Position numbers and translations under genes: made by a program. 64,000 nt of DNA from assembly GCA_964017045.1 (NCBI GenBank), contig OZ024810.1, positions 1,088,111 to 1,152,110 of the forward strand. The letters are read 5' to 3'. How positions within the stretch are numbered: position 1 is the stretch's first letter; the number at the start of each line of letters is the position of its first letter. Below the pieces are notes generated by a model. That model searched no databases, had not been told where the DNA came from, and was given only the letters and a program-made list of their open reading frames with translations. Positions 1 through 64,000 of this stretch are shown in pieces. This DNA is from Omphiscola glabra. Taxonomy: Eukaryota; Mollusca; Gastropoda; Lymnaeidae.

Positions 1-3000
1 GACACATCGACTTGAAAGCAATGAAGCCCCCGATTAAATGACAGTAACTTTTGAAATCGCCTTGGTAACCTGTCGCAGACGAAGCAGGAGTAGTTTGATA
101 TCTTGTGTTTAGTTGGAGTAAAACTCTTGATAGAGTAGACGCACCGCTACATGCCCAGGGCGTACTCAGTCGTCGCGGACTGTTGCATTGGTCATCGCCG
201 CACGGGAAGGACGATCAACAAACATATTGGTAAATGTAACATTATGCGCCAATGATTGCGCCAATGATAGAACAAAATGTCACTTCCTTCAATGAATTGA
301 TCAACACAAATCAAGCCGTCATCGGTGAGTACACCTTACAGCAAGACACAGCAAACCCGTAAGTCATTCAGTGGATAATAATATGGCCAGTGCTGACCAC
401 AGCCATCATCGTTAAGACAATATGTATATCCAATATATGTCCAGTCGAGACCGCATCAATCCCCATTAGTTAGGGAAAGTAGGTAAGTAGATATACGTCC
501 TGTTCAGCACAACAAACCTCAAATGTGAATATGTCCAGTTAGGAACACAGTAGGCCTCATAAGGGCAGTCAGTAGAGTTGAGTATGTTCAAGACCCAGCA
601 GGCCTGAATAGGGCAGTTTGTATATGGGAACATGAGCACGATAAACCTCAAATGTTCAGCTGGTCAAGATCTGGTCCACTGAAAACTAAAAAAAATCGAT
701 GCTATGTGAGGATCCCGCAACAGGAACGCTTTCCACGCAACAAGGGCGCTTTCCGTGCCTGTTCATCTTTTCCTAATATCATCGATAACACACTAATCAT
801 TTTGTTTCCTAATGTATCAAAAAGAGAAAGCTGTCTTGTCTTGTGTGTATAGAAGCAGCAGTACAAGATTAAATGGTAAGTCTAAAATTACTAACAAAAC
901 TGATGAATAAAAAAAACCCGAACATTCCGCACATTCCAGAAAGAAACTGATGATCAGATGTGGGTTATACAAACATGAGTTCGAGAATTCATTAAATTTC
1001 ATTGATCATGACTTATGGTGGGCGAATGGCGGCGGGACAGGCATACAATTTAAAGTCGTTAAAGTTATAAAGACAGCAATACCCGCGGGCGCTTGTGTCA
1101 GAGGAACTACGGTAACCCCTCCAATGGGGTGATGACGATAAATTGACAAAATTCAAGCACATAAAAATGTATCCCATTTGAGAGGAAAGGAGCTACTCAA
1201 CAAGTTGAAGTATCGAAATGTATAAATATATTTTTCGTTACGATACCCAATGGATACACGCCACTTCCTTGAGGTGAGAGAAATGAGAAAGTCGATTTCC
1301 AACTGACTAGTCAACTCGTGTTAGCCAAGATGCCATTCTGAGACAAGTATTGATTGGAACAAAGGTAGCACATGACGAGCTAGTCTTGTCCAGTAGCGAT
1401 GGACAGGTAGTAATATGTATGGAATAGAGTTACATTAATTAACATTGCGTTGGATGACCTTGTGGCGGCCTTTCATTAGAAGGAATAATATATCATGGGA
1501 AGGGCATTGGGTGGGCAACAGATAGCTGGGATTTCAATGACATGTGGCTATTTTAAATTTGGTAGGATATCGGGTTGGGATATGTGGGATATTTGTTGGT
1601 AATTATTGGGTTGGATGATATTGGCTGGGATTAAATGTGATGGTTTCATAAGATTGTATCATGGGATTGTATCACGGGATGGTATCATGGGAGAATTATT
1701 GTAATGAGAAATTACTTGAAATGAACTGGGTCAAGGTAATATGCACATGCCAGTAGGCCCTGTCCTTTTTGTCTGCTGGTGATTCTCAATATTTTTCTCT
1801 CCGTTCCTTATTTCTTACATTTCTCTGAATAGAATTCCACTCATTCCAAAGATACCTCTTATGAAATAAAAAAACTTTGTATACGACATTGGAGATCTTA
1901 ACATCATTAATTCCGTAGGCAGCTTGGGTAAATAGACATTTATTTTGTAGTACTTTAGAATGATGTTTTTCTTAACTTTTGAAAAGACATTGCGGTACAC
2001 ATTAAATCTTAAATAGTACTTGCAACCCAATATGTACATCAGAGTCTTAAGTTACTGATCATGTTCTATCACACTTCAATAGACGAACAGTTGACTGCAA
2101 TTCTAAGGGTGAATCCAGACTAAATTAGACCCACTCACCCACCTGGCCGCCCTCACAAAACATCCAAACCCTATAGTTCCCTCCCCCCCCACCCCCCCCC
2201 TCACTAAAATTTTAGAACTCCTGCTCTGATTTAGAAAATCGTCCTAACATTTTGTTTTCAAATGTTGAATTCGTTGATCGTGTGTTGAAGCATAGATAAC
2301 TAACATATCAATATCATTTGGTTATCAAAGGACGTTTGTTACCAGAGACTAATCTTGGAATTATTCAAATCTGTTATGTTCATAAAAGATTAGCTATCAT
2401 TTACACATCAGTCGACCCACCACCTCAACCCCCGGGTACATCTTGGTTACCACCCCCAAACCTCCGTGACCCGTCACCGGCGCAATCAAGGGAGACCACC
2501 AAACAAACTATTGGAACAAAGGGGGAAACAAGTTAAGCCTCATAAAAGGGACATAACCACAACAGGACAAAAACCCAAGACGGGTAAATATTTATTTAAA
2601 CTGCTCCACCACAGAAAAGACTTTGGATCGTTGCCTCGTTTGAGCCTGTGTTAGCAGAAGAGGAAAATTGTAAGAGATGATGCCGAAGTATGATGACGTA
2701 GCTATAACACTATCGTCTGCTAGACTAAGCTGGGGTCGCAATGGAGGAAAGTATAGATTTGACACAGCGGTTCCCAAACGTTTTTTTTTTTTTTTTTTTA
2801 AATCTCGCAGCCATTGGGGAATACAGCGTTTTCCAAGACGCCCTATTTTGACCCGTCCACGTCACCATACATTGTCAAAGTCTGAAAAGAACAGAGCCAA
2901 ACTTACAGTGTTAGGTAGAGTATCCTTTAACAAGTTTTTAATACATGAGTTCTTTTTTTTTCTTTTTAAACATGGTCAGCCTAGACGTCGCGACGCGCCA

Positions 3001-3049
3001 CACTGAATTAACAACGGAAATATAAGAATGAAAACTTTTATGGAGGCAT
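1..3049. other. Intergenic, no gene recognised
   Basis: No open frame here has recognisable domains or splice structure; those present are short and of low information. From about 1485 to 1690 the DNA is a degenerate run of related phrases (variants of ATGGGATTGTATCA). Poly-C tracts lie near 2180-2205 and a poly-T tract near 2780. A phrase typical of hAT ends (CAGCGGTTCCCAAA) begins at 2765. The rest shows nothing I can name. Confidence 0.6.
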
Positions 3050-3310
3050 CCCCGTGAGGTAAACACTGCTCGTGAGGTAAACACTGCTCCCCAGGGCACC
3101 GCTGCGCACACTTAGGAACACACTGCTACTCAGGGAACCGCTGCGCACACTTAGGAACACACTGCTACTCAGGGAACCGCTGCGCACACTTAGGAACACA
3201 CTGCTACTCAGGGAACTGCTGCGCACACTGAGGAACACACTGCTACTCAGGGAACTGCTGCGCACACTTAGGAACACACTGCTACTCAGGGAACTGCTGC
3301 GCACACTTTG
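3050..3310. repeat. 39-bp minisatellite
   Basis: Five to six copies of a 39-bp unit containing CAGGGAACCGCTGCGCACAC. The GGGAACCGCTG phrase is the reverse complement of the hAT-like end phrase at 2765 (CAGCGGTTCCC), so the array may have grown from the far end of such an element. Confidence 0.85.
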
Positions 3311-3689
3311 GAAACCACTAGACTACCACGTAGGCTACGATACTGTATATTCAACCGGGAAATTACCAATAAATTAACAGACGATAATGTAAATCAATTT
3401 GTTATTGTAGTTGCCCCTGAAATAATCGAATCATGCCGTCCAATAAGACAGTGTTTATGTACAAGAGGTTTATATGGAAGAGATAGGGTTGCCAGATGCA
3501 CACATCAAAGAACGAGGGCATTTCATATTGAAAAGATCGTGAAAGGATGACATTTGTTGAAAGGATGACATTTTATTTTAAAAAGGATGACATTTCCAAA
3601 TGAAGCCACCAAGCTGGCATTTAAACCTACTTCCCACGGCACCGGCTGACAATAATCTGGCAGTTATGCACAGTCCTAATGTCAGCACT

Positions 3690-4435
3690 GTCACTATTTG
3701 CATTATCCACCCTGTCACAATCCACTATACAACACTGTCATTATCCACACTGACAACCCTATCAATGTCCACTACACCACACTGCTACTATCTAGGCTTA
3801 TAATATTTACATCCACACAATCCACACTGCAAAATTCCACCCAGTATTCACTATTTCAATATCCATCATGCTATTTTTACCCTGTCGTAATCCACCCTGT
3901 GGTAATCCACCTGCTATAATCCATCCTGTTGTAATCCACCCTGTTGTAATCCACCATGATGTAATCCACCCTGCTATAATCCACACTTTTGTCATCCACC
4001 CTGTTGTAATCCACCCTGCTATAATCCACTATGTTATAATCCCCCAGCTATAATCCACCCTGTGGTAATCATCCCTGTTGTAATCCACCTTATGGTAATC
4101 CACCCTGTTGTAATCTACCCTATGGTAATCCACCCTGTTATAATCCAACCTGTTGTAATCCACCCTGTTGTAATCCACCCTGATATAATCCACCGTTGTA
4201 ATCCAACCTGTTGTAATCCACCCTGCTATAATCCACCCTGTTGTAATCCACCCTGCTATAAACCACACTGTTGTAATCTACCCTGCTATAATCCACCCTG
4301 TTGTATTCCACCCTGTTGTATTCCACCCTGCTATAATCCACCCTGTTGTAATCCACCCTGCTATAATCCACCGTGTGATAATCCACCCTGTTGTAATCCA
4401 CCCTGCTGTCATCCACCTTGTTATGGAGGATGATA
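3690..4435. repeat. 15-bp minisatellite
   Basis: Long array of a 15-bp unit, GTAATCCACCCTGTT and variants, degenerate from 3690 and regular from about 3890. Because the unit is a multiple of three it is open in several frames on both strands (Cys/Asn/Pro-rich on plus). That is a consequence of periodicity, not evidence for a protein. Confidence 0.9.
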
Positions 4436-4529
4436 AAGTCGACTTTTTTTGCATACCCAACATTCACAACATGAACTAATAGATTGTCCAGCTACACTAA
4501 TGGACGGCACAACTAAACTAATCCACGCC

Positions 4530-5252
4530 ACACTCAACTTGTGGACTCCCAACCTTTATAGCCTGTGCCCCACTCAACTTGTGGACTCCCAACCTTTATA
4601 GCCTGTGCCACACTCAACTTGTGGACTCCCAACCTTTATAGCCTGTGCCCCACTCAACTTGTGGACTCCCAACCTTTATAGCCTGTGCCCCACTCAACTT
4701 GTGGACTCCCAACCTTTATAGCATGTGCCCCACTCAACTTGTGGACTCCCAACCTTTATAGCCTGTGCCCCACTCAACTTGTGGACTCCCAACCTTTATA
4801 GCCTGTGCAACACTCAACTTGTGGACTCCCAACCTTTATAGCCTGTGCCACACTCAACTTGTGGACTCCCAACCTTTATAGCATGTGCCACACTCAACTT
4901 GTGGACTCCCAACCTTTATAACCTGTGCCCCACTCAACTTGTGGACTCCCAACCTTTATAGCATGTGCTACACTCAACTTGTGGACTCCCAACCTTTATA
5001 GCCTGTGCCCCACTCAACTTGTGGACTCCCAACCTTTATAGCCTGTGCCACACTCAACTTGTGGACTCCCAACCTTTATAGCCTGTGCCACACTCAACTT
5101 GTGGACTCCCAACCTTTATAGCATGTGCCCCACTCAACGTGTGGACTCCCAACCTTTATAGCCTGTGCCACACTCAACTTGTGGACTCCCAACCTTTATA
5201 AACTGTGCCCCACTCAACTTGTGGACTCCCAACCTTTATAGCCTATGCCCCA
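4530..5252. repeat. 40-bp minisatellite, 18 copies
   Basis: About 18 highly uniform copies of a 40-bp unit containing CACTCAACTTGTGGACTCCC followed by AACCTTTATAGCCTGTG. Differences are confined to one or two positions, such as GCC/GCA before TGTG. Such uniformity suggests recent expansion or homogenisation. Confidence 0.95.
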
Positions 5253-6044
5253 CTTACTTTGAACAAATAGTTTCCAATCATCTAACCAAACATTTTTAAC
5301 TTGAACTTAAACATTGTGAGTACGGCTGACATATGTCTTGGGTTTCTCGAACAAGGAGACTAATAGAAAACATGGTAATAAGGAGGAGAGACTGCAACCA
5401 GGTTATTAAAAAAGGAAATGAGTGAAAAAAAAAGTATGGCAAATTCTTTTGCTGCCATCTCAGATAATACTTTTCCGCTAAGTGCTAATTTTATTTAATT
5501 CTGTTTTTACTGTTTGTTTGCTGATGAAAGCTTCCTGTCGACACGTTCCTTGTTTTTTTGGGTTCCTTTTTTTCAGGCTTTTCTATATTTTGTTTCACCC
5601 ATTTCCTTTTTTAAAATGAAAATAGTGGCAAAAGTAAAAGTTATGCAGGTAGTCAAGTTACTCACATTTTAAGTGGCGTTTTCCTCTGTGCTGGCTTCAT
5701 ACTATCTATAACTTTTGCCACAGAACAACAGATCAGGGTGCCACCAGAGCAGGTTCTCACAAGAGCAGGTTTTCGCCCCGAGCAGTTTTCATCGGAACAG
5801 GTTGTCATTATAGTAGATTGCATAGGAGCAGTTTGCATCATAGTACGGTGCCCCCTGAGCACGTTGCCACCAGAGCAGGTAGAGTCCGAGGAGGTCCATG
5901 GGGGGGGGGGGGAGGGGCTGTAAAGGGCGACACCATGTGTTTGTCGCACTGGAGGACACCCAACCGCAGTGACGCTGCGGCCCTGAAAGAGTGAAAGTTT
6001 AATAATTAATTGTGGAAGTTTATAAATGTATAAGTTTACAGCTG
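5253..6044. other. Intergenic, no gene recognised
   Basis: AT-rich with T-runs, then a degenerate stretch around 5745-5880 built on GAGCAGGTT phrases, and a poly-G tract near 5899-5912. No gene signal seen. Confidence 0.6.
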
Positions 6045-6320
6045 ATATTAAATAGGAAACAGTTTGAGTGTACAGTGAGGCTCTCGTAACATGAACATAG
6101 GAAACAGTTGGAATGTACAGTGAGGCTCTCGTAACATGTACATAGGAAAAGATTTGAGTGTACAGTGAGGCTCTCGTAACATTTACATAGGAAAAGATTT
6201 GAGTGTACAGTGAGGCTCTCGTAACATGTACATAGGAAAAGATTTGAGTGTACAGCGAGGCTCTCGTAACATGAACATAGAAAACAGTTTGAGTGTACAG
6301 TGAGGCTCTCGTAACACGAT
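6045..6320. repeat. 45-bp minisatellite
   Basis: Six copies of a 45-bp unit containing GTACAGTGAGGCTCTCGTAAC. The 45-bp period keeps minus-strand frames open, which explains the open frame here. Confidence 0.9.
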
Positions 6321-6648
6321 AGCAATTTGTTCCATTCACATAACTCATAGTGATGATCATTTGCTTAATTAATAGACCCATTTAAAAAATACAGTAAAAA
6401 TGATGTAGGGTGGAAGGCATAGTAAGGCAGCCATTCTCTATTAAAAGGATTATTTAAAAAAAAAGAATTGAAACCCCCAGAATAAAAATACCACCGGTCA
6501 CCTTGGAGAATGGTTACAAATTGACTGTTTTGACTAGCCTGACACACAAAGAAAACCACACTTAATTTCCCCCCATTCCCCATGGAAACTAGTTTAACCA
6601 AACAATGGCAGCCCCTTCCATATCACACCTTCTACTTTCCCTCTAAGC

Positions 6649-6824
6649 CAGTGGTTCTCAGTCTTCCTAATGCCGCGACCCTTTAAAACAGGTCCTCATG
6701 TTGTTGCGACCCCCAACCACAAAATTATTTTCGTTGCTACTTCATAACTGTAAATGATGTGTTTTCCAAAGGTCTTGTGCGACCCCCGTGAAAGGGGTCG
6801 CGACACACTAGTTGAGAACCGCTG
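6649..6824. mobile_element. hAT-type MITE, SPIN-like, copy 1
   Basis: Begins CAGTGGTTCTCA and ends TTGAGAACCGCTG, giving terminal inverted repeats. Flanks CTCTAAGC (6641-6648) and CTCTAAAC (6825-6832) match at 7 of 8 bases, as expected for an aged 8-bp hAT target-site duplication. It carries the GCGACCC / GGGGTCGCGAC blocks also present in the copy at 49545-49742, but lacks about 20 bp near the 3' end. It has no coding capacity. The arrangement resembles, from memory, the SPIN family of hAT elements. Confidence 0.85.
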
Positions 6825-8690
6825 CTCTAAACGATCCCTATGAAATATACCCGTACAGGTAGGTGTTAATGGCCTTTTCTTCCCCGTATGACAAAAATAT
6901 TAACCAATAATGGCGTAAAATATGTGTAAAATCGCAAACCAAACAAAACTTAGACAGTACCAAAGCTTAAAAAATTAGCTGTGTGTATAGTTTGATTTAT
7001 TATATATGTTTACATTACAATAGTTTAACACAATAGTGTGACACATTTTGGTTTCGACACGGTAATCGGTCTCAGCCCTTGGCAGCGCACTGCCGTCAAC
7101 TGTTGCGTCTATTGCGTAGACACTTGTGTGACGTCAGACATTTATTAAATCACGGGTCCTCAAAATACCGACCGCCAGACCCACAGTACAGGTAGCCGGA
7201 CATTGACCAGCTCATTTGCCAAAAATTATAATAAGGCTATTAAGTAAATGAGTAAGACGCAAACAATTTGTTTTAAAGAAAGCATGATACTTATGATTTG
7301 ATGATCATAAGATAAAATACCGCTATACTCGCTGTGGTTAAAGCATTGTTCAGTACATACATTTTACATGACACAGTACTAGCTATTACTACTAAAAATG
7401 AAACAAAAATTATGGACAAAGAAAGGAAACGAGCCCCTTGCAAAAACAAAGATTAGAAGAACGTTGAGACAAATGGTGGGAAGTACTGTATTAAAGAAAC
7501 GGGAAAAGACATTTCAGCTTTGTAAAATTATGAATTTGATTGATACTTACGGACTCAACATACTTATACTTACTTTTGATAAATTGGTTTTCCATATAAA
7601 TTATGTAAGGTGCACTATGAGGTCAACTAGTAGTAGTCTATATAAGTTGCACTACTTGACTACAATATAGCAGTCACTGCAATGTCCAATATTTCATTGC
7701 GGTTGGCACTGTTGAAATGTTTCGAAAATGAAAAAAAAAAGGGGGGGGGGGGGGGTTATTCTCTAAAAGGGTCTCCAAGGCCATGGAGTATTAATGTATT
7801 ATTACCTGTCTCCACAACATACGATTTTCCTGTTTTATAAAGGATGGTAAAATGAGGCCTAGCTTTCTCAATGAAATTGATTTTATGCTGAATGAAATTG
7901 GTTTTTCATTTTATATATTTTAAAGTTGCTTCATTTTTAAAAAAAAAATATTTATAAAATTAAAATATGTGCAGTGTGCATAGGAATTCGGTATTTTAAC
8001 AGTGCCCCCACATTGTCAAAAGTGGGTGAGGTACAGAGAACCGACTCCCTGATTTAAAATGACCCTAATCTTAAGCAAAGGGATGTGCTGCCTCATGTCC
8101 TATATAGAACCGGGTCATTCATATTCATTGACTCAACCTTGTCACTGGTCGATTCAACGACACATTGCTGATGAGATTTGGCTTTTCCTCGTTAGCATCA
8201 GAGGATCATTTCACGTTCTGGTTTCAAGGGTATGATGTTTGGTAAAATGAGAAACAGGGGGAGGGTGGCAACTCTGTTTCTTCAACCGTATAACTTACTC
8301 TGTACATGTACTATTCTAAATCTAAACCACATAAAAAGAGTAATAGTAATATTAGCTTATTGATGCCACCTTAGTTCAAACGAGCGTGCGCAATAAATGG
8401 TCAGTCCCTAGCAGTTTAAAAAAAAAACATTATTAAATCTAAGACAGCTAAGGGAAGCAACTTGGAAAATAATCACAACCTAAATATTTACTTGATTAAC
8501 TCCCTTGTAATCATAGGTTTATAAACCACATAAACAAAAACACAACAGGGGAGATGCCCCCCTCCGAAACCAAACAACCCCTCAAAAAAAGATAAATCAT
8601 CTATATTAGTGCAATAATTTGTGTTTAATAAAATCAAAGTCATGCCACAACTAACTCTTATAGGTTAATTTCAAGTGTAGGCCTTCACTG
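6825..8690. other. Intergenic, no gene recognised
   Basis: AT-rich sequence with a long poly-G tract at about 7741-7756 after an A-run. A small open frame at 7398-7670 is Lys-rich at its start, has no recognisable domain and has biased composition; I do not call it a gene. Confidence 0.55.
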
Positions 8691-8693
8691 TGA

Positions 8694-9480
8694 TTGCAGT
8701 TAGCGATTAACAGTATTGGCTGTCATCAAGAAAGAACCAAAAGATTTCTTGGGAATATGGCCATGTTCCCTGATACTGCTCCTATTGTTTCTAAATACAA
8801 GAAAATGCTAATAAGTATCAAAACAATGCATGTCTCAGGCTGCATTAGAACTCAAAGAACCCCAGGGTACCAACGTTATAGTTACTGTGGGACCTGGCAG
8901 TCACATGGCTTTGTTTCAAAGAACAGAGTAGCTACTGTGCTATCAGTAAATGCTAACAAAGGGCCCTCCAGTTGATACTCATGTGAGTAGCAGCTACTGT
9001 GATGAAAGCCAAGAAAAGATTGCCTGAAATAATCTCTTTATCAGGAGTGGTTTAAAAAACATTTAAATGCCAGTGAATGTGAGCCAAATCACCAAAGTAC
9101 ATCTGGTCAGATGGAACCGAAAGGCATTTAAAGAATCTTTCGTCATTCAAATTAAAATTATAACCTCACTTATATTGGCTATCTAAAGGGATGGGGATTC
9201 TAAGAGTTTTAAAAATGTAGCTGAAGCCAATTGTCCAGTTTATGAAGAAGTATTAATGTCAGAATTAGAATGTTGCGGTCATGTCCAGAAAATAATTGGC
9301 GAAACGGTTGCTGGATAAAGTTTAAGAATATAAAGGGATGAACAAGATTAAGAAAGTATTTGAGGGGCTTTCATCTAATGCTCTTTTAGCCAAATGTGTT
9401 TTGGGGGTTGCACGACTCAAATAACACAGAAGCTTTCCATCATTTTATTTGGCATTGCTGGCTAAAGACCTCATTTACCA
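8694..9480 (+). pseudogene. Decayed Mutator-like transposase
   Basis: Conceptual translation shows several blocks I recognise, in order, from Mutator-like transposases common in invertebrate genomes. They are an N-terminal block (FLGNMAMFPDTAP) around 8745-8790, GTWQSHGFVSKN..ATVLSVN at about 8890-8955, NHQSTSGQME at about 9080-9115, GDGDSKSFK from 9190, LECCGHVQK near 9270-9300, and NNTEAFHHFIWH from 9420. Stops interrupt the frame (one at 8973), and GDGDSKS sits in a different frame from the blocks before and after it, so the copy is dead. The coding remnant stops where the 26-bp array begins. I did not find terminal inverted repeats. Family assignment rests on motif recognition, not on a search. 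Confidence 0.75.
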
Positions 9481-9683
9481 TCGCTGTCCCAAGTCCTCAT
9501 TTACCATCGCTGTCCCAAGTCCTCATTTACCATCACTGTCCCAAGTACTCATTTACCATCGCTGTCCCAAGTCCTCATTTACCATCGCTGTCCCAAGTCC
9601 TCATTTACCATCGCTGTCCCAAGTCCTCATTTACCATCGCTGTCCCAAGTCCTCATTTACCATCGCTGTCCCAAGTCCTCATT
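9472..9683. repeat. 26-bp minisatellite
   Basis: Eight copies of a 26-bp unit containing TTTACCATCGCTGTCCCAAG. It follows directly on the 3' end of the transposase remnant, and its first unit overlaps that end. Confidence 0.92.
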
Positions 9684-11040
9684 TGTTGGGAGAAAGAGGC
9701 TAGAAATAGCTGTAGATGATGCCTCATTCGTTTATAGCAATGATGAATTAAAAAGGGTGGACACATTTTAAAATGTTGGTTTCAATTTTCTACAAATGAT
9801 ATGACTTTCACTTATTCAAAAATAAGATCAAAGAAAAGCGAAGAGGATTCAAAAGTCTTTATTATCTAGTGAGGAATTGGATTTTTTTTTTCTTTTAAGT
9901 TTTATGCTTTGGTGGGGGGAAAGGGGGGGGGGGGCGGTAAACTTTCCTGAAAATGTAAATGTGTGCATTCTTACATTTTCTCAAAATTTCTAAATTAATT
10001 ACTTAATGAATATCAATATACATTGGCAGGAATTTTCATTTATCTGTAAGTGGTTTGAACTGTCTAAGGTTCGATAGATTTTTTTTTTTTTTAAACTTAT
10101 GAAATATTCAGAAATATTAACCTGTACACCCACATTTGTTATTGAACAACATGGATATCGGATGGATATCAGATTATTTCAGGTAAATTATTATTTTTTA
10201 CTTTACTAAAAATATTTTAGACAACATTTATAACACTATTGAGAACTATAACATGTACAAAATTTAAAGTTCTTGGTCTATCTGTATTTAAGGTATCATT
10301 TTTTACATTTCCTTCATTTTAAAATATTTTCACAATGGCAAATTTTTTTAGTTTTTTTATATTGACTTTTTGACGACTACTAACAAACGGAATTTTAAAA
10401 AATACTCAAGTTCCTTAATTTCAATTTAGGGGTTTAGGCTGTCCTTATTATAAATATATATATATACAAATTTGATTATTTAAAAAAATTATATAGGAAT
10501 AGAAACCAATATTCAAGTTCAGGAAATTGAAGCAGAGCAAAGACATTTTTATTACAACCTAAAATCCATGAAATGCTGGCCGAGCTAAGACATTTTAATT
10601 ACAATCTGGGGAATGTATCAATGTTTAAGGTCCAATATTAGAAGCCCACAAAAGTCCAGGGAAAATTTTATGCCAAAACATAAGAATAAAGCCTACATTC
10701 CTTAAATACAAGTCCAGGAAAATTTCATAAATCAAAATTTTTTTTCCATAGATAAGACCTGATAAATATGACAACTAAAACACATAAAGAATATACTTTA
10801 CTTATGTCTGAAATAATAAAGCCAACAATCACTACGAAGGTATGTCCATATAAAAACTTCATAAATCAAACTGTGAGAATAAAGCACATATTCCTCATAA
10901 AAAAGTCAAAGAAATTTGATGACCAAAAGATAAAGGAATCAAGAATGTCTTACATTAAGATATACATAGGGATTGCATGCTTGATTCTTACATGTCTAGA
11001 GGAAGAATGATAAATTGAATGATTTAAAAATCAAGTATTT
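9684..11040. other. AT-rich intergenic DNA
   Basis: Very AT-rich with poly-T runs (about 9880, 10080), a poly-G run near 9926-9934 and a short TATATA tract near 10455. The open frame at 10768-11010 is built from degenerate upstream versions of the next array. No gene signal seen. Confidence 0.6.
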
Positions 11041-11835
11041 ATTTCCAATACCTAAATCCAGGACAAGAATGATAAACTAAAAGCAATAAGAATCAAATAT
11101 GTGTTCCCAATATGTAAGCCCACTACAAGAATGATAAATTAAAAGCAATAAGAATCAAATATGTGTTCCCAATATGTAAGCCCACTACAAGAATGATAAA
11201 TTAAAAGCAATAAGAATCAAATATGTGTTCCCAATATGTAAGCCCACTACAAGAATGATAAACTAAAAGCAATAAGAATCAAATATGTGTTCCCAATATG
11301 TAAGCCCACTACAAGAATGATAAATTAAAAGCAATAAGAATCAAATATTTGTTCCCAATATGTAAGCCCACTACAAGAATGATAAATTAAAAGCAATAAG
11401 AATCAAATATTTGTTCCCAATATGTAAGCCCACTACAAGAATGATAAAAGCAAACAGAATCCAGCTTTATTCCCAACATCTAAGTCCAGGACAAGAATGA
11501 TAAATAAAAAGCAAACAGAATCCAGTATTTATTCCCAATATTAATATCTAAGTCCAGGACAAGAATGATAAATAAAAAGCAAACAGAATCCAGTATTTAT
11601 TCCCAATATCCAAGTCCAGGACAAGAATGATAAATAAAAAGCAAACAGAATCCAGTATTTATTCCCAATATTAATATCTAAGTCCAGGACAAGAATGATA
11701 AATAAAAAGCAAACAGAATCCAGTATTTATTCCCAATATTTATATATAAGTCCAGGACAAGAATGATAAATAAAAAGCAAACAGAATCCAGCATTTATTC
11801 CCAATATCCAAGTCCAGGACAAGAATGAAAAAAAC
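11041..11835. repeat. 62-bp minisatellite, two variant blocks
   Basis: About 13 copies with a 62-bp period. Units up to about 11440 share AAGCCCACTACAAGAATGAT and TGTGTTCCCAATATG. From about 11450 a second variant block shares AAGTCCAGGACAAGAATGAT and CAGAATCCAG. The abrupt switch indicates independent homogenisation of two blocks. Confidence 0.92.
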
Positions 11836-12404
11836 AACAACAGAATCCACAAATAGATAAGCTCAATGAGCTACTTAAAGCTTATGATCAGTTTTCTTAT
11901 CCACCCACCAGTGGTAATAGCAATGTCATAAAAAGCAACCAAAACAATGTTAATAAAAGTGTTAGGGGCTTTAATTTCTCACTCAAAGACAATACCAAAC
12001 ACATCCTTGAACTTTAGAGAACAAAGCACTCAAATTTTTAAACCTGACAACAAAATACAAAAACATGATTAAGAATAAAAACAGAAATTGAATCCAAAAC
12101 TGTAAACTGTAGCGGTTATTGCTGGGCCATCATCTGAACATACTGATTATTGCTATTAGTCTTAATTTTTAAAGGAAGACTGCAGGCATTGCACAAGTAC
12201 AAAAAAAACAAACCAACAATCCTCTGAAGAAAAAAAAAACGGAAGTTTGAAAAAAAAAACTTTAACAAGTAATTTGGGTTCAAGATAGTGAAACAAAAAT
12301 GAAAATGAATGGGAGAGAGTTTATTGAAACAGCAACAAAAAAATTGACATTTAAATGCCGAAATTGGGCATATTAAAAAAGATTTAACAGGAGATCATAG
12401 GGTA
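11836..12404. other. A-rich intergenic DNA
   Basis: A-rich sequence with poly-A runs and no recognisable gene or repeat structure. Confidence 0.5.
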
Positions 12405-12620
12405 AATTTCGAGAGATGGTTCCGCGTTTTTTTACCATGGCCGCCATCTTGGTTGACAACACCCGTAAAATAAAGAATAAAACGTTTAAAAATAATGAAA
12501 AAACTTCCTAAATCTATCCCTCACCCTAACCCTAAATCTATCCCTAAACCTAACCTGAACCCTAAAGCCTAAAGTCATTAGCAACATAACAAAACACGCA
12601 AATGACGCCATGGCTCCATA
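12405..12620. repeat. Dispersed repeat, copy 1, with CCCTAA-like block
   Basis: Contains GAGAGATGGTTCCGCG, then CACCCTAACCCTAAATCTAT, CTAACCTGAACCCTAAA and GCAAATGACGCCATGG. The same phrases recur in the same order at 13378-13465, so this is a dispersed repeat. The CCCTAA phrases are degenerate telomere-like sequence. Confidence 0.6.
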
Positions 12621-12709
12621 ACTAGACATTAGCCCTTTAGGAAAAATAAAATTTAATAATTTCCTTAGGCTGCGACTATTCGCACCCGGGTCCCTGTGGC
12701 CTTTAGTTT

Positions 12710-12760
12710 AGAATTTTCGTGATAGAATTAGGGTTCGGGTTAGGGTGAGCGGTCCTACAG
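12710..12760. repeat. Inverted TTAGGG-like block
   Basis: TTAGGGTTCGGGTTAGGGTGAGCGGT is the inverse of the CCCTAA phrases at 12520-12560. It may be the other arm of the same dispersed element. Short and degenerate. Confidence 0.4.
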
Positions 12761-13377
12761 CTACTTTTTTACCGTCCATTCAATTATCTTTAATTTATAC
12801 CTCATTTCGTCTTACAAATCCAACAATAATATTTTAAATAGTTTTTTAATCCCAACCTCCCACTACTGAGGCGATAGCCACTTCGATTTGTATATGAAAG
12901 CAAAATACAAACTTAAGGCGTTTCAAATAATGCCTTCATTAATTCAACAGAAAAAAAAAATAAATGTGCATAATATAATTAAAGAGTATCTTACCTAGTT
13001 TAAAAATATCCGAAATGGAGAAAAAAAAGTGTGGGGAAAAGTTCTTGCAAAAATTTCAAATATCTTGGAAGCAAGTGGGCGGAGGTACAATGTAAAACTT
13101 CACCGGACGAGATATTGACACTTTAAAAATTGTGAATTTGATTATACCCGTAATGGGTCAACGTATCAAATCTTGAAATTGGAAATATCACGATTCTTAA
13201 CATATTTGTAAGTCAAGAAATTGATGAAAAAGAGTAATAGTCATTTAATAATACCAGTAGACTACGTTTTGTTTAATTCAACGTTTTTAGCGCATCAGGT
13301 CAAGGCTGCACGCCCGCAGCTCGCAACGATTTAGTTGTTTTACACGCCATAAATCATAAACATAATATAAAACGGTA

Positions 13378-13465
13378 AATGTTGAGAGATGGTACCGCTC
13401 ACCCTAACCTGAACCCTAAATCTATCCCGCAAATGACGTCATGGCCACATCTTTCAAAATTAGCC
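13378..13465. repeat. Dispersed repeat, copy 2
   Basis: GAGAGATGGTACCGC, CACCCTAACCTGAACCC and GCAAATGACGTCATGG follow in the order seen at 12405-12620, with the middle deleted. The open frame from 13379 is carried by this repeat and is not a gene. Confidence 0.55.
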
Positions 13466-13669
13466 TGTAAAACTATTCAGAAAACCGAGCTAAGCCACTC
13501 TGGGGCGTCGCTAGGGTTGGTTCCATCAGGGGAATGGCCATTAATTTGCCGCCCCCCCCCCCCCCCCCAAACGAAAAACTACTGTTGGCCGAATATGATC
13601 CCTCTCCATGTATAGAAAAACTCCCACTCGGAGTGGACTGCTCCCATCCCTCCCTCTCCCTTCACTACT

Positions 13670-13775
13670 GAACGCACTTTCAATATTAATTTCGAGCATA
13701 AGACGCAACTGAATTTCGGAGGCAATGTTTCGAAGAAAAAAGTGCATCTTATAGTCCGTAAAATATGGTAAATCT
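13670..13775. mobile_element. Possible DNA-transposon relic
   Basis: Holds the phrases AGCATAAGACGCAACTG and GTGCATCTTATAGTCCG followed by TAAAATATGGTA. The latter resembles widespread invertebrate repeat ends reading TACGGACTATAAGATGCAC. No paired end or target-site duplication was found. Confidence 0.3.
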
Positions 13776-13939
13776 CGCGAATAACATGCTCTCATCCAAG
13801 ACTTAACTGACCACCCACGTTTTAATGGAGTTGGACCATGACATAGGGGCCAACCTGTCTGATGTTATCAAATTCATTGTTAAGGTTGCCCTAAAAAAAA
13901 TCACAATTTAGTAGTACTGACCGGAATCACTGGTCCACC

Positions 13940-14055
13940 CTGCAATGGTTGGCGTCATAAAAATGGTTGGCGTCATATCAATGGTTGGCGTCATATCAAG
14001 GGTTGGCGTCATAACAATGTTTGGCGTCATATCAATGGTTGGCGTCATAACAATA
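13940..14055. repeat. 18-bp minisatellite
   Basis: Six to seven copies of GGTTGGCGTCATATCAAT. From there to about 14740, degenerate phrases (ATCCATAGTATC, GAAAAGTGGATA) suggest an older, eroded array. Confidence 0.85.
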
Positions 14056-15411
14056 GCTGAAACATGACTATAACCAAACAAGGTCTTGTCTCCTTAGTAT
14101 CCATAGAAACCATAGAGATGAAAAGTGGATACATCCACGATGGGCTTGATACTCACGCAATTGAAAAGTGGATGTTTCCTAATTAATTATGGAACACATG
14201 AGCACAAATGAATAATCCAAATTATGGCTGGTATCCATTAAGACTTAAAGTGGATATTGAAACAAAGTTTGCAAACTAATGATTGAAAAAGAGATCAACA
14301 GTTGAAGAATCCAATATGACCGTGTTATCCAAACTTTGGATTTCATCCAAAGTCAAAGAGATATAAGAACTCTGGTTGCAATGCCGTGTAACCACTATAT
14401 CCATTAGAAAAATGTTATGACCCGTAATATTTGTATATCAATATAATCCATTGCGTTGAAAGTGTTTGAGTGGTGACTGGTATGCGTTTATCCATAGTAT
14501 CTGTGATAGCACGTTGATGGATAATGTGAAGATCAGCCGTAATCTTTGTAGATGCATCCTTTTAATCCACAGGGATCGTGGGATCCTTTTAATCCATAAC
14601 ACACAGAAACATGAAATGTTGCCTTCTTGCTGCATTTTATCCACAGTATCCATAAGCATGAAAAGTTAAGGCTTTATATCCACAGTATCCATAAATATGA
14701 ACATTGTATGCTTTATATTCACAGTATCCATAAGCATGATAATTACGTACTCTAAACTGAAATATCTAAAGAGGTGATTGACGTCCACACTAGTAACATA
14801 ATTGATGCACAGACCAGAGCAGGCGAACTTTCTGACAGACACATGTGCCCCACGAAATTAGCGGTTTCGTCAAGCGGAAATCATTGTGAGGCCCGCGGGA
14901 GAGGGGTGAGGGTGGATAGGTGAGAGTAAGGCAACACATATCTTCAAGAACGTTCGACAACTCAGTGGACCGTGCTACCTTGCATGCGCCAAAAACTCAC
15001 AACAAAACGACCTGGGCACACTTCGTCACTAAGTCACAGGGATGGCAGCTTTGCTAACCTAAGAACTGAAGAACTGTTGTTTACAACTCACTTTCCACGC
15101 CACTCTCGCCTCATAGTGGAGTGTGTAGCCAGGCATACAGGAGAAACCTGTGTTGAGAGGAGAGGCCGGGGGGGGGGGGGGAGACCGGCCCCTGGGGGGG
15201 AGGGGCGGTGGAGTCTTACACAACATTAGACGGTACCCTCCCTTTTGATTATGTTGTTATACATGATTCATATCACGTTATGTCAATTGGCTATGTGTGC
15301 CATGATCTTTAGATTATGTTGTTATACATGACTCATATCACGTTATGTCCACTAACTATGTGTGCCATGATCTTTATGAGCTATGCAGGATTGGGAAGGA
15401 ATTACTTAAAG
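14056..15411. other. Intergenic with eroded repeats
   Basis: 14100-14740 is built from scattered copies of TATCCATAAGCATGA-like and AAAGTGGATA phrases. A poly-G tract lies at about 15168-15181. At 15245-15375 a segment containing TTATGTTGTTATACATGA occurs twice. No gene seen. Confidence 0.55.
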
Positions 15412-15745
15412 CTTTTGACTTAAATGCATGACTTAAATTTTTGACTTGGGTGTAAGATTGACTTAAGTTTTTGACTTGGGTGTAAGATTGACTTAAGTTT
15501 TTGACTTGGGTGTAAGTGTAATATTGACTTAAGTTTTTGACTTGGGTGTAAGATTGACTTAAGTTTTTGACTTGGGTGTAAGATTGACTTAAGTTTTTGA
15601 CTTGGGTGTAAGATTGACTTAAGTTTTTGACTTGGGTGTAAGATTGACTTAAGTTTTTGACTTGGGTGTAAGTGTAATATTGACTTAAGTTTTTGACTGG
15701 GATGTATGTATGACTTACATTTTTGACTGGGATGTATGTATGACT
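15412..15745. repeat. 30-bp minisatellite
   Basis: About 11 copies of a 30-bp unit containing TTGACTTAAGTTTTTGACTT then GGGTGTAAGA, with two length variants that insert TGTAA. Its minus-strand Lys/Asn/Leu/Ser frames are periodic artefacts. Confidence 0.93.
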
Positions 15746-15779
15746 TAAGCCAACCAGATGATACACAATCATAACATGG

Positions 15780-16365
15780 TTGATTGTGATGAGAACATTG
15801 ATTGGTTGTCGTGGATTCTTTGATGGGTACCTTGATTGTGATGGGTAATTTGATTGTGATGGTTAATTTGATTGTGATAGGTAATTTGATTGTGATAGGT
15901 AATTTGATTGTGATGGTTACTTTGATTGTGATAGGTAATTTGATTGTGATGGTTAATTTGATTGTGATGGTTATTTGATTGTGATGGGTAATTTGATTGT
16001 GATAGGTAATTTGATTGTGATAGGTAATTTGATTGTGATGGGTAATTTGATTGTGATAGGTAATTTGATTGTGATTTTGATTGCGATAGGTAATTTGATT
16101 GTGATTGTTAATTTGATTGTGATGGGTAATTTGATTGTGATATGTAATTTGATTGTGATGGTTAATTTGATTGTGATGGGTAATTTGATTGTGATAGGTA
16201 ATTTGATTGTGATAGGTAATTTGATTGTGATGGTTAATTTGATTGTGATAGGTAATTTGATTGTGATGGGTAATTTGATTGTGATAGGTAATTTGATTGT
16301 GATATGTAATTTGATTTTGATGGGTAATTTGATTGTGATGGGTAATTTGATTGTGATGGGAAACC
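15780..16365. repeat. 18-bp minisatellite, about 32 copies
   Basis: TTGATTGTGATAGGTAAT repeated about 32 times with TAGG/TGGG/TGGT variants. Open frames on both strands (up to several hundred codons) follow from the 18-bp period. Confidence 0.95.
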
Positions 16366-16849
16366 TTGATTGTAAACAAGACGCGAACAACGCAGCAAAG
16401 CAACGGACGTTACGGCTGAGTGACCTCAACATTATTCTACTGATTGTATGGATTGTATGGATTGTATGGACAGATCAAGTACATGTATAACATTGATAGT
16501 TGCTCAACTGTTACATGTACCATTTATTCCATAAATACAAAATATAACAAAATGGATTGCAAGAAATATGTATCGCCATTCATTGAGATATATAGTAATA
16601 ATAATAATAATCATAATTATAATAATAATATTTAAAATAATAATAATAAAGTCAGTGAATGAATTCGTATGCTCAAACAGTGTTCATCTTTAAATTAAGT
16701 TCAAACTCAAATGTCGCTCATCCCCTTAGAGATTCCATGGCGTAATTAGGGAGCACGGTGACCGGGGGGGCTCAGTTATAAGGGATAACGTGACCAACTT
16801 TTCCTAATCCAGAGGCGGATTCTGGGAAAGGATGAACATAGAAGGGTGC

Positions 16850-17140
16850 TAGGTAACATCTCCTTCACATCAGCTCCCTGTGCAGGTGTAAAGTGACATC
16901 TCATCAATATCATCTCCTTGTGCAGGGTGTGAAGTGACATCTCATCAATATCATCTCCCTCTGCAGGGTGTGAAGTGACATCTCATCAATATCATCTCAC
17001 TGTGTAGGTTGTAAAGTGACATCTCATCAATATCATCTCAATGTGCAGGGTGTGAAGTGACATCTCATCAATATCATCTCACTGTGCAGGGTGTGAAGTG
17101 ACATCTCATCAATATCATCTCCCTGTGCAGGGTGTGGAGT
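16850..17140. repeat. 41-bp minisatellite
   Basis: Seven copies of a 41-bp unit containing GAAGTGACATCTCATCAATA and TGCAGGGTGT, just downstream of the 3' end of minus-strand gene A. Confidence 0.92.
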
Positions 17141-17174
17141 GGAGGAAACTACGAACAGCACGATATGTCACAAA

Positions 17175-17365
17175 CTCCATGTCAATGGCCTCCACTGTAT
17201 CCATGTCAATGGACGTCACAGTATCCATGAAAATGAACTCCACTGTATTCATGTCAATGGATGCCAAAATATCCATGAAAATGGATTCCACTATATCCAT
17301 GTCAATGGACGTCATAATATCCATGTCAATTGACGTCATAATATCCATGTCATTGGATGTCACTT
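17175..17365. repeat. 24-bp minisatellite
   Basis: About eight copies of a 24-bp unit with the core ATCCATGTCAATGGACGTCA, some with AAAA in place of TCAA. It ends about 75 bp downstream of gene A's stop codon. Confidence 0.88.
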
Positions 17366-17439
17366 TAAATCGCATGCATGATTAACAACATCCTCATAAA
17401 TTTCATGTAATATTTGACCTTTTTGGATGCCACTTTCGG

Positions 17440-20087
17440 TCATACATCCATCCTCAGACCAACATCCTTCCTCGGGTCAACATCCTTCCTCGGGTCAACA
17501 TCACACTGCTCGCCCATCCACTGTTTGATATCGTAAGTCTTGGGTTCAAAGTTCACTGAGGCCACAGCATCGCATACATCTTGAAAGACATTCGTCCTCG
17601 GCAGGACTCGGTACTGATCTTTCCTTTCCAACAATCGACCGTGGGCCACCGGGTCTGATGCCAGAGTCTTCAAACGCAGGGCCAGCTCTTTAGGGCTCGT
17701 AAACCAATCGGCGTTGATGAAGGTGTCGTTGGGGAGGAGATGGTCGTATCTAGCCCCGCCTCTCACGACGGGGATCACGTGGTTGTCACCGGTGTAGGTC
17801 TTGAAGAATTTCTCCGAGACGTAGTCGGCGCAGAAGGTGTTCTCGAAGGCGATGTAGAACTTGTACTCGCTCAAGATGGCCGCCGTAGTGCATCCGGTCC
17901 CGTTGCCACGGGAGCACTTGGGCGTCATACCACAGCGGCCATAGATGTCAACTGAAATGTACTTCTGTTGATCAGAGAAAGGGAATAATAAAACGAAGAA
18001 GATTGAGGAGAAATAGAAGAAGTAGGTAGACAAAATCCTCTTACACTTGGTGAGTTTATTCATTTAAATAATTTGTCATAAATAGCTTAAATTAAAAAAA
18101 CAAACATTTTCCCACAAGTGGATCAATCAAACTCGGGTATTGAACACGTAGTTGGGTTATGGCCTTGTAATATAGGAATGACCTTGCACTTGGGCGGTGA
18201 CATTGTAATATAGGAATGACCTTGCACTTGGACGGTGACATTGTAATATAGGAATGACCTTGTACCTGGGCAATGAAATTGTAACACAGGAATGGCTCTG
18301 AAGACATGAAATGAAACCCACCTGCATATTTCTGACATAATTTTCCCTTTTAGAATCTGTGTGACAATGGCTGACTAGCCACACCGCCATCTTGTTTCTC
18401 CTTCTAGCAATATCCGCTGGGAAATAATAAGGTTAATATTCATAATTCAACTTTTATACTTATAATAAGGTATATTAAATAAATCATTTATAATGACAAC
18501 TAGTGAACAGTACCGTCTCAAATTTACTCTCTTTTTTTTTCTTCTTTACAAGACAATGCGCCATCTTAAGACAGTGCATCATCTTAAGACAGTGCATCAT
18601 CTTAAGACAGTGCATCATCTTAAGACAGTGCATCATCTTAAGACAGTGCATCATCTTAAGACAGTGCATCATCTTAAGACAGTGCATCATCTTAAGACAG
18701 TGCATCATCTTAAGACAGTGCATCATCTTAAGACAGTGCATCATCTTAAGACAGTGCATCATCTTAAGACAGTGCATCATCTTAAGACAGTGCATCATCT
18801 TAAGACAGTGCATCATCTTAAGACAGTGCATCATCTTAAGACAGTGCATCATCTTAAGACAGTGCATCATCTTAAGACAGTGCATCATCTTAAGACAGTG
18901 CATCATCTTAAGACAGTGCATCATCTTAAGGCAGTGCGCCATCTCCATGATGTCAATCGTGCCAACAAATGATGCCTTCCATGAACTTTGTTTGATGGCA
19001 CTACAGATATTAAGGCATCATCACGACAGTTTGAGACAGAGTTATAAAAACGTTGTTTCTCAAACTGTGGTACAATAGTATTACATTTTCACCCCCCCCC
19101 CTCTTTTTTTCTCTTTTTCTCTACCCCGTGGGTTCCCAGAATGCAAAAAAATACAAAACGCAGATGACATGTACTGTTTGAATGAAAATATTGATAAAAG
19201 CAAGTTTTAATAGTTGATTTTTGGTTTTCACGACACATAAAAACACTCTTGATATATTACTGGGAGACCGGGGGGTCTCAAACAATAGCTGGAAACACTC
19301 ACTGTAGTTCGGCCTCTTACTAGGGGGAATGGGTTCAAGCCTCAGTGAACCGTAGGGCCAGAAGATGTCCGAGGTGGTCAAGTAGGTGGCCGTCATGTTG
19401 AAGGACCGTCTCCAGGCAGAGTTATCTGAGGGAGGTAACAACTTTCCACTTTATGTTTCATTTGTAACGGTGGTTTTTTAGGTGGTATTTTTAAAAATTT
19501 ATTCGTTGGGTGGACTTTTGTACAGCAAACAGAGAGGAGAGATAGCAAGGGAACAGAAACAATGGATTTTTGTGCAGCAAACAGAGAGGAGAGATAGCAA
19601 GGGAACAGAAACAATGGACTTTTGTACAGCAAACAGAGAGGAGAGATAGCAAGGGAACAGAAACAATGGACTTTTGTACAGCAAACAGAGATGAGAGATA
19701 GCAAGGGAACAGAAACAATGGACTTTTGTTCAGCAAACAGAGATGAGAGATAGCAAGGGAACAGAAACAAGTGCAGAAGGAAGTGAGTGAGAGAAGGACT
19801 GATAGAGAGAGAGAAAGAGAGAGAGAGAAAAGGACTGATAGAGAGAGAGAGAAAGAGAAGGACTGATAGAGAGAGAGAGAGAGAGAAGGACTGATAGAGA
19901 GAGAGAGAGAGAAGGACTGATAGAGAGAGAGAGAGAGAGAGAAGGACTGATAGAGAGAGAGAGAGAGAAGGACTGATAGAGAGAGAGAGAGAAGGACTGA
20001 TAGAGAGAGAGAGAGAAGGACTGATAGAGAGAGAGAGAGAGAGACAAGGACTGATAGAGAGAGAGAGAGAGAGAGAGAGACAAGGAC

Positions 20088-20118
<31 letters not shown>

Positions 20119-20259
20119 AGGACTGATAGAGAGAGAGAGAAGGACTGATAGAGAGATAGAGAGAGAAGGACTGATAGAGAGAGAGAAAGAGAGAGAGAGT
20201 GAGAGAAGGACTGATAGAGAGAGAGAGAGAAGGACTGATAGAGAGAGAGAGAGAAGGAC

Positions 20260-20298
<39 letters not shown>

Positions 20299-20432
20299 AG
20301 GACTGATAGAGAGAGAGAGAGAGAGAGAGACAAGGACTGATAGAGAGAGAGAGAGAGAGACAAGGACTGAAAAGAGAGAGAGAGAGAGAGAGAGAGACAA
20401 GGACTGATAGAGAGAGAGAGAGAGACAAGGAC

Positions 20433-20464
<32 letters not shown>

Positions 20465-21024
20465 AAGGACTGATAGAGAGAGAGAGAGAGAGACAAGGAC
20501 TGATAGAGAGAGAGAGAGAGAGACAAGGACTGATAGAGAGAGAGAGAGACAAGGACTGATAGAGAGAGAGAGAGAGAGAAAGAGAGACAAGGACTGATAG
20601 AGAGAGAGAGAGAGAGAGAGACAAGGACTGATAGAGAGAGAGAGAGAGAGAGAGACAAGGACTGATAGAGAGAGAGAGAGAGAGAGAGAGACAAGGACTG
20701 ATAGAGAGAGAGAGAGAGAGAGAGAGACAAGGACTGATAGAGAGAGAGAGAGAGAGACAAGGACTGATAGAGAGAGAGAGAAGGACTGATAGAAAGATAG
20801 AGAGAGAAGGACTGATAGAGAGAGAGAAAGAGAGAGAGAGTGAGAGAAGGACTGATAGAGAGAGAGAGAGAAGGACTGATAGAGAGAGAGAGAGAAGGAC
20901 TGATAGAGAGAGAGAGAAGGACTGATAGAGAGAGAGAAGGACTGAGAGAGAGAGAGAGAGAGAAGGACTGATAGAGAGAGAGAGAGAAGGACTGATAGAG
21001 AGAGAGAGAGAAAGAGAAGGACTG

Positions 21025-21055
<31 letters not shown>

Positions 21056-22614
21056 AGGACTGATAGAGAGAGAGAGAGAAGGACTGATAGAGAGAGAGAG
21101 AGACAAGGACTGATAGAGAGAGAGAGAGAGAGACAAGGACTGATAGAGAGAGAGAGAGAAGTACTGATAGAGAGACAGAGAGAGAGAGAGAGAATGAGCA
21201 AAGGTCATGTATTAAAAGAAAGATTTGGTAGAGGGCGTGTTTAAATAAGGGCATTTATAATGAGATACTAGTTTCAGTAAACATGAGAGAGAAATAGAGA
21301 GGCAAAGAAAGACAGATAGAGAGGGAAAGAGAGAGAGAAACAGAACGAGAAAGAGAAAGAAAGATAGAAAGAGGAAAACAGATAGAGAAAGAGATAGAGA
21401 GAGAAAAAGAGAGAGAAATAGAGAGAGAGATAAATAGAGAGAAAGAAATAGAGAGAAAGAAATAGAGAGAAAGAAATAGAGAGAGTGAAAGAAAGGAAAA
21501 GAGAGAGAGGGAGAGGGAGAGAGAGAAAGAGAAAAGAGAAAAAGTTGTAAAATGGGTAATACGTAGAGAGAATGTCCAATGACACCCCAGAGGAAGACGT
21601 GTCAAGGGAAGACCTGGGCTTAGATGGATGGATGATGGGGAAAAAGATCTACAACAACTGGGAATCCAAGCATGGAAAAGAAAAGCATTAGTTAGGTCTG
21701 AGTGGAAGGAAGTGGTGAGGGCTGGATAATGGGTACTAAATATTTAACATTTTTCAACAAAGAGCGATAGACGAGATTACACATGATTCAAATCTACGAT
21801 GCTGACCGTTAGCCAAAATGCCCTTGTAATGGACGGGTGCCTCCATGCTGTACATGACGTAGATCTGACCAGCCCAGCGATGCTTAGGTTTGTGCCTGTT
21901 CAGAAGGTGGGCCCCCATGGCGAGGACCACATCGGTCGTCTCAGTGACGGCGCCCTCTCGGAACTCACAGTGCTTTGAAGACTTCACTGCGACGTTCAGG
22001 GTGTCTCGGAGCCACTCAGGGGTGTTAATCAGGTTGATAATGATGGGCGCAACGGAAGTCATTTTATTCCAGAGGCGCCCGAGTGAACCATGGGCTTCTC
22101 GGGTTGCGTTCCCACAAAAGCGAGATTCTGTGCACTTTGACGTCGTGTTGAACGTCCTTATGACGTCATCGGAAGTCGTAGATTTGACGTCGATCGCATC
22201 CGTGCTATTTTTAGACATAAGTGTTGTTCTTCTAGGAATACTTTCCATTGGGGGAGTAGCCTTACGTTTAAAATGTTCTGTTTTTGCCTCCAATTTCAGT
22301 GTTGTATTCCCCTCAACACAAACCACGTACTGACTTGGTAAGCACAGTTGATTTAACGTTACCGCTTGGGGATTAGAATGCGAACCCTCGCCAATGGTCT
22401 CACTTGTGGTTTCGCCTATGGTCTCGCCAATGGTCTCACCAATGGTCTCACTGGCATTCGTCCTAGACGAGCCGTTGCTAGCTTCAACTCGAAACGGTTC
22501 CAGGGCTATGACGTGGACGTCTGGGTGGAATCGATCCGCGAAGAGATCAAGGAGTAGAATCGTCAATGCGGTCACTATCGTGACGACGGCGAAAATCTGC
22601 TTCCCGGTCAACAT
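17440..22614 (-). CDS. GT10 alpha-1,3-fucosyltransferase (gene A)
   Basis: Predicted Golgi type II enzyme moving fucose from GDP-fucose to N-acetylglucosamine of glycans. Exons in transcript order are 22614-21807, 19425-19303, 18416-18322 and 17964-17440, with phases 1, 1, 0 and GT-AG junctions; conceptual length 516 aa. Residues about 7-25 form the membrane anchor (FAVVTIVTALTILLLDLF). A stem follows with short ETIGE repeats. Exon 1 ends with the N-terminal GT10 block (RWAGQIYVM..EAP). Exon 2 has FNMTATYLTTSDIFWPYG. Exon 3 has WLVSHCHTDSKRENYV. Exon 4 has VDIYGRCG and the GDP-fucose signature FYIAFENTF..DYVSEK (379-394) followed by VIPVVRG. The C-terminus ends in short DVDPRK repeats. Exon 3 is too short for a simple ORF scan; it was placed by phase and by its twin in gene B. 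The start is the first ATG before the anchor, and a 5' UTR exon is possible. The acceptor specificity (core or antennal) cannot be read. It lies head to head with gene B. Confidence 0.92.
18170..18305. repeat. 38-bp minisatellite in gene A intron 3
   Basis: Three to four copies of a unit containing TGTAATATAGGAATGACCTT. The array begins about 17 nt inside the intron, downstream of the exon 3 donor at 18321. Confidence 0.85.
18546..18935. repeat. 18-bp minisatellite in gene A intron 2
   Basis: Twenty-one almost perfect copies of CATCTTAAGACAGTGCAT. Only the end units differ (CGCC, AAGGC). All three plus frames and one minus frame stay open purely through periodicity. Confidence 0.96.
19080..19130. 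repeat. Poly-C and T-rich tract
   Basis: A C-run followed by CTCTTTTT-type sequence in gene A intron 2. On the gene's sense strand it is purine-rich. Confidence 0.6.
19510..19780. repeat. 52-bp minisatellite in gene A intron 1
   Basis: Five copies of a unit containing GGACTTTTGTACAGCAAACA and GAGATAGCAAGGGAACAGAA, leading directly into the GA-rich array. Confidence 0.93.
19790..21195. repeat. 1.4-kb (GA)n array with an AAGGACTGAT spacer
   Basis: Runs of GA dinucleotide separated at irregular intervals by AAGGACTGATA or ACAAGGACTGATA, about 45-50 times. The plus strand is almost wholly purine and gene A's sense strand almost wholly pyrimidine. Long Ser/Leu open frames here are artefacts. A second GA-rich block (21280-21540) has no spacer. 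Confidence 0.95.
21280..21540. repeat. Purine-rich simple repeat
   Basis: GAGA/GAAA simple sequence in gene A intron 1, less regular than the preceding array and without its spacer. Confidence 0.85.
21589..21729 (+). mobile_element. Non-LTR retrotransposon C-terminal fragment
   Basis: Translates without interruption for 46 codons to a stop at 21727-21729. It contains GRPGLRWMDDGEKDLQQLG then IQAWKRKALVRSEWKEVVR. This is the familiar C-terminal tail (GRPRLRW.D....DL..LGI..W...A.DR..W) of endonuclease/reverse-transcriptase LINE proteins. It is a 5'-truncated insertion inside gene A intron 1 on the opposite strand. The clade (RTE-like or other) is not resolved. Confidence 0.75.
22380..22465 (-). 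repeat. 12-bp coding repeat in the gene A stem
   Basis: Tandem GGTCTCACCAATGGTCTC-type units on plus encode repeated (S)ETIGE in the stem between membrane anchor and catalytic domain. Copies vary in number of TIGE blocks but keep the frame. Confidence 0.8.
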
Positions 22615-22639
22615 TGTGTTTACCTAACTGGGACCAACG

Positions 22640-23080
22640 GAGGCATCAGGGCCCGCGGGGGGGGGGGGGCATCAGGGCGGGGGAGAGAGTGTGAGGAGCA
22701 GGTGGTTACCTACACTGGGACCAATGTGGGCATCGGAGTCGGGGGGGGGGGGAGAAAGAGGAGCAGGTGCTTACCTACATTGGGACCAACGGGGGGGGGG
22801 GGATCAGGGCGGGGGAGAGAGAGAGAGAGGAGCAGGTGGTTACCTACATTGGGACCAACGGGGGAGGAGGCATCAGGGCGGGGAGTGAGAGAGGAGCAGG
22901 TGGTTACCTACATTTAGACCATTGGGGACATCAGGGCGGGGGAGAGAGAGAGGAGCAGGTGGTTACCTACATTGGGACCAACGGGGGGGGGGGGGGCATC
23001 AGGGCGGGGAGAGAGAGAGGAGCAGGTGGTTACCTACATTTAGACCATGGGGGGGGCATCAGGGTGGGGGGCATCAGGTG
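22640..23080. repeat. Minisatellite with poly-G tracts upstream of gene A
   Basis: Six to seven copies of a roughly 60-75-bp unit containing GGTTACCTACATTGGGACCA and CATCAGGGCGGGG, with G-runs of 8-13 that vary between copies. The copy nearest gene A reaches to within a few bases of its start codon. On the gene's sense strand each unit carries TAG|GTAACC, a donor-like phrase. Confidence 0.85.
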
Positions 23081-23284
23081 GTAGACTAAATCATTGTTTG
23101 TTTTAGGGCGGTGTTGAAGTTGTTCTTTTAGAATTACTACTTCTCGGGACTGTAGAATGTTGTACAAAATATTGTGTAGAATGTTGTACAAAATATTGTG
23201 GCCTTTCTACTACTGTCACTGGGCATTTTTTAGGCTTTCTATGAACTACATCCAAGTTAGCATTCACATAGGTCATGCTTCTGT

Positions 23285-23590
23285 GTCCAGTGAGCTGTGT
23301 CCAGTGAGCTGTGTCCAGTGAGCCGTGTCCAGTGAGCCGTGTCCAGTGAGCCGTGTCCAGTGAGCCGTGTCCAGTGAGCCGTGTCCAGTGAGCCGTGTCC
23401 AGTGAGCCGTGTCCAGTGAGCCGTGTCCAGTGAGCCGTGTCCAGTGAGCCGTGTCCAGTGAGCCGTGTCCAGTGAGCCGTGTCCAGTGAGCCGTGCCCAG
23501 TGAGCCGTGTCCAGTGAGCCGTGTCCAGTGAACCGTGTCCAGTGAGCCGTGTCCAGTGAGCTGTGTCCAGTGAACTGTGTCCAGTGAGCT
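23285..23590. repeat. 14-bp minisatellite
   Basis: About 22 copies of GTGTCCAGTGAGCC, with CTG/CCG variants at the edges, in the region between genes A and B. The next 500 bp (23591-24115) shows no gene or array. Confidence 0.95.
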
Positions 23591-24119
23591 ATATCAGACG
23601 CTAACGAAAGAACAAACCAATTAGAATAATAATCAACAAATACAATATTAAAAATTGTTTAAAAACCTTTAAAAGACAACTCTTATGGTAATTTCAATAA
23701 GGGGAAAAAATTTTAAAAGAATTATTTTTTTTTTAGTTGTACAAGAATCTGTTATGGTTAATATGAGAAGTGGGGCATTATTTTGTGCACAATCGATGCA
23801 CTGGTGTTAACTTATCTATATTATGTTTCCGATTCTAACTTCCCCTTCACATATTTACAAATGATCGGTAAAGCAAGAAATCATCAAATGTCGATAGGTT
23901 AGACGCATCCCTGGAATTAAGCCAAATGTTGAAATGGGTGTTCACTAGGAATTGTTGTGCACCGAGTATTGCGCGGTGCGTCTTGTATGCTAATTTGATT
24001 GATGAACGTTCGTTCACGCCATGACGTTGGTGACGTAATTTTATTGTAATTGTGACGTTGTGTATATTAGTCTGTATTTGGTGTACGCGCTGAATGAAGG
24101 TTGATCTAAATTCTACTAC

Positions 24120-24430
24120 CTTTAGTGAGCTGTGTTGTACATGTGTACAGCCTGATAGAGAGCTGTGTTATACAAATGTACAACCTGATAGATAGCAGTT
24201 TTATACATGCGTTTGATTCATTGTACAGCCTGATAGAGTGCTGTGTTATACATGTGAACAGCCTGATAGAGTGCTGTGTTATACATATGTACAACCTGAT
24301 AGAGAGCTGTGTTATACATGTGTTTGATTCATTGTACAGCCTGATATAGTGCTGTGTTATACATGTGAACAGCCTGATAGAGGGCTGTGTTATACATGTG
24401 TTTGATTCATTGTACAGCCTGGTAGAGAGA
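24120..24430. repeat. Degenerate compound minisatellite
   Basis: Phrases AGCCTGATAGAGAGCTGTG and TTATACATGTGTTTGATTCA alternate in blocks of two lengths about eight times. Confidence 0.85.
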
Positions 24431-24635
24431 TTTTTTATTATAAATGACAATCACGCACGGATTTGTGACATCAAACATCTGCTCAGTAGCGGTTCTCGAT
24501 CCAGAGATTTAGTCTTTTAAATACGATTCTCAAACCATACCAATATACAAACATACCCCCAAAGAAGCATTTTGTCAGCCTTTAAATTGATCGTTCACCA
24601 TTCAATAAGCAACACATGTGTATTCATCTTTAGCA

Positions 24636-24925
24636 TCAGTTCACACAATCAAATTAGCATCAGTTCACACGATCAAATTAGCATCAGTTCACACGATCAA
24701 ATTAGCATCAGTTCACACGATCAAATTAGCATCAGTTCACACGATCAAATTAGCATCAGTTCACACGATCAAATTAGCATCAGTTCACACGATCAAATTA
24801 GCATCAGTTCACACGATCAAATTAGCATCAGTTCACACGATCAAATTAGCATCAGTTCACACGATCAAATTAGCATCAGTTCACACGATCAAATTAGCAT
24901 CAGTTCACACGATCAAATTAGCATC
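24636..24925. repeat. 24-bp minisatellite made of a MITE terminal repeat
   Basis: Twelve near-identical copies of a unit AGCATCAGTTCACACGATCA plus AATT. The unit equals the terminal inverted repeat of the adjoining foldback element. Confidence 0.95.
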
Positions 24926-25268
24926 AAATTTCGCGTCATATTTGTGTATAAACGCACTATTTTGTGCGTGGTTTCTTTTTGTGGACAAAAATGCGAATTT
25001 GATCAAATAGTAATTTGAAGGTGTGACAAGGCTTCATACAAGAATCACATCAAATGTATGATCGAACATTTGATCGTGTGAAGTGAGCCTTACGGTCGGT
25101 TCACAAGATCAAATTTTCCTTCAAGCATTTGATGCAATTCGTGTATGAAGCCTTGTCACAACTTTCAAATTACTATTTGATCAACTTCCCCAAAAAAGAA
25201 AACCACGCACAAAATAGTGCGTTCATACAACAATTTGACGCGAAATTTGATCGTGTGAACCGACGCTA
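24636..25268. mobile_element. Inverted pair of foldback MITE copies
   Basis: The segment from about 24910 to 25090 and the segment 25093-25268 are inverted copies. Each contains CGCACTATTTTGTGCGTGG, TGATCAAATAGTAATTTGAA and TGTGACAAGGCTTCATACA. Ends read GTTCACACGATCAAATT and AAATTTGATCGTGTGAAC. The left terminal sequence has expanded into a 24-bp array (24636-24925). No coding capacity. The family is unknown to me. Confidence 0.75.
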
Positions 25269-25329
25269 AGTTTGTACTCGTAGAAACAAACAAATAGCTT
25301 TGCGCAGTGGTGTAAACACTGGGCCGTCT

Positions 25330-25670
25330 CTAGTAACAACACAACATATTAGTTGACTCTTAGGAAGGTTAGTAGTATCAGTGACAACACAACATATTAG
25401 TTTACCCTTAGGAAGGTAAGTAGTATCAGTGACAACACAACATATTAGTTTACCCTTAGGAAGGTAAGTAGTATCAGTGACAACACAACATATTAGTTTA
25501 CCCTTAGGAAGGTAAGTAGTATCAGTGACAACACAACATATTAGTTTACCCTTAGGAAGGTAAGTAGTATCAGTGACAACACAAGATATTAGTTGACTCT
25601 TAGGAAGGTAAGTAGTATCAATGACAACACAACATATTAGTTTACCCTTAGGAAGGTAAGTAGTATTAGA
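25330..25670. repeat. 48-bp minisatellite
   Basis: Seven copies of a 48-bp unit containing AGTAGTATCAGTGACAACAC and TTAGGAAGGTA, nearly uniform. Confidence 0.94.
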
Positions 25671-26559
25671 TTGTACATTTCAAAAACAAAAACATGCAAT
25701 ACTAACCATAATCCAGCGGTTCTAAATAGAAACAAGCACTCACAGAATTGACTACATGGCACTCTACAGCAAAGACACACCCGAAAGACACACCTGAAAG
25801 ATACACCCGAAAGACGCACCCTGAAAAAATTACACACACGGTTGCACACACATATTCTCACCTTCGAGCTCCTTCGAAGCCTTCGTGTTTGTATTATCTC
25901 ATTCATGTTTTCAATGGACGCCTTCAATTAACAACCAGAGGTTCTCAAATTATTATTCAAAAACATCGCCTTTGTCTTCTACCACACTCTCCCGAACTGT
26001 AACAAATTTACGGGCGCTTCGCCACGTTGTTCCCCGAGGGAGGGGCAGAGAGTAATGCATCACCCCAACATCGCACCTGAGAAACAGAGTACCTACTAAG
26101 TACCTAGCACTACAATTAAGTAGGGCGGATGGTGCCTGATACCCAGTTTGAGAAAGGTCGTACTTTTAATGTATGCTGTAAATGTTACCGTCCATACAAC
26201 TTGACAGAGTAACTAAAAACCGTCATAGCGGAGAGCTAGGATCATTCACGTGTACGGCACGGGGCATATAAAAGATGTTTACAAAATAACGTACAAGGTA
26301 CGAGGTGTTCAATATTTGAGTTGTCGAGACGTAGTAGAGCCGTTCTTTTAGTCTTCAGAAATCCAGCAGCGTAGCGAGACACTGTGCAGCACACCCCCCT
26401 CCCCGATAAAAAGCCTATATATCAAAATATAATTTAGGGCTTTTGGGGACAGTGAAACCTGGAAATTACGAACCTTGAAATAGCGCTGTTCATGGAGTAT
26501 TGGCTAGTCGTCCCGTTCGAACGGAAAGGGGGGGGGGAAGCTGGGGAAGAAGGCAAAGT
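25671..26559. other. Intergenic, no gene recognised
   Basis: Contains a short GAAAGACACACC repeat (25770-25820) and a poly-G tract near 26528. The open frame at 25748-26002 is partly made of that repeat. No splice or domain signal. Confidence 0.55.
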
Positions 26560-26645
26560 GGTGCGGGGTCCATTAGCTGAGGGGTTCATTGGCTGAGGGG
26601 TTCATTGGCCGAGGGGTCCATTGGCTGAGGGATCCATTGGCCTGA
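26560..26645. repeat. 16-bp minisatellite
   Basis: Five copies of GAGGGGTTCATTGGCT with point differences. Confidence 0.8.
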
Positions 26646-26714
26646 AACTTTTTGATGAATTCAAAATATCAGGATTCATTTGTATGCATACCTGAATATA
26701 GTTTTACATCAAAC

Positions 26715-27645
26715 TACACCAAATATAAGAGTCATAGACACATGCTACACTAACTATAAGAGTCATAGACACATGCTACACTAATTATAAGAGCCATAGA
26801 CACATGCTACACTATTTATAAGAGTCATAGACACATGCTACACTATTTATAAGAGTCATAGACACATGCTACACTATTTATAAGAGTCATAGACACATGC
26901 TACACTAACTATAAGAGTTATAGACACATGCTACATTTAAAATAAGAGTCATAGACATACGCTACACTTAAAATAGGAGTCATAGACACATGCTACACTT
27001 AATCTAAGAGTCATAGACACATGCTACACTTAATTTAAGAGTCATAGACAAATGCTACACTTAATCTAAGAGGAATAGATACATGCTACACTTAATCTAA
27101 GAGGAATAGACACATGATACACTTAATCTAAGAGGAATAGACACATGCTACACTTAATCTAAGAGGAATAGACAAATAGTACACTTAATCTAAGAGGAAT
27201 AGACAAATGCTACACTTAATCTAAGAGGAATAGACAAATGCTACACTTAATCTACGAGGAAAAGACAATTGGTACACTTAATCTAAGAGGAATAGACACA
27301 TGCTAGACTTAATCTAAGAGGAATAAACAAATTGTACACTTAATCTAAGAGGAATAGACAAATGGTACACTTAATCTAAGAGGAATAGACAAATGGTACA
27401 CTTAATCTAAGAGGAATAGACAAATGCTACACTTAATCTAAGAGGAATAGACACATGCTACACTTAATCTAAGAGGAATAGACAAATGGTACACTTAATC
27501 TAAGAGGAATAGACACATGCTACACTTAATCTAAGAGGAATAGACAAATGGTACACTTAATCTAAGAGGAATAGACACAGTCTACACTTAATCTAAGAGG
27601 AATAGACACAGTCTACACTTAATCTAAGAGGAATAGACAAATGCT
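26715..27645. repeat. 31-bp minisatellite with a composition gradient
   Basis: About 29 copies. Early units share ATAAGAGTCATAGACACATG. From about 27060 units share CTTAATCTAAGAGGAATAGA. Transitional units lie between 26930 and 27060. Confidence 0.93.
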
Positions 27646-27724
27646 GTGAATTAAAAAAAAATTGTAAGTAAATAGGAATGTTTGATATTTATTTAAAATA
27701 TTATTATCATTATTATTAGGTTGT

Positions 27725-28625
27725 TTTATATAGCGCTGTACCCCAGCCTAGGTCTAGGCTCACTTATTTATCGCAGTACCCCAGCCTAGGTCTAGGTTCA
27801 CTTATATAGCGCAGTACCCCAGCCTCGGGCTAGGCTCACTTATATAGCGCAGTACCCCAGTCTAGGGCTAGGCTCACTTATATAGCGCAGTACCCCAGTC
27901 TAGGGCTAGGCTCACTTATATAGCGCTGTACCCCAGCCTAGGGCTAGGCTCACTTATATAGCGCAGTACCGCAGCCTAGGTCTAGGCTCACTTATATAGC
28001 GCAGTACCGCAGCCTAGGGCTAGGCTCACTTATATAGCGCAGTACCGCAGCCTAGGGCTAGGCTCACTTATATAGCGCAGTACCGCAGCCTAGGGCTGGA
28101 CTTACCAATGTAGCGCAGTACCGCAGCCTAGGGCTAGACTCACTTATATAGCGCTGTACCCCAGTCTAGGTCTAGGCTCACTTATATAGCGCTGTACCCC
28201 AGCCTAGGGCTAGGCTCACTTATATAGCGCTGTACCCCAGCCTAGGGCTAGGCTCACTTATATAGCGCAGTACCGCAGCCTAGGGCTAGGCTCACTTATA
28301 TAGCGCAGTACCGCAGCCTAGGGCTAGGCTCACTTATATAGCGCAGTACCGCAGCCTAGGGCTGGACTTACCAATGTAGCGCAGTACCGCAGCCTAGGGC
28401 TAGACTCACTTATATAGCGCTGTACCCCAGTCTAGGGCTAGGCTCACTTATATAGCGCTGTACCCCAGCCTAGGGCTAGGCTCACTTATATAGCGCTGTA
28501 CCCCAGCCTAGGGCTAGGCTCACTTATGTAGCGCAGTACCGCAGCCTAGGGCTAGGCTCACTTATATAGCGCTGTACCCCAGCCTAGGGCTAGGCTCACT
28601 TATATAGCGCAGTACCCCAGCCTAA
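27725..28625. repeat. 38-bp minisatellite between the GT10 genes
   Basis: About 23 copies of a unit containing CACTTATATAGCGCAGTACC and CAGCCTAGGGCTAGG, whose second half is imperfectly palindromic. A block of variants (GGACTTACCAATGTAGC) recurs at 28097 and 28362, about 266 bp apart, indicating duplication of a multi-unit block. The array ends about 330 bp upstream of gene B's start codon. Confidence 0.94.
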
Positions 28626-28951
28626 GGGTACATACCCGAGTGTCGTGACATATCTGTGTGTCGTTACATACCTGTGTGTCGTTACATACCTGTGTGTCTT
28701 AAGACACATCTTTTTCTAAAATCGTACCAATATTTCATTACAAAACTAAAAATTTTAGTGAAATAAAAACGGCAACGCTTAGAAATCTCTCTAAATTGGT
28801 TAGACTTTAGAGGAGAGAACTCTTATACTGCGCACCCACACTGTGCAGCACGGGAAATGAATTGCCATTTAAAACCCGGAAGTCTTACTTTCGTGCTTGC
28901 ATGCTTCCTGGAAAATAAACTCTCTATCTGAAGTGTTTTGTGGTTTCAGAA

Positions 28952-31900
28952 ATGATTAAAATGGCGACAACCTTAAACCTAAAATTAAATTGTGTGTTCA
29001 AACCCAGATATGCTTCGATCGCTTTCGGCATCGCGATTCTGTTGACTTTCTGGAATATTCTGATAATGGAATATCTTCAAAACGGAGTCGAATTCGGGAA
29101 TCTTCGCCAAGTAATGCTAGGCAAACTTACCTTTCTTACGGGTTACTTCAAAGGCGGTGATGAAAAAAGTGACCCGCCGTGCCAAGTCACGCCGTTTGTC
29201 TCGTGTGAGAAGACCCCGTCCGAACGCTATTCTGAATTCACCCCGTTCATGAACAACCCTTTCTTCAAGACCAGGGCCAAGTTAAAAGCGGGACTCCCTG
29301 TTCAGATCAACTACATCAACATGAGAGCATGGCCGTGTACGGAGAACCCCGCGTGTGTCTACAGCGGGGGGAATGTCACAGAGGAAACGGACGTGGTCAT
29401 CGCGCATGCGTTCTGGCTGTCCGAGGCGATGCTTCCGGAACAGCGGTGGCCCGGGCAAATTTACGTCATGGTGGCTTTAGAGGCGCCCCACAACTACAAG
29501 TGGCAGTTGGTGGAAAATGGTGAGTAGGTGGGCTTTAAGCACATTTTTTATTCTGGTTTGGTGGGTTAAGAGCTTTTCATTCTGGGTAGGTTGGATAAGA
29601 CCTTTTCATTCTGGGTAGGTGGGATAAGACCTTTTCATTCTGGGTAGGTGGGTTAAGAGCTTTTCATTCTGGGTAGGTGGGATAAGACCTTTTCATTCTG
29701 GGTAGGTGGGATAAGACCTTTTCATTCTGGGTAGGTGGGATAAGACTTCATTCTGGGTAGGTGGGTTAAGAGCTTTTCATTCTGGGTAGGTGGGATAAGA
29801 CCTTTTCATTCTGGGTAGGTGGGTTAAGAGCTTTTCATTCTGGGTAGGTGGGATAACACCTTTTCATTCTGGGTAGGTGGGATAAGACCTTTTCATTCTA
29901 GGTAGGTGGGTTAAGAGCTTTTCATTCTGGGTAGGTGGGATAAGACCTTTTCATTCTGGGTAGGTGGGATAAGACCTTTTCATTCTGGGTAGGTGGGATA
30001 AGACATTTTCCTTCTGGGTAGGTGGGATAAGACCTTTTAATTCTGGGTAGGTGGGATAAGACCTTTTCATTCTGGGTAGGTGGGATAAGACCTTTTCATT
30101 CTGGGTAGGTGGGATAAGACCTTTTCATTCTGGGTAGGTGGGATAAGACCTTTTCATTCTGGGTAGGTGAGATAAGACTTAACTTTTCATTAACTGAATT
30201 ATATTTAGGAAATGCTATTCCCACAACAATGGTACTAAATTAGCTCAGTAGGTAGAGTTAAGATAAATTGATGGTAGAGTTAAGATAAATTGATGGTGGA
30301 GTTAAGATAAAATGATGGTAGAGTTAAGATACATTCATGCTAGAGTTAAGATAAATTGATGGTAGAGTTAAGATAAATTGATGGCGGAGTTAAGATACAT
30401 TCATGCTAGAGTTAAGATAAATTGATGGTGGAATTAAGATAAATTGATGGTGGAGTTAAGATACATTCATGCTAGAGTTAAGAAAGATAAATTGATGGTA
30501 GGAATACGACATGTGTACGGGAGCCACTGAGGATAGTAAAGCAACAGATGGTAGTGTCTTTATTTTTACACAAATTGTTGATGTGCGTCTCATAAGTAGA
30601 TGGATGCCCAGTGACCTAGTTCAGTAGATGCGAAGAACGGTTCTCAAACAGGGCGCTGTGCAGTTTGAGCGAACCCTTAACTATTGTTTTTATTTAAAAC
30701 TAAATATCACTTCGGTTATAACAAACGACAATTGCGATGTTCCCAAAGGTTCCCTCATAGCAACATCGACGATTGCGATGTTCCCAAATGTTCCCTCATT
30801 GCAACTCTGAAGATTGCGATGTTCCCAAAGGTTCCCTCGTAGCAACATCGATGATTGAGCTTTTCTAAAATGTTCCTCTTTTTAACATCGATGAATCTGA
30901 TGTTCCCCAATGTTCCAGAGACGTCCGTCTGGAGGAATGTGTTCAACCTGACGGCGACGTATCACCGGAAGTCGGATATCTTTTACCCCTACGCCAGGCT
31001 TCGGTTTAGACCACTTCCGGTGGACCAACGACCAGACTATAGTAAGAGTCTGTCTAATTTGTTTAGTCTACCTCTGTCCATAAAAATCTTTTTGGCAAGT
31101 ACTGCTTGTAATCTATTGTTGGAATAGACATGCATCTCTTGGTTTTACAATTAGTTTTGTCATTTTTTGCACAGCAAGTTCAAGCAACGAAAACTATAGC
31201 AACAACTTTTAAATGCGATTCTGCATTCAACATTAACTTTGATCGTTTTATATATTCAGTCACCCTCTCCTCTTCCTCCTCCCTACCTGGTTAGTAAAAC
31301 CATAGTAATGATACAATGAGGAGTAGCATTCTTAACTTCACCAGGGGCGTAGCTATCGTGTTTGGCGCCCGGGGACAAGATTCATTTTAAAGAGACCCCC
31401 TTTCCTTTTTTCAACTCTCAAACCCATTATTTTTATCAATTTAAATAATATCAAAGTACATTTTGGCGCCCCAAACTAGTCTGGCGCCTGGGACGCCTGT
31501 CCCCTGCCCCCTTAGCTACGCCTCTGAACCTTCACTTATCATTTTCCTTGGAATGGTCATGTACACAAGAATTGAGTAGTTCACAGACGAGTCAATCTGT
31601 TTTTTTCTCCTCGTAGTTCAATTGGCGGGGTCTAAAAATAGAACAGCTTTATGGATAGTTAGCAACTGTCGGACACAGTCAAAGAGAGAGAACTACGTCA
31701 AGATAATGCAGGTTCGTAGTGACAGCCCTTGTTTATAATGTAAAGCTGTGGGGAAGAATAAATTGTCTTTACGGCACTTTCCAGATGTGCCGAGCGGGGG
31801 AATCTCCTGCAGCGGCACGCGTTAAATAAATAGAACGAACTTGCAGACGTGAACCAGCATCAAGGAACCAGCTCATCCAAGGGTTGCCGGCATTGCTAGG

Positions 31901-33367
31901 GTTGCTGGGGTTGCCGGCGTTGCTGGTGTTGCTGGGGTTGCCGGCGTTGCTAGGGTTGCTGGGGTTGCCGGCGTTGCTAGGGTTGCTAGGGTTGCCGGCG
32001 TTGCTAGGGTTGCTGGGGTCACCGGCGTTGCTAGGGTTGCTGGGGTTTCCGGCGTTGCTAAGGTTGCTGGGGTTGCCGGCGTTGCTAGGGTTGCTGGGGT
32101 TGCCGGCGTTGCTAGGGTTGCTAGGGTTGCCGGCGTTGCTAGGGTTGCTGGGGTTGCCGGCGTTGCTGGGGTTGCTAGGGTTGCCGGCGTTGCTAGGGTT
32201 GCTAGGGTTGCCGGCGTTGCTAGGGTTGCTAGGGTTGCCGGCGTTGGTAGGGTTGCTAGGGTTGCCGGCGTTGCTAGGGTTGCTGGGGTTGCCGGCGTTG
32301 CTGGTGTTGGTTTCATCTTTTGTGTGGTCTGGCTGTTGGTGAGGCCACCGCTTGCTGTCACATGTAAGGGTTTGTGCTGTCAAATGTAATGGTTTGTGCT
32401 GTCACATGTAAGGGTTTGTGCTGTCACATGTAAGGGTTTGTGCTGTCACATGTAAGGGTTTGTGCTGTCACATGTAAGGGTTTGTGCTGTCACATGTAAG
32501 GGTTTGTGCTGTCACATGTAAGGGTTTGAGCTGCACGCTTGAAATCAGCCTAACGGTTGGGGGGGGGGCGGGCGGCGCTTTGGGGGGGGGGGGCCTAGGG
32601 ATAGTACCTGAAGGTTTCTTCTGACACTCACGGGATTTCTAGTTAAGTCGAAACTTGTAGTAAAGTAAATCAAACCCAGACAAATAGATCTATGACCCCG
32701 GAAGTAAACAATTTTCAAAGAAAAAAAAAAGATCAACTCCTGATAAGATTATATGACGTAGCACAATGTAAATATACATTTATAAGGAAATGGGGTTCCT
32801 GTAGTTATTTTGTATAATCCTCTAATATTGAGTATTGTTAAAAATGTTCTTATTACTCACCCCCGACCCACCCCACCCTTTCAGAAATACGTGGATGTTG
32901 ACGTCCTGGGCTACTGCGGCACTGGCTTCAACTGTACCGACGAGAAGTGCCTGGATGACCTACTTAATCAGTACATGTTCTACCTGGCCTTCGAGAACTC
33001 GCTCTGCGAGGATTACGTCACGGAAAAATTCTTCCGGACCTACGCGCGGACCCGCAAAGTCGTCCCCGTGGTCAGAGGCGGCACCGAATACGGGAAGTTG
33101 TTTCCGGAGGGCACGTTCATCGACGTGGCGAATTTCCCATCGGCCAAAGATCTGGCGCTGCATTTGAAAAATCTGTCCACCGACTTGAATGTGTACAGCG
33201 GTTATCTAGAGAGGAAAGATGTTTACGAGTCGCTCTCCACGCCAAACTTAATGTGTACAGTGTGCGAGGCGGTGACGAAAGACTGGATATTTCCGAGAAC
33301 GTACGATATCAAGGAATGGTTGGCGGACCAGTGTTCTACGCCCAAAAACGAGAGTGACGTAGTGTAG
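28952..33367 (+). CDS. GT10 alpha-1,3-fucosyltransferase (gene B)
   Basis: Same predicted role as gene A: GDP-fucose-dependent alpha-1,3-fucosylation of glycans in the Golgi. Exons are 28952-29519, 30919-31041, 31617-31711 and 32885-33367, with phases 1, 1, 0 and GT-AG junctions; conceptual length 422 aa. A membrane anchor lies near residues 20-40 (SIAFGIAILLTFWNILIM). Exon 1 has ETDVVIAH and RWPGQIYVMVALEAP. Exon 2 has FNLTATYHRKSDIFYPYA. Exon 3, hidden from ORF scans, has ALWIVSNCRTQSKRENYV. Exon 4 has VDVLGYCG and the signature FYLAFENSL..DYVTEK (residues 294-310), then VVPVVRGG. Cysteines are frequent. The ATG at 28952 follows TGGTTTCAG, a plausible acceptor, so a 5' UTR exon is possible; an alternative ATG lies at 28961. 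It lacks A's repetitive stem and C-terminal extension, which largely explains the 94-residue difference. Acceptor preference is unknown. Confidence 0.93.
29520..30185. repeat. 29-bp minisatellite starting at the gene B exon 1 donor
   Basis: About 22 copies of a 29-bp unit containing GGGTAGGTGGGATAAGACC then TTTTCATTCT. The first, divergent unit begins at the splice donor itself (GTGAGTAGGTGGG), and each unit repeats a G|GTAGGT donor-like core. Confidence 0.94.
30245..30500. repeat. 21-22-bp minisatellite in gene B intron 1
   Basis: About 12 copies built on AGTTAAGATAAATTGATGGT, alternating with a variant reading ATACATTCATGCTAG. Confidence 0.88.
30725..30918. repeat. 41-bp repeat reaching the gene B exon 2 acceptor
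   Basis: Three to four copies of GATTGCGATGTTCCCAAAGG followed by TTCCCTCATAGCAACATC. The last, decayed copy (GATGTTCCCCAATGTTCCAG) supplies the 3' splice site at 30918. Confidence 0.82.
31342..31526. mobile_element. MITE with GGGGCGTAGCTA ends
   Basis: Begins CAGGGGCGTAGCTA and ends TTAGCTACGCCTCTG, a terminal inverted repeat. Flanks AACTTCAC and AACCTTCA are similar 8-mers. GGCGCC-rich blocks sit inside both ends. It lies in gene B intron 2 and is noncoding. Confidence 0.65.
31870..32320. repeat. 27-bp GC-rich minisatellite in gene B intron 3
   Basis: About 17 copies of GGGTTGCCGGCGTTGCTAGG then GTTGCTG, much more GC-rich than its surroundings. Long Leu/Gly and Pro/Thr/Asn frames on both strands are artefacts of the 27-bp period. 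Confidence 0.95.
32345..32530. repeat. 22-bp minisatellite in gene B intron 3
   Basis: Eight copies of GTCACATGTAAGGGTTTGTG plus CT, followed at 32560-32592 by two poly-G tracts. Confidence 0.94.
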
Positions 33368-33649
33368 AAAATTGGAGTTAAAAACTGTTATGGTATAACT
33401 AAACATTTTAAGACTTTAATTAAACATTTTTTTACATGTTACATTATGTTAAAAGTAAATGATTTAAGGTCTTACAAAATCAAAGTGTTTCGATTTCAAC
33501 TATTTCTAGACAGGTGCACGTCGTAACAATCATATTTGTGAACACATCTGTTTGCGCTGTTTCATATCACATACGGATATATATTTCTTTATAATGAAAC
33601 CTTTAAATACATATGTTTCATTTGCATGGGGTACGTCAAAATTTGTGTC

Positions 33650-34125
33650 AAACAGAGTAGCTTGTCCGTGGTCAAACAGAGTAGCTTACCCGTGGTCAAA
33701 CAGAGTTGCTTGCCCGTGGTCAAACAGAGTAGCTTGCCCGTGGTCAAACAGAGTAACTTGCCCGTGGTCAAACAGAGTAGCTTGCCCGTGGTCAAACAGA
33801 GTAGCTCGCCCGTGGTCAAACAGAGTAACTTGCCCGTGGTCAAACAGAGTAGCTTGCCCGTGGTCAAACAGAGTAGCTTACCCGTGGTCAAACAGAGTAA
33901 CTTGCCCGTGGTCAAACAGAGTAACTTGCCCGTGGTCAAACAGAGTAGCTTGTCCGTGGTCAAACAGAGTAGCTGCCCGTGGTCAAACAGAGTAGCTTGC
34001 CCGTGGTCAAACAGAGTAGCTTACCCGTGGTCAAACAGAGTTGCTTTCCCGTGGTCAAAAAGAGTAGCTTGCCCGTGGTCAAACCGAGTTGCTTGCCCGT
34101 GGTCAAACAGAGTAGCTTGCCCGTA
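33650..34125. repeat. 24-bp minisatellite downstream of gene B
   Basis: Twenty copies of GGTCAAACAGAGTAGCTTGC plus CCGT. Frames on both strands stay open over 100-160 codons because 24 is a multiple of three; the codon content is simply the unit. Confidence 0.95.
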
Positions 34126-34509
34126 GACGAAGACAACTTTTTTTCCCTTCCGGATAGTTCCAAAGTCGTATTTGTTGTTTTCTAAACTTGAATCTAGCAA
34201 ATTGAGTAGGGTTAATTGAAACATAACCATTAAATATATCTTGACATAAAAGTACACTTTTAAGTACACTGGATAATTGCTTTCCTTTCTATTCACATTA
34301 TTGTTATCCAAACCACGGCTACGACCAATGACTTCATCATGGCAGCGACCACTGAAATGAAGGCGGAACCAATCTACTTGGCCTTTTCTAACTGAAAATA
34401 AAATGAGGTTTCCCCTCCCCCCCTTTTTCCCCACAAACGGCAGTGGCTACCCATTGGCATTATATACTTAACTGAAATCAATTTTGTAAACAGAAACTGC
34501 ATATCAGAT

Positions 34510-34670
34510 GGAGCTTAAATTAAAAACTGCATATCAGATGGAGCTTAACTTTAAAACTGCATATCAGATGGAGCTTAACTTTAAAACTGCATATCAGATG
34601 GAGCTTAACTTTAAAACTGCATATCAGATGGAGCTTAACTTTAAAACTGCATATCAGATGGAGCTTAGTT
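34510..34670. repeat. 30-bp minisatellite
   Basis: Six copies of ACTGCATATCAGATGGAGCT plus TAACTTTAAA. Confidence 0.94.
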
Positions 34671-34714
34671 ATGAATTGAGATGATAGACTGTTTGAACTT
34701 AGAAATATTCTCAC

Positions 34715-34845
34715 TAATGAAATTAAACATCCTGGCCCTCTCTCACTCACACTTTCTTAATGAAATTAAACATCCTGGCCCTCTCTCACTCACACTTTCT
34801 TAATGAAATTAAACATCCTGGCCCTCTCTCACTCACAATTTCTTT
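34715..34845. repeat. 43-bp tandem repeat
   Basis: Three copies of a unit containing ATGAAATTAAACATCCTGGC and CTCTCACTCACA. Confidence 0.93.
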
Positions 34846-34864
34846 CTAAAAACTTCCCTCCCTT

Positions 34865-35215
34865 CACACACCCAGGTCCCATACACCCAGGTCCCACACA
34901 CCCAGGTCCCACACCCACGTCCCACACACCCCCGCCCCACACACCCACGTAACTTACATCCAAGACCCACACACCCATATCCCACACACCCAGGTCCCAC
35001 ACACCCACGCCCCACACACCCACGCCCCACACACCCACGTCCCACACACCCAGGTCCCACGCACCCAGATCCAACACACCCAGATCCCACACGCCCAGGT
35101 CTCACACACCCACGTCCCACAGACCCAGGTCCCACACACACACGTCCCACACATCCACGACCCACACACCCAAGTCCCACACCCAGGTCCCACACACCCA
35201 GGTCCCACACAAAAT
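34865..35215. repeat. 16-bp minisatellite
   Basis: About 22 variable copies of CACCCAGGTCCCACACA, ending about 130 bp beyond the 3' end of minus-strand gene C. The Gly/Val/Cys/Trp frames on minus are artefacts. Confidence 0.92.
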
Positions 35216-35341
35216 GTCAATGTAAAAAAAGTAGACAACAAAGCATCATCTGATTGGTCAATCATTTTGACACAACAAAGGGAGCACATCGGGATGATTG
35301 ACCAGCTGTATTTAGTCACAATGAGTTATCCGCCCATGTGA

Positions 35342-37597
35342 TTATCCCACAACGGCGGGAATCTCCTCGTAGATGCTGGAGATGAGAAATCCGGAGAAGG
35401 TGCCGTAGATCTCCTGGGCTGTTCCGTACAGGGCTGTTGGGTCGGCGGCCACCACGAACACCTGGTCGTCCTTGGCCAGTCTCAGGATGACGGAGTTGCC
35501 TTGGAGAAGAAGCAGACAATTTGCTACTTAAAGGTAGTGGTGTGGGAGAAGAGGCAGACAATTTGATACTTAAAGGTAGTGGTGCGGTGGAAGAGGCAGA
35601 CAATTTGATACTTAAAGATAGTGGTGTGGGAGAAGAGGCAGACAATTTGATACTTAAAGGTAGTGGCGCGGCTGAAATTTGTTATCCAGTGCTGCTAAGA
35701 AGAGCCGGGAGAAGGAAAAGCGGCGCCCGGCCCGAATCCTAAAATTAGCACCCCACCCTGTTTCACAAACCAATGATATTTGACATTTGCTATATCATTA
35801 TATATATGGATAATTTACGAAATTGGCCTCCCGGGTGGAGCCCTTCTTCACCCCTACACACTTCGCATGGCCGTGCTGCTAAACAGAAATTAGCATCCGT
35901 GCTATTGATTCAGAACTTTAAACAAATCAATAGTTTACAGCTCATGGGCATGTCCGCAACAAATCCACAAAAGACGTTTGAATCTTACAGGACAGTTAAT
36001 GAAAAATTCCCTTGCTCTGCTCGTCTTGAACACGAATACAGTTACAAAATAACACTAGTTATGACGTTACAGGTGCTCTGTAGATTTTCTCTCAAACTGT
36101 TTGTAACCATTAAGGATTTGTAAAAAAAAATAAATTACAAAACAACGATGTAAAAAACAGAATGTTTACCAGCGGCGGAGTACTCGTTGTCGATGTGCCC
36201 CCAGATGGAGGCCACGTAGTTGTAGTTTTGGTGGAGCTCCAGCCACATGTTGCCGCTGCTGTGTGAGAGGGCGTGGAACTGGAAGACGTAGAGACCGGCC
36301 TGTGGATGGATGGGTGGGTGGATGGGTGGATGGATGGGTGGATGGATGGATGGATGGATGGGTGGGTGGGTGGATGGGTGGGTGGGTGGGTGGATGGGTG
36401 GGTGGGTGGGTGGATGGGTGGGTGGATGGATGGGTGGATGGATGGATGGGTGGGTGGGTGGATGGATGGATGGATGGGTGGATGGGTGGATGGATGGGTG
36501 GATGGATGGACGGGTGGATGGATGGATTGGTGGATGGATGGATGATTAGATTTATGGATGCGTTGATGACTGTGTGAATGGATGGATGCAAGGATGGATT
36601 GAATCGATGGATGAAAAAATAGATGAATGGATATATAGATGATTGGATGAATGGATTTATGTTTACTATGTACACACGTATGTTGACATGTATGTGTACA
36701 AGATAAGTACATATTCATTAATCAGTCGACTTATATGTGAGCACGCACCGTTGGACACGTGAAGATCCCAGTTTTGATGTCATAGGCGCCTCCAACATTG
36801 GAGAAGACAGTGTCGTAGACGACCTTCTGATTGGCTGCTAGATTTTCATGGTGAGACAACCCCGCGGAGAAGGCGATTTCTTGGGGGTTTTGGGCCTTGC
36901 CTTTAAAGATGACAACGCCAAGTTAGAAAGTTGAATTTTTTGGTTCGAAAAGTTACAGTTGATTGGTTGGGGGGGGGGGGGGGGATGAGCGGCGAGGAGG
37001 TTTGACAGTAGGCGCAGAGAAAGATGCGCAGAGAAAGAGGCGCAGAGAAAGAGGCGCAGAGAAAGAGGCACAGACGTAGACATATTAATGGCAAAACATG
37101 GTGTCAGCCATTACTTTTTGTAATTTGAGAATCACCCATTACCTGAGATAGAAGGATATAAGAGGGTTAAGGGAAAGGAGCAGGCTAGAGAAGACAGATA
37201 GGTGTAAAGAGCAGGAGAAATAGGGCAAGACAGAGCTAAAGATCAGCATAAGAAGAACAGATATGTAGATAAGAGGATAGAGAAAGTGGAGAAAGATACA
37301 TGGAAAAAAAAAATAAAAAGACATACACGCAGAAATAGAAAAAGAGAGAGAGAGACATTTAATAAAAGTGCATCTGAAAGAGAGACTTACCCCAGCTTAA
37401 CAGCCATAATACAGACTTACCCCAGCTTAAAAGCTGACAGAGAGATTTACCCCAGCTTAACAGCCATAATACACACTTACACCCGCTTAACAGCTGACAG
37501 AGAGATTATACCCCAGCTTAACAGCTAAAAATACAGACTTACCCCAACTTAACAGCTGACAGACAAAGACAACAGCCAAGACAACCTTTGATGCCAT
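35342..37597 (-). CDS. Secreted C1q-domain protein (gene C)
   Basis: Small secreted protein made almost wholly of one globular C1q (gC1q) domain. In molluscs such proteins are usually trimeric pattern-recognition lectins in haemolymph or mucus; that role is known for the family and inferred here. Exons in transcript order are 37597-37543, 36900-36749, 36299-36170 and 35499-35342, with phases 1, 0, 1; conceptual length 164 aa. Residues 1-18 are a signal peptide ([19 protein letters not shown]). The domain begins AFSAGLS, continues [44 protein letters not shown] and [16 protein letters not shown], and ends with the hallmark YGTFSGFLI. No collagen or coiled-coil segment is present. It lies head to head with gene D about 3.4 kb away. 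Only its first intron position matches gene D. Confidence 0.9.
35500..35670. repeat. 42-bp repeat at the gene C exon 4 acceptor
   Basis: Three to four copies of a unit containing GAGGCAGACAATTTGATACT and AAAGGTAGTGGTG. On the sense strand each carries CTGCCTCTTCTCCCAC, a pyrimidine tract like the one that forms the real acceptor (CTTCTTCTCCAAG) at 35500. Confidence 0.85.
36300..36545. repeat. (GGAT/GGGT)n array at the gene C exon 3 acceptor
   Basis: Tetranucleotide repeat GGATGGGTGGAT with local variants. On the sense strand it is CCATCCATCC and runs directly into the acceptor CCACAG at 36300. All its open frames (Trp/Met/Gly/Asp; His/Pro/Ser) are artefacts. Confidence 0.94.
36960..36984. 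repeat. Poly-G tract
   Basis: G-run of about 14 in gene C intron 1, followed at 37015-37075 by four copies of GCGCAGAGAAAGAG. Confidence 0.8.
37382..37560. repeat. Repeat of the gene C exon 1 end and splice donor
   Basis: Three longer (about 55-60 bp) or six shorter copies. On the sense strand each reads AGCTGTTAAGCTGGGGTAAG with variants. The true exon 1 end is CAGCTGTTAAGTTGG|GGTAAG, so the last 18-20 coding bases and the donor are copied repeatedly into the intron. Confidence 0.88.
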
Positions 37598-38039
37598 GCT
37601 TATGGGAAGCAAGAATCTACCGTTAGCCTCTTAGATCAAAGCAAGACAATAGTCTGCAACAGAACTCTGGGATCCGGATAGTTCTTGCTTCGTCCGGTTG
37701 ACCTCGTGAACTCAAGCCCACATAATGAGCTACAGTAATCTCAATGTTAGAAGCCCGTATGAGAAAGAAAGCTGTAGATGGAACTATTGCATGCTTCACC
37801 GACTTTTTGTTTAGAATAATTACAGGTGTTTTAGAAAATAAACACAGATATTCAAACAATACATCAATGAAAAACAAAAACAAAATTGTGAAAAAGTGTG
37901 AAGTGTTTGAAAAACAATTACCTATCGATAATTGGATGTTACACCGGTTCTCGTCTCATACGTGTGTGGACTGAAATGTATCTGAAGTATCTTAGAAGGT
38001 TACCATGACAACTGTACTGAGCACCATTGAGTGACCGCA

Positions 38040-38240
38040 TTGACCACTCTGTCCCTGGCGTACAGCTGCATAGAAGGCTCTGCACCGGAATATCTTAAAG
38101 AGCTGATTTCTAAAACACGTACCCTTAAATGACCTGCGCTCTTCAGCACAGTCCTTACTGAGAGGTTCCAGGGTGGATGGACACAGAATGAAGTCATACG
38201 GAGTGCGCTCTTTTGAAGCTATTGCGCCTAAATTATGGTT
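38040..38240 (+). mobile_element. CR1/Jockey-like LINE C-terminal relic, frameshifted
   Basis: One frame reads SCIEGSAPEYLKELISKTR (from 38064); a second, after a frameshift, reads DLRSSAQSLL then GSRVDGHRMKSYGVRSFEAIAPKLW (to 38238). This is the common C-terminal block of CR1/Jockey-type elements (GLAPEYL..L..Y.P.R.LRSS....L.....YG.RSF..AAPKLWN). It is a dead fragment upstream of gene C on the opposite strand. Confidence 0.75.
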
Positions 38241-39035
38241 TGCCTCAATCTTTGACGGAAATAAAAAATGAGTCGTTTAAAATTTAAATACATTTTTCTT
38301 TAAACAGAATTTATGACTTCATAGCACTTTGAGCATGCTAGAATAGAATTTATGACTCCAGAGCACTTTGAGCATGCTAGAATAGAATTTATGACTTCAG
38401 AGCATTTCTTGACATCCAGATGTAACAAAACATCCCGATTGACCCCACTAGTGGGGGGGGGGGGTGGAGGCTGCGCCGGCGGGTTGTGTATGTCTAAGCT
38501 GATAGACGTTGGGGGGGGGGGTGGGCTAGACGATAATTACCCCACAGTTAGGGTTTAAAGTTTGTAATGAATTAGTTGCTAGCATTACATTCTTAAAGCG
38601 TAATATTTACTTGCACTAACTATAGGGCAACAGAACATGTAGTAACTCAAACTTGTATTTGACGGAGTTACGTTGTTTTGTGATGGTCATATATCTCATT
38701 TAGCTCTCAACGACTGAATGGTTTTCTTTAAAAAAAATCATTAAAATGACTAATTAACCAGATAAGATTACAACAGTTCAATGAAAGACTTCTCAAACTT
38801 CAGACTCAGTGAGACACAGACAAACGTATTGTTCGATATATTTTGCACCCAGGGGCGTCATGCGAACTACTTAATTTGTTTAGATTTTAGCACTATATGT
38901 CATGGTCCAGTGATGGTTACATATTTATCAGCGGCGTATCAAGAGGCTGGGGTCACCCTAAAGTGCCATTTACTTAAGTTTAGCAGCCCTAAGTTAACAA
39001 AAATGATTTAAAAATTATTTGACAACTTGCGTATA
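38241..39035. other. Intergenic, no gene recognised
   Basis: A 62-bp segment containing AGAATTTATGACTTCAGAGC occurs two to three times (38308-38410). Poly-G tracts lie near 38451 and 38511. No gene signal. Confidence 0.55.
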
Positions 39036-39039
39036 TAGG

Positions 39040-39370
39040 CTGGGATCCATAGAGAGGGGGCCCCGCTTATCAGGGGCTGTGCTCCTAAGAGATGGTAGCC
39101 CCGTTTATCAGGGGCTGTGATCCTAAGAGAGATTGGTCACGTACATCAGGTGCTTTGATCTTTAGAGAGATTGGCCACGCGCATCAGGGGCATTGATCCT
39201 AAAAGAGGGTGGCCACGCGCATCAGGGGCTGTGATCCTAAGAGAGATTGGTCACGTACATCAGGGGCTTTGATCCTAAGAGAGATTGGCCACGCGCATCA
39301 GGGGCTTTGATCCTAAGAGAGGGTGGCCACGCGCATCAAGGGCTGTGATCCTAAGAGAGGGTGGACGCAC
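39040..39370. repeat. About 38-bp minisatellite
   Basis: Eight to nine copies containing ATCCTAAGAGAGATTGGCCA and CGCATCAGGGGCT, with GGTGG/ATTGG variants. Confidence 0.9.
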
Positions 39371-40982
39371 AGCTTTTAAATGACAAAGGACAAATTTCTA
39401 AAAATGTCGACATTATCAGGTATGTAGAGGCAAGGAAACAGAAATTAATATTGTCTACGAGGGGTGGGGGGGGGGATAGACATTTTTTTTCTCTTTAATG
39501 AAAATTAAATTCAACATTCAGCAATGATATTGAATTTGCTTTTATATAAAAAAAAATTGTCCATGACATGACATGACATGACATGGCATGACATCTCGTT
39601 TGTGTCACTGTCAAGACATCTCGTTTGTCAGTTACGGTGCCGTAATGTTGTTTGGAACTGACTGCAATATTTTAAGACAGATGTCACGTTTTGATGTCAC
39701 ATTTTGATGTCACATTTTACTGTCATTTAGGATGAATTGAACTCGGACACAGCTATCCCTAAGCAGCTGATGGCCAGATATTTTGATGGGGTCGCTTTAA
39801 CCCAACAATTGAGCACCCCTGATGATATAGATGGAACTCAAAAAATTGAGGTCAAAGGGCGTGTGTGAAAATGTCATCTGGACGCTCAACTAAGGGTCAA
39901 AGGTTAAGAGCCCAAACCTGGTGTGACTGATTTATTCGATCAAGTGAGTTTCAGGTAAGGTGAAATGAATCCATGTGTTTAAGTGGTATAATCCATGTGT
40001 TTAATTGTCATAATCAATGTTTTTAATTGTCACAATAAATGTGTTTAAGTGTTATAATCCATGTGTTTAATTGTTATATTCTACGTGTTTAACTCTTAGA
40101 TATACAATGTTTAATACTTATAATCCACGGGTTCAATTATACGAATCCAAGTGTACAATTGTTAGAATCCATGTGTTAAATTCTTAAAATCCAATAAGTG
40201 TTTCAGTGTTAAAAACCATGTATTCATGGCTCAGAATCCAAGTGTTTAATTGTTAAAATCCGTGTGTTCATTTTCAAAAAACTTTTGCCGCGTTTACTTC
40301 TAAAATAAAGTTTACTTATTTCTTAGAGTATCGGCGTTGTTTACAATTTATGATAGCTGTGTTGCATTTGCCGTTAACAAGATTGTGTTTAAATGTTAGG
40401 GTAGCTGTTTACTTTCTTAGAATATATGTGTTAAAGTGTTAGGATAAATGTGTTTGTTAGGATAAGAGTGTTTAATTATTAGGATGAGTGTGTTTCATTG
40501 TTAGGGTACATGTGTTTATTTCGAAAAATGGCTGTGTTGAAACTGTACTATACGTGTGTTTTAAAGTATCATTATAAATTTGACATGTTTAAAGAAATCA
40601 CGTGATCACCAAAGTTAAAAAAATCAACAACGAGGCAAGTAGAATTTTGTTGTTGTTGTTGTTGTTATTGTTGTTGTTCTTACATAAGACATTTTCCAAC
40701 CCTCCAGGAAAAAAATTATGCAATGACTGTTAGTGTGGACAATATCTTGCGGATAGACAACCGTGGAATACCCTTGCACATGACCGGTTCTCGGACCGAG
40801 CGTGTTTCCTGTGTGTCACTAAGGAATTCCACTCTAACACATCAACCTGTTTATTGTGCTCTGTACGAATGTTCTTGACATAAATGTGTTTGAAATAAAA
40901 CATAACAACAGCACATTTCCATTTATTTGAGAGTAATCATTTTTAAATGTCATCACTGTTTCCCCACAAGCAGCTTACCACA
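39371..40982. other. Upstream region of gene D, no other gene
   Basis: Contains a short (ACATG)n stretch near 39565-39595. From about 39955 to 40560 there are many dispersed AT-rich phrases of type AATCCATGTGTTTAATTGTT, an eroded roughly 20-bp array. A GTT microsatellite lies at 40650-40680. No second gene was seen. Confidence 0.55.
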
Positions 40983-43900
40983 ATGACGTCATCAAAAACT
41001 GCGCTCACCGCCTGCTGTGTGCTTGCCTTGACCTTGACGGTGTTGGGGCTAGGTAAGGATGCATGGCAAAATGGCTGCTAGAGGTCAGATTCTTCCTCTG
41101 TTCGTCTATTAACGTCTTCTGTTAACTCACTTCAAGTCTATTGTTTAGTGTATCTTATATGTCAATATTTTTATAGATACATTTGGTTGGAAAGTTCATT
41201 TTGGTTAGCAGTATGTAAATATATGGCTATGCACAGGGGGTGCCGAAGAAAAGAGGCACCCTCGCAAGGCCCTGCTAAACATCTCCGTAACAAAAGCTCT
41301 GTTACTCCAAACGTTTATATAAAACTATTTTATTGCTCAGTTTACGCTTTTTGATGTCAACAAATCATACAGAGAATCTCAAACCATTAAGGCAAGCTGT
41401 CATGCGACATTGCTGAAATAAATCAAAGCTGTGAGCTGGACATTAATCTTTAACAAACCCTGCCAACAAACACAAACTTGTCACAGAAAGGGCGGGGACA
41501 TTCCGGTACTTATCCATCCAAAGAAGGCAGCTAAGTACTCTCATATGATACAATGGTATTTCTCCCCCAAAGGATCAGAGGTAAAGCGTCAGACATCTGT
41601 CGCCAGACCAGCGTTCTCTGCGGGACTGACCAGCAGCATCAACGTGTCTGACCACGTCAACGTGACCTACGACCGGGTGTTCACCAACGTCGGCAACGTC
41701 TACGACCCAAAGACTGGAGTGTTCACGGTCCCCATGAATGGGACGTACACATTCTTGTTCCATGCTCTGGCGGAATACAGGTGGGTCGGCTTATCATTAG
41801 GTTTAGGTGGGTGGGCTTATCATTAGGTTTAGGTGGGTGGGCTTATCATTAGGTTTAGGTGGGTGGGCTTATCATTAGGTTTAGGTGGGCTTATCATTAG
41901 GTTTAGGTTGGTGGGCTTATCATTAGGTTTAGGTGGGTGGGCTTATCATTATGTTTAGGTGGTTCGGCTTATCATTAACTTTAGGTGGTTCGGCTTATCG
42001 TTAGGTTTAGGTGGGTGGGCTTATAATTAGGTTTAGGTGGGTGGGCTTATCATTAGGTTTAGGTTGGTGGGCTTATCATTAGGTTTAGGTGGTTCGGCTT
42101 ATCATTAACTTTAGGTGGTTCGGCTTATCATAAGGTTTAGGTGGGTGGGCTTATCATTAGGTTTAGGTGGGTGGGCTTATCATTATGTTTAGGTGGTTCG
42201 GCTTATCATTAACTTTAGGTGGTTCGGCTTATCGTTAGGTTTAGGTGGGTGGGCTTATCATTAGGTTTAGGTGGATGGGCTTATCATTAGGTTTAGGTGG
42301 GTGGGCTTATCATTAACTTTAGGTGGTTCGGCTTATCATTAGGTTTAGGTGGGTGGGCTTATCATTAGGTTTAGGTGGGTGGGCTTATCATTAGGTTTAG
42401 GTGGTTCGGCTTATCATTAACTTTAGGTGGTTCGGCTTATCATTAGGTTTAGGTGGGTGGGCTTATCATTAGGTTTAGGTGGGTGGGCTTATCATTAGGT
42501 TTAGGTGGGTGGGCTTATCATTAGGTTTAGGTGGGTGGGCTTATCATTAGGTTTAGGTGGGTGGGCTTATCATTAGGTTTAGGTGGGTGGGCTTATCATT
42601 AGGTTTAGGTGGGTGGGCTTATCATTAGGTTTAGGTGGGTGGGCTTATCATTAGGTTTAGGTGGGTGGGCTTATCATTAGGTTTAGGTGGGTGGGCTTAT
42701 CATTAGGTTTAGGTGGGTGGGCTTATCATTAGGTTTAGGTGGGTGGGCTTATCATTAGGTTTAGGTGGGTGGGCTTATCATTAGGTTTAGGTGGGTGGGC
42801 TTATCATTAGGTTTAGGTGGGTGGGCTTATCATTAGGTTTAGGTGGGTGGGCTTATCATTAGGTTTAGGTGGGTGGGCTTATCATTAGGTTTAGGTGGGT
42901 GGGCTTATCATTAGGTTTAGGTGGGTGGGCTTATCATTAGGTTTAGGTGGGTGGGCTTATCATTAGGTTTAGGTGGGTGGGCTTATCATTAACTTTAGGT
43001 GGTTCGGCTTATCATTAGGTTTAGGTGGGTGGGCTTATCATTAGGTTTAGGTGGGTGGGCTTATCATTAGGTTTAGGTGGGTGGGCTTATCATTAGGTTT
43101 AGGTGGGTGGGCTTATCATTAGGTTTAGGTGGGTGGGCTTATCATTAGGTTTAGGTGGGTGGGCTTATCATTAGGTTTAGGTGGGTGGGCTTATCATTAG
43201 GTTTAGGTGGGTGGGCTTATCATTAGGTTTAGGTGGGTGGGCTTATCATTAGGTTTAGGTGGGTGGGCTTATCATTAGGTTTAGGTGGGTGGGCTTATCA
43301 TTAGGTTTAGGTGGGTGGGCTTATCATTAGGTTTAGGTGGGTGGGCTTATCATTAGGTTTAGGTGGGTGGGCTTATCATTAGGTTTAGGTGGGTGGGCTT
43401 ATCATTAGGTTTAGGTGGGTGGGCTTATCATTAACTTTAAGTGGGTCGGCTTATCATTAACATTAAATTGGTATGCTTATCATCAGCTCTACGTGAGTAG
43501 ACTTTTTATTAACTGTAGATGGTTGGGCTTATCATTAGGTTTAGATGATATAGTTATCATGAGTTTTAATTGGAAAGGCTTATCATTATCTTCAGATGGG
43601 TTGAGTTGTCATTAGTTTTAGGTGGGTTGGCTGACCATTAGTGACAGCAGATACACTTATCATAAGTGGTAAACTATTCAAAAGTAATAGAGGCGATCGA
43701 TTTAACATCAGTGATTGGAGGTATTGATCTCATTCAATACAAAGGAAATCGACATCATTAATGACTGGAAACAATTCAATCAAAACAAATTTCCATTGAT
43801 TTGGATCAATAATAACATCTTATCTTATTATCGTATCTTATCTTATTTTGAAGCCAAATTAAAACACAAATAGATGATTGAATATGCTAAGTGCTTTTGT

Positions 43901-44953
43901 CATGCTCGTCATCAGGGGCGGAGCTAGGGTAGTGACACCCGTGGTGGGTAAAGCTTTTTGCTGCCCCATTGAAGGAAAAAAAATCTAAGGTTTCCCGAAA
44001 ATGCTTTATAAGGATAAAAGTTCTAACCCGGGGCGGACCGCCCCCACCACACCCCCTCCCTACGCCCCCCTAACACAATTGTTACTTTGCCTCTGTCCAG
44101 CGGTATGCTTTGGTTGGACTTGTATAGAAACAGTCAGTACATCACCTCGGCATACGCCCACATCGAGGGGCAGTACGGGGCAGCCAGCAACTCTATCACC
44201 ATAACCCTGGCTCAAGGTAATGCTAGACCCACATTAAGTTAACTCTATCACCATAACACTGGCTCAAGGTCATGCCACACCCACTTTAGGTTTTCAATTT
44301 AAGGTATTTTAAACAACATGTACACCCAGTGGCGTCACGTGTCAAAGTGCCGCCCGCGGCGAACTCTCAGATGTACGTCTACAATCGTACATAAATCATT
44401 TAAATGAGTTGGTATATAAACCTAAAAATTAAGCGCCCGGGGCGATCGCCACCTTAGCCGTTGCGCTCCCTTGTCTATTTTTTACCTACTTCCGATAAGA
44501 GGAAGAGTCAACGAGATACAGAGTATTATATAAATTACTTAACATCTTATAAAGCGTCAATGTAATGGCAATGTTTTTGTCTGGTCCACATCAAAGTCAA
44601 TGTAATGGCAATGTTTTTGTCTGGTCCACATCAAAGTCAATGTAATGGCAATGTTTTTGTCTGGTCCACATCAAAGTCAATGTAATGTGAATGTTTTTGT
44701 CTGGTCCACATCAAAGTCAATGCTCATGATGAACCACCTTCTTACGATGCTCCCCTTCTCTTTCCCCGCCACCCCCATCCAAAACAACAACATCTCCAAC
44801 AACGATAACATCAACAACAACAACAACTACTCAACATCAACTACACAACCACCAGGTGATGAGGTCTACATCACGGGCCACGGCTCCAGCATCCTCTACG
44901 GTAACCCCAACGAGGTCTACGCCACGTTCACTGGGTACATGCTGTTTTCGTAA
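40983..44953 (+). CDS. Secreted C1q-domain protein (gene D)
   Basis: Short secreted gC1q protein, 163 aa in concept, paralogous to gene C. Exons are 40983-41052, 41573-41780, 44101-44216 and 44856-44953, with phases 1, 2, 1 and GT-AG junctions. Residues 1-23 are a signal peptide (TACCVLALTLTVLGL core). The domain reads PAFSAGLTSSI, VTYDRVFTNVGNVYDPKTG, FTVPMNGTYTFLFHAL, MLWLDLYRN, NSITITLAQGDEVYI and ends YATFTGYMLFS. One N-glycosylation sequon (NVS) and a second (NVT) are visible. No collagen region. Compared with C, intron 1 is at the same position and phase, but introns 2 and 3 are at different sites and C's intron 2 is absent. Both D-specific introns start with tandem copies of donor sequence. 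The function (recognition lectin) is inferred from the family. Confidence 0.9.
41781..43440. repeat. 25-bp minisatellite starting at the gene D exon 2 donor
   Basis: About 66 copies of GTGGGTGGGCTTATCATTAG plus GTTTA. The first unit is the donor itself (CAG|GTGGGTCGGCTTATC), and each later unit repeats TTTAG|GTGGGT. Variant units (GGTTCGGCTTATCATTAACT) cluster in the first 700 bp and at 42990; the middle is nearly perfect. Confidence 0.97.
43441..43912. other. Intron 2 of gene D, eroded repeat
   Basis: Starts with decayed units of the preceding array (to about 43640), then plain AT-rich intron. Confidence 0.6.
43913..44072. mobile_element. MITE relic, GGGGCGGAGCTAGGG type
   Basis: Begins CAGGGGCGGAGCTAGGGTAG and ends CCCTACGCCCCCCTAACAC, imperfect inverted ends. 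It sits just upstream of the gene D exon 3 acceptor (44100) and may have contributed the pyrimidine-rich tract. Related to the elements at 31342, 44329 and 50725. Confidence 0.55.
44189..44290. repeat. Two-copy duplication of the gene D exon 3 end and donor
   Basis: Copy 1 (44189-44240) is the last 28 nt of exon 3, the donor and 24 nt of intron. Copy 2 (44241-44290) repeats it with CCC to CAC and donor GTAATG to GTCATG. Period 52 bp. Confidence 0.95.
44329..44471. mobile_element. MITE relic, CAGTGGCGT type
   Basis: Begins CAGTGGCGTCACGTGTC with GCCGCCCGCGGCG, and ends with CGCCCGGGGCGATCGCCACC followed by TTAGCCGTTGCGC. Imperfect inverted arms and no coding capacity. Located in gene D intron 3. 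Confidence 0.5.
44560..44725. repeat. 40-bp minisatellite in gene D intron 3
   Basis: Four copies of a unit containing GTCAATGTAATGGCAATG then TTTTTGTCTGGTCCACATCA. Confidence 0.95.
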
Positions 44954-45439
44954 CCCATTCAATGGGATCCGACCCCGGGGGGCTGGTAGTCCCGCCGGGT
45001 TGTGTTTTTTACACGTGACGTTGTCAGTGACGTCATGAGTGATGTCAGCACTATCACCAACTTTAGATGTCGTGGACACCAAACAAGATAACAAAAAAAT
45101 AAAATAATAATAATAATAAATAATATTAGTGCTAGTAAAAGGTTAAATAAAAATATAGATAATACTAATGATAAGCGCATCTATCAAAGATACAAATTTT
45201 GTGCCAGCATGTCAGCCAATAAAACCAATAAAAAATTATTTTTTTTGAATTTGATTTCTTTTGTTCATAAACATTCACTGGAGTGATGTCCCCTCGACCA
45301 CATACGGGCGCTCTCCACCTAATGTGGCTTACCAAGAGTTGGTACCCTCCTGGGAGGGCCAAGAGTTTTACTGCATCCTTTCACGGAAAAAAGTGGCAAA
45401 AAATGCCGCCCCCTCAATTTAAAGAATAAAGCACCCCCC

Positions 45440-45462
45440 TCTCCTCCCCCCCCCCCCCCCGA
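45440..45462. repeat. Poly-C tract
   Basis: C-run of about 17 downstream of gene D. Confidence 0.85.
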
Positions 45463-45544
45463 GGGTGTATGGTTATCATGGTGACGAAACGTATTAACAA
45501 ATATAGTTAACAAATAATAACAGCCAGCAACAAAGTATATTGTC

Positions 45545-46715
45545 AATGTATTTCTGTTCTATATCGTCTGCTCTAAATGCTCTCTCTATATTGTATGCTT
45601 TAGATCGTCTGCTCAATATCGTCTGTTCTATATCGTCTGCTCTATATCGTCTGCTCTATATCGTCTGCTCTAAATGCTCTCTCTATATTGTATGCTTTAG
45701 ATCGTCTGCTCAATATCGTCTGTTCTATATCGTCTGCTCTATATCGTCTGCTCTATATTGTCTGCTTTATATTGGCCGCTCTATATCGTCTGCTCTATAT
45801 CGTCTGCTCTAAATGCTCTCACTACATTGTATGCTTTAGATCGTCTGCTCTATATCGTCTGCTTAATATTGGCCGCTCTATATCGTCTGCTCTATATCGT
45901 CTGCTCTAAATGCTCTCTCTACATTGTATGCTATAGATCGTCTGCTCAATATCGTCTGTTCTATATCGTCTGCTCTATATCGTCTGCTCTAAATACTCTC
46001 ACTACATTGTATGCTTTAGATCGTCTGCTCTATATCGTCTGCTTTATATTGGCCGCTCTATATCGTCTGCTCTATATCGTCTGCTCTATATCGTCTGCTC
46101 TAAATGCTCTCTCTACATTGTATGCTATAGATCGTCTGCTCAATATCGTCTGCTCTATATCGTCTGCTTTATATTGGCCGCTCTATATCGTCGTTTCTAT
46201 ATCGTCTGCCTTATATCGTCTTCTCTATATCGTATGCTCTATACCGTCTGCTTTATATTGGACGCTCTATATCGTCTGCTCTATATCGTCTGCTCTAAAT
46301 GCTCTCTCTACATTGTATGCTATAGATCGTCTGCTCAATATCGTCTGTTCTATATCGTCTGCTCTATATCGTCTGCTCTAAATACTCTCACTACATTGTA
46401 TGCTTTAGATCGTCTGCTCTATATCGTCTGCTTTATATTGGCCGCTCTATATCGTCTGCTCTATATCGTCTGCTCTAAATGCTCTCTCTACATTGTATGC
46501 TATAGATCGTCTGCTCAATATCGTCTGCTCTATATCGTCTGCTTTATATTGGCCGCTCTATATCGTCGTTTCTATATCGTCTGCCTTATATCGTCTTCTC
46601 TATATCGTATGCTCTATATCGTCGTTTCTATATCGTCTGCTCTATATCGTCTGCCTTATATCGTCTTCTCTATATCGTATGCTTTATATCGGCTGCTCTA
46701 TTTCCTCTACTTTAT
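45545..46715. repeat. 14-bp satellite with higher-order structure
   Basis: Basic unit CTATATCGTCTGCT with variants (TTATATTGGCCGCT, AAATGCTCTCTCTA, CATTGTATGCTATAG). Multi-unit blocks recur; for instance the phrase AAATACTCTCACTACATTG occurs at 45991 and 46380, 389 bp apart with matching flanks. This is a small higher-order repeat. The Leu/Tyr/Ser open frames are artefacts. Confidence 0.92.
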
Positions 46716-47338
46716 TAAAAAAAAAATTAACACAAACATATATTAATCAATAATTTATTTCAATATTTATTTTACACAATATGTACCCTACCCCCCGGTA
46801 AATATATATGCATACATACACACAAGTGAAACCATAAGTTATAAAGTAATACATTTCTGCCAATACCATTTGGTGTGGTCATCAGAGCCTTGTAAAATAT
46901 CCTATAATATATAAACATTTTATATCATATACAATGCCTATATTATATATCATTTATTGATTAACAGGGGAGGAGGGCGGAGAATAGGGGTATTAATAGT
47001 TCACTATAATAAAAATTGAAAGAATCTTGCTAGAAAAAAAGAACAGAAATCGAAATCCGATAATCTCTAACCGAATCATTTAAGAGCAACATTTCTGCAC
47101 GAGACATTACGTCATATACCGAAGCTAGACATTAATTTTTTTTAAAAGCTAAAACATAATCTCAAAATAAAAGTTTATTCATTAAAATAGACCCCGCCCC
47201 CAGAATGTGTGTTTATCTTAGGGATATAATCAAACCAAGAACAAGTATCTTTTGTAACATGTCTGCGGTCGTCGGGGGTGGGGGGGTGTTAAACCCCTCA
47301 ATAAGCTAGCTGTGTCGATATTTTATTATTTTCAATGC
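46716..47338. other. 3' flank of gene E
   Basis: AT-rich. A poly-G tract lies near 47275-47287. No gene seen other than the 3' end of gene E. Confidence 0.55.
47322..47327 (-). promoter_or_regulatory. Candidate polyadenylation signal of gene E
   Basis: AATAAA on the minus strand (in GAAAATAATAAAATATCG), 11 nt past the stop codon of gene E. The position is unusually close to the stop, so the true signal may lie further on. Confidence 0.45.
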
Positions 47339-50300
47339 CTATTGCTTCTGATGGATCGGTTCCTGGCGCTCGGTGTAAGGTGGCGGGATCGGTAACTGTG
47401 GGGCGCCGAAATGCTGCTGTTCGTACTGAGGGGGTCCTAGGAACTGTGATTGTGGTGGGGGGTAGTACTGCTGACCCACGGCCAACATCTGAGGCTGGTA
47501 AGGTTGGCCGCCGTACAGCGCTGCTGCTGACGAGGAATGAAACACGACCCCTTGTGGCGGAGCTGCGCTTCCCGACATAACTTGCTGGATCGCGAGGGCG
47601 GCGATCATGCGATTGGCGCCCTGTAGGATGAAGGACCCGGTCATCATGAGCAGGATGGAGCCGGCAATGTTGACGGCGAACGAGTACCCGAGGTTGCTCT
47701 CCAGGTAGAGGTCAACCCCCATATTGCTGATGGAGTAGACGTCCACCTCGTAGATGAGGTCACCGACAAATGACGTCAGACCTGTGAAAGAAATGAGGTC
47801 AGACTTGTCGATTTGGGAGACGTTTGAGAATAAACAGTGAGAAATACTCGAAAAATATTTTTTTAAAAATGCATTGAGGTCTGGAAGATATATTCTGCTT
47901 GTTGGTGTCCAAGGGAGGTCACTTTGATTTTGACGTCACTTGAGGGGAGGGAACCTAGGGCTAATCCAAGGGACGCTATCAAATACAAAAGTCATTCTGT
48001 ATAAAAAAATAATTAATTAATTAAAACCTAACTTATGGCTTTGTTCCAATTCTATAGTTGACACTTTGAATTGATAATTCTACCTGCAACTAAAAAGCAG
48101 TCTGTGATACTCTCAAATATTAAGTTAAACAATGGAAGTAAGAAACCGATTTCAATAACAAATTTGTCCTTAACGCAATTCACAAACTTCTTTGACTGAT
48201 CAGCATTTTGTGCTAGGTTTACTAATGAACACCATTTTGTGCTAGGTCTACGAATCAACACCATTTTGTGCAAAGTCTACTAATGAACACCATTTTGTGC
48301 TAGGTCTACGAATCCACACCATTTTGTGCTAGGTCTACTAATGAACACCATTTTGTGCTAGGTCTACGAATCAACACCAATTTGTGCAAGGTCTCCACAT
48401 CAACACCATTTTGTGCTAGGTCTACGAATGAACACTATTTTGTGCTAGGTCTACAAAAGATCATCAGTTTGTGCTAGGTCTTCAAATGAACACCATTTTG
48501 TGCTAGGTCTACAAATGAACACCATTTTGTGCTAGGTCTAAAAATGAGCACCATTTTGTGCTAGGTCTCTACAAATGAACACCATTTTGTGCTAGGTCTA
48601 CAAATGAACACCATTTTGTGCTAGGTCTACAAAGGAACACCATTTTGTGCTAGGTCTACAAATGAACACCATTTTGTGCTAGGTCTACAAATGAACACCA
48701 TTTTGTGCTAGGTCTAAAAGTGAACATCAATTTCTGCTAGGTCTACAAATGAACATCAATTTGTGCTATGTTACAAATGAACATCAATTTGTGCTAGATC
48801 TACAAATCAACATCAATTTGTGCTAGGTCTACGAATGAACATCAATTTGTGCTAGGTCTACAAATGAACTTCAATTTGTGCTAGGTCTACAAATGAACTT
48901 AAATTTGTGCTAGGTCTACAAATGAACATAAATTTGTGTTAGGTCTACAAATGAACATCAATTTGTGCTAGGTCTACAAATGAACATCAATTTGTGCTAG
49001 ATCTACAAATGAACATCAATTTGTGCTAGGTCTACAAATGAACATCAATTTGTGCTAGGTCTACAAATGAACATCAATTTGTGCTAGATCTACAAATGAA
49101 CATCAATTTGTGCTAGGTCTACAAATGAACATCAATTTGTGCAAGGTCTACAAATGAACATCAATTTGTGCTAGGTCTACAAATGAACATCAATTTGTGC
49201 AAGGTCTACAAATGAACATCAATTTGTGCTAGATCTACAAATGAACATCAATTTGTGCTAGGTCTACAAATGAACATCAATTTGTGCAAGGTCTACAAAT
49301 GAACATCAATTTGTGCTAGGTCTACAAATGAACTTCAATTTGTGCTAGGTCTACAAATGAACTTCAATTTGTGCTAGGTCTACAAATGAACATCAATTCA
49401 TGAATACCAGAGTGTCTAAAGTTCATGGGTATTATATATCTATAAATAGGCCTATCACTTATTGTTTTCCTCCCGTATGTTACAGGCGTATTTGTTCATT
49501 TAGAACACAGTGGTGTCCACAGATCAGCCACTGAAACCCTAGAACAGTGGTTCTCAACCTTCCCAATGCCGCGACCCTTTAACGCAGTTCCTCATGTTGT
49601 GGCGACCCCCAAACCACAAAATTATTTTCGTTGCTATTTCATAACTGTAAAGTATTTGTGTTTTCCAATGGTCTTAGGCGACCCCTGGAGAAGGGTCATT
49701 CGACCCCCAAAGGGGTCGCGACCCACTGGTTGAGAACCGCTGCCCTAGAAGGTTATCGTGTAATACTATTTCGTCCCAGCTCTTTAAGCTTTATCTTGTA
49801 TTTTTATTTTGTTTGCATTTTTTTCTTTTGCTTGTATTCCCCTTGTAAACAATGTTTTTCCTTCCCGCCATCTGCACGAACTCTCAGTGCTAAGTGCTCA
49901 GTGCTAAGTGCTCGGTGCTCAGTGCTCAGTCTTCAGCATTTACAAGCGGATCTCAAAATCGAAAAAAAAAAGTTAGCCAATTTTTAAGAAACCCCGAAAA
50001 CAAATTGACTTTCAACCTAACTAGGACCAACCTACAACCTACGTATAAGAGGACCAACCTACAACCTATGTACAAGAGGACCAACCTACCACCTACGTAT
50101 AAGAGGACCAACCAACCACCTTTGTAAAAGTGGACCAATCTACCACCTACCTATAAGAGGACCAACCTACCATCTACGTATAAGACGACCAACCTACCAC
50201 CTACGTATAAGAGGACCAACCTACAACCTATGTACAAGAGGACCAATCTACCACCTACCTATAAGAGGACCAACCTACCACCTACGTATAAGACGACCAA

Positions 50301-53163
50301 CCTACCACTATGTATAAGACGACCAACCTACCACCTACGTATAAGAGGACCAACCTACCACCTATGAAGGACAAAGTCAAGCTGGCAAGGACCAGGCCCT
50401 TAGTCTGCGGGGGTTGTTTGAGGGCCTTGGCTATGAAGACCAGTCCCAGGCCGAGACCAATGAACCCGAGCACTATGCCCGTGATGCACAAGGCTCGCAC
50501 GCTCGTCAGAGTACCTGCGAATAAATGAATACAGACGAAGAGAAAGGTAAGATACCTGAAATATGTTGAAGTATTAGTTAGGTAACGTTGCTATGTTATT
50601 ATCTTAAAAGACCCCAATTTAGACTATCCTAAAGGATACTTCAAGGGGGTCGGCTACATAAACATCTTACGTATCCTTAATGGGGATCCTGGGGTGTGCG
50701 CAAGGGGTAAAATTTACACCCATTAGCTTAGCTAGGGTTAGTGCCGCCCGGGGGCTGGATTTTGCCACCCCTACTTCGACAATAAAAAAAAATCAACTTT
50801 CATTTGGCCTAAAATCCCACCCTTCAAAATAAAATTTAAAAAAGTGGCGCCTGGGGCTAACCGACCCCACCGCCCCCTTCCTGACACGCCACTGTCTTTA
50901 AGGGATAAAAAGGAGTCGAGGACATAAATATCATAAGTATCCCTTAAGGCAGTGTTTCTCAACCTTTTCTCCACTCAGCACCCCCAACGAATAGCATTGC
51001 TAAGTCTCCCACCCAACATACAAAAGAAAAATTATATTTTAAAATTTGAAAATAATGGACTCCTAAATTATTTACTGAGTTGCAAAGAGAACTGTAGAAC
51101 TTCAGTTTATCAAGTATATCAACATGTATAACAACATGTATATATACATGTATATCATAATTTATAAACTAACGTGTCCTCTCTAATTAAATTCCATTTT
51201 TCAACCCCCCCCCCCCCCCCCAAATTGCCTTCTCGAACCCCTTGCGAGCACTTCAGTTTGGAGAACCCTGCCCAACTGGCATTCTAAGGGGTTTTGTAGG
51301 GGAATGTTCAACCCCCCCCCCCCCCCAAAGTATGCTAATTTTACATAGCATTACATAGTGCAAGAAATGAAATCAAAACACTATTTCTTAATTTATATTT
51401 TACCTCACTCACACCCCCACCCCCCACAACTTGACCATTAAAAAAATAGATTATGATGATTCTCCAAGGTACCCGTGAGTTCAATTCATAGCCACCACGG
51501 GATTCATTGAAAGCAAATACCACTATCTTTAGACTCACTGTTTGTGGTGATGGTCCTACATATCTTTAGACTCACTGTTTGTGGTGATGGTCCTACATAT
51601 CTTTAGACTCACTGTTTGTGGTGATGGTCCTACATATCTTTAGACTCACTGTTTGTGGTGATGGTCCTACAAATCTTTAGACTCAGTGTTTGTGGTGATG
51701 GTCCTACATATCTTTAGACTTACTGTTTGTGTTGATGGTCCTACATATCTTTAGACTCAGTGTTTGTGGTGATGGTCCTACATATCTTTAGACTCAGTGT
51801 TTGTGGTGATGGTCCTACATATCTTTAGACTCAGTGTTTGTGGTGATGTCCTACATATCTTTAGACTCAGTGTTTGTGGTGAGGTCCTACATATCTTTAG
51901 ACTCAGTGTTTGTGGTGATGTCCTACATATCTTTAGACTCAGTGTTTGTGGTGAGGTCCTACATATCTTTAGACTCAGTGTTTGTGGTGAGGTCCTACAT
52001 ATCTTTAGACTCAGTGTTTGTGGTGAGGTCCTACATATCTTTAGACTCAGTGTTTGTGGTGATGTCCTACATATCTTTAGACTCAGTGTTTGTGGTGAGG
52101 TCCTACATATCTTTAGACTCAGTGTTTGTGGTGATGTCCTACATATCTTTAGACTCAGTGTTTGTGGTGAGGTCCTACATATCTTTAGACTCAGTGTTTG
52201 TGGTGAGGTCCTACATATCTTTAGACTCACTGTTTGTGGTGATAGTCCTACATATCTTTAGACTCACTGTTTGTGGTGAGGTACTACATATCTTTAGACT
52301 CAGTGTTTGTGGTGATAGTCCTACATATCTTTAGACTCAGTGTTTGTGGTGAGGTCCTACATATCTTTAGACTCACATGTGGTGATAGTCCTACATATAT
52401 TTAGACTCAGTGTTTGTGGTGAGGTCCTACATATCTTTAGACTCACATGTGGTGATAGTCCTACATATATTTACTCACTGTTTGTGGTGAGGTCCTACAT
52501 ATATTTACTCACTGTTTGTGGTGAGGTCCTACATATATTTAGACTCACTGTTTGTGGTGAAGATCCTACATATATTTACTCACTGTTTTTGGTGAGGTCC
52601 TACATATATTTAGACTCACTATTTGTGGTGAGGTCCTACATATATTTAGACTCACTGTTTGTGGTGATGGTCCTACATATATTTACTCACTGTTTGTGGT
52701 GAGGTCCTACATATATTTAGACTCACTGTTTGTGGTGAAGATCCTACATATATTTACTCACTGTTTTTGGTGAGGTCCTACATATATTTAGACTCACTGT
52801 TTGTGGTGAGGTCCTACATATATTTAGACTCACTGTTTGTGGTGATGGTCCTACATATATTTACTCATTGTTTGTGGTGAGGTCCTACATATATTTAGAC
52901 TCACTGTTTGTGGTGATGGTCCTACATATATTTAGACTCACTGTTTGTGGTGATGGTCCTACATATATTTACTCACTGTTTGTGGTGATGGTCCTACATA
53001 TTCCGTTTGACGTACACGCCCTGAACAGGCCGACGCTGCCGATGTACTTGTACGAGATTACCACCCAGTCGGTGGTTGCCACGCCCATGATCATGAGAGA
53101 TAGGGCCACCGCGTAACCGGCCAGGCCAATCGTGCACAACTGATTGATCGGTACCCCGGACAT
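47339..53163 (-). CDS. Claudin/PMP22-like four-TM protein (gene E)
   Basis: Predicted plasma-membrane protein with four membrane segments, 260 aa. Exons in transcript order are 53163-52977, 50514-50362 and 47781-47339, phases 1 and 1, GT-AG junctions. TM1 spans about residues 9-31 (CTIGLAGYAVALSLMIMGVA). The first loop has W33, then GLFRAC (45-50) and C56, matching the claudin/PMP22 W..GLW..C....C pattern with Phe replacing the second Trp. TM2 spans about 70-91 (CITGIVLGFIGLGLGLVFI), TM3 about 102-124 and TM4 about 146-166 (YSFAVNIAGSILLMMTGSFIL). The cytoplasmic tail of about 95 residues is rich in Gln, Pro and Tyr and ends near PPPYTERQ; PPPY (246-249) is a potential WW-domain ligand. The start is the ATG just before TM1; an in-frame upstream ATG lies in repeat DNA. 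Paralogous to gene F, with both introns at matching positions. Function unknown. Confidence 0.82.
48185..49400. repeat. 29-bp minisatellite in gene E intron 2, two blocks
   Basis: About 41 copies of a unit containing CTAGGTCTACAAATGAACA. Up to about 48715 units read ACACCATTTTGTG; after that they read ACATCAATTTGTG. The switch is sharp. Confidence 0.95.
49545..49742. mobile_element. hAT-type MITE, SPIN-like, copy 2
   Basis: 198 bp with ends CAGTGGTTCTCAACCTT and ACTGGTTGAGAACCGCTG. It is flanked by a perfect 8-bp target-site duplication CCCTAGAA (49537-49544 and 49743-49750). Internal blocks include CCGCGACCCTTTAA, TTATTTTCGTTGCTA and GGGGTCGCGACC. Ends, length and internal order match what I recall of nonautonomous SPIN elements. 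It sits in gene E intron 2. Confidence 0.92.
49880..49940. repeat. Short CTCAGTGCTAAGTG repeat
   Basis: About five copies of CTCAGTGCTAAGTG-type 7-14-mers. Confidence 0.7.
50030..50361. repeat. 27-bp minisatellite starting at the gene E exon 2 donor
   Basis: About 12 copies of AACCTACCACCTACGTATAA plus GAGGACC. On the sense strand each unit reads TAG|GTGGTAGGTTGGTCC, the same as the donor at 50361 (CATAG|GTGGTAGGTTGG). Confidence 0.95.
50725..50894. mobile_element. MITE relic, TAGCTAGGG type
   Basis: TTAGCTAGGGTTAGTGCCGC near one end and GGCGCCTGGGGCTAACCG, then GACACGCCACTG, at the other. Imperfect inverted ends, related to 31342, 43913 and 44329. In gene E intron 1. Confidence 0.5.
50950..51270. 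mobile_element. Possible hAT-like relic
   Basis: Begins CAGTGTTTCTCAACCTTTT and ends CAGTTTGGAGAACCCTG, a partial inverted terminal repeat of hAT type. No target-site duplication was found, and poly-C runs (51206, 51310) lie in and near it. Confidence 0.4.
51530..53001. repeat. 36-37-bp minisatellite of the gene E exon 1 end and donor
   Basis: About 40 copies. On the sense strand each unit contains ATGTAGGACCATCACCAC, AAACA and then GTGAGT. The true exon 1 ends ATATGTAGGACC..ACAAACA|GTGAGT at 52977, so the last 25 coding bases and the donor are included in the unit. Three variant blocks are visible (TCTTTAGACTCA; TATTTACTCA; ACATGTGGTGATAG). Confidence 0.96.
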
Positions 53164-53239
53164 CACTCTGTATGAGAGAGTCGACGAGATAGAACCTTGT
53201 TGTTGCGCTAAGCTGGAGTTTATGATGTGAGTCGCGACA

Positions 53240-53395
53240 CCCTGGTGTGTCACAATAAAGGAACAAGTGTGTCACGACACCCTGGTGTGTCACAATAAAG
53301 GAACAGGTGTGTCGCGACACCCTGGTGTGTCACAATAAAGGAGCAGGTGTGTCGAGACACCCTGGTGTGTCACAATAAAGGAACAGGTGTGTCGC
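53240..53395. repeat. 40-bp minisatellite at the gene E 5' end
   Basis: Four copies of ACACCCTGGTGTGTCACAAT with AAAGGAACAGGTGTGTCG, about 75 bp upstream of the gene E start. The unit contains a small palindrome (GACACCCTGGTGTGTC). Confidence 0.93.
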
Positions 53396-53454
53396 GATAT
53401 TTTATGTGCATTAATAAAATTGAAAATACATTTTCATTTATGAAATTTGAAGGC

Positions 53455-53715
53455 ATTGGGGTATTCATTAGGGTATTCATTGGGGTATTCATTGGGGTAT
53501 TCATTGGGTTATTCATTGGGGTATTTCTTGGGTTATCTATCGGGGTATCCATTAGGGTATTCATTGGGGTATTCATTGGGGTATCTATTGGGGTATTCAT
53601 TAGGGTATTCATTTTGGGTATTCTTTTGGGTATTCATTATGGTATTCATTTGATTATTTATTGGGTTTTCATTGGGGTATTCATCGGGGTATTCATTGGG
53701 GTATTCTTTGGGGTA
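53455..53715. repeat. 12-bp minisatellite
   Basis: About 22 copies of GGGTATTCATTG. Reading frames across it are artefacts. Confidence 0.95.
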
Positions 53716-56564
53716 TTCTAGTTTAAAAGAAATAATCCTAAAAATCTAATGATAATGTTCTCACTAAAACAAAATCTATTTTCATTTATTTTTTAAAAAT
53801 GCTCAACCTAAGCAGCAGTACTTCGTTAACAAATTTAAGAACCGCTGGCCTTCAGAACTAGTCACTATCAGTTTATCGTGTGTGTTGTTCAGCAAAGTTA
53901 TTTCGTTGAAATTAAGGAATTCTTAATAACACTGGTCATTATTCGGATTATTTGCTGGTCAAATTATTTTTAAATTCGTTATATTAACTTCTCCTCTGTT
54001 CGTTGCTGGCTGACAAAATATTCGGGCGACTAACTGACCCACTCTTGTCAACCTATCGAGCTGAAACTTGGCACATAGACTCGTTGCTAATGACAACAAA
54101 TTCTGTCAAATTGTCAGCCCCACAACCCCAAAATCGGGTTTTTCCTGTATTTCAAGGGGAGGATAAAATCAATTTTCCGATAACGCACCAAATAAGTTTT
54201 TTTTAAAAACCTTTCGCGAGTGCGTTTAGTGCGTAATATTTTCTGTTTGTTTTTTCCTGAAATAGTTGGTGAAATAAATCTGTGCTGTAAAAGCGGGTGT
54301 GTCACTAATATATTCATAAAGTTCAGGGGCGCGAAAAGAATGCGCGATTGCGAGCCTTGGTGGGGCCGGGGGTAAGGGTAGGGGGCCCTCATTGTCATTT
54401 TTATAAAGTACGTTACTTGTATGCATGTTTGGTCAAATTTTCAGCCCCACCCCCACCCCCATTGCTTGATATTACATTCCATAAAGGATTTATACGAATT
54501 TTTGTGTTTTCGAGGTGTCTATGAAAAGTCCGTTTGAAATTTTAGCTGTAAACATAATAAACAGTTCGAAATAGTTCAACCGGAAATTCCCCCCCCCCCC
54601 CTTTTTCAACTTGCTAAGACGCCGAGTAAAGAGAGATTTGTTTTAACTTTAAAATTTAAAAAAAAAATCATTTTTGAAGTTAAATACCGTAAACATTTTC
54701 CAAACAGGTCACGCTAGATAGGGTTTGAATTCTTTCATTAATATCTATACTCTAACAAATAAAACTTACAGTGTTTAGTGAAAAGTAATATTGGTGTTTA
54801 GTCTTTGTGTCTCCGATATAAGTTCTTTACTTTTTACAAAAAAATCCCAGCAGGTGTGTAAGAACGTAGTTGAGTCGCTTGGTGGATAGATCCAAGAAAT
54901 AACACATGACACATGCGTTATCTGTGTTGAAATGGATCGATTGTCAGGGATTCTCAAGCGTCAAAATCACCCATAGCCAAAAACTCAAACATATAAACAC
55001 ATCATTTAAAGTTTATAAAGGCAATTTAATTCCTTTGCTTATTGTAAATGTATGTCTTTAAGAAATGTTTACAAAATTGCCAACCTTTCTCAACACGGAG
55101 GATTCATTGAAATACTATTACACTAGTGATTGTCAGTTGTGAAGGGGTCTGGTGGGGTTTGGGGATCTCCTTTAACATTTCTTGACGAAGTGCAAACAGT
55201 GGTGAAGATGGCAGTGGTGCTTGAAGGAGACATGTGACGTCATTGACACATCACTAGCACCGAGAAGTCACATGACCATACATTTGTATTTATATATATA
55301 TATATATTTAAAGCTGACGTGAGGAGGAACAAAATAATTGGACTGTGAAATAAAATCATGGGTGCGATTGTTGAAGATTGATACCAAGGATAATTTATTT
55401 AAAACTGAAACGTTTGAATTCGTCGACATTTTCATATCATATTAGTTATGAAGCCTAATGAAGCGTGGTGAAAAATTAGACATGAAATCTGGGTTAAATG
55501 AGAGATTGGTGGAATATGTGTGAGCGAACTGAGAGAATGGACATTTAAAATATATGTTAATGGATAAAAAAATTATTTTTAAAACATATATATTTTTAAA
55601 ATATACTTCGACAACTAAACAACCCCCCCCCCCCCCAAAATGTCCAACTTACTGAGAACTATAAATAGACCCAGACATCCGGGTGAATGTATGTGGACGT
55701 GTGGATCAAGCCCCACACAGAGAGTTTTGAGAGACAACCTTGTTTAAGATACGGGCCACGCTTTAAAAAAAAAATAATGTGAGAGAGATAACATAATCTG
55801 GGCAGGTTCTCAACCTGTCCCACACAGACACAGTGCCCCCTTTGATGTGTTGTAGTGCGTGTGTTGACGTTGTTACATCGTAAACCCTTACAACAGTTAC
55901 TAGCAATAACCAGTCTTTGCACAAATATACATTACATAATACTAACAGAGTATAATCATATTTTACTTGCAATTTAACTTATCAATAAATAATATTACGT
56001 GGGTCGGCCACATTTTAAAGTTTTCCTAAACAAACTAAAAAGTCTAATGAACATTATTTCCTAACAAACATTAACATGAATTATCGTCCTTGCTGACACA
56101 CACATACGCATTGTAGTGATGGGGCTAAAAGTAATGACACATGATCAGCCACTAAAAATAGACTGTGTTATAATTTGGTGTTGTTAATATTTCATTATAC
56201 TTTATATAACGAGTGTTTACATTTGTGAAATAGTCGGGGCGTAAGAAAAAGGCGAGAGATGAAGCGGGCTTCCGGCCTTGAGGGGACATTTTTTTTATAT
56301 CGAGGGGCGTATTTGGCCAACTGCAGAGAGGAGTAGGGGAGTTGTCATGAAAAGGAAATGGCAAAAAATCTTGGGCAGACAAAGGGGGCACTAACCCTAG
56401 CTACGCCGATGGGATGAATAAATACACAATTTACACATAGACAATGGCAAGATATCTGTTTTGTGGTGACGCCTTCGATCAGGTCTTCCACTTGTGAGGT
56501 CTTTTAAAGATGCCATGAAAGGGATCACTCATTGTTTCAAATGGTTTCTAAAATTGAACTAACC
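53716..56564. other. Intergenic between genes E and F, no gene recognised
   Basis: 53990-54570 has the character of a dispersed element: the phrases CAGCCCCACAACCCC and TTTCAGCCCCACCCC, and ATAAAGGATTTATACGAA, which recurs at about 63755. I cannot name it. Poly-C tracts lie at 54590 and 55622. TATATA runs lie at 55295. At 56220-56410 GGGGCGTA phrases and CTAGCTACGCC suggest another GGGGCGTAGCTA-type MITE relic. No coding signal. Confidence 0.5.
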
Positions 56565-56650
56565 CTAACCCTATCCCTAACCCTGACCATGTCGATATCC
56601 TTAACCCTGACACTGTCCCTAACCCTATCCTTAACCATATCCCTAAATCT
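56565..56650. repeat. Degenerate CCCTAA-like tract
   Basis: AACCCTAACCCTATCCCTAACCC followed by irregular CCTTAACCCTGAC phrases. An interstitial telomere-like or simple repeat, followed to about 56880 by phrases of type CCTATCACTTATTAGT. Confidence 0.65.
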
Positions 56651-56957
56651 ATGAAATGTTCTATTATTGACCTTTCTTATCACTGAGATGTCATAAAAGT
56701 GACCTGATCTATCAATGACCTGTCCTACCACTGATTTATTCTATCACTGGTGTATTAGTCCTATGACTAGTTTTCCTATCACTTATTAGTCCTATCACTT
56801 GTTATTCCTATCACTATTAGTCCTATCACTTATCAGTCCTATCACTGATTTGTCCTATCATTGAGTCCTCCTATAGTCCACGTCTCATTGCGACTACCCA
56901 CGTGATGCTGATCTATCCTGTACCCCAGATAACCTTCACCTCCCTCCGGTCACCCTT

Positions 56958-59900
56958 CTATATGTCAACATCGCCGTCACCGAACTCCGTCGTAACTTCA
57001 CCGACGTGCACCGACGAAGTCCCCAAACCTTTACCCCCGAACTGCCCATCGTACAACGCCTGTCGTTGCTGTAACTGCTGCTGCTGCTGTTGCTGGAGCG
57101 ACGTGTATCGGTTGTTCAAAGCGTTCACCACGGCCATCACCCGGATGTGATTCGTTAGCGTCGTGGCCATCTTCTTTGCCATCGCGTTCTTGAGTTGTGC
57201 GGCGTCTGACATGTACTTGGTGCTAAACAGGACCGGCGGCGTGCCCATCACCAGAACCACTATAAACCCCGTGAGGTGTAAGACGAAGGAGTATCCCAGG
57301 TGGGGTACTTTGCTGTTGTCGCCTGGTGTTGACGGTATGTGGTAGACGATATGGAAGTACAGCAGTTGACGTGAGGTCCCGGGGGTGGGGGGTGTCGGGG
57401 TAATGATGTCAGGCGTCCAGGAGTCCGATGCATAGATGATGTCAGCCGCCATAGAGATGAGGGCTGAAATCAAACCAAAGAAAAATAAAGGACTATAATT
57501 CCTTGCTTAGTTCAATGCTACGCTTCACTGCCCCCCATTCTTAAGACTCCATGGTGTCCCCAACACATCACTAAATGTTTTTCTACGACTTTTTTGCCTG
57601 TGCTCATTCGTTGGAAAATATTTAGATAAAAAAGAAAACGAAAAAAAATAGAATTATCCCACCCAGTACACCAACCTACCTGCCACACCAGAGATGATCC
57701 CACCCAGTATACCAACCTACCTGCCACACCAGAGATGATCCCACCCAGTATACCAACCTACCTGCCACACCAGAGATGATCCCACCCAGTATACCAACCT
57801 ACCTGCCACACCAGAGATGATCCCACCCAGTATACCAACCTACCTGCCCCACCAGAGATGATCCCACTCAGTATACCAACCTACCTGCCACACCAGAGAT
57901 GATCCCACCCAGTACACCAACCTATCTGCCACACCAGAGATGATCCCACTCAGTATACCAACCTACCTGCCCCACCAGAGATGATCCCACCCAGTACACC
58001 AACCTACCTGCCCCACCAGAGATGATCCCACCCAGTACACCAACCTACCTGCCACACCAGAGATGATCCCACACAGTATACCAACCTACCTGCCACACCA
58101 GAGATGATCCCACTCAGTATACCAACCTACCTGCCACACCAGAGATGATCCCACACAGTATACCAACCTATCTGCCACACCAGAGATGATCCCACACAGT
58201 ATACCAACCTACCTGCCACACCAGAGATGATCCCACTCAGTATACCAACCTACCTGCCACACCAGAGATGATCCCACACAGTATACCAACCTATCTGCCA
58301 CACCAGAGATGATCCCACACAGTATACCAACCTACCTGCCACACCAGAGATGATCCCACTCAGTATACCAACCTACCTGCCACACCAGAGATGATCCCAC
58401 ACAGTATACCAACCTACCTACCACACCAGAGATGATCCCACCCAGTACACCAACCTACCTGCCACACCAGAGATGATCCCACTCAGTATACCAACCTATC
58501 TGCCACACCAGAGATGATCCCACACAGTATACCAACCTACCTGCCCCACCAGAGATGATCCCACCCAGTACACCAACCTACCTGCCCCACCAGAGATGAT
58601 CCCACACAGTATACCAACCTACCTGCCCCACCAGAGATGATCCCACTCAGAACACCACATTTTCTTATCACGGAGACCTCTGTGGCCCGTATCATCTGAA
58701 TGGCCAGGCCGAAGCTGGTCAAGGTCAGTAGCATGCCAATAATGGACAGCGACAGGACTGCCTGTAAAGTTGCTGGAGTGGATAGAAAGGCATCAATAAT
58801 TGTAATTTTCCTGGAGTCGATAGAGAGACAGCAATGATTTTAAGGTGACTGAAATGGATAGAGAGACAGCAATGATTGGAATTTTGCTGGAGTGGATAGA
58901 GAGACAGCTCAGATTGCGATGTTGTTGGAGTGGACAGAGAGACAGCAATGATTGTAACTTGTCTGAAGTGGACAGTGTGAGAGCAATGATTGTAACGTAG
59001 CTGAAGTGGATAGAGATAACGCAATGATTGGAATTTTGCTGGAGTGGATAGAGAGACAGCAATGATTGTAATTTTTCTGGAGTGGTTATAAAGACAGCAA
59101 GGATTGTAACATGGCTGGAATGGATGGAGAGACAGCAATTATTGTAAGGTGGCTGCAACGAGACGTAACGATAGCAGAGAAATAATATTTATTGAGAACA
59201 TGCCGCTAAAAGGGTTAATGTTAGGGTTTGGCTTGAATTAACGCTAAAAGTGTTAACTGATTCACATCAGAACAATGCCAATCTGAAGTCTAAACTTTAT
59301 GTATACAACTGAATCACATCATTCCAATGACAGTCTAAAAGTCTAAACTGTATGTTTACCACTGTCATTGACTGCCCGTGGGTTGCTCAACAACTTGCCA
59401 CCATCACAGTCGTACCCATAGAGTCCACTTCTGCAACCGTCCAAGACGTCCGTCCACACCGGACTGGCGACCCCTGCGAGCATCGCCCCGAACCCTATGG
59501 TCAGTGCCATGATGCCGAACGCGAAACTGTAAGTAGCCTTTCGCTTGAGAATGACGAATCGTATGAGGTCCTCCTTCGATGGCCCAGCTAGAACTGTGAC
59601 TGGGGGCGGGGCGACCTGTGGACCAGGAAGTAGTTTCGAGTGAATTAAAAAATTCTCAGGAGAAATATCGTTCATGTAGAATGTAGTTTTAAACAGTGGT
59701 AAAATGGTAACATCCTGACCTAAGGTAGAATGTAGTTTTAAACAGTGGTAATACGATAACATCCTGACCTAAGGTAGAATGTAGTTTTAAACAGTGGTAA
59801 TAGGATAACATCCTGACCTCAGGTAGAATGTAGTTTTAAACAGTGGTAATAGGATAACATCCTGACCTAAGGTAGAATGTAGGTTTAAACAGTGGTAATA

Positions 59901-61472
59901 GGATAACATCCTGACCTAAGGTAAAATCTAGGTTTAAACAGTGGTAATATGGTAACACACTTAACGTAAGGTAAAATCTAGGTTTAAACAGTGGTAATAT
60001 GGTAACACATTTACCGAAGGTAGAATGTAGGTTTAAACAGTGGTAATATGGTAACACACTGACCTAAGGTAGAATGTAGGTTTAAACAGTGGTAATATGG
60101 TAACACACTGACCTAAGGTAGAATGTAGGTTTAAACAGTGGTAATATGGTAACACACTGACCTAAGGTAGAATGTAGGTTTAAACAGTGGTAATATGGTA
60201 ACACACTGACCTAAGGTAGAATGTACGTTTAAACAGTGGTAATATGTTAACACATTTACCTAAGGCGTTTCCTTAGATTAGTAATTCTTAGTTACATCAG
60301 TGGGCGCCTTGTTCGTCGTTACATCGTCTAAATTTAATCGTGTGCCAGAAGCGTAGCCAAGTTAATTAGCCCCCACCCCGGCATATTGACTAAAATGGCC
60401 TCTCAATATAAAGAGAAAATGTACCGGCTTGGCCAGACCATCCTTTGGCACACCCCACACAACGCCTTATTTTAGATGTAGAGTTAAACATGTCTTCCAT
60501 CTGCTTCTCTATTACCAACATGTCTTCCATCTGCTTCTCTATTACCAACATGTCTTCCATCTGCTTCTCTATTACCAACATGTCTTCCATCTGCTTCTCT
60601 ATTACCAACATGTCTTCCATCTGCTTCTCTATTACCAACATGTCTTCCATCTGCTTCTCTATTACCAACATGTCTTCCATCTGCTTCTCTATTACCAACA
60701 TGTCTTCCATCTGCTTCTCTATTACCAACATGTCTTCCATCTGCTTCTCTATTACATGTCTTGTATCGGCTTGTCTATTACCATCATGTCTTGTATCTGC
60801 TTCTATCTTACTATCATTGCTTGTATCTTTATCTAAAGTATTTATTAGACTGTTTGACATGGAGCAGTGGTTCTCAAAATTTAATTGAAGCATCGTGAAA
60901 GGTTAAGTTTATAGTTGTTGAATAATTTGATGTGGCGGATATGTTTGTGTCTTGGGCCAGTGGCTCTCTAGTTTTTAGTTAGACAATACTAATTTAAAGG
61001 CGCAGTGGTTCCACGTTGTATGTGGGTACCATTGTTAATCATCACCATCACCATTGTTAAGGCCTGAAGAAAAACATCTACACAATGCAGTGGAGCTATC
61101 GTATTGTCTTAGATCAGGGGTTCTCGAAGATTATACTGACCACCCATTCAGTGGTGTATCTAGGGTCAGGGCCGTTATATAGGATTGTTGGGCACAAAGT
61201 TAATATAGATTTAGGATCCCCATAAATTTCAAGATAATTATTATTGTATCAATGGTAATTGTAGCAATACATATTTTTTTAAACATGACCTTTGCGGTCC
61301 CCATTGATCTCAAAGCCCTCTGTCAGTTTCCTGTACTTTGCCCCCACCCCCTGTTACAATCCTTTCCGCTCTACCCTGACTGCTGTCATCGAAATTTAAG
61401 TTATTTTGAAGAAACAAATTTTGTGTGAAAAGATGATAATTATTGAAGGAAGAAAAAAACTCAACTCACCAT
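56958..61472 (-). CDS. Claudin/PMP22-like four-TM protein (gene F)
   Basis: Predicted four-transmembrane protein of 299 aa, paralogue of gene E. Exons in transcript order are 61472-61470 (only the ATG, followed by donor GTGAGT), 59615-59360, 58757-58623 and 57463-56958, phases 0, 1, 1. TM1 spans about 29-50 (TYSFAFGIMALTIGFGAML). The first loop has W55, C62, GLYGYDC (65-71), a claudin/PMP22-like pattern with Tyr replacing Trp. TM2 spans about 87-109 (LSLSIIGMLLTLTSFGLAI), TM3 about 120-139 (VLSGIISGGAALISMAADII), and TM4 follows LGYSFVLHLTGFIVVLVMG. A long loop between TM3 and TM4 is Pro/Thr-rich. The tail has a Gln run (SLQQQQQQQ). Introns 2 and 3 match gene E's two introns in position and phase. 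The one-codon first exon is inferred from phase and the perfect ATG|GTGAGT, so the start is the least certain part. For exon 3 the acceptor GCAG at 58758 was chosen because it keeps the frame. Confidence 0.8.
57640..58645. repeat. 41-bp minisatellite of the gene F exon 3 end and donor
   Basis: About 24 copies. On the sense strand each unit has TGGGATCATCTCTGGTG, TGGCAG|GTAGGTTGG and TATACTG. The true exon 3 end is GGGATCATCTCTGGTGGGGCAG|GTAGGTTGG at 58623, so each unit copies 22-23 coding bases and the donor. Confidence 0.97.
58770..59160. repeat. About 40-bp minisatellite near the gene F exon 3 acceptor
   Basis: Ten variable copies containing GGAGTGGATAGAGAGACAGC and AATGATTGTAA. It begins about 12 bp from the exon 3 acceptor; on the sense strand units carry CTGTCTCTCTATCCACTCCAG, an acceptor-like phrase. 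Confidence 0.9.
59650..60270. repeat. 49-bp minisatellite near the gene F exon 2 acceptor
   Basis: About 12 copies of a unit containing GGTAGAATGTAGGTTTAAAC and AGTGGTAATA. An AGGATAACATCCTGACC block comes first, then an ATGGTAACACACTGACC block from about 59945. Confidence 0.94.
60485..60760. repeat. 30-bp minisatellite in gene F intron 1
   Basis: Nine perfect copies of ATGTCTTCCATCTGCTTCTC plus TATTACCAAC, then degenerate units to 60835. Open in frames on both strands because 30 is a multiple of three. Confidence 0.97.
60761..61469. other. Intron 1 of gene F, TE-like debris
   Basis: Several truncated end-like phrases (CAGTGGTTCTCAAAAT at 60864, CAGTGGTTCCACG near 61002, CAGTGGTGTATCTAGGG at 61151) suggest fragments of MITEs. 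None is complete enough to delimit. Confidence 0.4.
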
Positions 61473-61930
61473 TGTCAGGAAACACGACCACAGTTACAAC
61501 TAACTATCAGTCTAACACCAACCACTGCAGTGACCTTCAACCAACAACACGACCACAGTTATAAGCTTGTTTTGTGGGGGGTTTTTTCATTTGGTTTCCC
61601 AACCATTTTTAGATAAGAGTTTGCGACTATGCGCAACACGGTTATACCTTGGTGACTGTTATAACACATTGGACCTATCCTTACCGGTCCGACCGGGTCT
61701 AAGATAAGTATGCAGAAGTAAACTCTTTGACCCCGGGTCTAAACCGTCTAAAAATAGTCGATAAATGTGCAATCGATGACGTACAATGAAGGACTTCGCT
61801 CGGGGCCCGCAACCCCTTAACGCCGCGGCCACAGGGCCTGGGATATTTTAGGGGCCGACAACTGTGATGTGGAAAACGCTTGTGAGATTATCATTAAGAA
61901 GCCACAATAGGAAATCACATTTTATCTACC
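61473..61930. other. Upstream of gene F, no gene recognised
   Basis: CACGACCACAGTTA occurs at about 61484 and again at about 61549, a short duplication at the gene F 5' end. CCGACCGGGTCTAAGA and GACCCCGGGTCTAAAC are related. No clear promoter element. Confidence 0.45.
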
Positions 61931-62025
61931 ATTTAATTCTCAGTAATATAATCTCTCAGTAATATAATCTCTCAGTAATATAATCTCTCAATAATATAAT
62001 CTCTCAGTAATATAATCCAAACAAG
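61931..62025. repeat. 16-bp tandem repeat
   Basis: Five to six copies of CAGTAATATAATCTCT. Confidence 0.93.
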
Positions 62026-62126
62026 AGTTGAACTTATAAGCAAATGAAATAAGATATTATAAGATTCTTTATCGAGCCAAATAATTCAAAATTTCTTTAA
62101 AATTACATTGTACATGTTCATTTTCA

Positions 62127-62200
62127 GTACATACATACATACATACATACATACATACATACATACATACATACATACATACATACATACATACATACGT
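62127..62200. repeat. (CATA)n microsatellite
   Basis: About 18 copies of CATA. Confidence 0.97.
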
Positions 62201-62394
62201 ATCATAACCAAGACAACATTTGACAATTATAAGAATTGAAACACAAGACAACTCAAGTATTTCTGTAGAGCGTAGAAATCAGCCATCAATGAACTCCCTT
62301 AGTGACAATAATGATTTAATTAAGGATCGTTGAGATTAGACCACCGCAAAATTTGATTCATATGCCACCAACTACTGCATATTTTCGCAATGCA

Positions 62395-62865
62395 ATACCT
62401 TCTGTCATTTGTTAATGCTGGTAATACCTTTTGTTATTAGTTAATGCTGGCAATACCTTTTGTCATTAGTTAATGCTGGCAATACCTTTTGTCATTAGTT
62501 AATGCTGGCAATACCTTTTGTCATTAGTTAATGCTGGCAATACCTTTTGTCATTAGTTAATGCTGGCAATACCTTTTGTCATTAGTTAATGCTGGCAATA
62601 CCTTTTGTCATTAGTTAATGCTGGCAATACCTTTTGTTATTAGTTAATGCTGGCAATACCTTTTGTCATTAGTTAATGCTGGCAATACCTTTTGTCATTA
62701 GTTAATGCTGGCAATACCTTTTGTCATTAGTTAATGCTGGCAATACCTTTTGTCATTAGTTAATGCTGGCAATACCTTTTGTCATTAGTTAATGCTGGCA
62801 ATACCTTTTGCCATTAGTTAAAGAGGTATATGGCAATACCTTTTGCCATTAGTTAATGATGGCCC
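62395..62865. repeat. 29-bp minisatellite
   Basis: Sixteen near-perfect copies of TTAGTTAATGCTGGCAATAC plus CTTTTGTCA. Confidence 0.96.
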
Positions 62866-62949
62866 ACTTCAGAAGCATTCTCCTGCAAAGGAGGCGACAA
62901 ATTTCCCATGATAGTTTCTTGGGCAGAAAGACTCCCAGTTGGCTGCCAA

Positions 62950-62995
62950 GAAACAGCGCCAAGAAACAGCGCCAAGAAACAGCGCCAAGAAACTC
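62950..62995. repeat. 14-bp tandem repeat
   Basis: Three to four copies of AAACAGCGCCAAGA. Confidence 0.9.
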
Positions 62996-63224
62996 ATGAT
63001 TGATGAAAGCAAAGAAAATAACACATGTTGCGTGATTGTTTTCTTGGTAAGAATCATAGACAAACTATGTTTGTATTTTACATTAAATGTATGAGGCTGT
63101 TTTCGTTCTCGTTATTCAACACGTGAAGTACACGTACTCTTTATGTTTTGTCAGGTCAACCACCAGGTGTTAATAAAAAAGGAACAATTCTTTCATTTTA
63201 AAAGGGATTGTCACTATGGCATTG

Positions 63225-63307
63225 AGTTCAATGTTTCAGGTTACGAACGTTTCGGGTTACGAACCGAGTTCTGGAACGAATTAAGCTCGCAACCCGAGGT
63301 GCCACTG
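63225..63307. mobile_element. pogo/Tigger-like element end
   Basis: Reads TTACGAACGTTTCGGGTTAC then GCAACCCGAGGTGCCACTG, the inverse of CAGTGGCACCTCGGGTTGCG, a typical pogo/Tigger terminal sequence. Only this end is present. Confidence 0.5.
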
Positions 63308-63309
63308 TA

Positions 63310-63416
63310 CAGTCGACCCTCGCTTAACACGGTCAATCAGTTCCAGAATCTATCGCGATAGGTGAATTTCCGCGAAGTAGGATTCTTCAGCGCGAAGTGG
63401 CGAGGGTGGACTATTG
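63310..63416. mobile_element. pogo-like MITE
   Basis: Begins CAGTCGACCCTCGCTTAACA and ends GCGAGGGTGGACTATTG; the inverted ends share GACCCTCGC / GCGAGGGT. A TA dinucleotide (63308-63309) separates it from the preceding element end, as expected for TA-target insertion. Noncoding. Confidence 0.6.
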
Positions 63417-63480
63417 TGGAGCGGTGGACTGTAGTGGAACGGTGGACTGTAGTGGAACGGTGGACTGTAGCGGAACGGTC
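63415..63480. repeat. 18-bp repeat grown from the MITE end
   Basis: Four copies of GGTGGACTGTAGTGGAAC. The first part (GGTGGACT) is the terminal sequence of the adjoining MITE. Confidence 0.85.
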
Positions 63481-63879
63481 GAATGTCAAGTTGAAGCTTG
63501 AAATGAAACAATGGGACAAAAGGAAAGGGAAGATTAATAAAATGCGATTTGTTCAATGGCTGCGTGCTTTGGTGTGGAGATTAATTGTGGAGATGTTGCT
63601 TTGTGCTTTGTATGTGTGACGTTCTTGGGTCTGAATAAATATGTAGTCTATTAGGTTTTACATGCACTAAGTTTGATACAAAACATTCCCATGCCAAAAA
63701 TCAGCTGCTACAATCACATAAATGATAAAGCACGTACAATTACATAAATACATATAAAGGATTTATACGAAAATCTTGGTTTTTAAGGGTTGTTTAATCA
63801 AAGGCTCACAGTTTACAGTTGTGCAAAGTTTAACGTCAAATACATGACAGTTTTAGCATTGAATTTATCAACATTCAAC

Positions 63880-64000
63880 ACAATTCTCAACACAATTCTC
63901 AACACAATTCTCAACACAATTCTCAACACAATTCTCAACACAATTCTCAACACAATTCTCAACACAATTCTCAACACAATTCTCAACACAATTCTCAACA
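63880..64000. repeat. 12-bp minisatellite, cut by the window end
   Basis: Ten perfect copies of AACACAATTCTC running off the end of the window. Confidence 0.97.

Follow-up and report, generated by a model that had tools for sequence, protein, structure and literature searches.

Results

Genes of the window

The window, the whole 64,000-nucleotide stretch of the Omphiscola glabra genome that was analysed (C18:1088111-1152110; assembly of 744.8 Mb in 37 contigs), contains six genes: two GT10 fucosyltransferases (G1 and G2), two C1q genes (G3 and G4) and two claudin-like genes (G5 and G6). Pfam was run on five of the six proteins. The main tandem arrays, taken from a list made by hand, occupy 38.5% of the window. 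An earlier note on this DNA had counted 17 introns; our models place 16 in the six genes. The two fucosyltransferases share their intron positions and phases, and so do the two claudin-like genes. In the C1q pair the position of intron 1 agrees and introns 2 and 3 differ in position, in models supported by full coverage of the C1q domain (Pfam). The start of G6 exon 2 (CTCCAG/CAAC) was set manually, guided by phase and by the G5 paralogue, and gives the G5 phase. The G5 protein is 86-87% identical over its whole length to a Lymnaea stagnalis protein, the sole match of the search, and the alignment has no gap at either exon junction. In the window gene models, open reading frames run across the outermost splice sites.

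Tandem arrays at donors and acceptors

Table 1. Exons and tandem arrays at exon borders (window positions; a slash marks the splice site).
Feature	Position	Strand	Basis and remarks
G2 fucosyltransferase exon 1	28952..29519	+	donor AAAATG/gtgagt; gene model, Pfam
29-bp minisatellite from G2 intron 1 donor	29520..30178	+	TRF and reading by eye
41-bp array ending 2 bp before G2 intron 1 acceptor	30731..30916	+	TRF
42-bp array ending 3 bp before G3 intron 3 acceptor	35503..35666	-	TRF
TCCA array reaching G3 intron 2 acceptor (36299/36300)	36303..36656	-	
30-bp (TRF 60-bp) array across G3 intron 1 donor	37374..37563	-	21 nt of exon inside
G3 C1q exon 1	37543..37597	-	donor GTTGGG/gtaagt; gene model
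G4 C1q exon 2	41573..41780	+	donor ATACAG/gtgggt; gene model
26-bp array, 71.8 copies, from G4 intron 2 donor	41779..43641	+	TRF
52-bp two-copy duplication, G4 exon 3 end and intron 3 donor	44189..44292	+	
27-bp array across G5 intron 2 donor	50023..50364	-	TRF
G5 exon 2	50359..50514	-	donor TAGGTG/gtaggt; model and Lymnaea stagnalis alignment
36/37-bp array, 41 copies, across G5 intron 1 donor	51524..53001	-	TRF
G5 claudin-like exon 1	52977..53163	-	donor CAAACA/gtgagt; model and Lymnaea stagnalis alignment
41-bp array, 24 copies, across G6 intron 2 donor	57656..58657	-	35 nt of exon inside
G6 claudin-like exon 2	58623..58772	-	donor GGGCAG/gtaggt; start placed by hand
38-bp array across G6 intron 1 acceptor	58763..59155	-	TRF, offset +10
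52-bp, 2.1-copy duplication across G6 intron 1 donor	59256..59364 (approximate)	-	

Seven donor-side structures had been claimed, and all are present, six by TRF and that of G2 intron 1 by eye (Table 1). Six introns have the donor in an array or at its first unit: G2 intron 1, G3 intron 1, G4 intron 2, G5 introns 1 and 2, and G6 intron 2 (intron 3 of gene F in the earlier numbering). The seventh structure, a single extra copy of the exon-donor junction, lies at G4 intron 3 (gene D intron 3 of that numbering). The donor duplication of G6 intron 1, which starts at -5 relative to the donor, is additional to these seven. TRF places the other starts at -21 (G3 intron 1), -2 (G4 intron 2), -28 (G4 intron 3), -25 (G5 intron 1), -6 (G5 intron 2) and -35 (G6 intron 2). 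In G2 intron 1 the TRF start is 29545 (+25), and a diverged first unit at the donor was read by eye. The exon content of the units differs, being 35 nt in G6 intron 2, slight in G4 intron 2 (2 nt) and nil by TRF in G2 intron 1.

Donors had been supposed to be the sole landmark, and they are not: one array spans an acceptor (G6 intron 1), and three others stop 2-6 bp short of one, among them an array of G4 intron 3 that ends 6 bp before the acceptor (TRF). Array counts take periods of at least 7 only, so the TCCA array of G3 intron 2, with its period of 4, stands outside them.

Frequency of border-spanning arrays

The null model reduced every array to a single unit and let it arise with equal probability at any point of the intron or its borders. 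Of the 25 arrays of the window, six cross a donor where 1.37-1.68 would be expected (P 0.001-0.004), an excess that is post hoc because the window was chosen for this pattern; one spans an acceptor. C1q paralogues were considered as a control set and dropped because they have few introns to test (28 of 42 single matches take in 90 or more of the 127 domain positions).

Dynein heavy-chain genes provided an independent sample. The PF12774 profile has 128 matches in the genome, which resolve into about 24 loci. Five 50-kb regions, the first four and the eighth of 20 listed loci, were taken without selection by arrays, and exons were modelled by homology among the five genes (D1-D5). The curated set holds 215 introns and 139 arrays. 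Array seeds are uniform along the introns (17, 13, 13, 17, 15, 12, 14, 10, 18 and 10 by decile; KS p 0.54). Nine arrays span a donor and four an acceptor, where 7.4-7.8 are expected at either end (P 0.32-0.38 for the donors; P of so few acceptors 0.10-0.13). An additional acceptor case in D4, found by reading (39 bp, 2.1 copies), would raise the four to five and is outside that count. Donor-specific seeding is thus not upheld in the independent dynein genes: border-spanning arrays had been thought commoner than chance and junctions the preferred seeds, yet the donor-spanning arrays stand at random expectation. At the given array density, array edges lie no closer to donors than random in this sample, which is the comparison the earlier note had set against its own claim.

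The counts depend to some extent on the filters. A strict set with splice-score filters (127 introns) has six donor and one acceptor case against 5.04 each, the acceptor deficit giving P 0.04. Filtering on the donor side only, the count kindest to donor seeding, leaves nine donor cases in 156 introns against 5.39 (P 0.097). In D4, the array-richest of the five genes, three arrays span a donor against 1.07 expected (strict set, P 0.09). A loose set of 193 introns, spurious acceptors included, gives nine donor and seven acceptor cases against 6.9 each. Curation dropped D1@2053, D2@1781, D4@7773 and D5@19557 as spurious exons, together with the repeated exon copies in a 98-bp array of D4 and the D1@22470 copy, and three acceptors were shifted by hand. 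D2@12462 entered the expectation with the TRF period of 233, although its unit reads as about 22 bp. A first acceptor count of seven in 183 introns was rejected as inflated, because repeats had been taken as exon at D1@2053, D2@1781 and D4@7773 and because D1@22470 and 22676 are one site entered twice. Some acceptor cases are real and hold 2 to 10 copies. The ratio of donor to acceptor cases is 6:1 in the window and 9:4 or 9:5 in the dynein genes, an inequality that a symmetrical random-birth model does not predict.

Where the units begin

Arrays seeded by the donor motif should contain next to no exon sequence in their unit. The ratio of exonic length to period is instead uniform across 15 donor cases (eight dynein, seven window; mean 0.53, KS p 0.68), so the breakpoints are not anchored at AG/GT. 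D2@12462, D5@3892 (-2) and G2 intron 1 were left out of this test, and G3 intron 1 entered with a period of 30 rather than TRF's 60. At D4@12457 a 98-bp unit carries 80 nt of exon in five copies.

Motif counts likewise lend no weight to the preferred seeding that had been proposed. In the genome, three CAGGTRAGT motifs with 6-36-bp gaps match 2200 times and the reversed motif, the one control of this comparison, 1773 times. Among the matches listed in C1:1-43.15 Mb we recognized by eye 16 tandem-donor arrays and 14 reversed-motif arrays, or 12 if three arrays with equal 34-bp spacing near 43 Mb belong to a single family. These counts give no sign of a large donor-array class, in a test that is weak because the 9-mer is present at only 4 of 232 dynein exon ends.

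The copied donors

The arrays are, as had been claimed, tandem duplications of junction-bearing segments, and most copies keep the GT in the arrays examined. Copies were aligned in 12 of 13 arrays; D4@24965 was not aligned, and G2 intron 1 is not in register. In 11 arrays the GT is kept in between 22/40 and 51/51 copies, one of them having 15/16. Within the window the figures are 65/70 in G4 intron 2, 19/23 in G6 intron 2 and 22/40 in G5 intron 1, where 18/40 copies have lost it. Many copies in the aligned arrays score as high as the real donor. With at most two mismatches in 10 bases, donor-like copies number 0 to 50 per window intron, where 10-66 decoys had been announced.

Pooled over copies, identity is 0.945 at the GT and 0.963 in the remainder of the unit; when G2 intron 1 (out of register) and G5 intron 1 are left out, the values are 0.973 and 0.961. 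By rounded per-array figures, 8 of 11 arrays conserve the GT more closely than the other positions of the unit, which counts against a pure passenger reading. The copied GT may thus be under weak constraint; neither constraint nor neutrality of the copied donors is proved. Consistent support for the decoy function suggested earlier is lacking, the pooled figure being lower for GT although GT is ahead in most single arrays. Units at the array edges diverge by 0.048 against 0.040 in the middle (p 0.12, nine arrays), a comparison that addresses homogenization at the borders.

Of the 15 cases with a recognizable copy, 14 would suffer a frameshift or gain a stop if the first copy served as donor. 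The exception is G5 intron 2, which would stay in frame; G2 intron 1 has no close copy. If the genes work, the outermost donor must presumably be the one mainly used.

Possible intron gain

A run shared between donor and acceptor beyond that in 60 shuffles was found only in G2 intron 3 (10 bp), that is in 1 of 16 window introns, roughly the expectation for 16 tests. In the C1q genes intron gain may have occurred, as introns 2 and 3 differ in position between G3 and G4; all four of these introns have an array touching a border. The broader idea that exon borders of array-rich genes in this snail give rise to minisatellites several times more often than random, and that these help to make introns while the spliceosome picks the outermost among tens of equally strong sites, strikes us as unlikely.

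Discussion

Relation to known systems

The pattern had been put forward as undescribed. Structures of this kind are already on record in amphioxus as 'mirages' (Adh3, BflGb6, BflGb9, troponin C and PGBD5), which the portions available of PMC3087553 and PMC3902484 describe as tandem repeats across intron-exon borders, at both ends, with regular splicing and normal mRNA. The snail arrays resemble them in that minisatellite-like units hold both exon and intron sequence of the border, 5' and 3' borders are both affected, and many, though not all, units keep the AG/GT signals. They differ in the host, in the presence of several unrelated genes within one window and in the test against a random-birth null. 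Unit number also differs, at 3-6 in the amphioxus globin mirages, going by the same partial texts, against up to 72 in the snail. A gastropod report of mirages was not found in the literature searched, which proves little. Canestro 2002 is a reference cited in connection with the amphioxus mirages.

A human counterpart may be the IFI6 (6-16) minisatellite. We take it to sit at an exon-intron border. By its title, Turri, Cuin and Porter 1995 (cited in PMC2572611 and PMC3618361) concerns multiple splice donors in this minisatellite, which like the snail arrays would supply donor sites; its copies are used as donors according to that title, a use that for the snail copies would be hypothetical. 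Ma et al. 2016, in the part available, report an intron gained when a tandem duplication crossed an intron-exon border, and detected the new intron; in the snail, the C1q introns are at most candidates for such a gain. The accessible text on earthworm metallothionein describes intronic minisatellites and mentions no border spanning.

Origin of the border arrays

We consider it likely that the arrays are mirages, random short tandem duplications that cross borders, are tolerated and expand as passengers. A minisatellite would be born when such a duplication happens to cover an exon-intron border. At a donor, the duplicate of exon end and splice site would come to lie within the intron; at an acceptor, the first acceptor copy would fall upstream of the true one. 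Splicing would take the outermost site (first donor, last acceptor) and leave the mRNA unchanged, so that the duplication would be near neutral as long as that site is used. The array would then grow and homogenize like any minisatellite, its splice signals being passengers. Arrays are seen from the two-copy stage up to 52 and 72 copies. The anatomy of the arrays and the exon-derived sequence of their units are observed directly, as are, in independent genes, their uniform placement and uniform exonic offset; that the arrays are neutral and that splicing takes the outermost site is what we infer. The arrays would be conspicuous because the genome makes minisatellites at a high rate, and not because donors attract them.

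The observations that sit least easily with random birth are the window donor excess, the lean in D4 and the result of the donor-side-only filter (9 against 5.39). The first two (6 against 1.37-1.68; 3 against 1.07) would be explained if donors were preferred birthplaces of minisatellites, for example through their sequence or transcription-linked breaks. We think this improbable: placement is uniform along the 215 dynein introns, with 9 donor-spanning arrays against 7.4-7.8, the offsets are not anchored at AG/GT, the matches listed for the tandem motif gave 16 arrays against 14, and acceptors are hit too. A local donor excess in array-rich genes is possible. The surplus of donor over acceptor cases could instead reflect tolerance. 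In this tentative alternative, which we take seriously without favouring it, births are random and acceptor copies are removed more often, since an upstream acceptor copy may be used, leaving the donor cases behind. The ratios of 6:1 and 9:4 or 9:5 and the shortage of acceptor arrays in the dynein genes (P 0.10-0.13, or 0.04 in the strict set) fit such a filter; the counts are small, however, and genuine acceptor cases reach 2 to 10 copies.

It is very improbable that the copied donors have a job of their own, be it binding U1 against early polyadenylation or feeding alternative splicing. Many are intact and equal in strength to the real donor, and in 8 of 11 arrays their GT is more conserved than the remaining unit, but pooled GT identity is not higher, G5 intron 1 has lost GT in nearly half of its copies (18/40), and use of the first copy would nearly always break the frame or add a stop.

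Random duplication and tolerance, the reading we prefer, would extend mirages from lancelets to a mollusc, as a rich, fresh example of a known phenomenon. It also suggests how they originate: a genome that makes minisatellites fast puts some of them across exon borders, and splicing appears tolerant of the outcome. Up to about 50 near-identical donors may follow the real one, mostly out of frame, even in conserved dynein genes. As splicing at the first copy would disrupt the frame in 14 of 15 cases, nature offers in these introns a test of splice-site choice, and RNA-seq could measure how position alone decides between identical 5' sites.

Decoy acceptors and array density

The two GT10 fucosyltransferase genes of the window, G1 and G2, form a diverged pair with a common four-exon structure, and their corresponding introns hold different arrays. 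The pyrimidine-rich array in intron 1 of G1 contains 46 AGs, and 45 of them equal or exceed the score of the real acceptor, which lies ∼ 380 bp downstream of the array. The AGs of this array are decoy acceptors that lie away from the exon-intron border.

Array density varies strongly from gene to gene. The region of the dynein heavy-chain gene D4, outside the window, carries ∼ 17 kb of array within 50 kb, versus 3.6–6.7 kb in three other dynein regions; D4 includes introns 5–8 kb long. The dispersed element found in two copies may resemble a non-autonomous hAT family.

Features of the window (window coordinates)
Feature	Position	Strand	Description
Array in G1 intron 1	19804-21193	minus	pyrimidine-rich, units ending TATCAG
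Further array	25332-25666		48-bp unit, 7 copies, unit includes AAGGTAAGT
GT10 fucosyltransferase genes	17440-22614 and 28952-33367	opposite strands	diverged pair
C1q gene G3	35342-37597
C1q gene G4	40983-44953
Dispersed element	∼6645-6850 and 49540-49735		two copies

Intron positions in the C1q genes

Introns 2 and 3 are differently placed in the C1q genes G3 and G4, and in both genes each of these introns has a border-touching array. Among the 42 C1q matches of the genome, 28 are single matches that cover at least 90 of the 127 positions. Taken together, these observations make intron gain in G3 and G4 possible.
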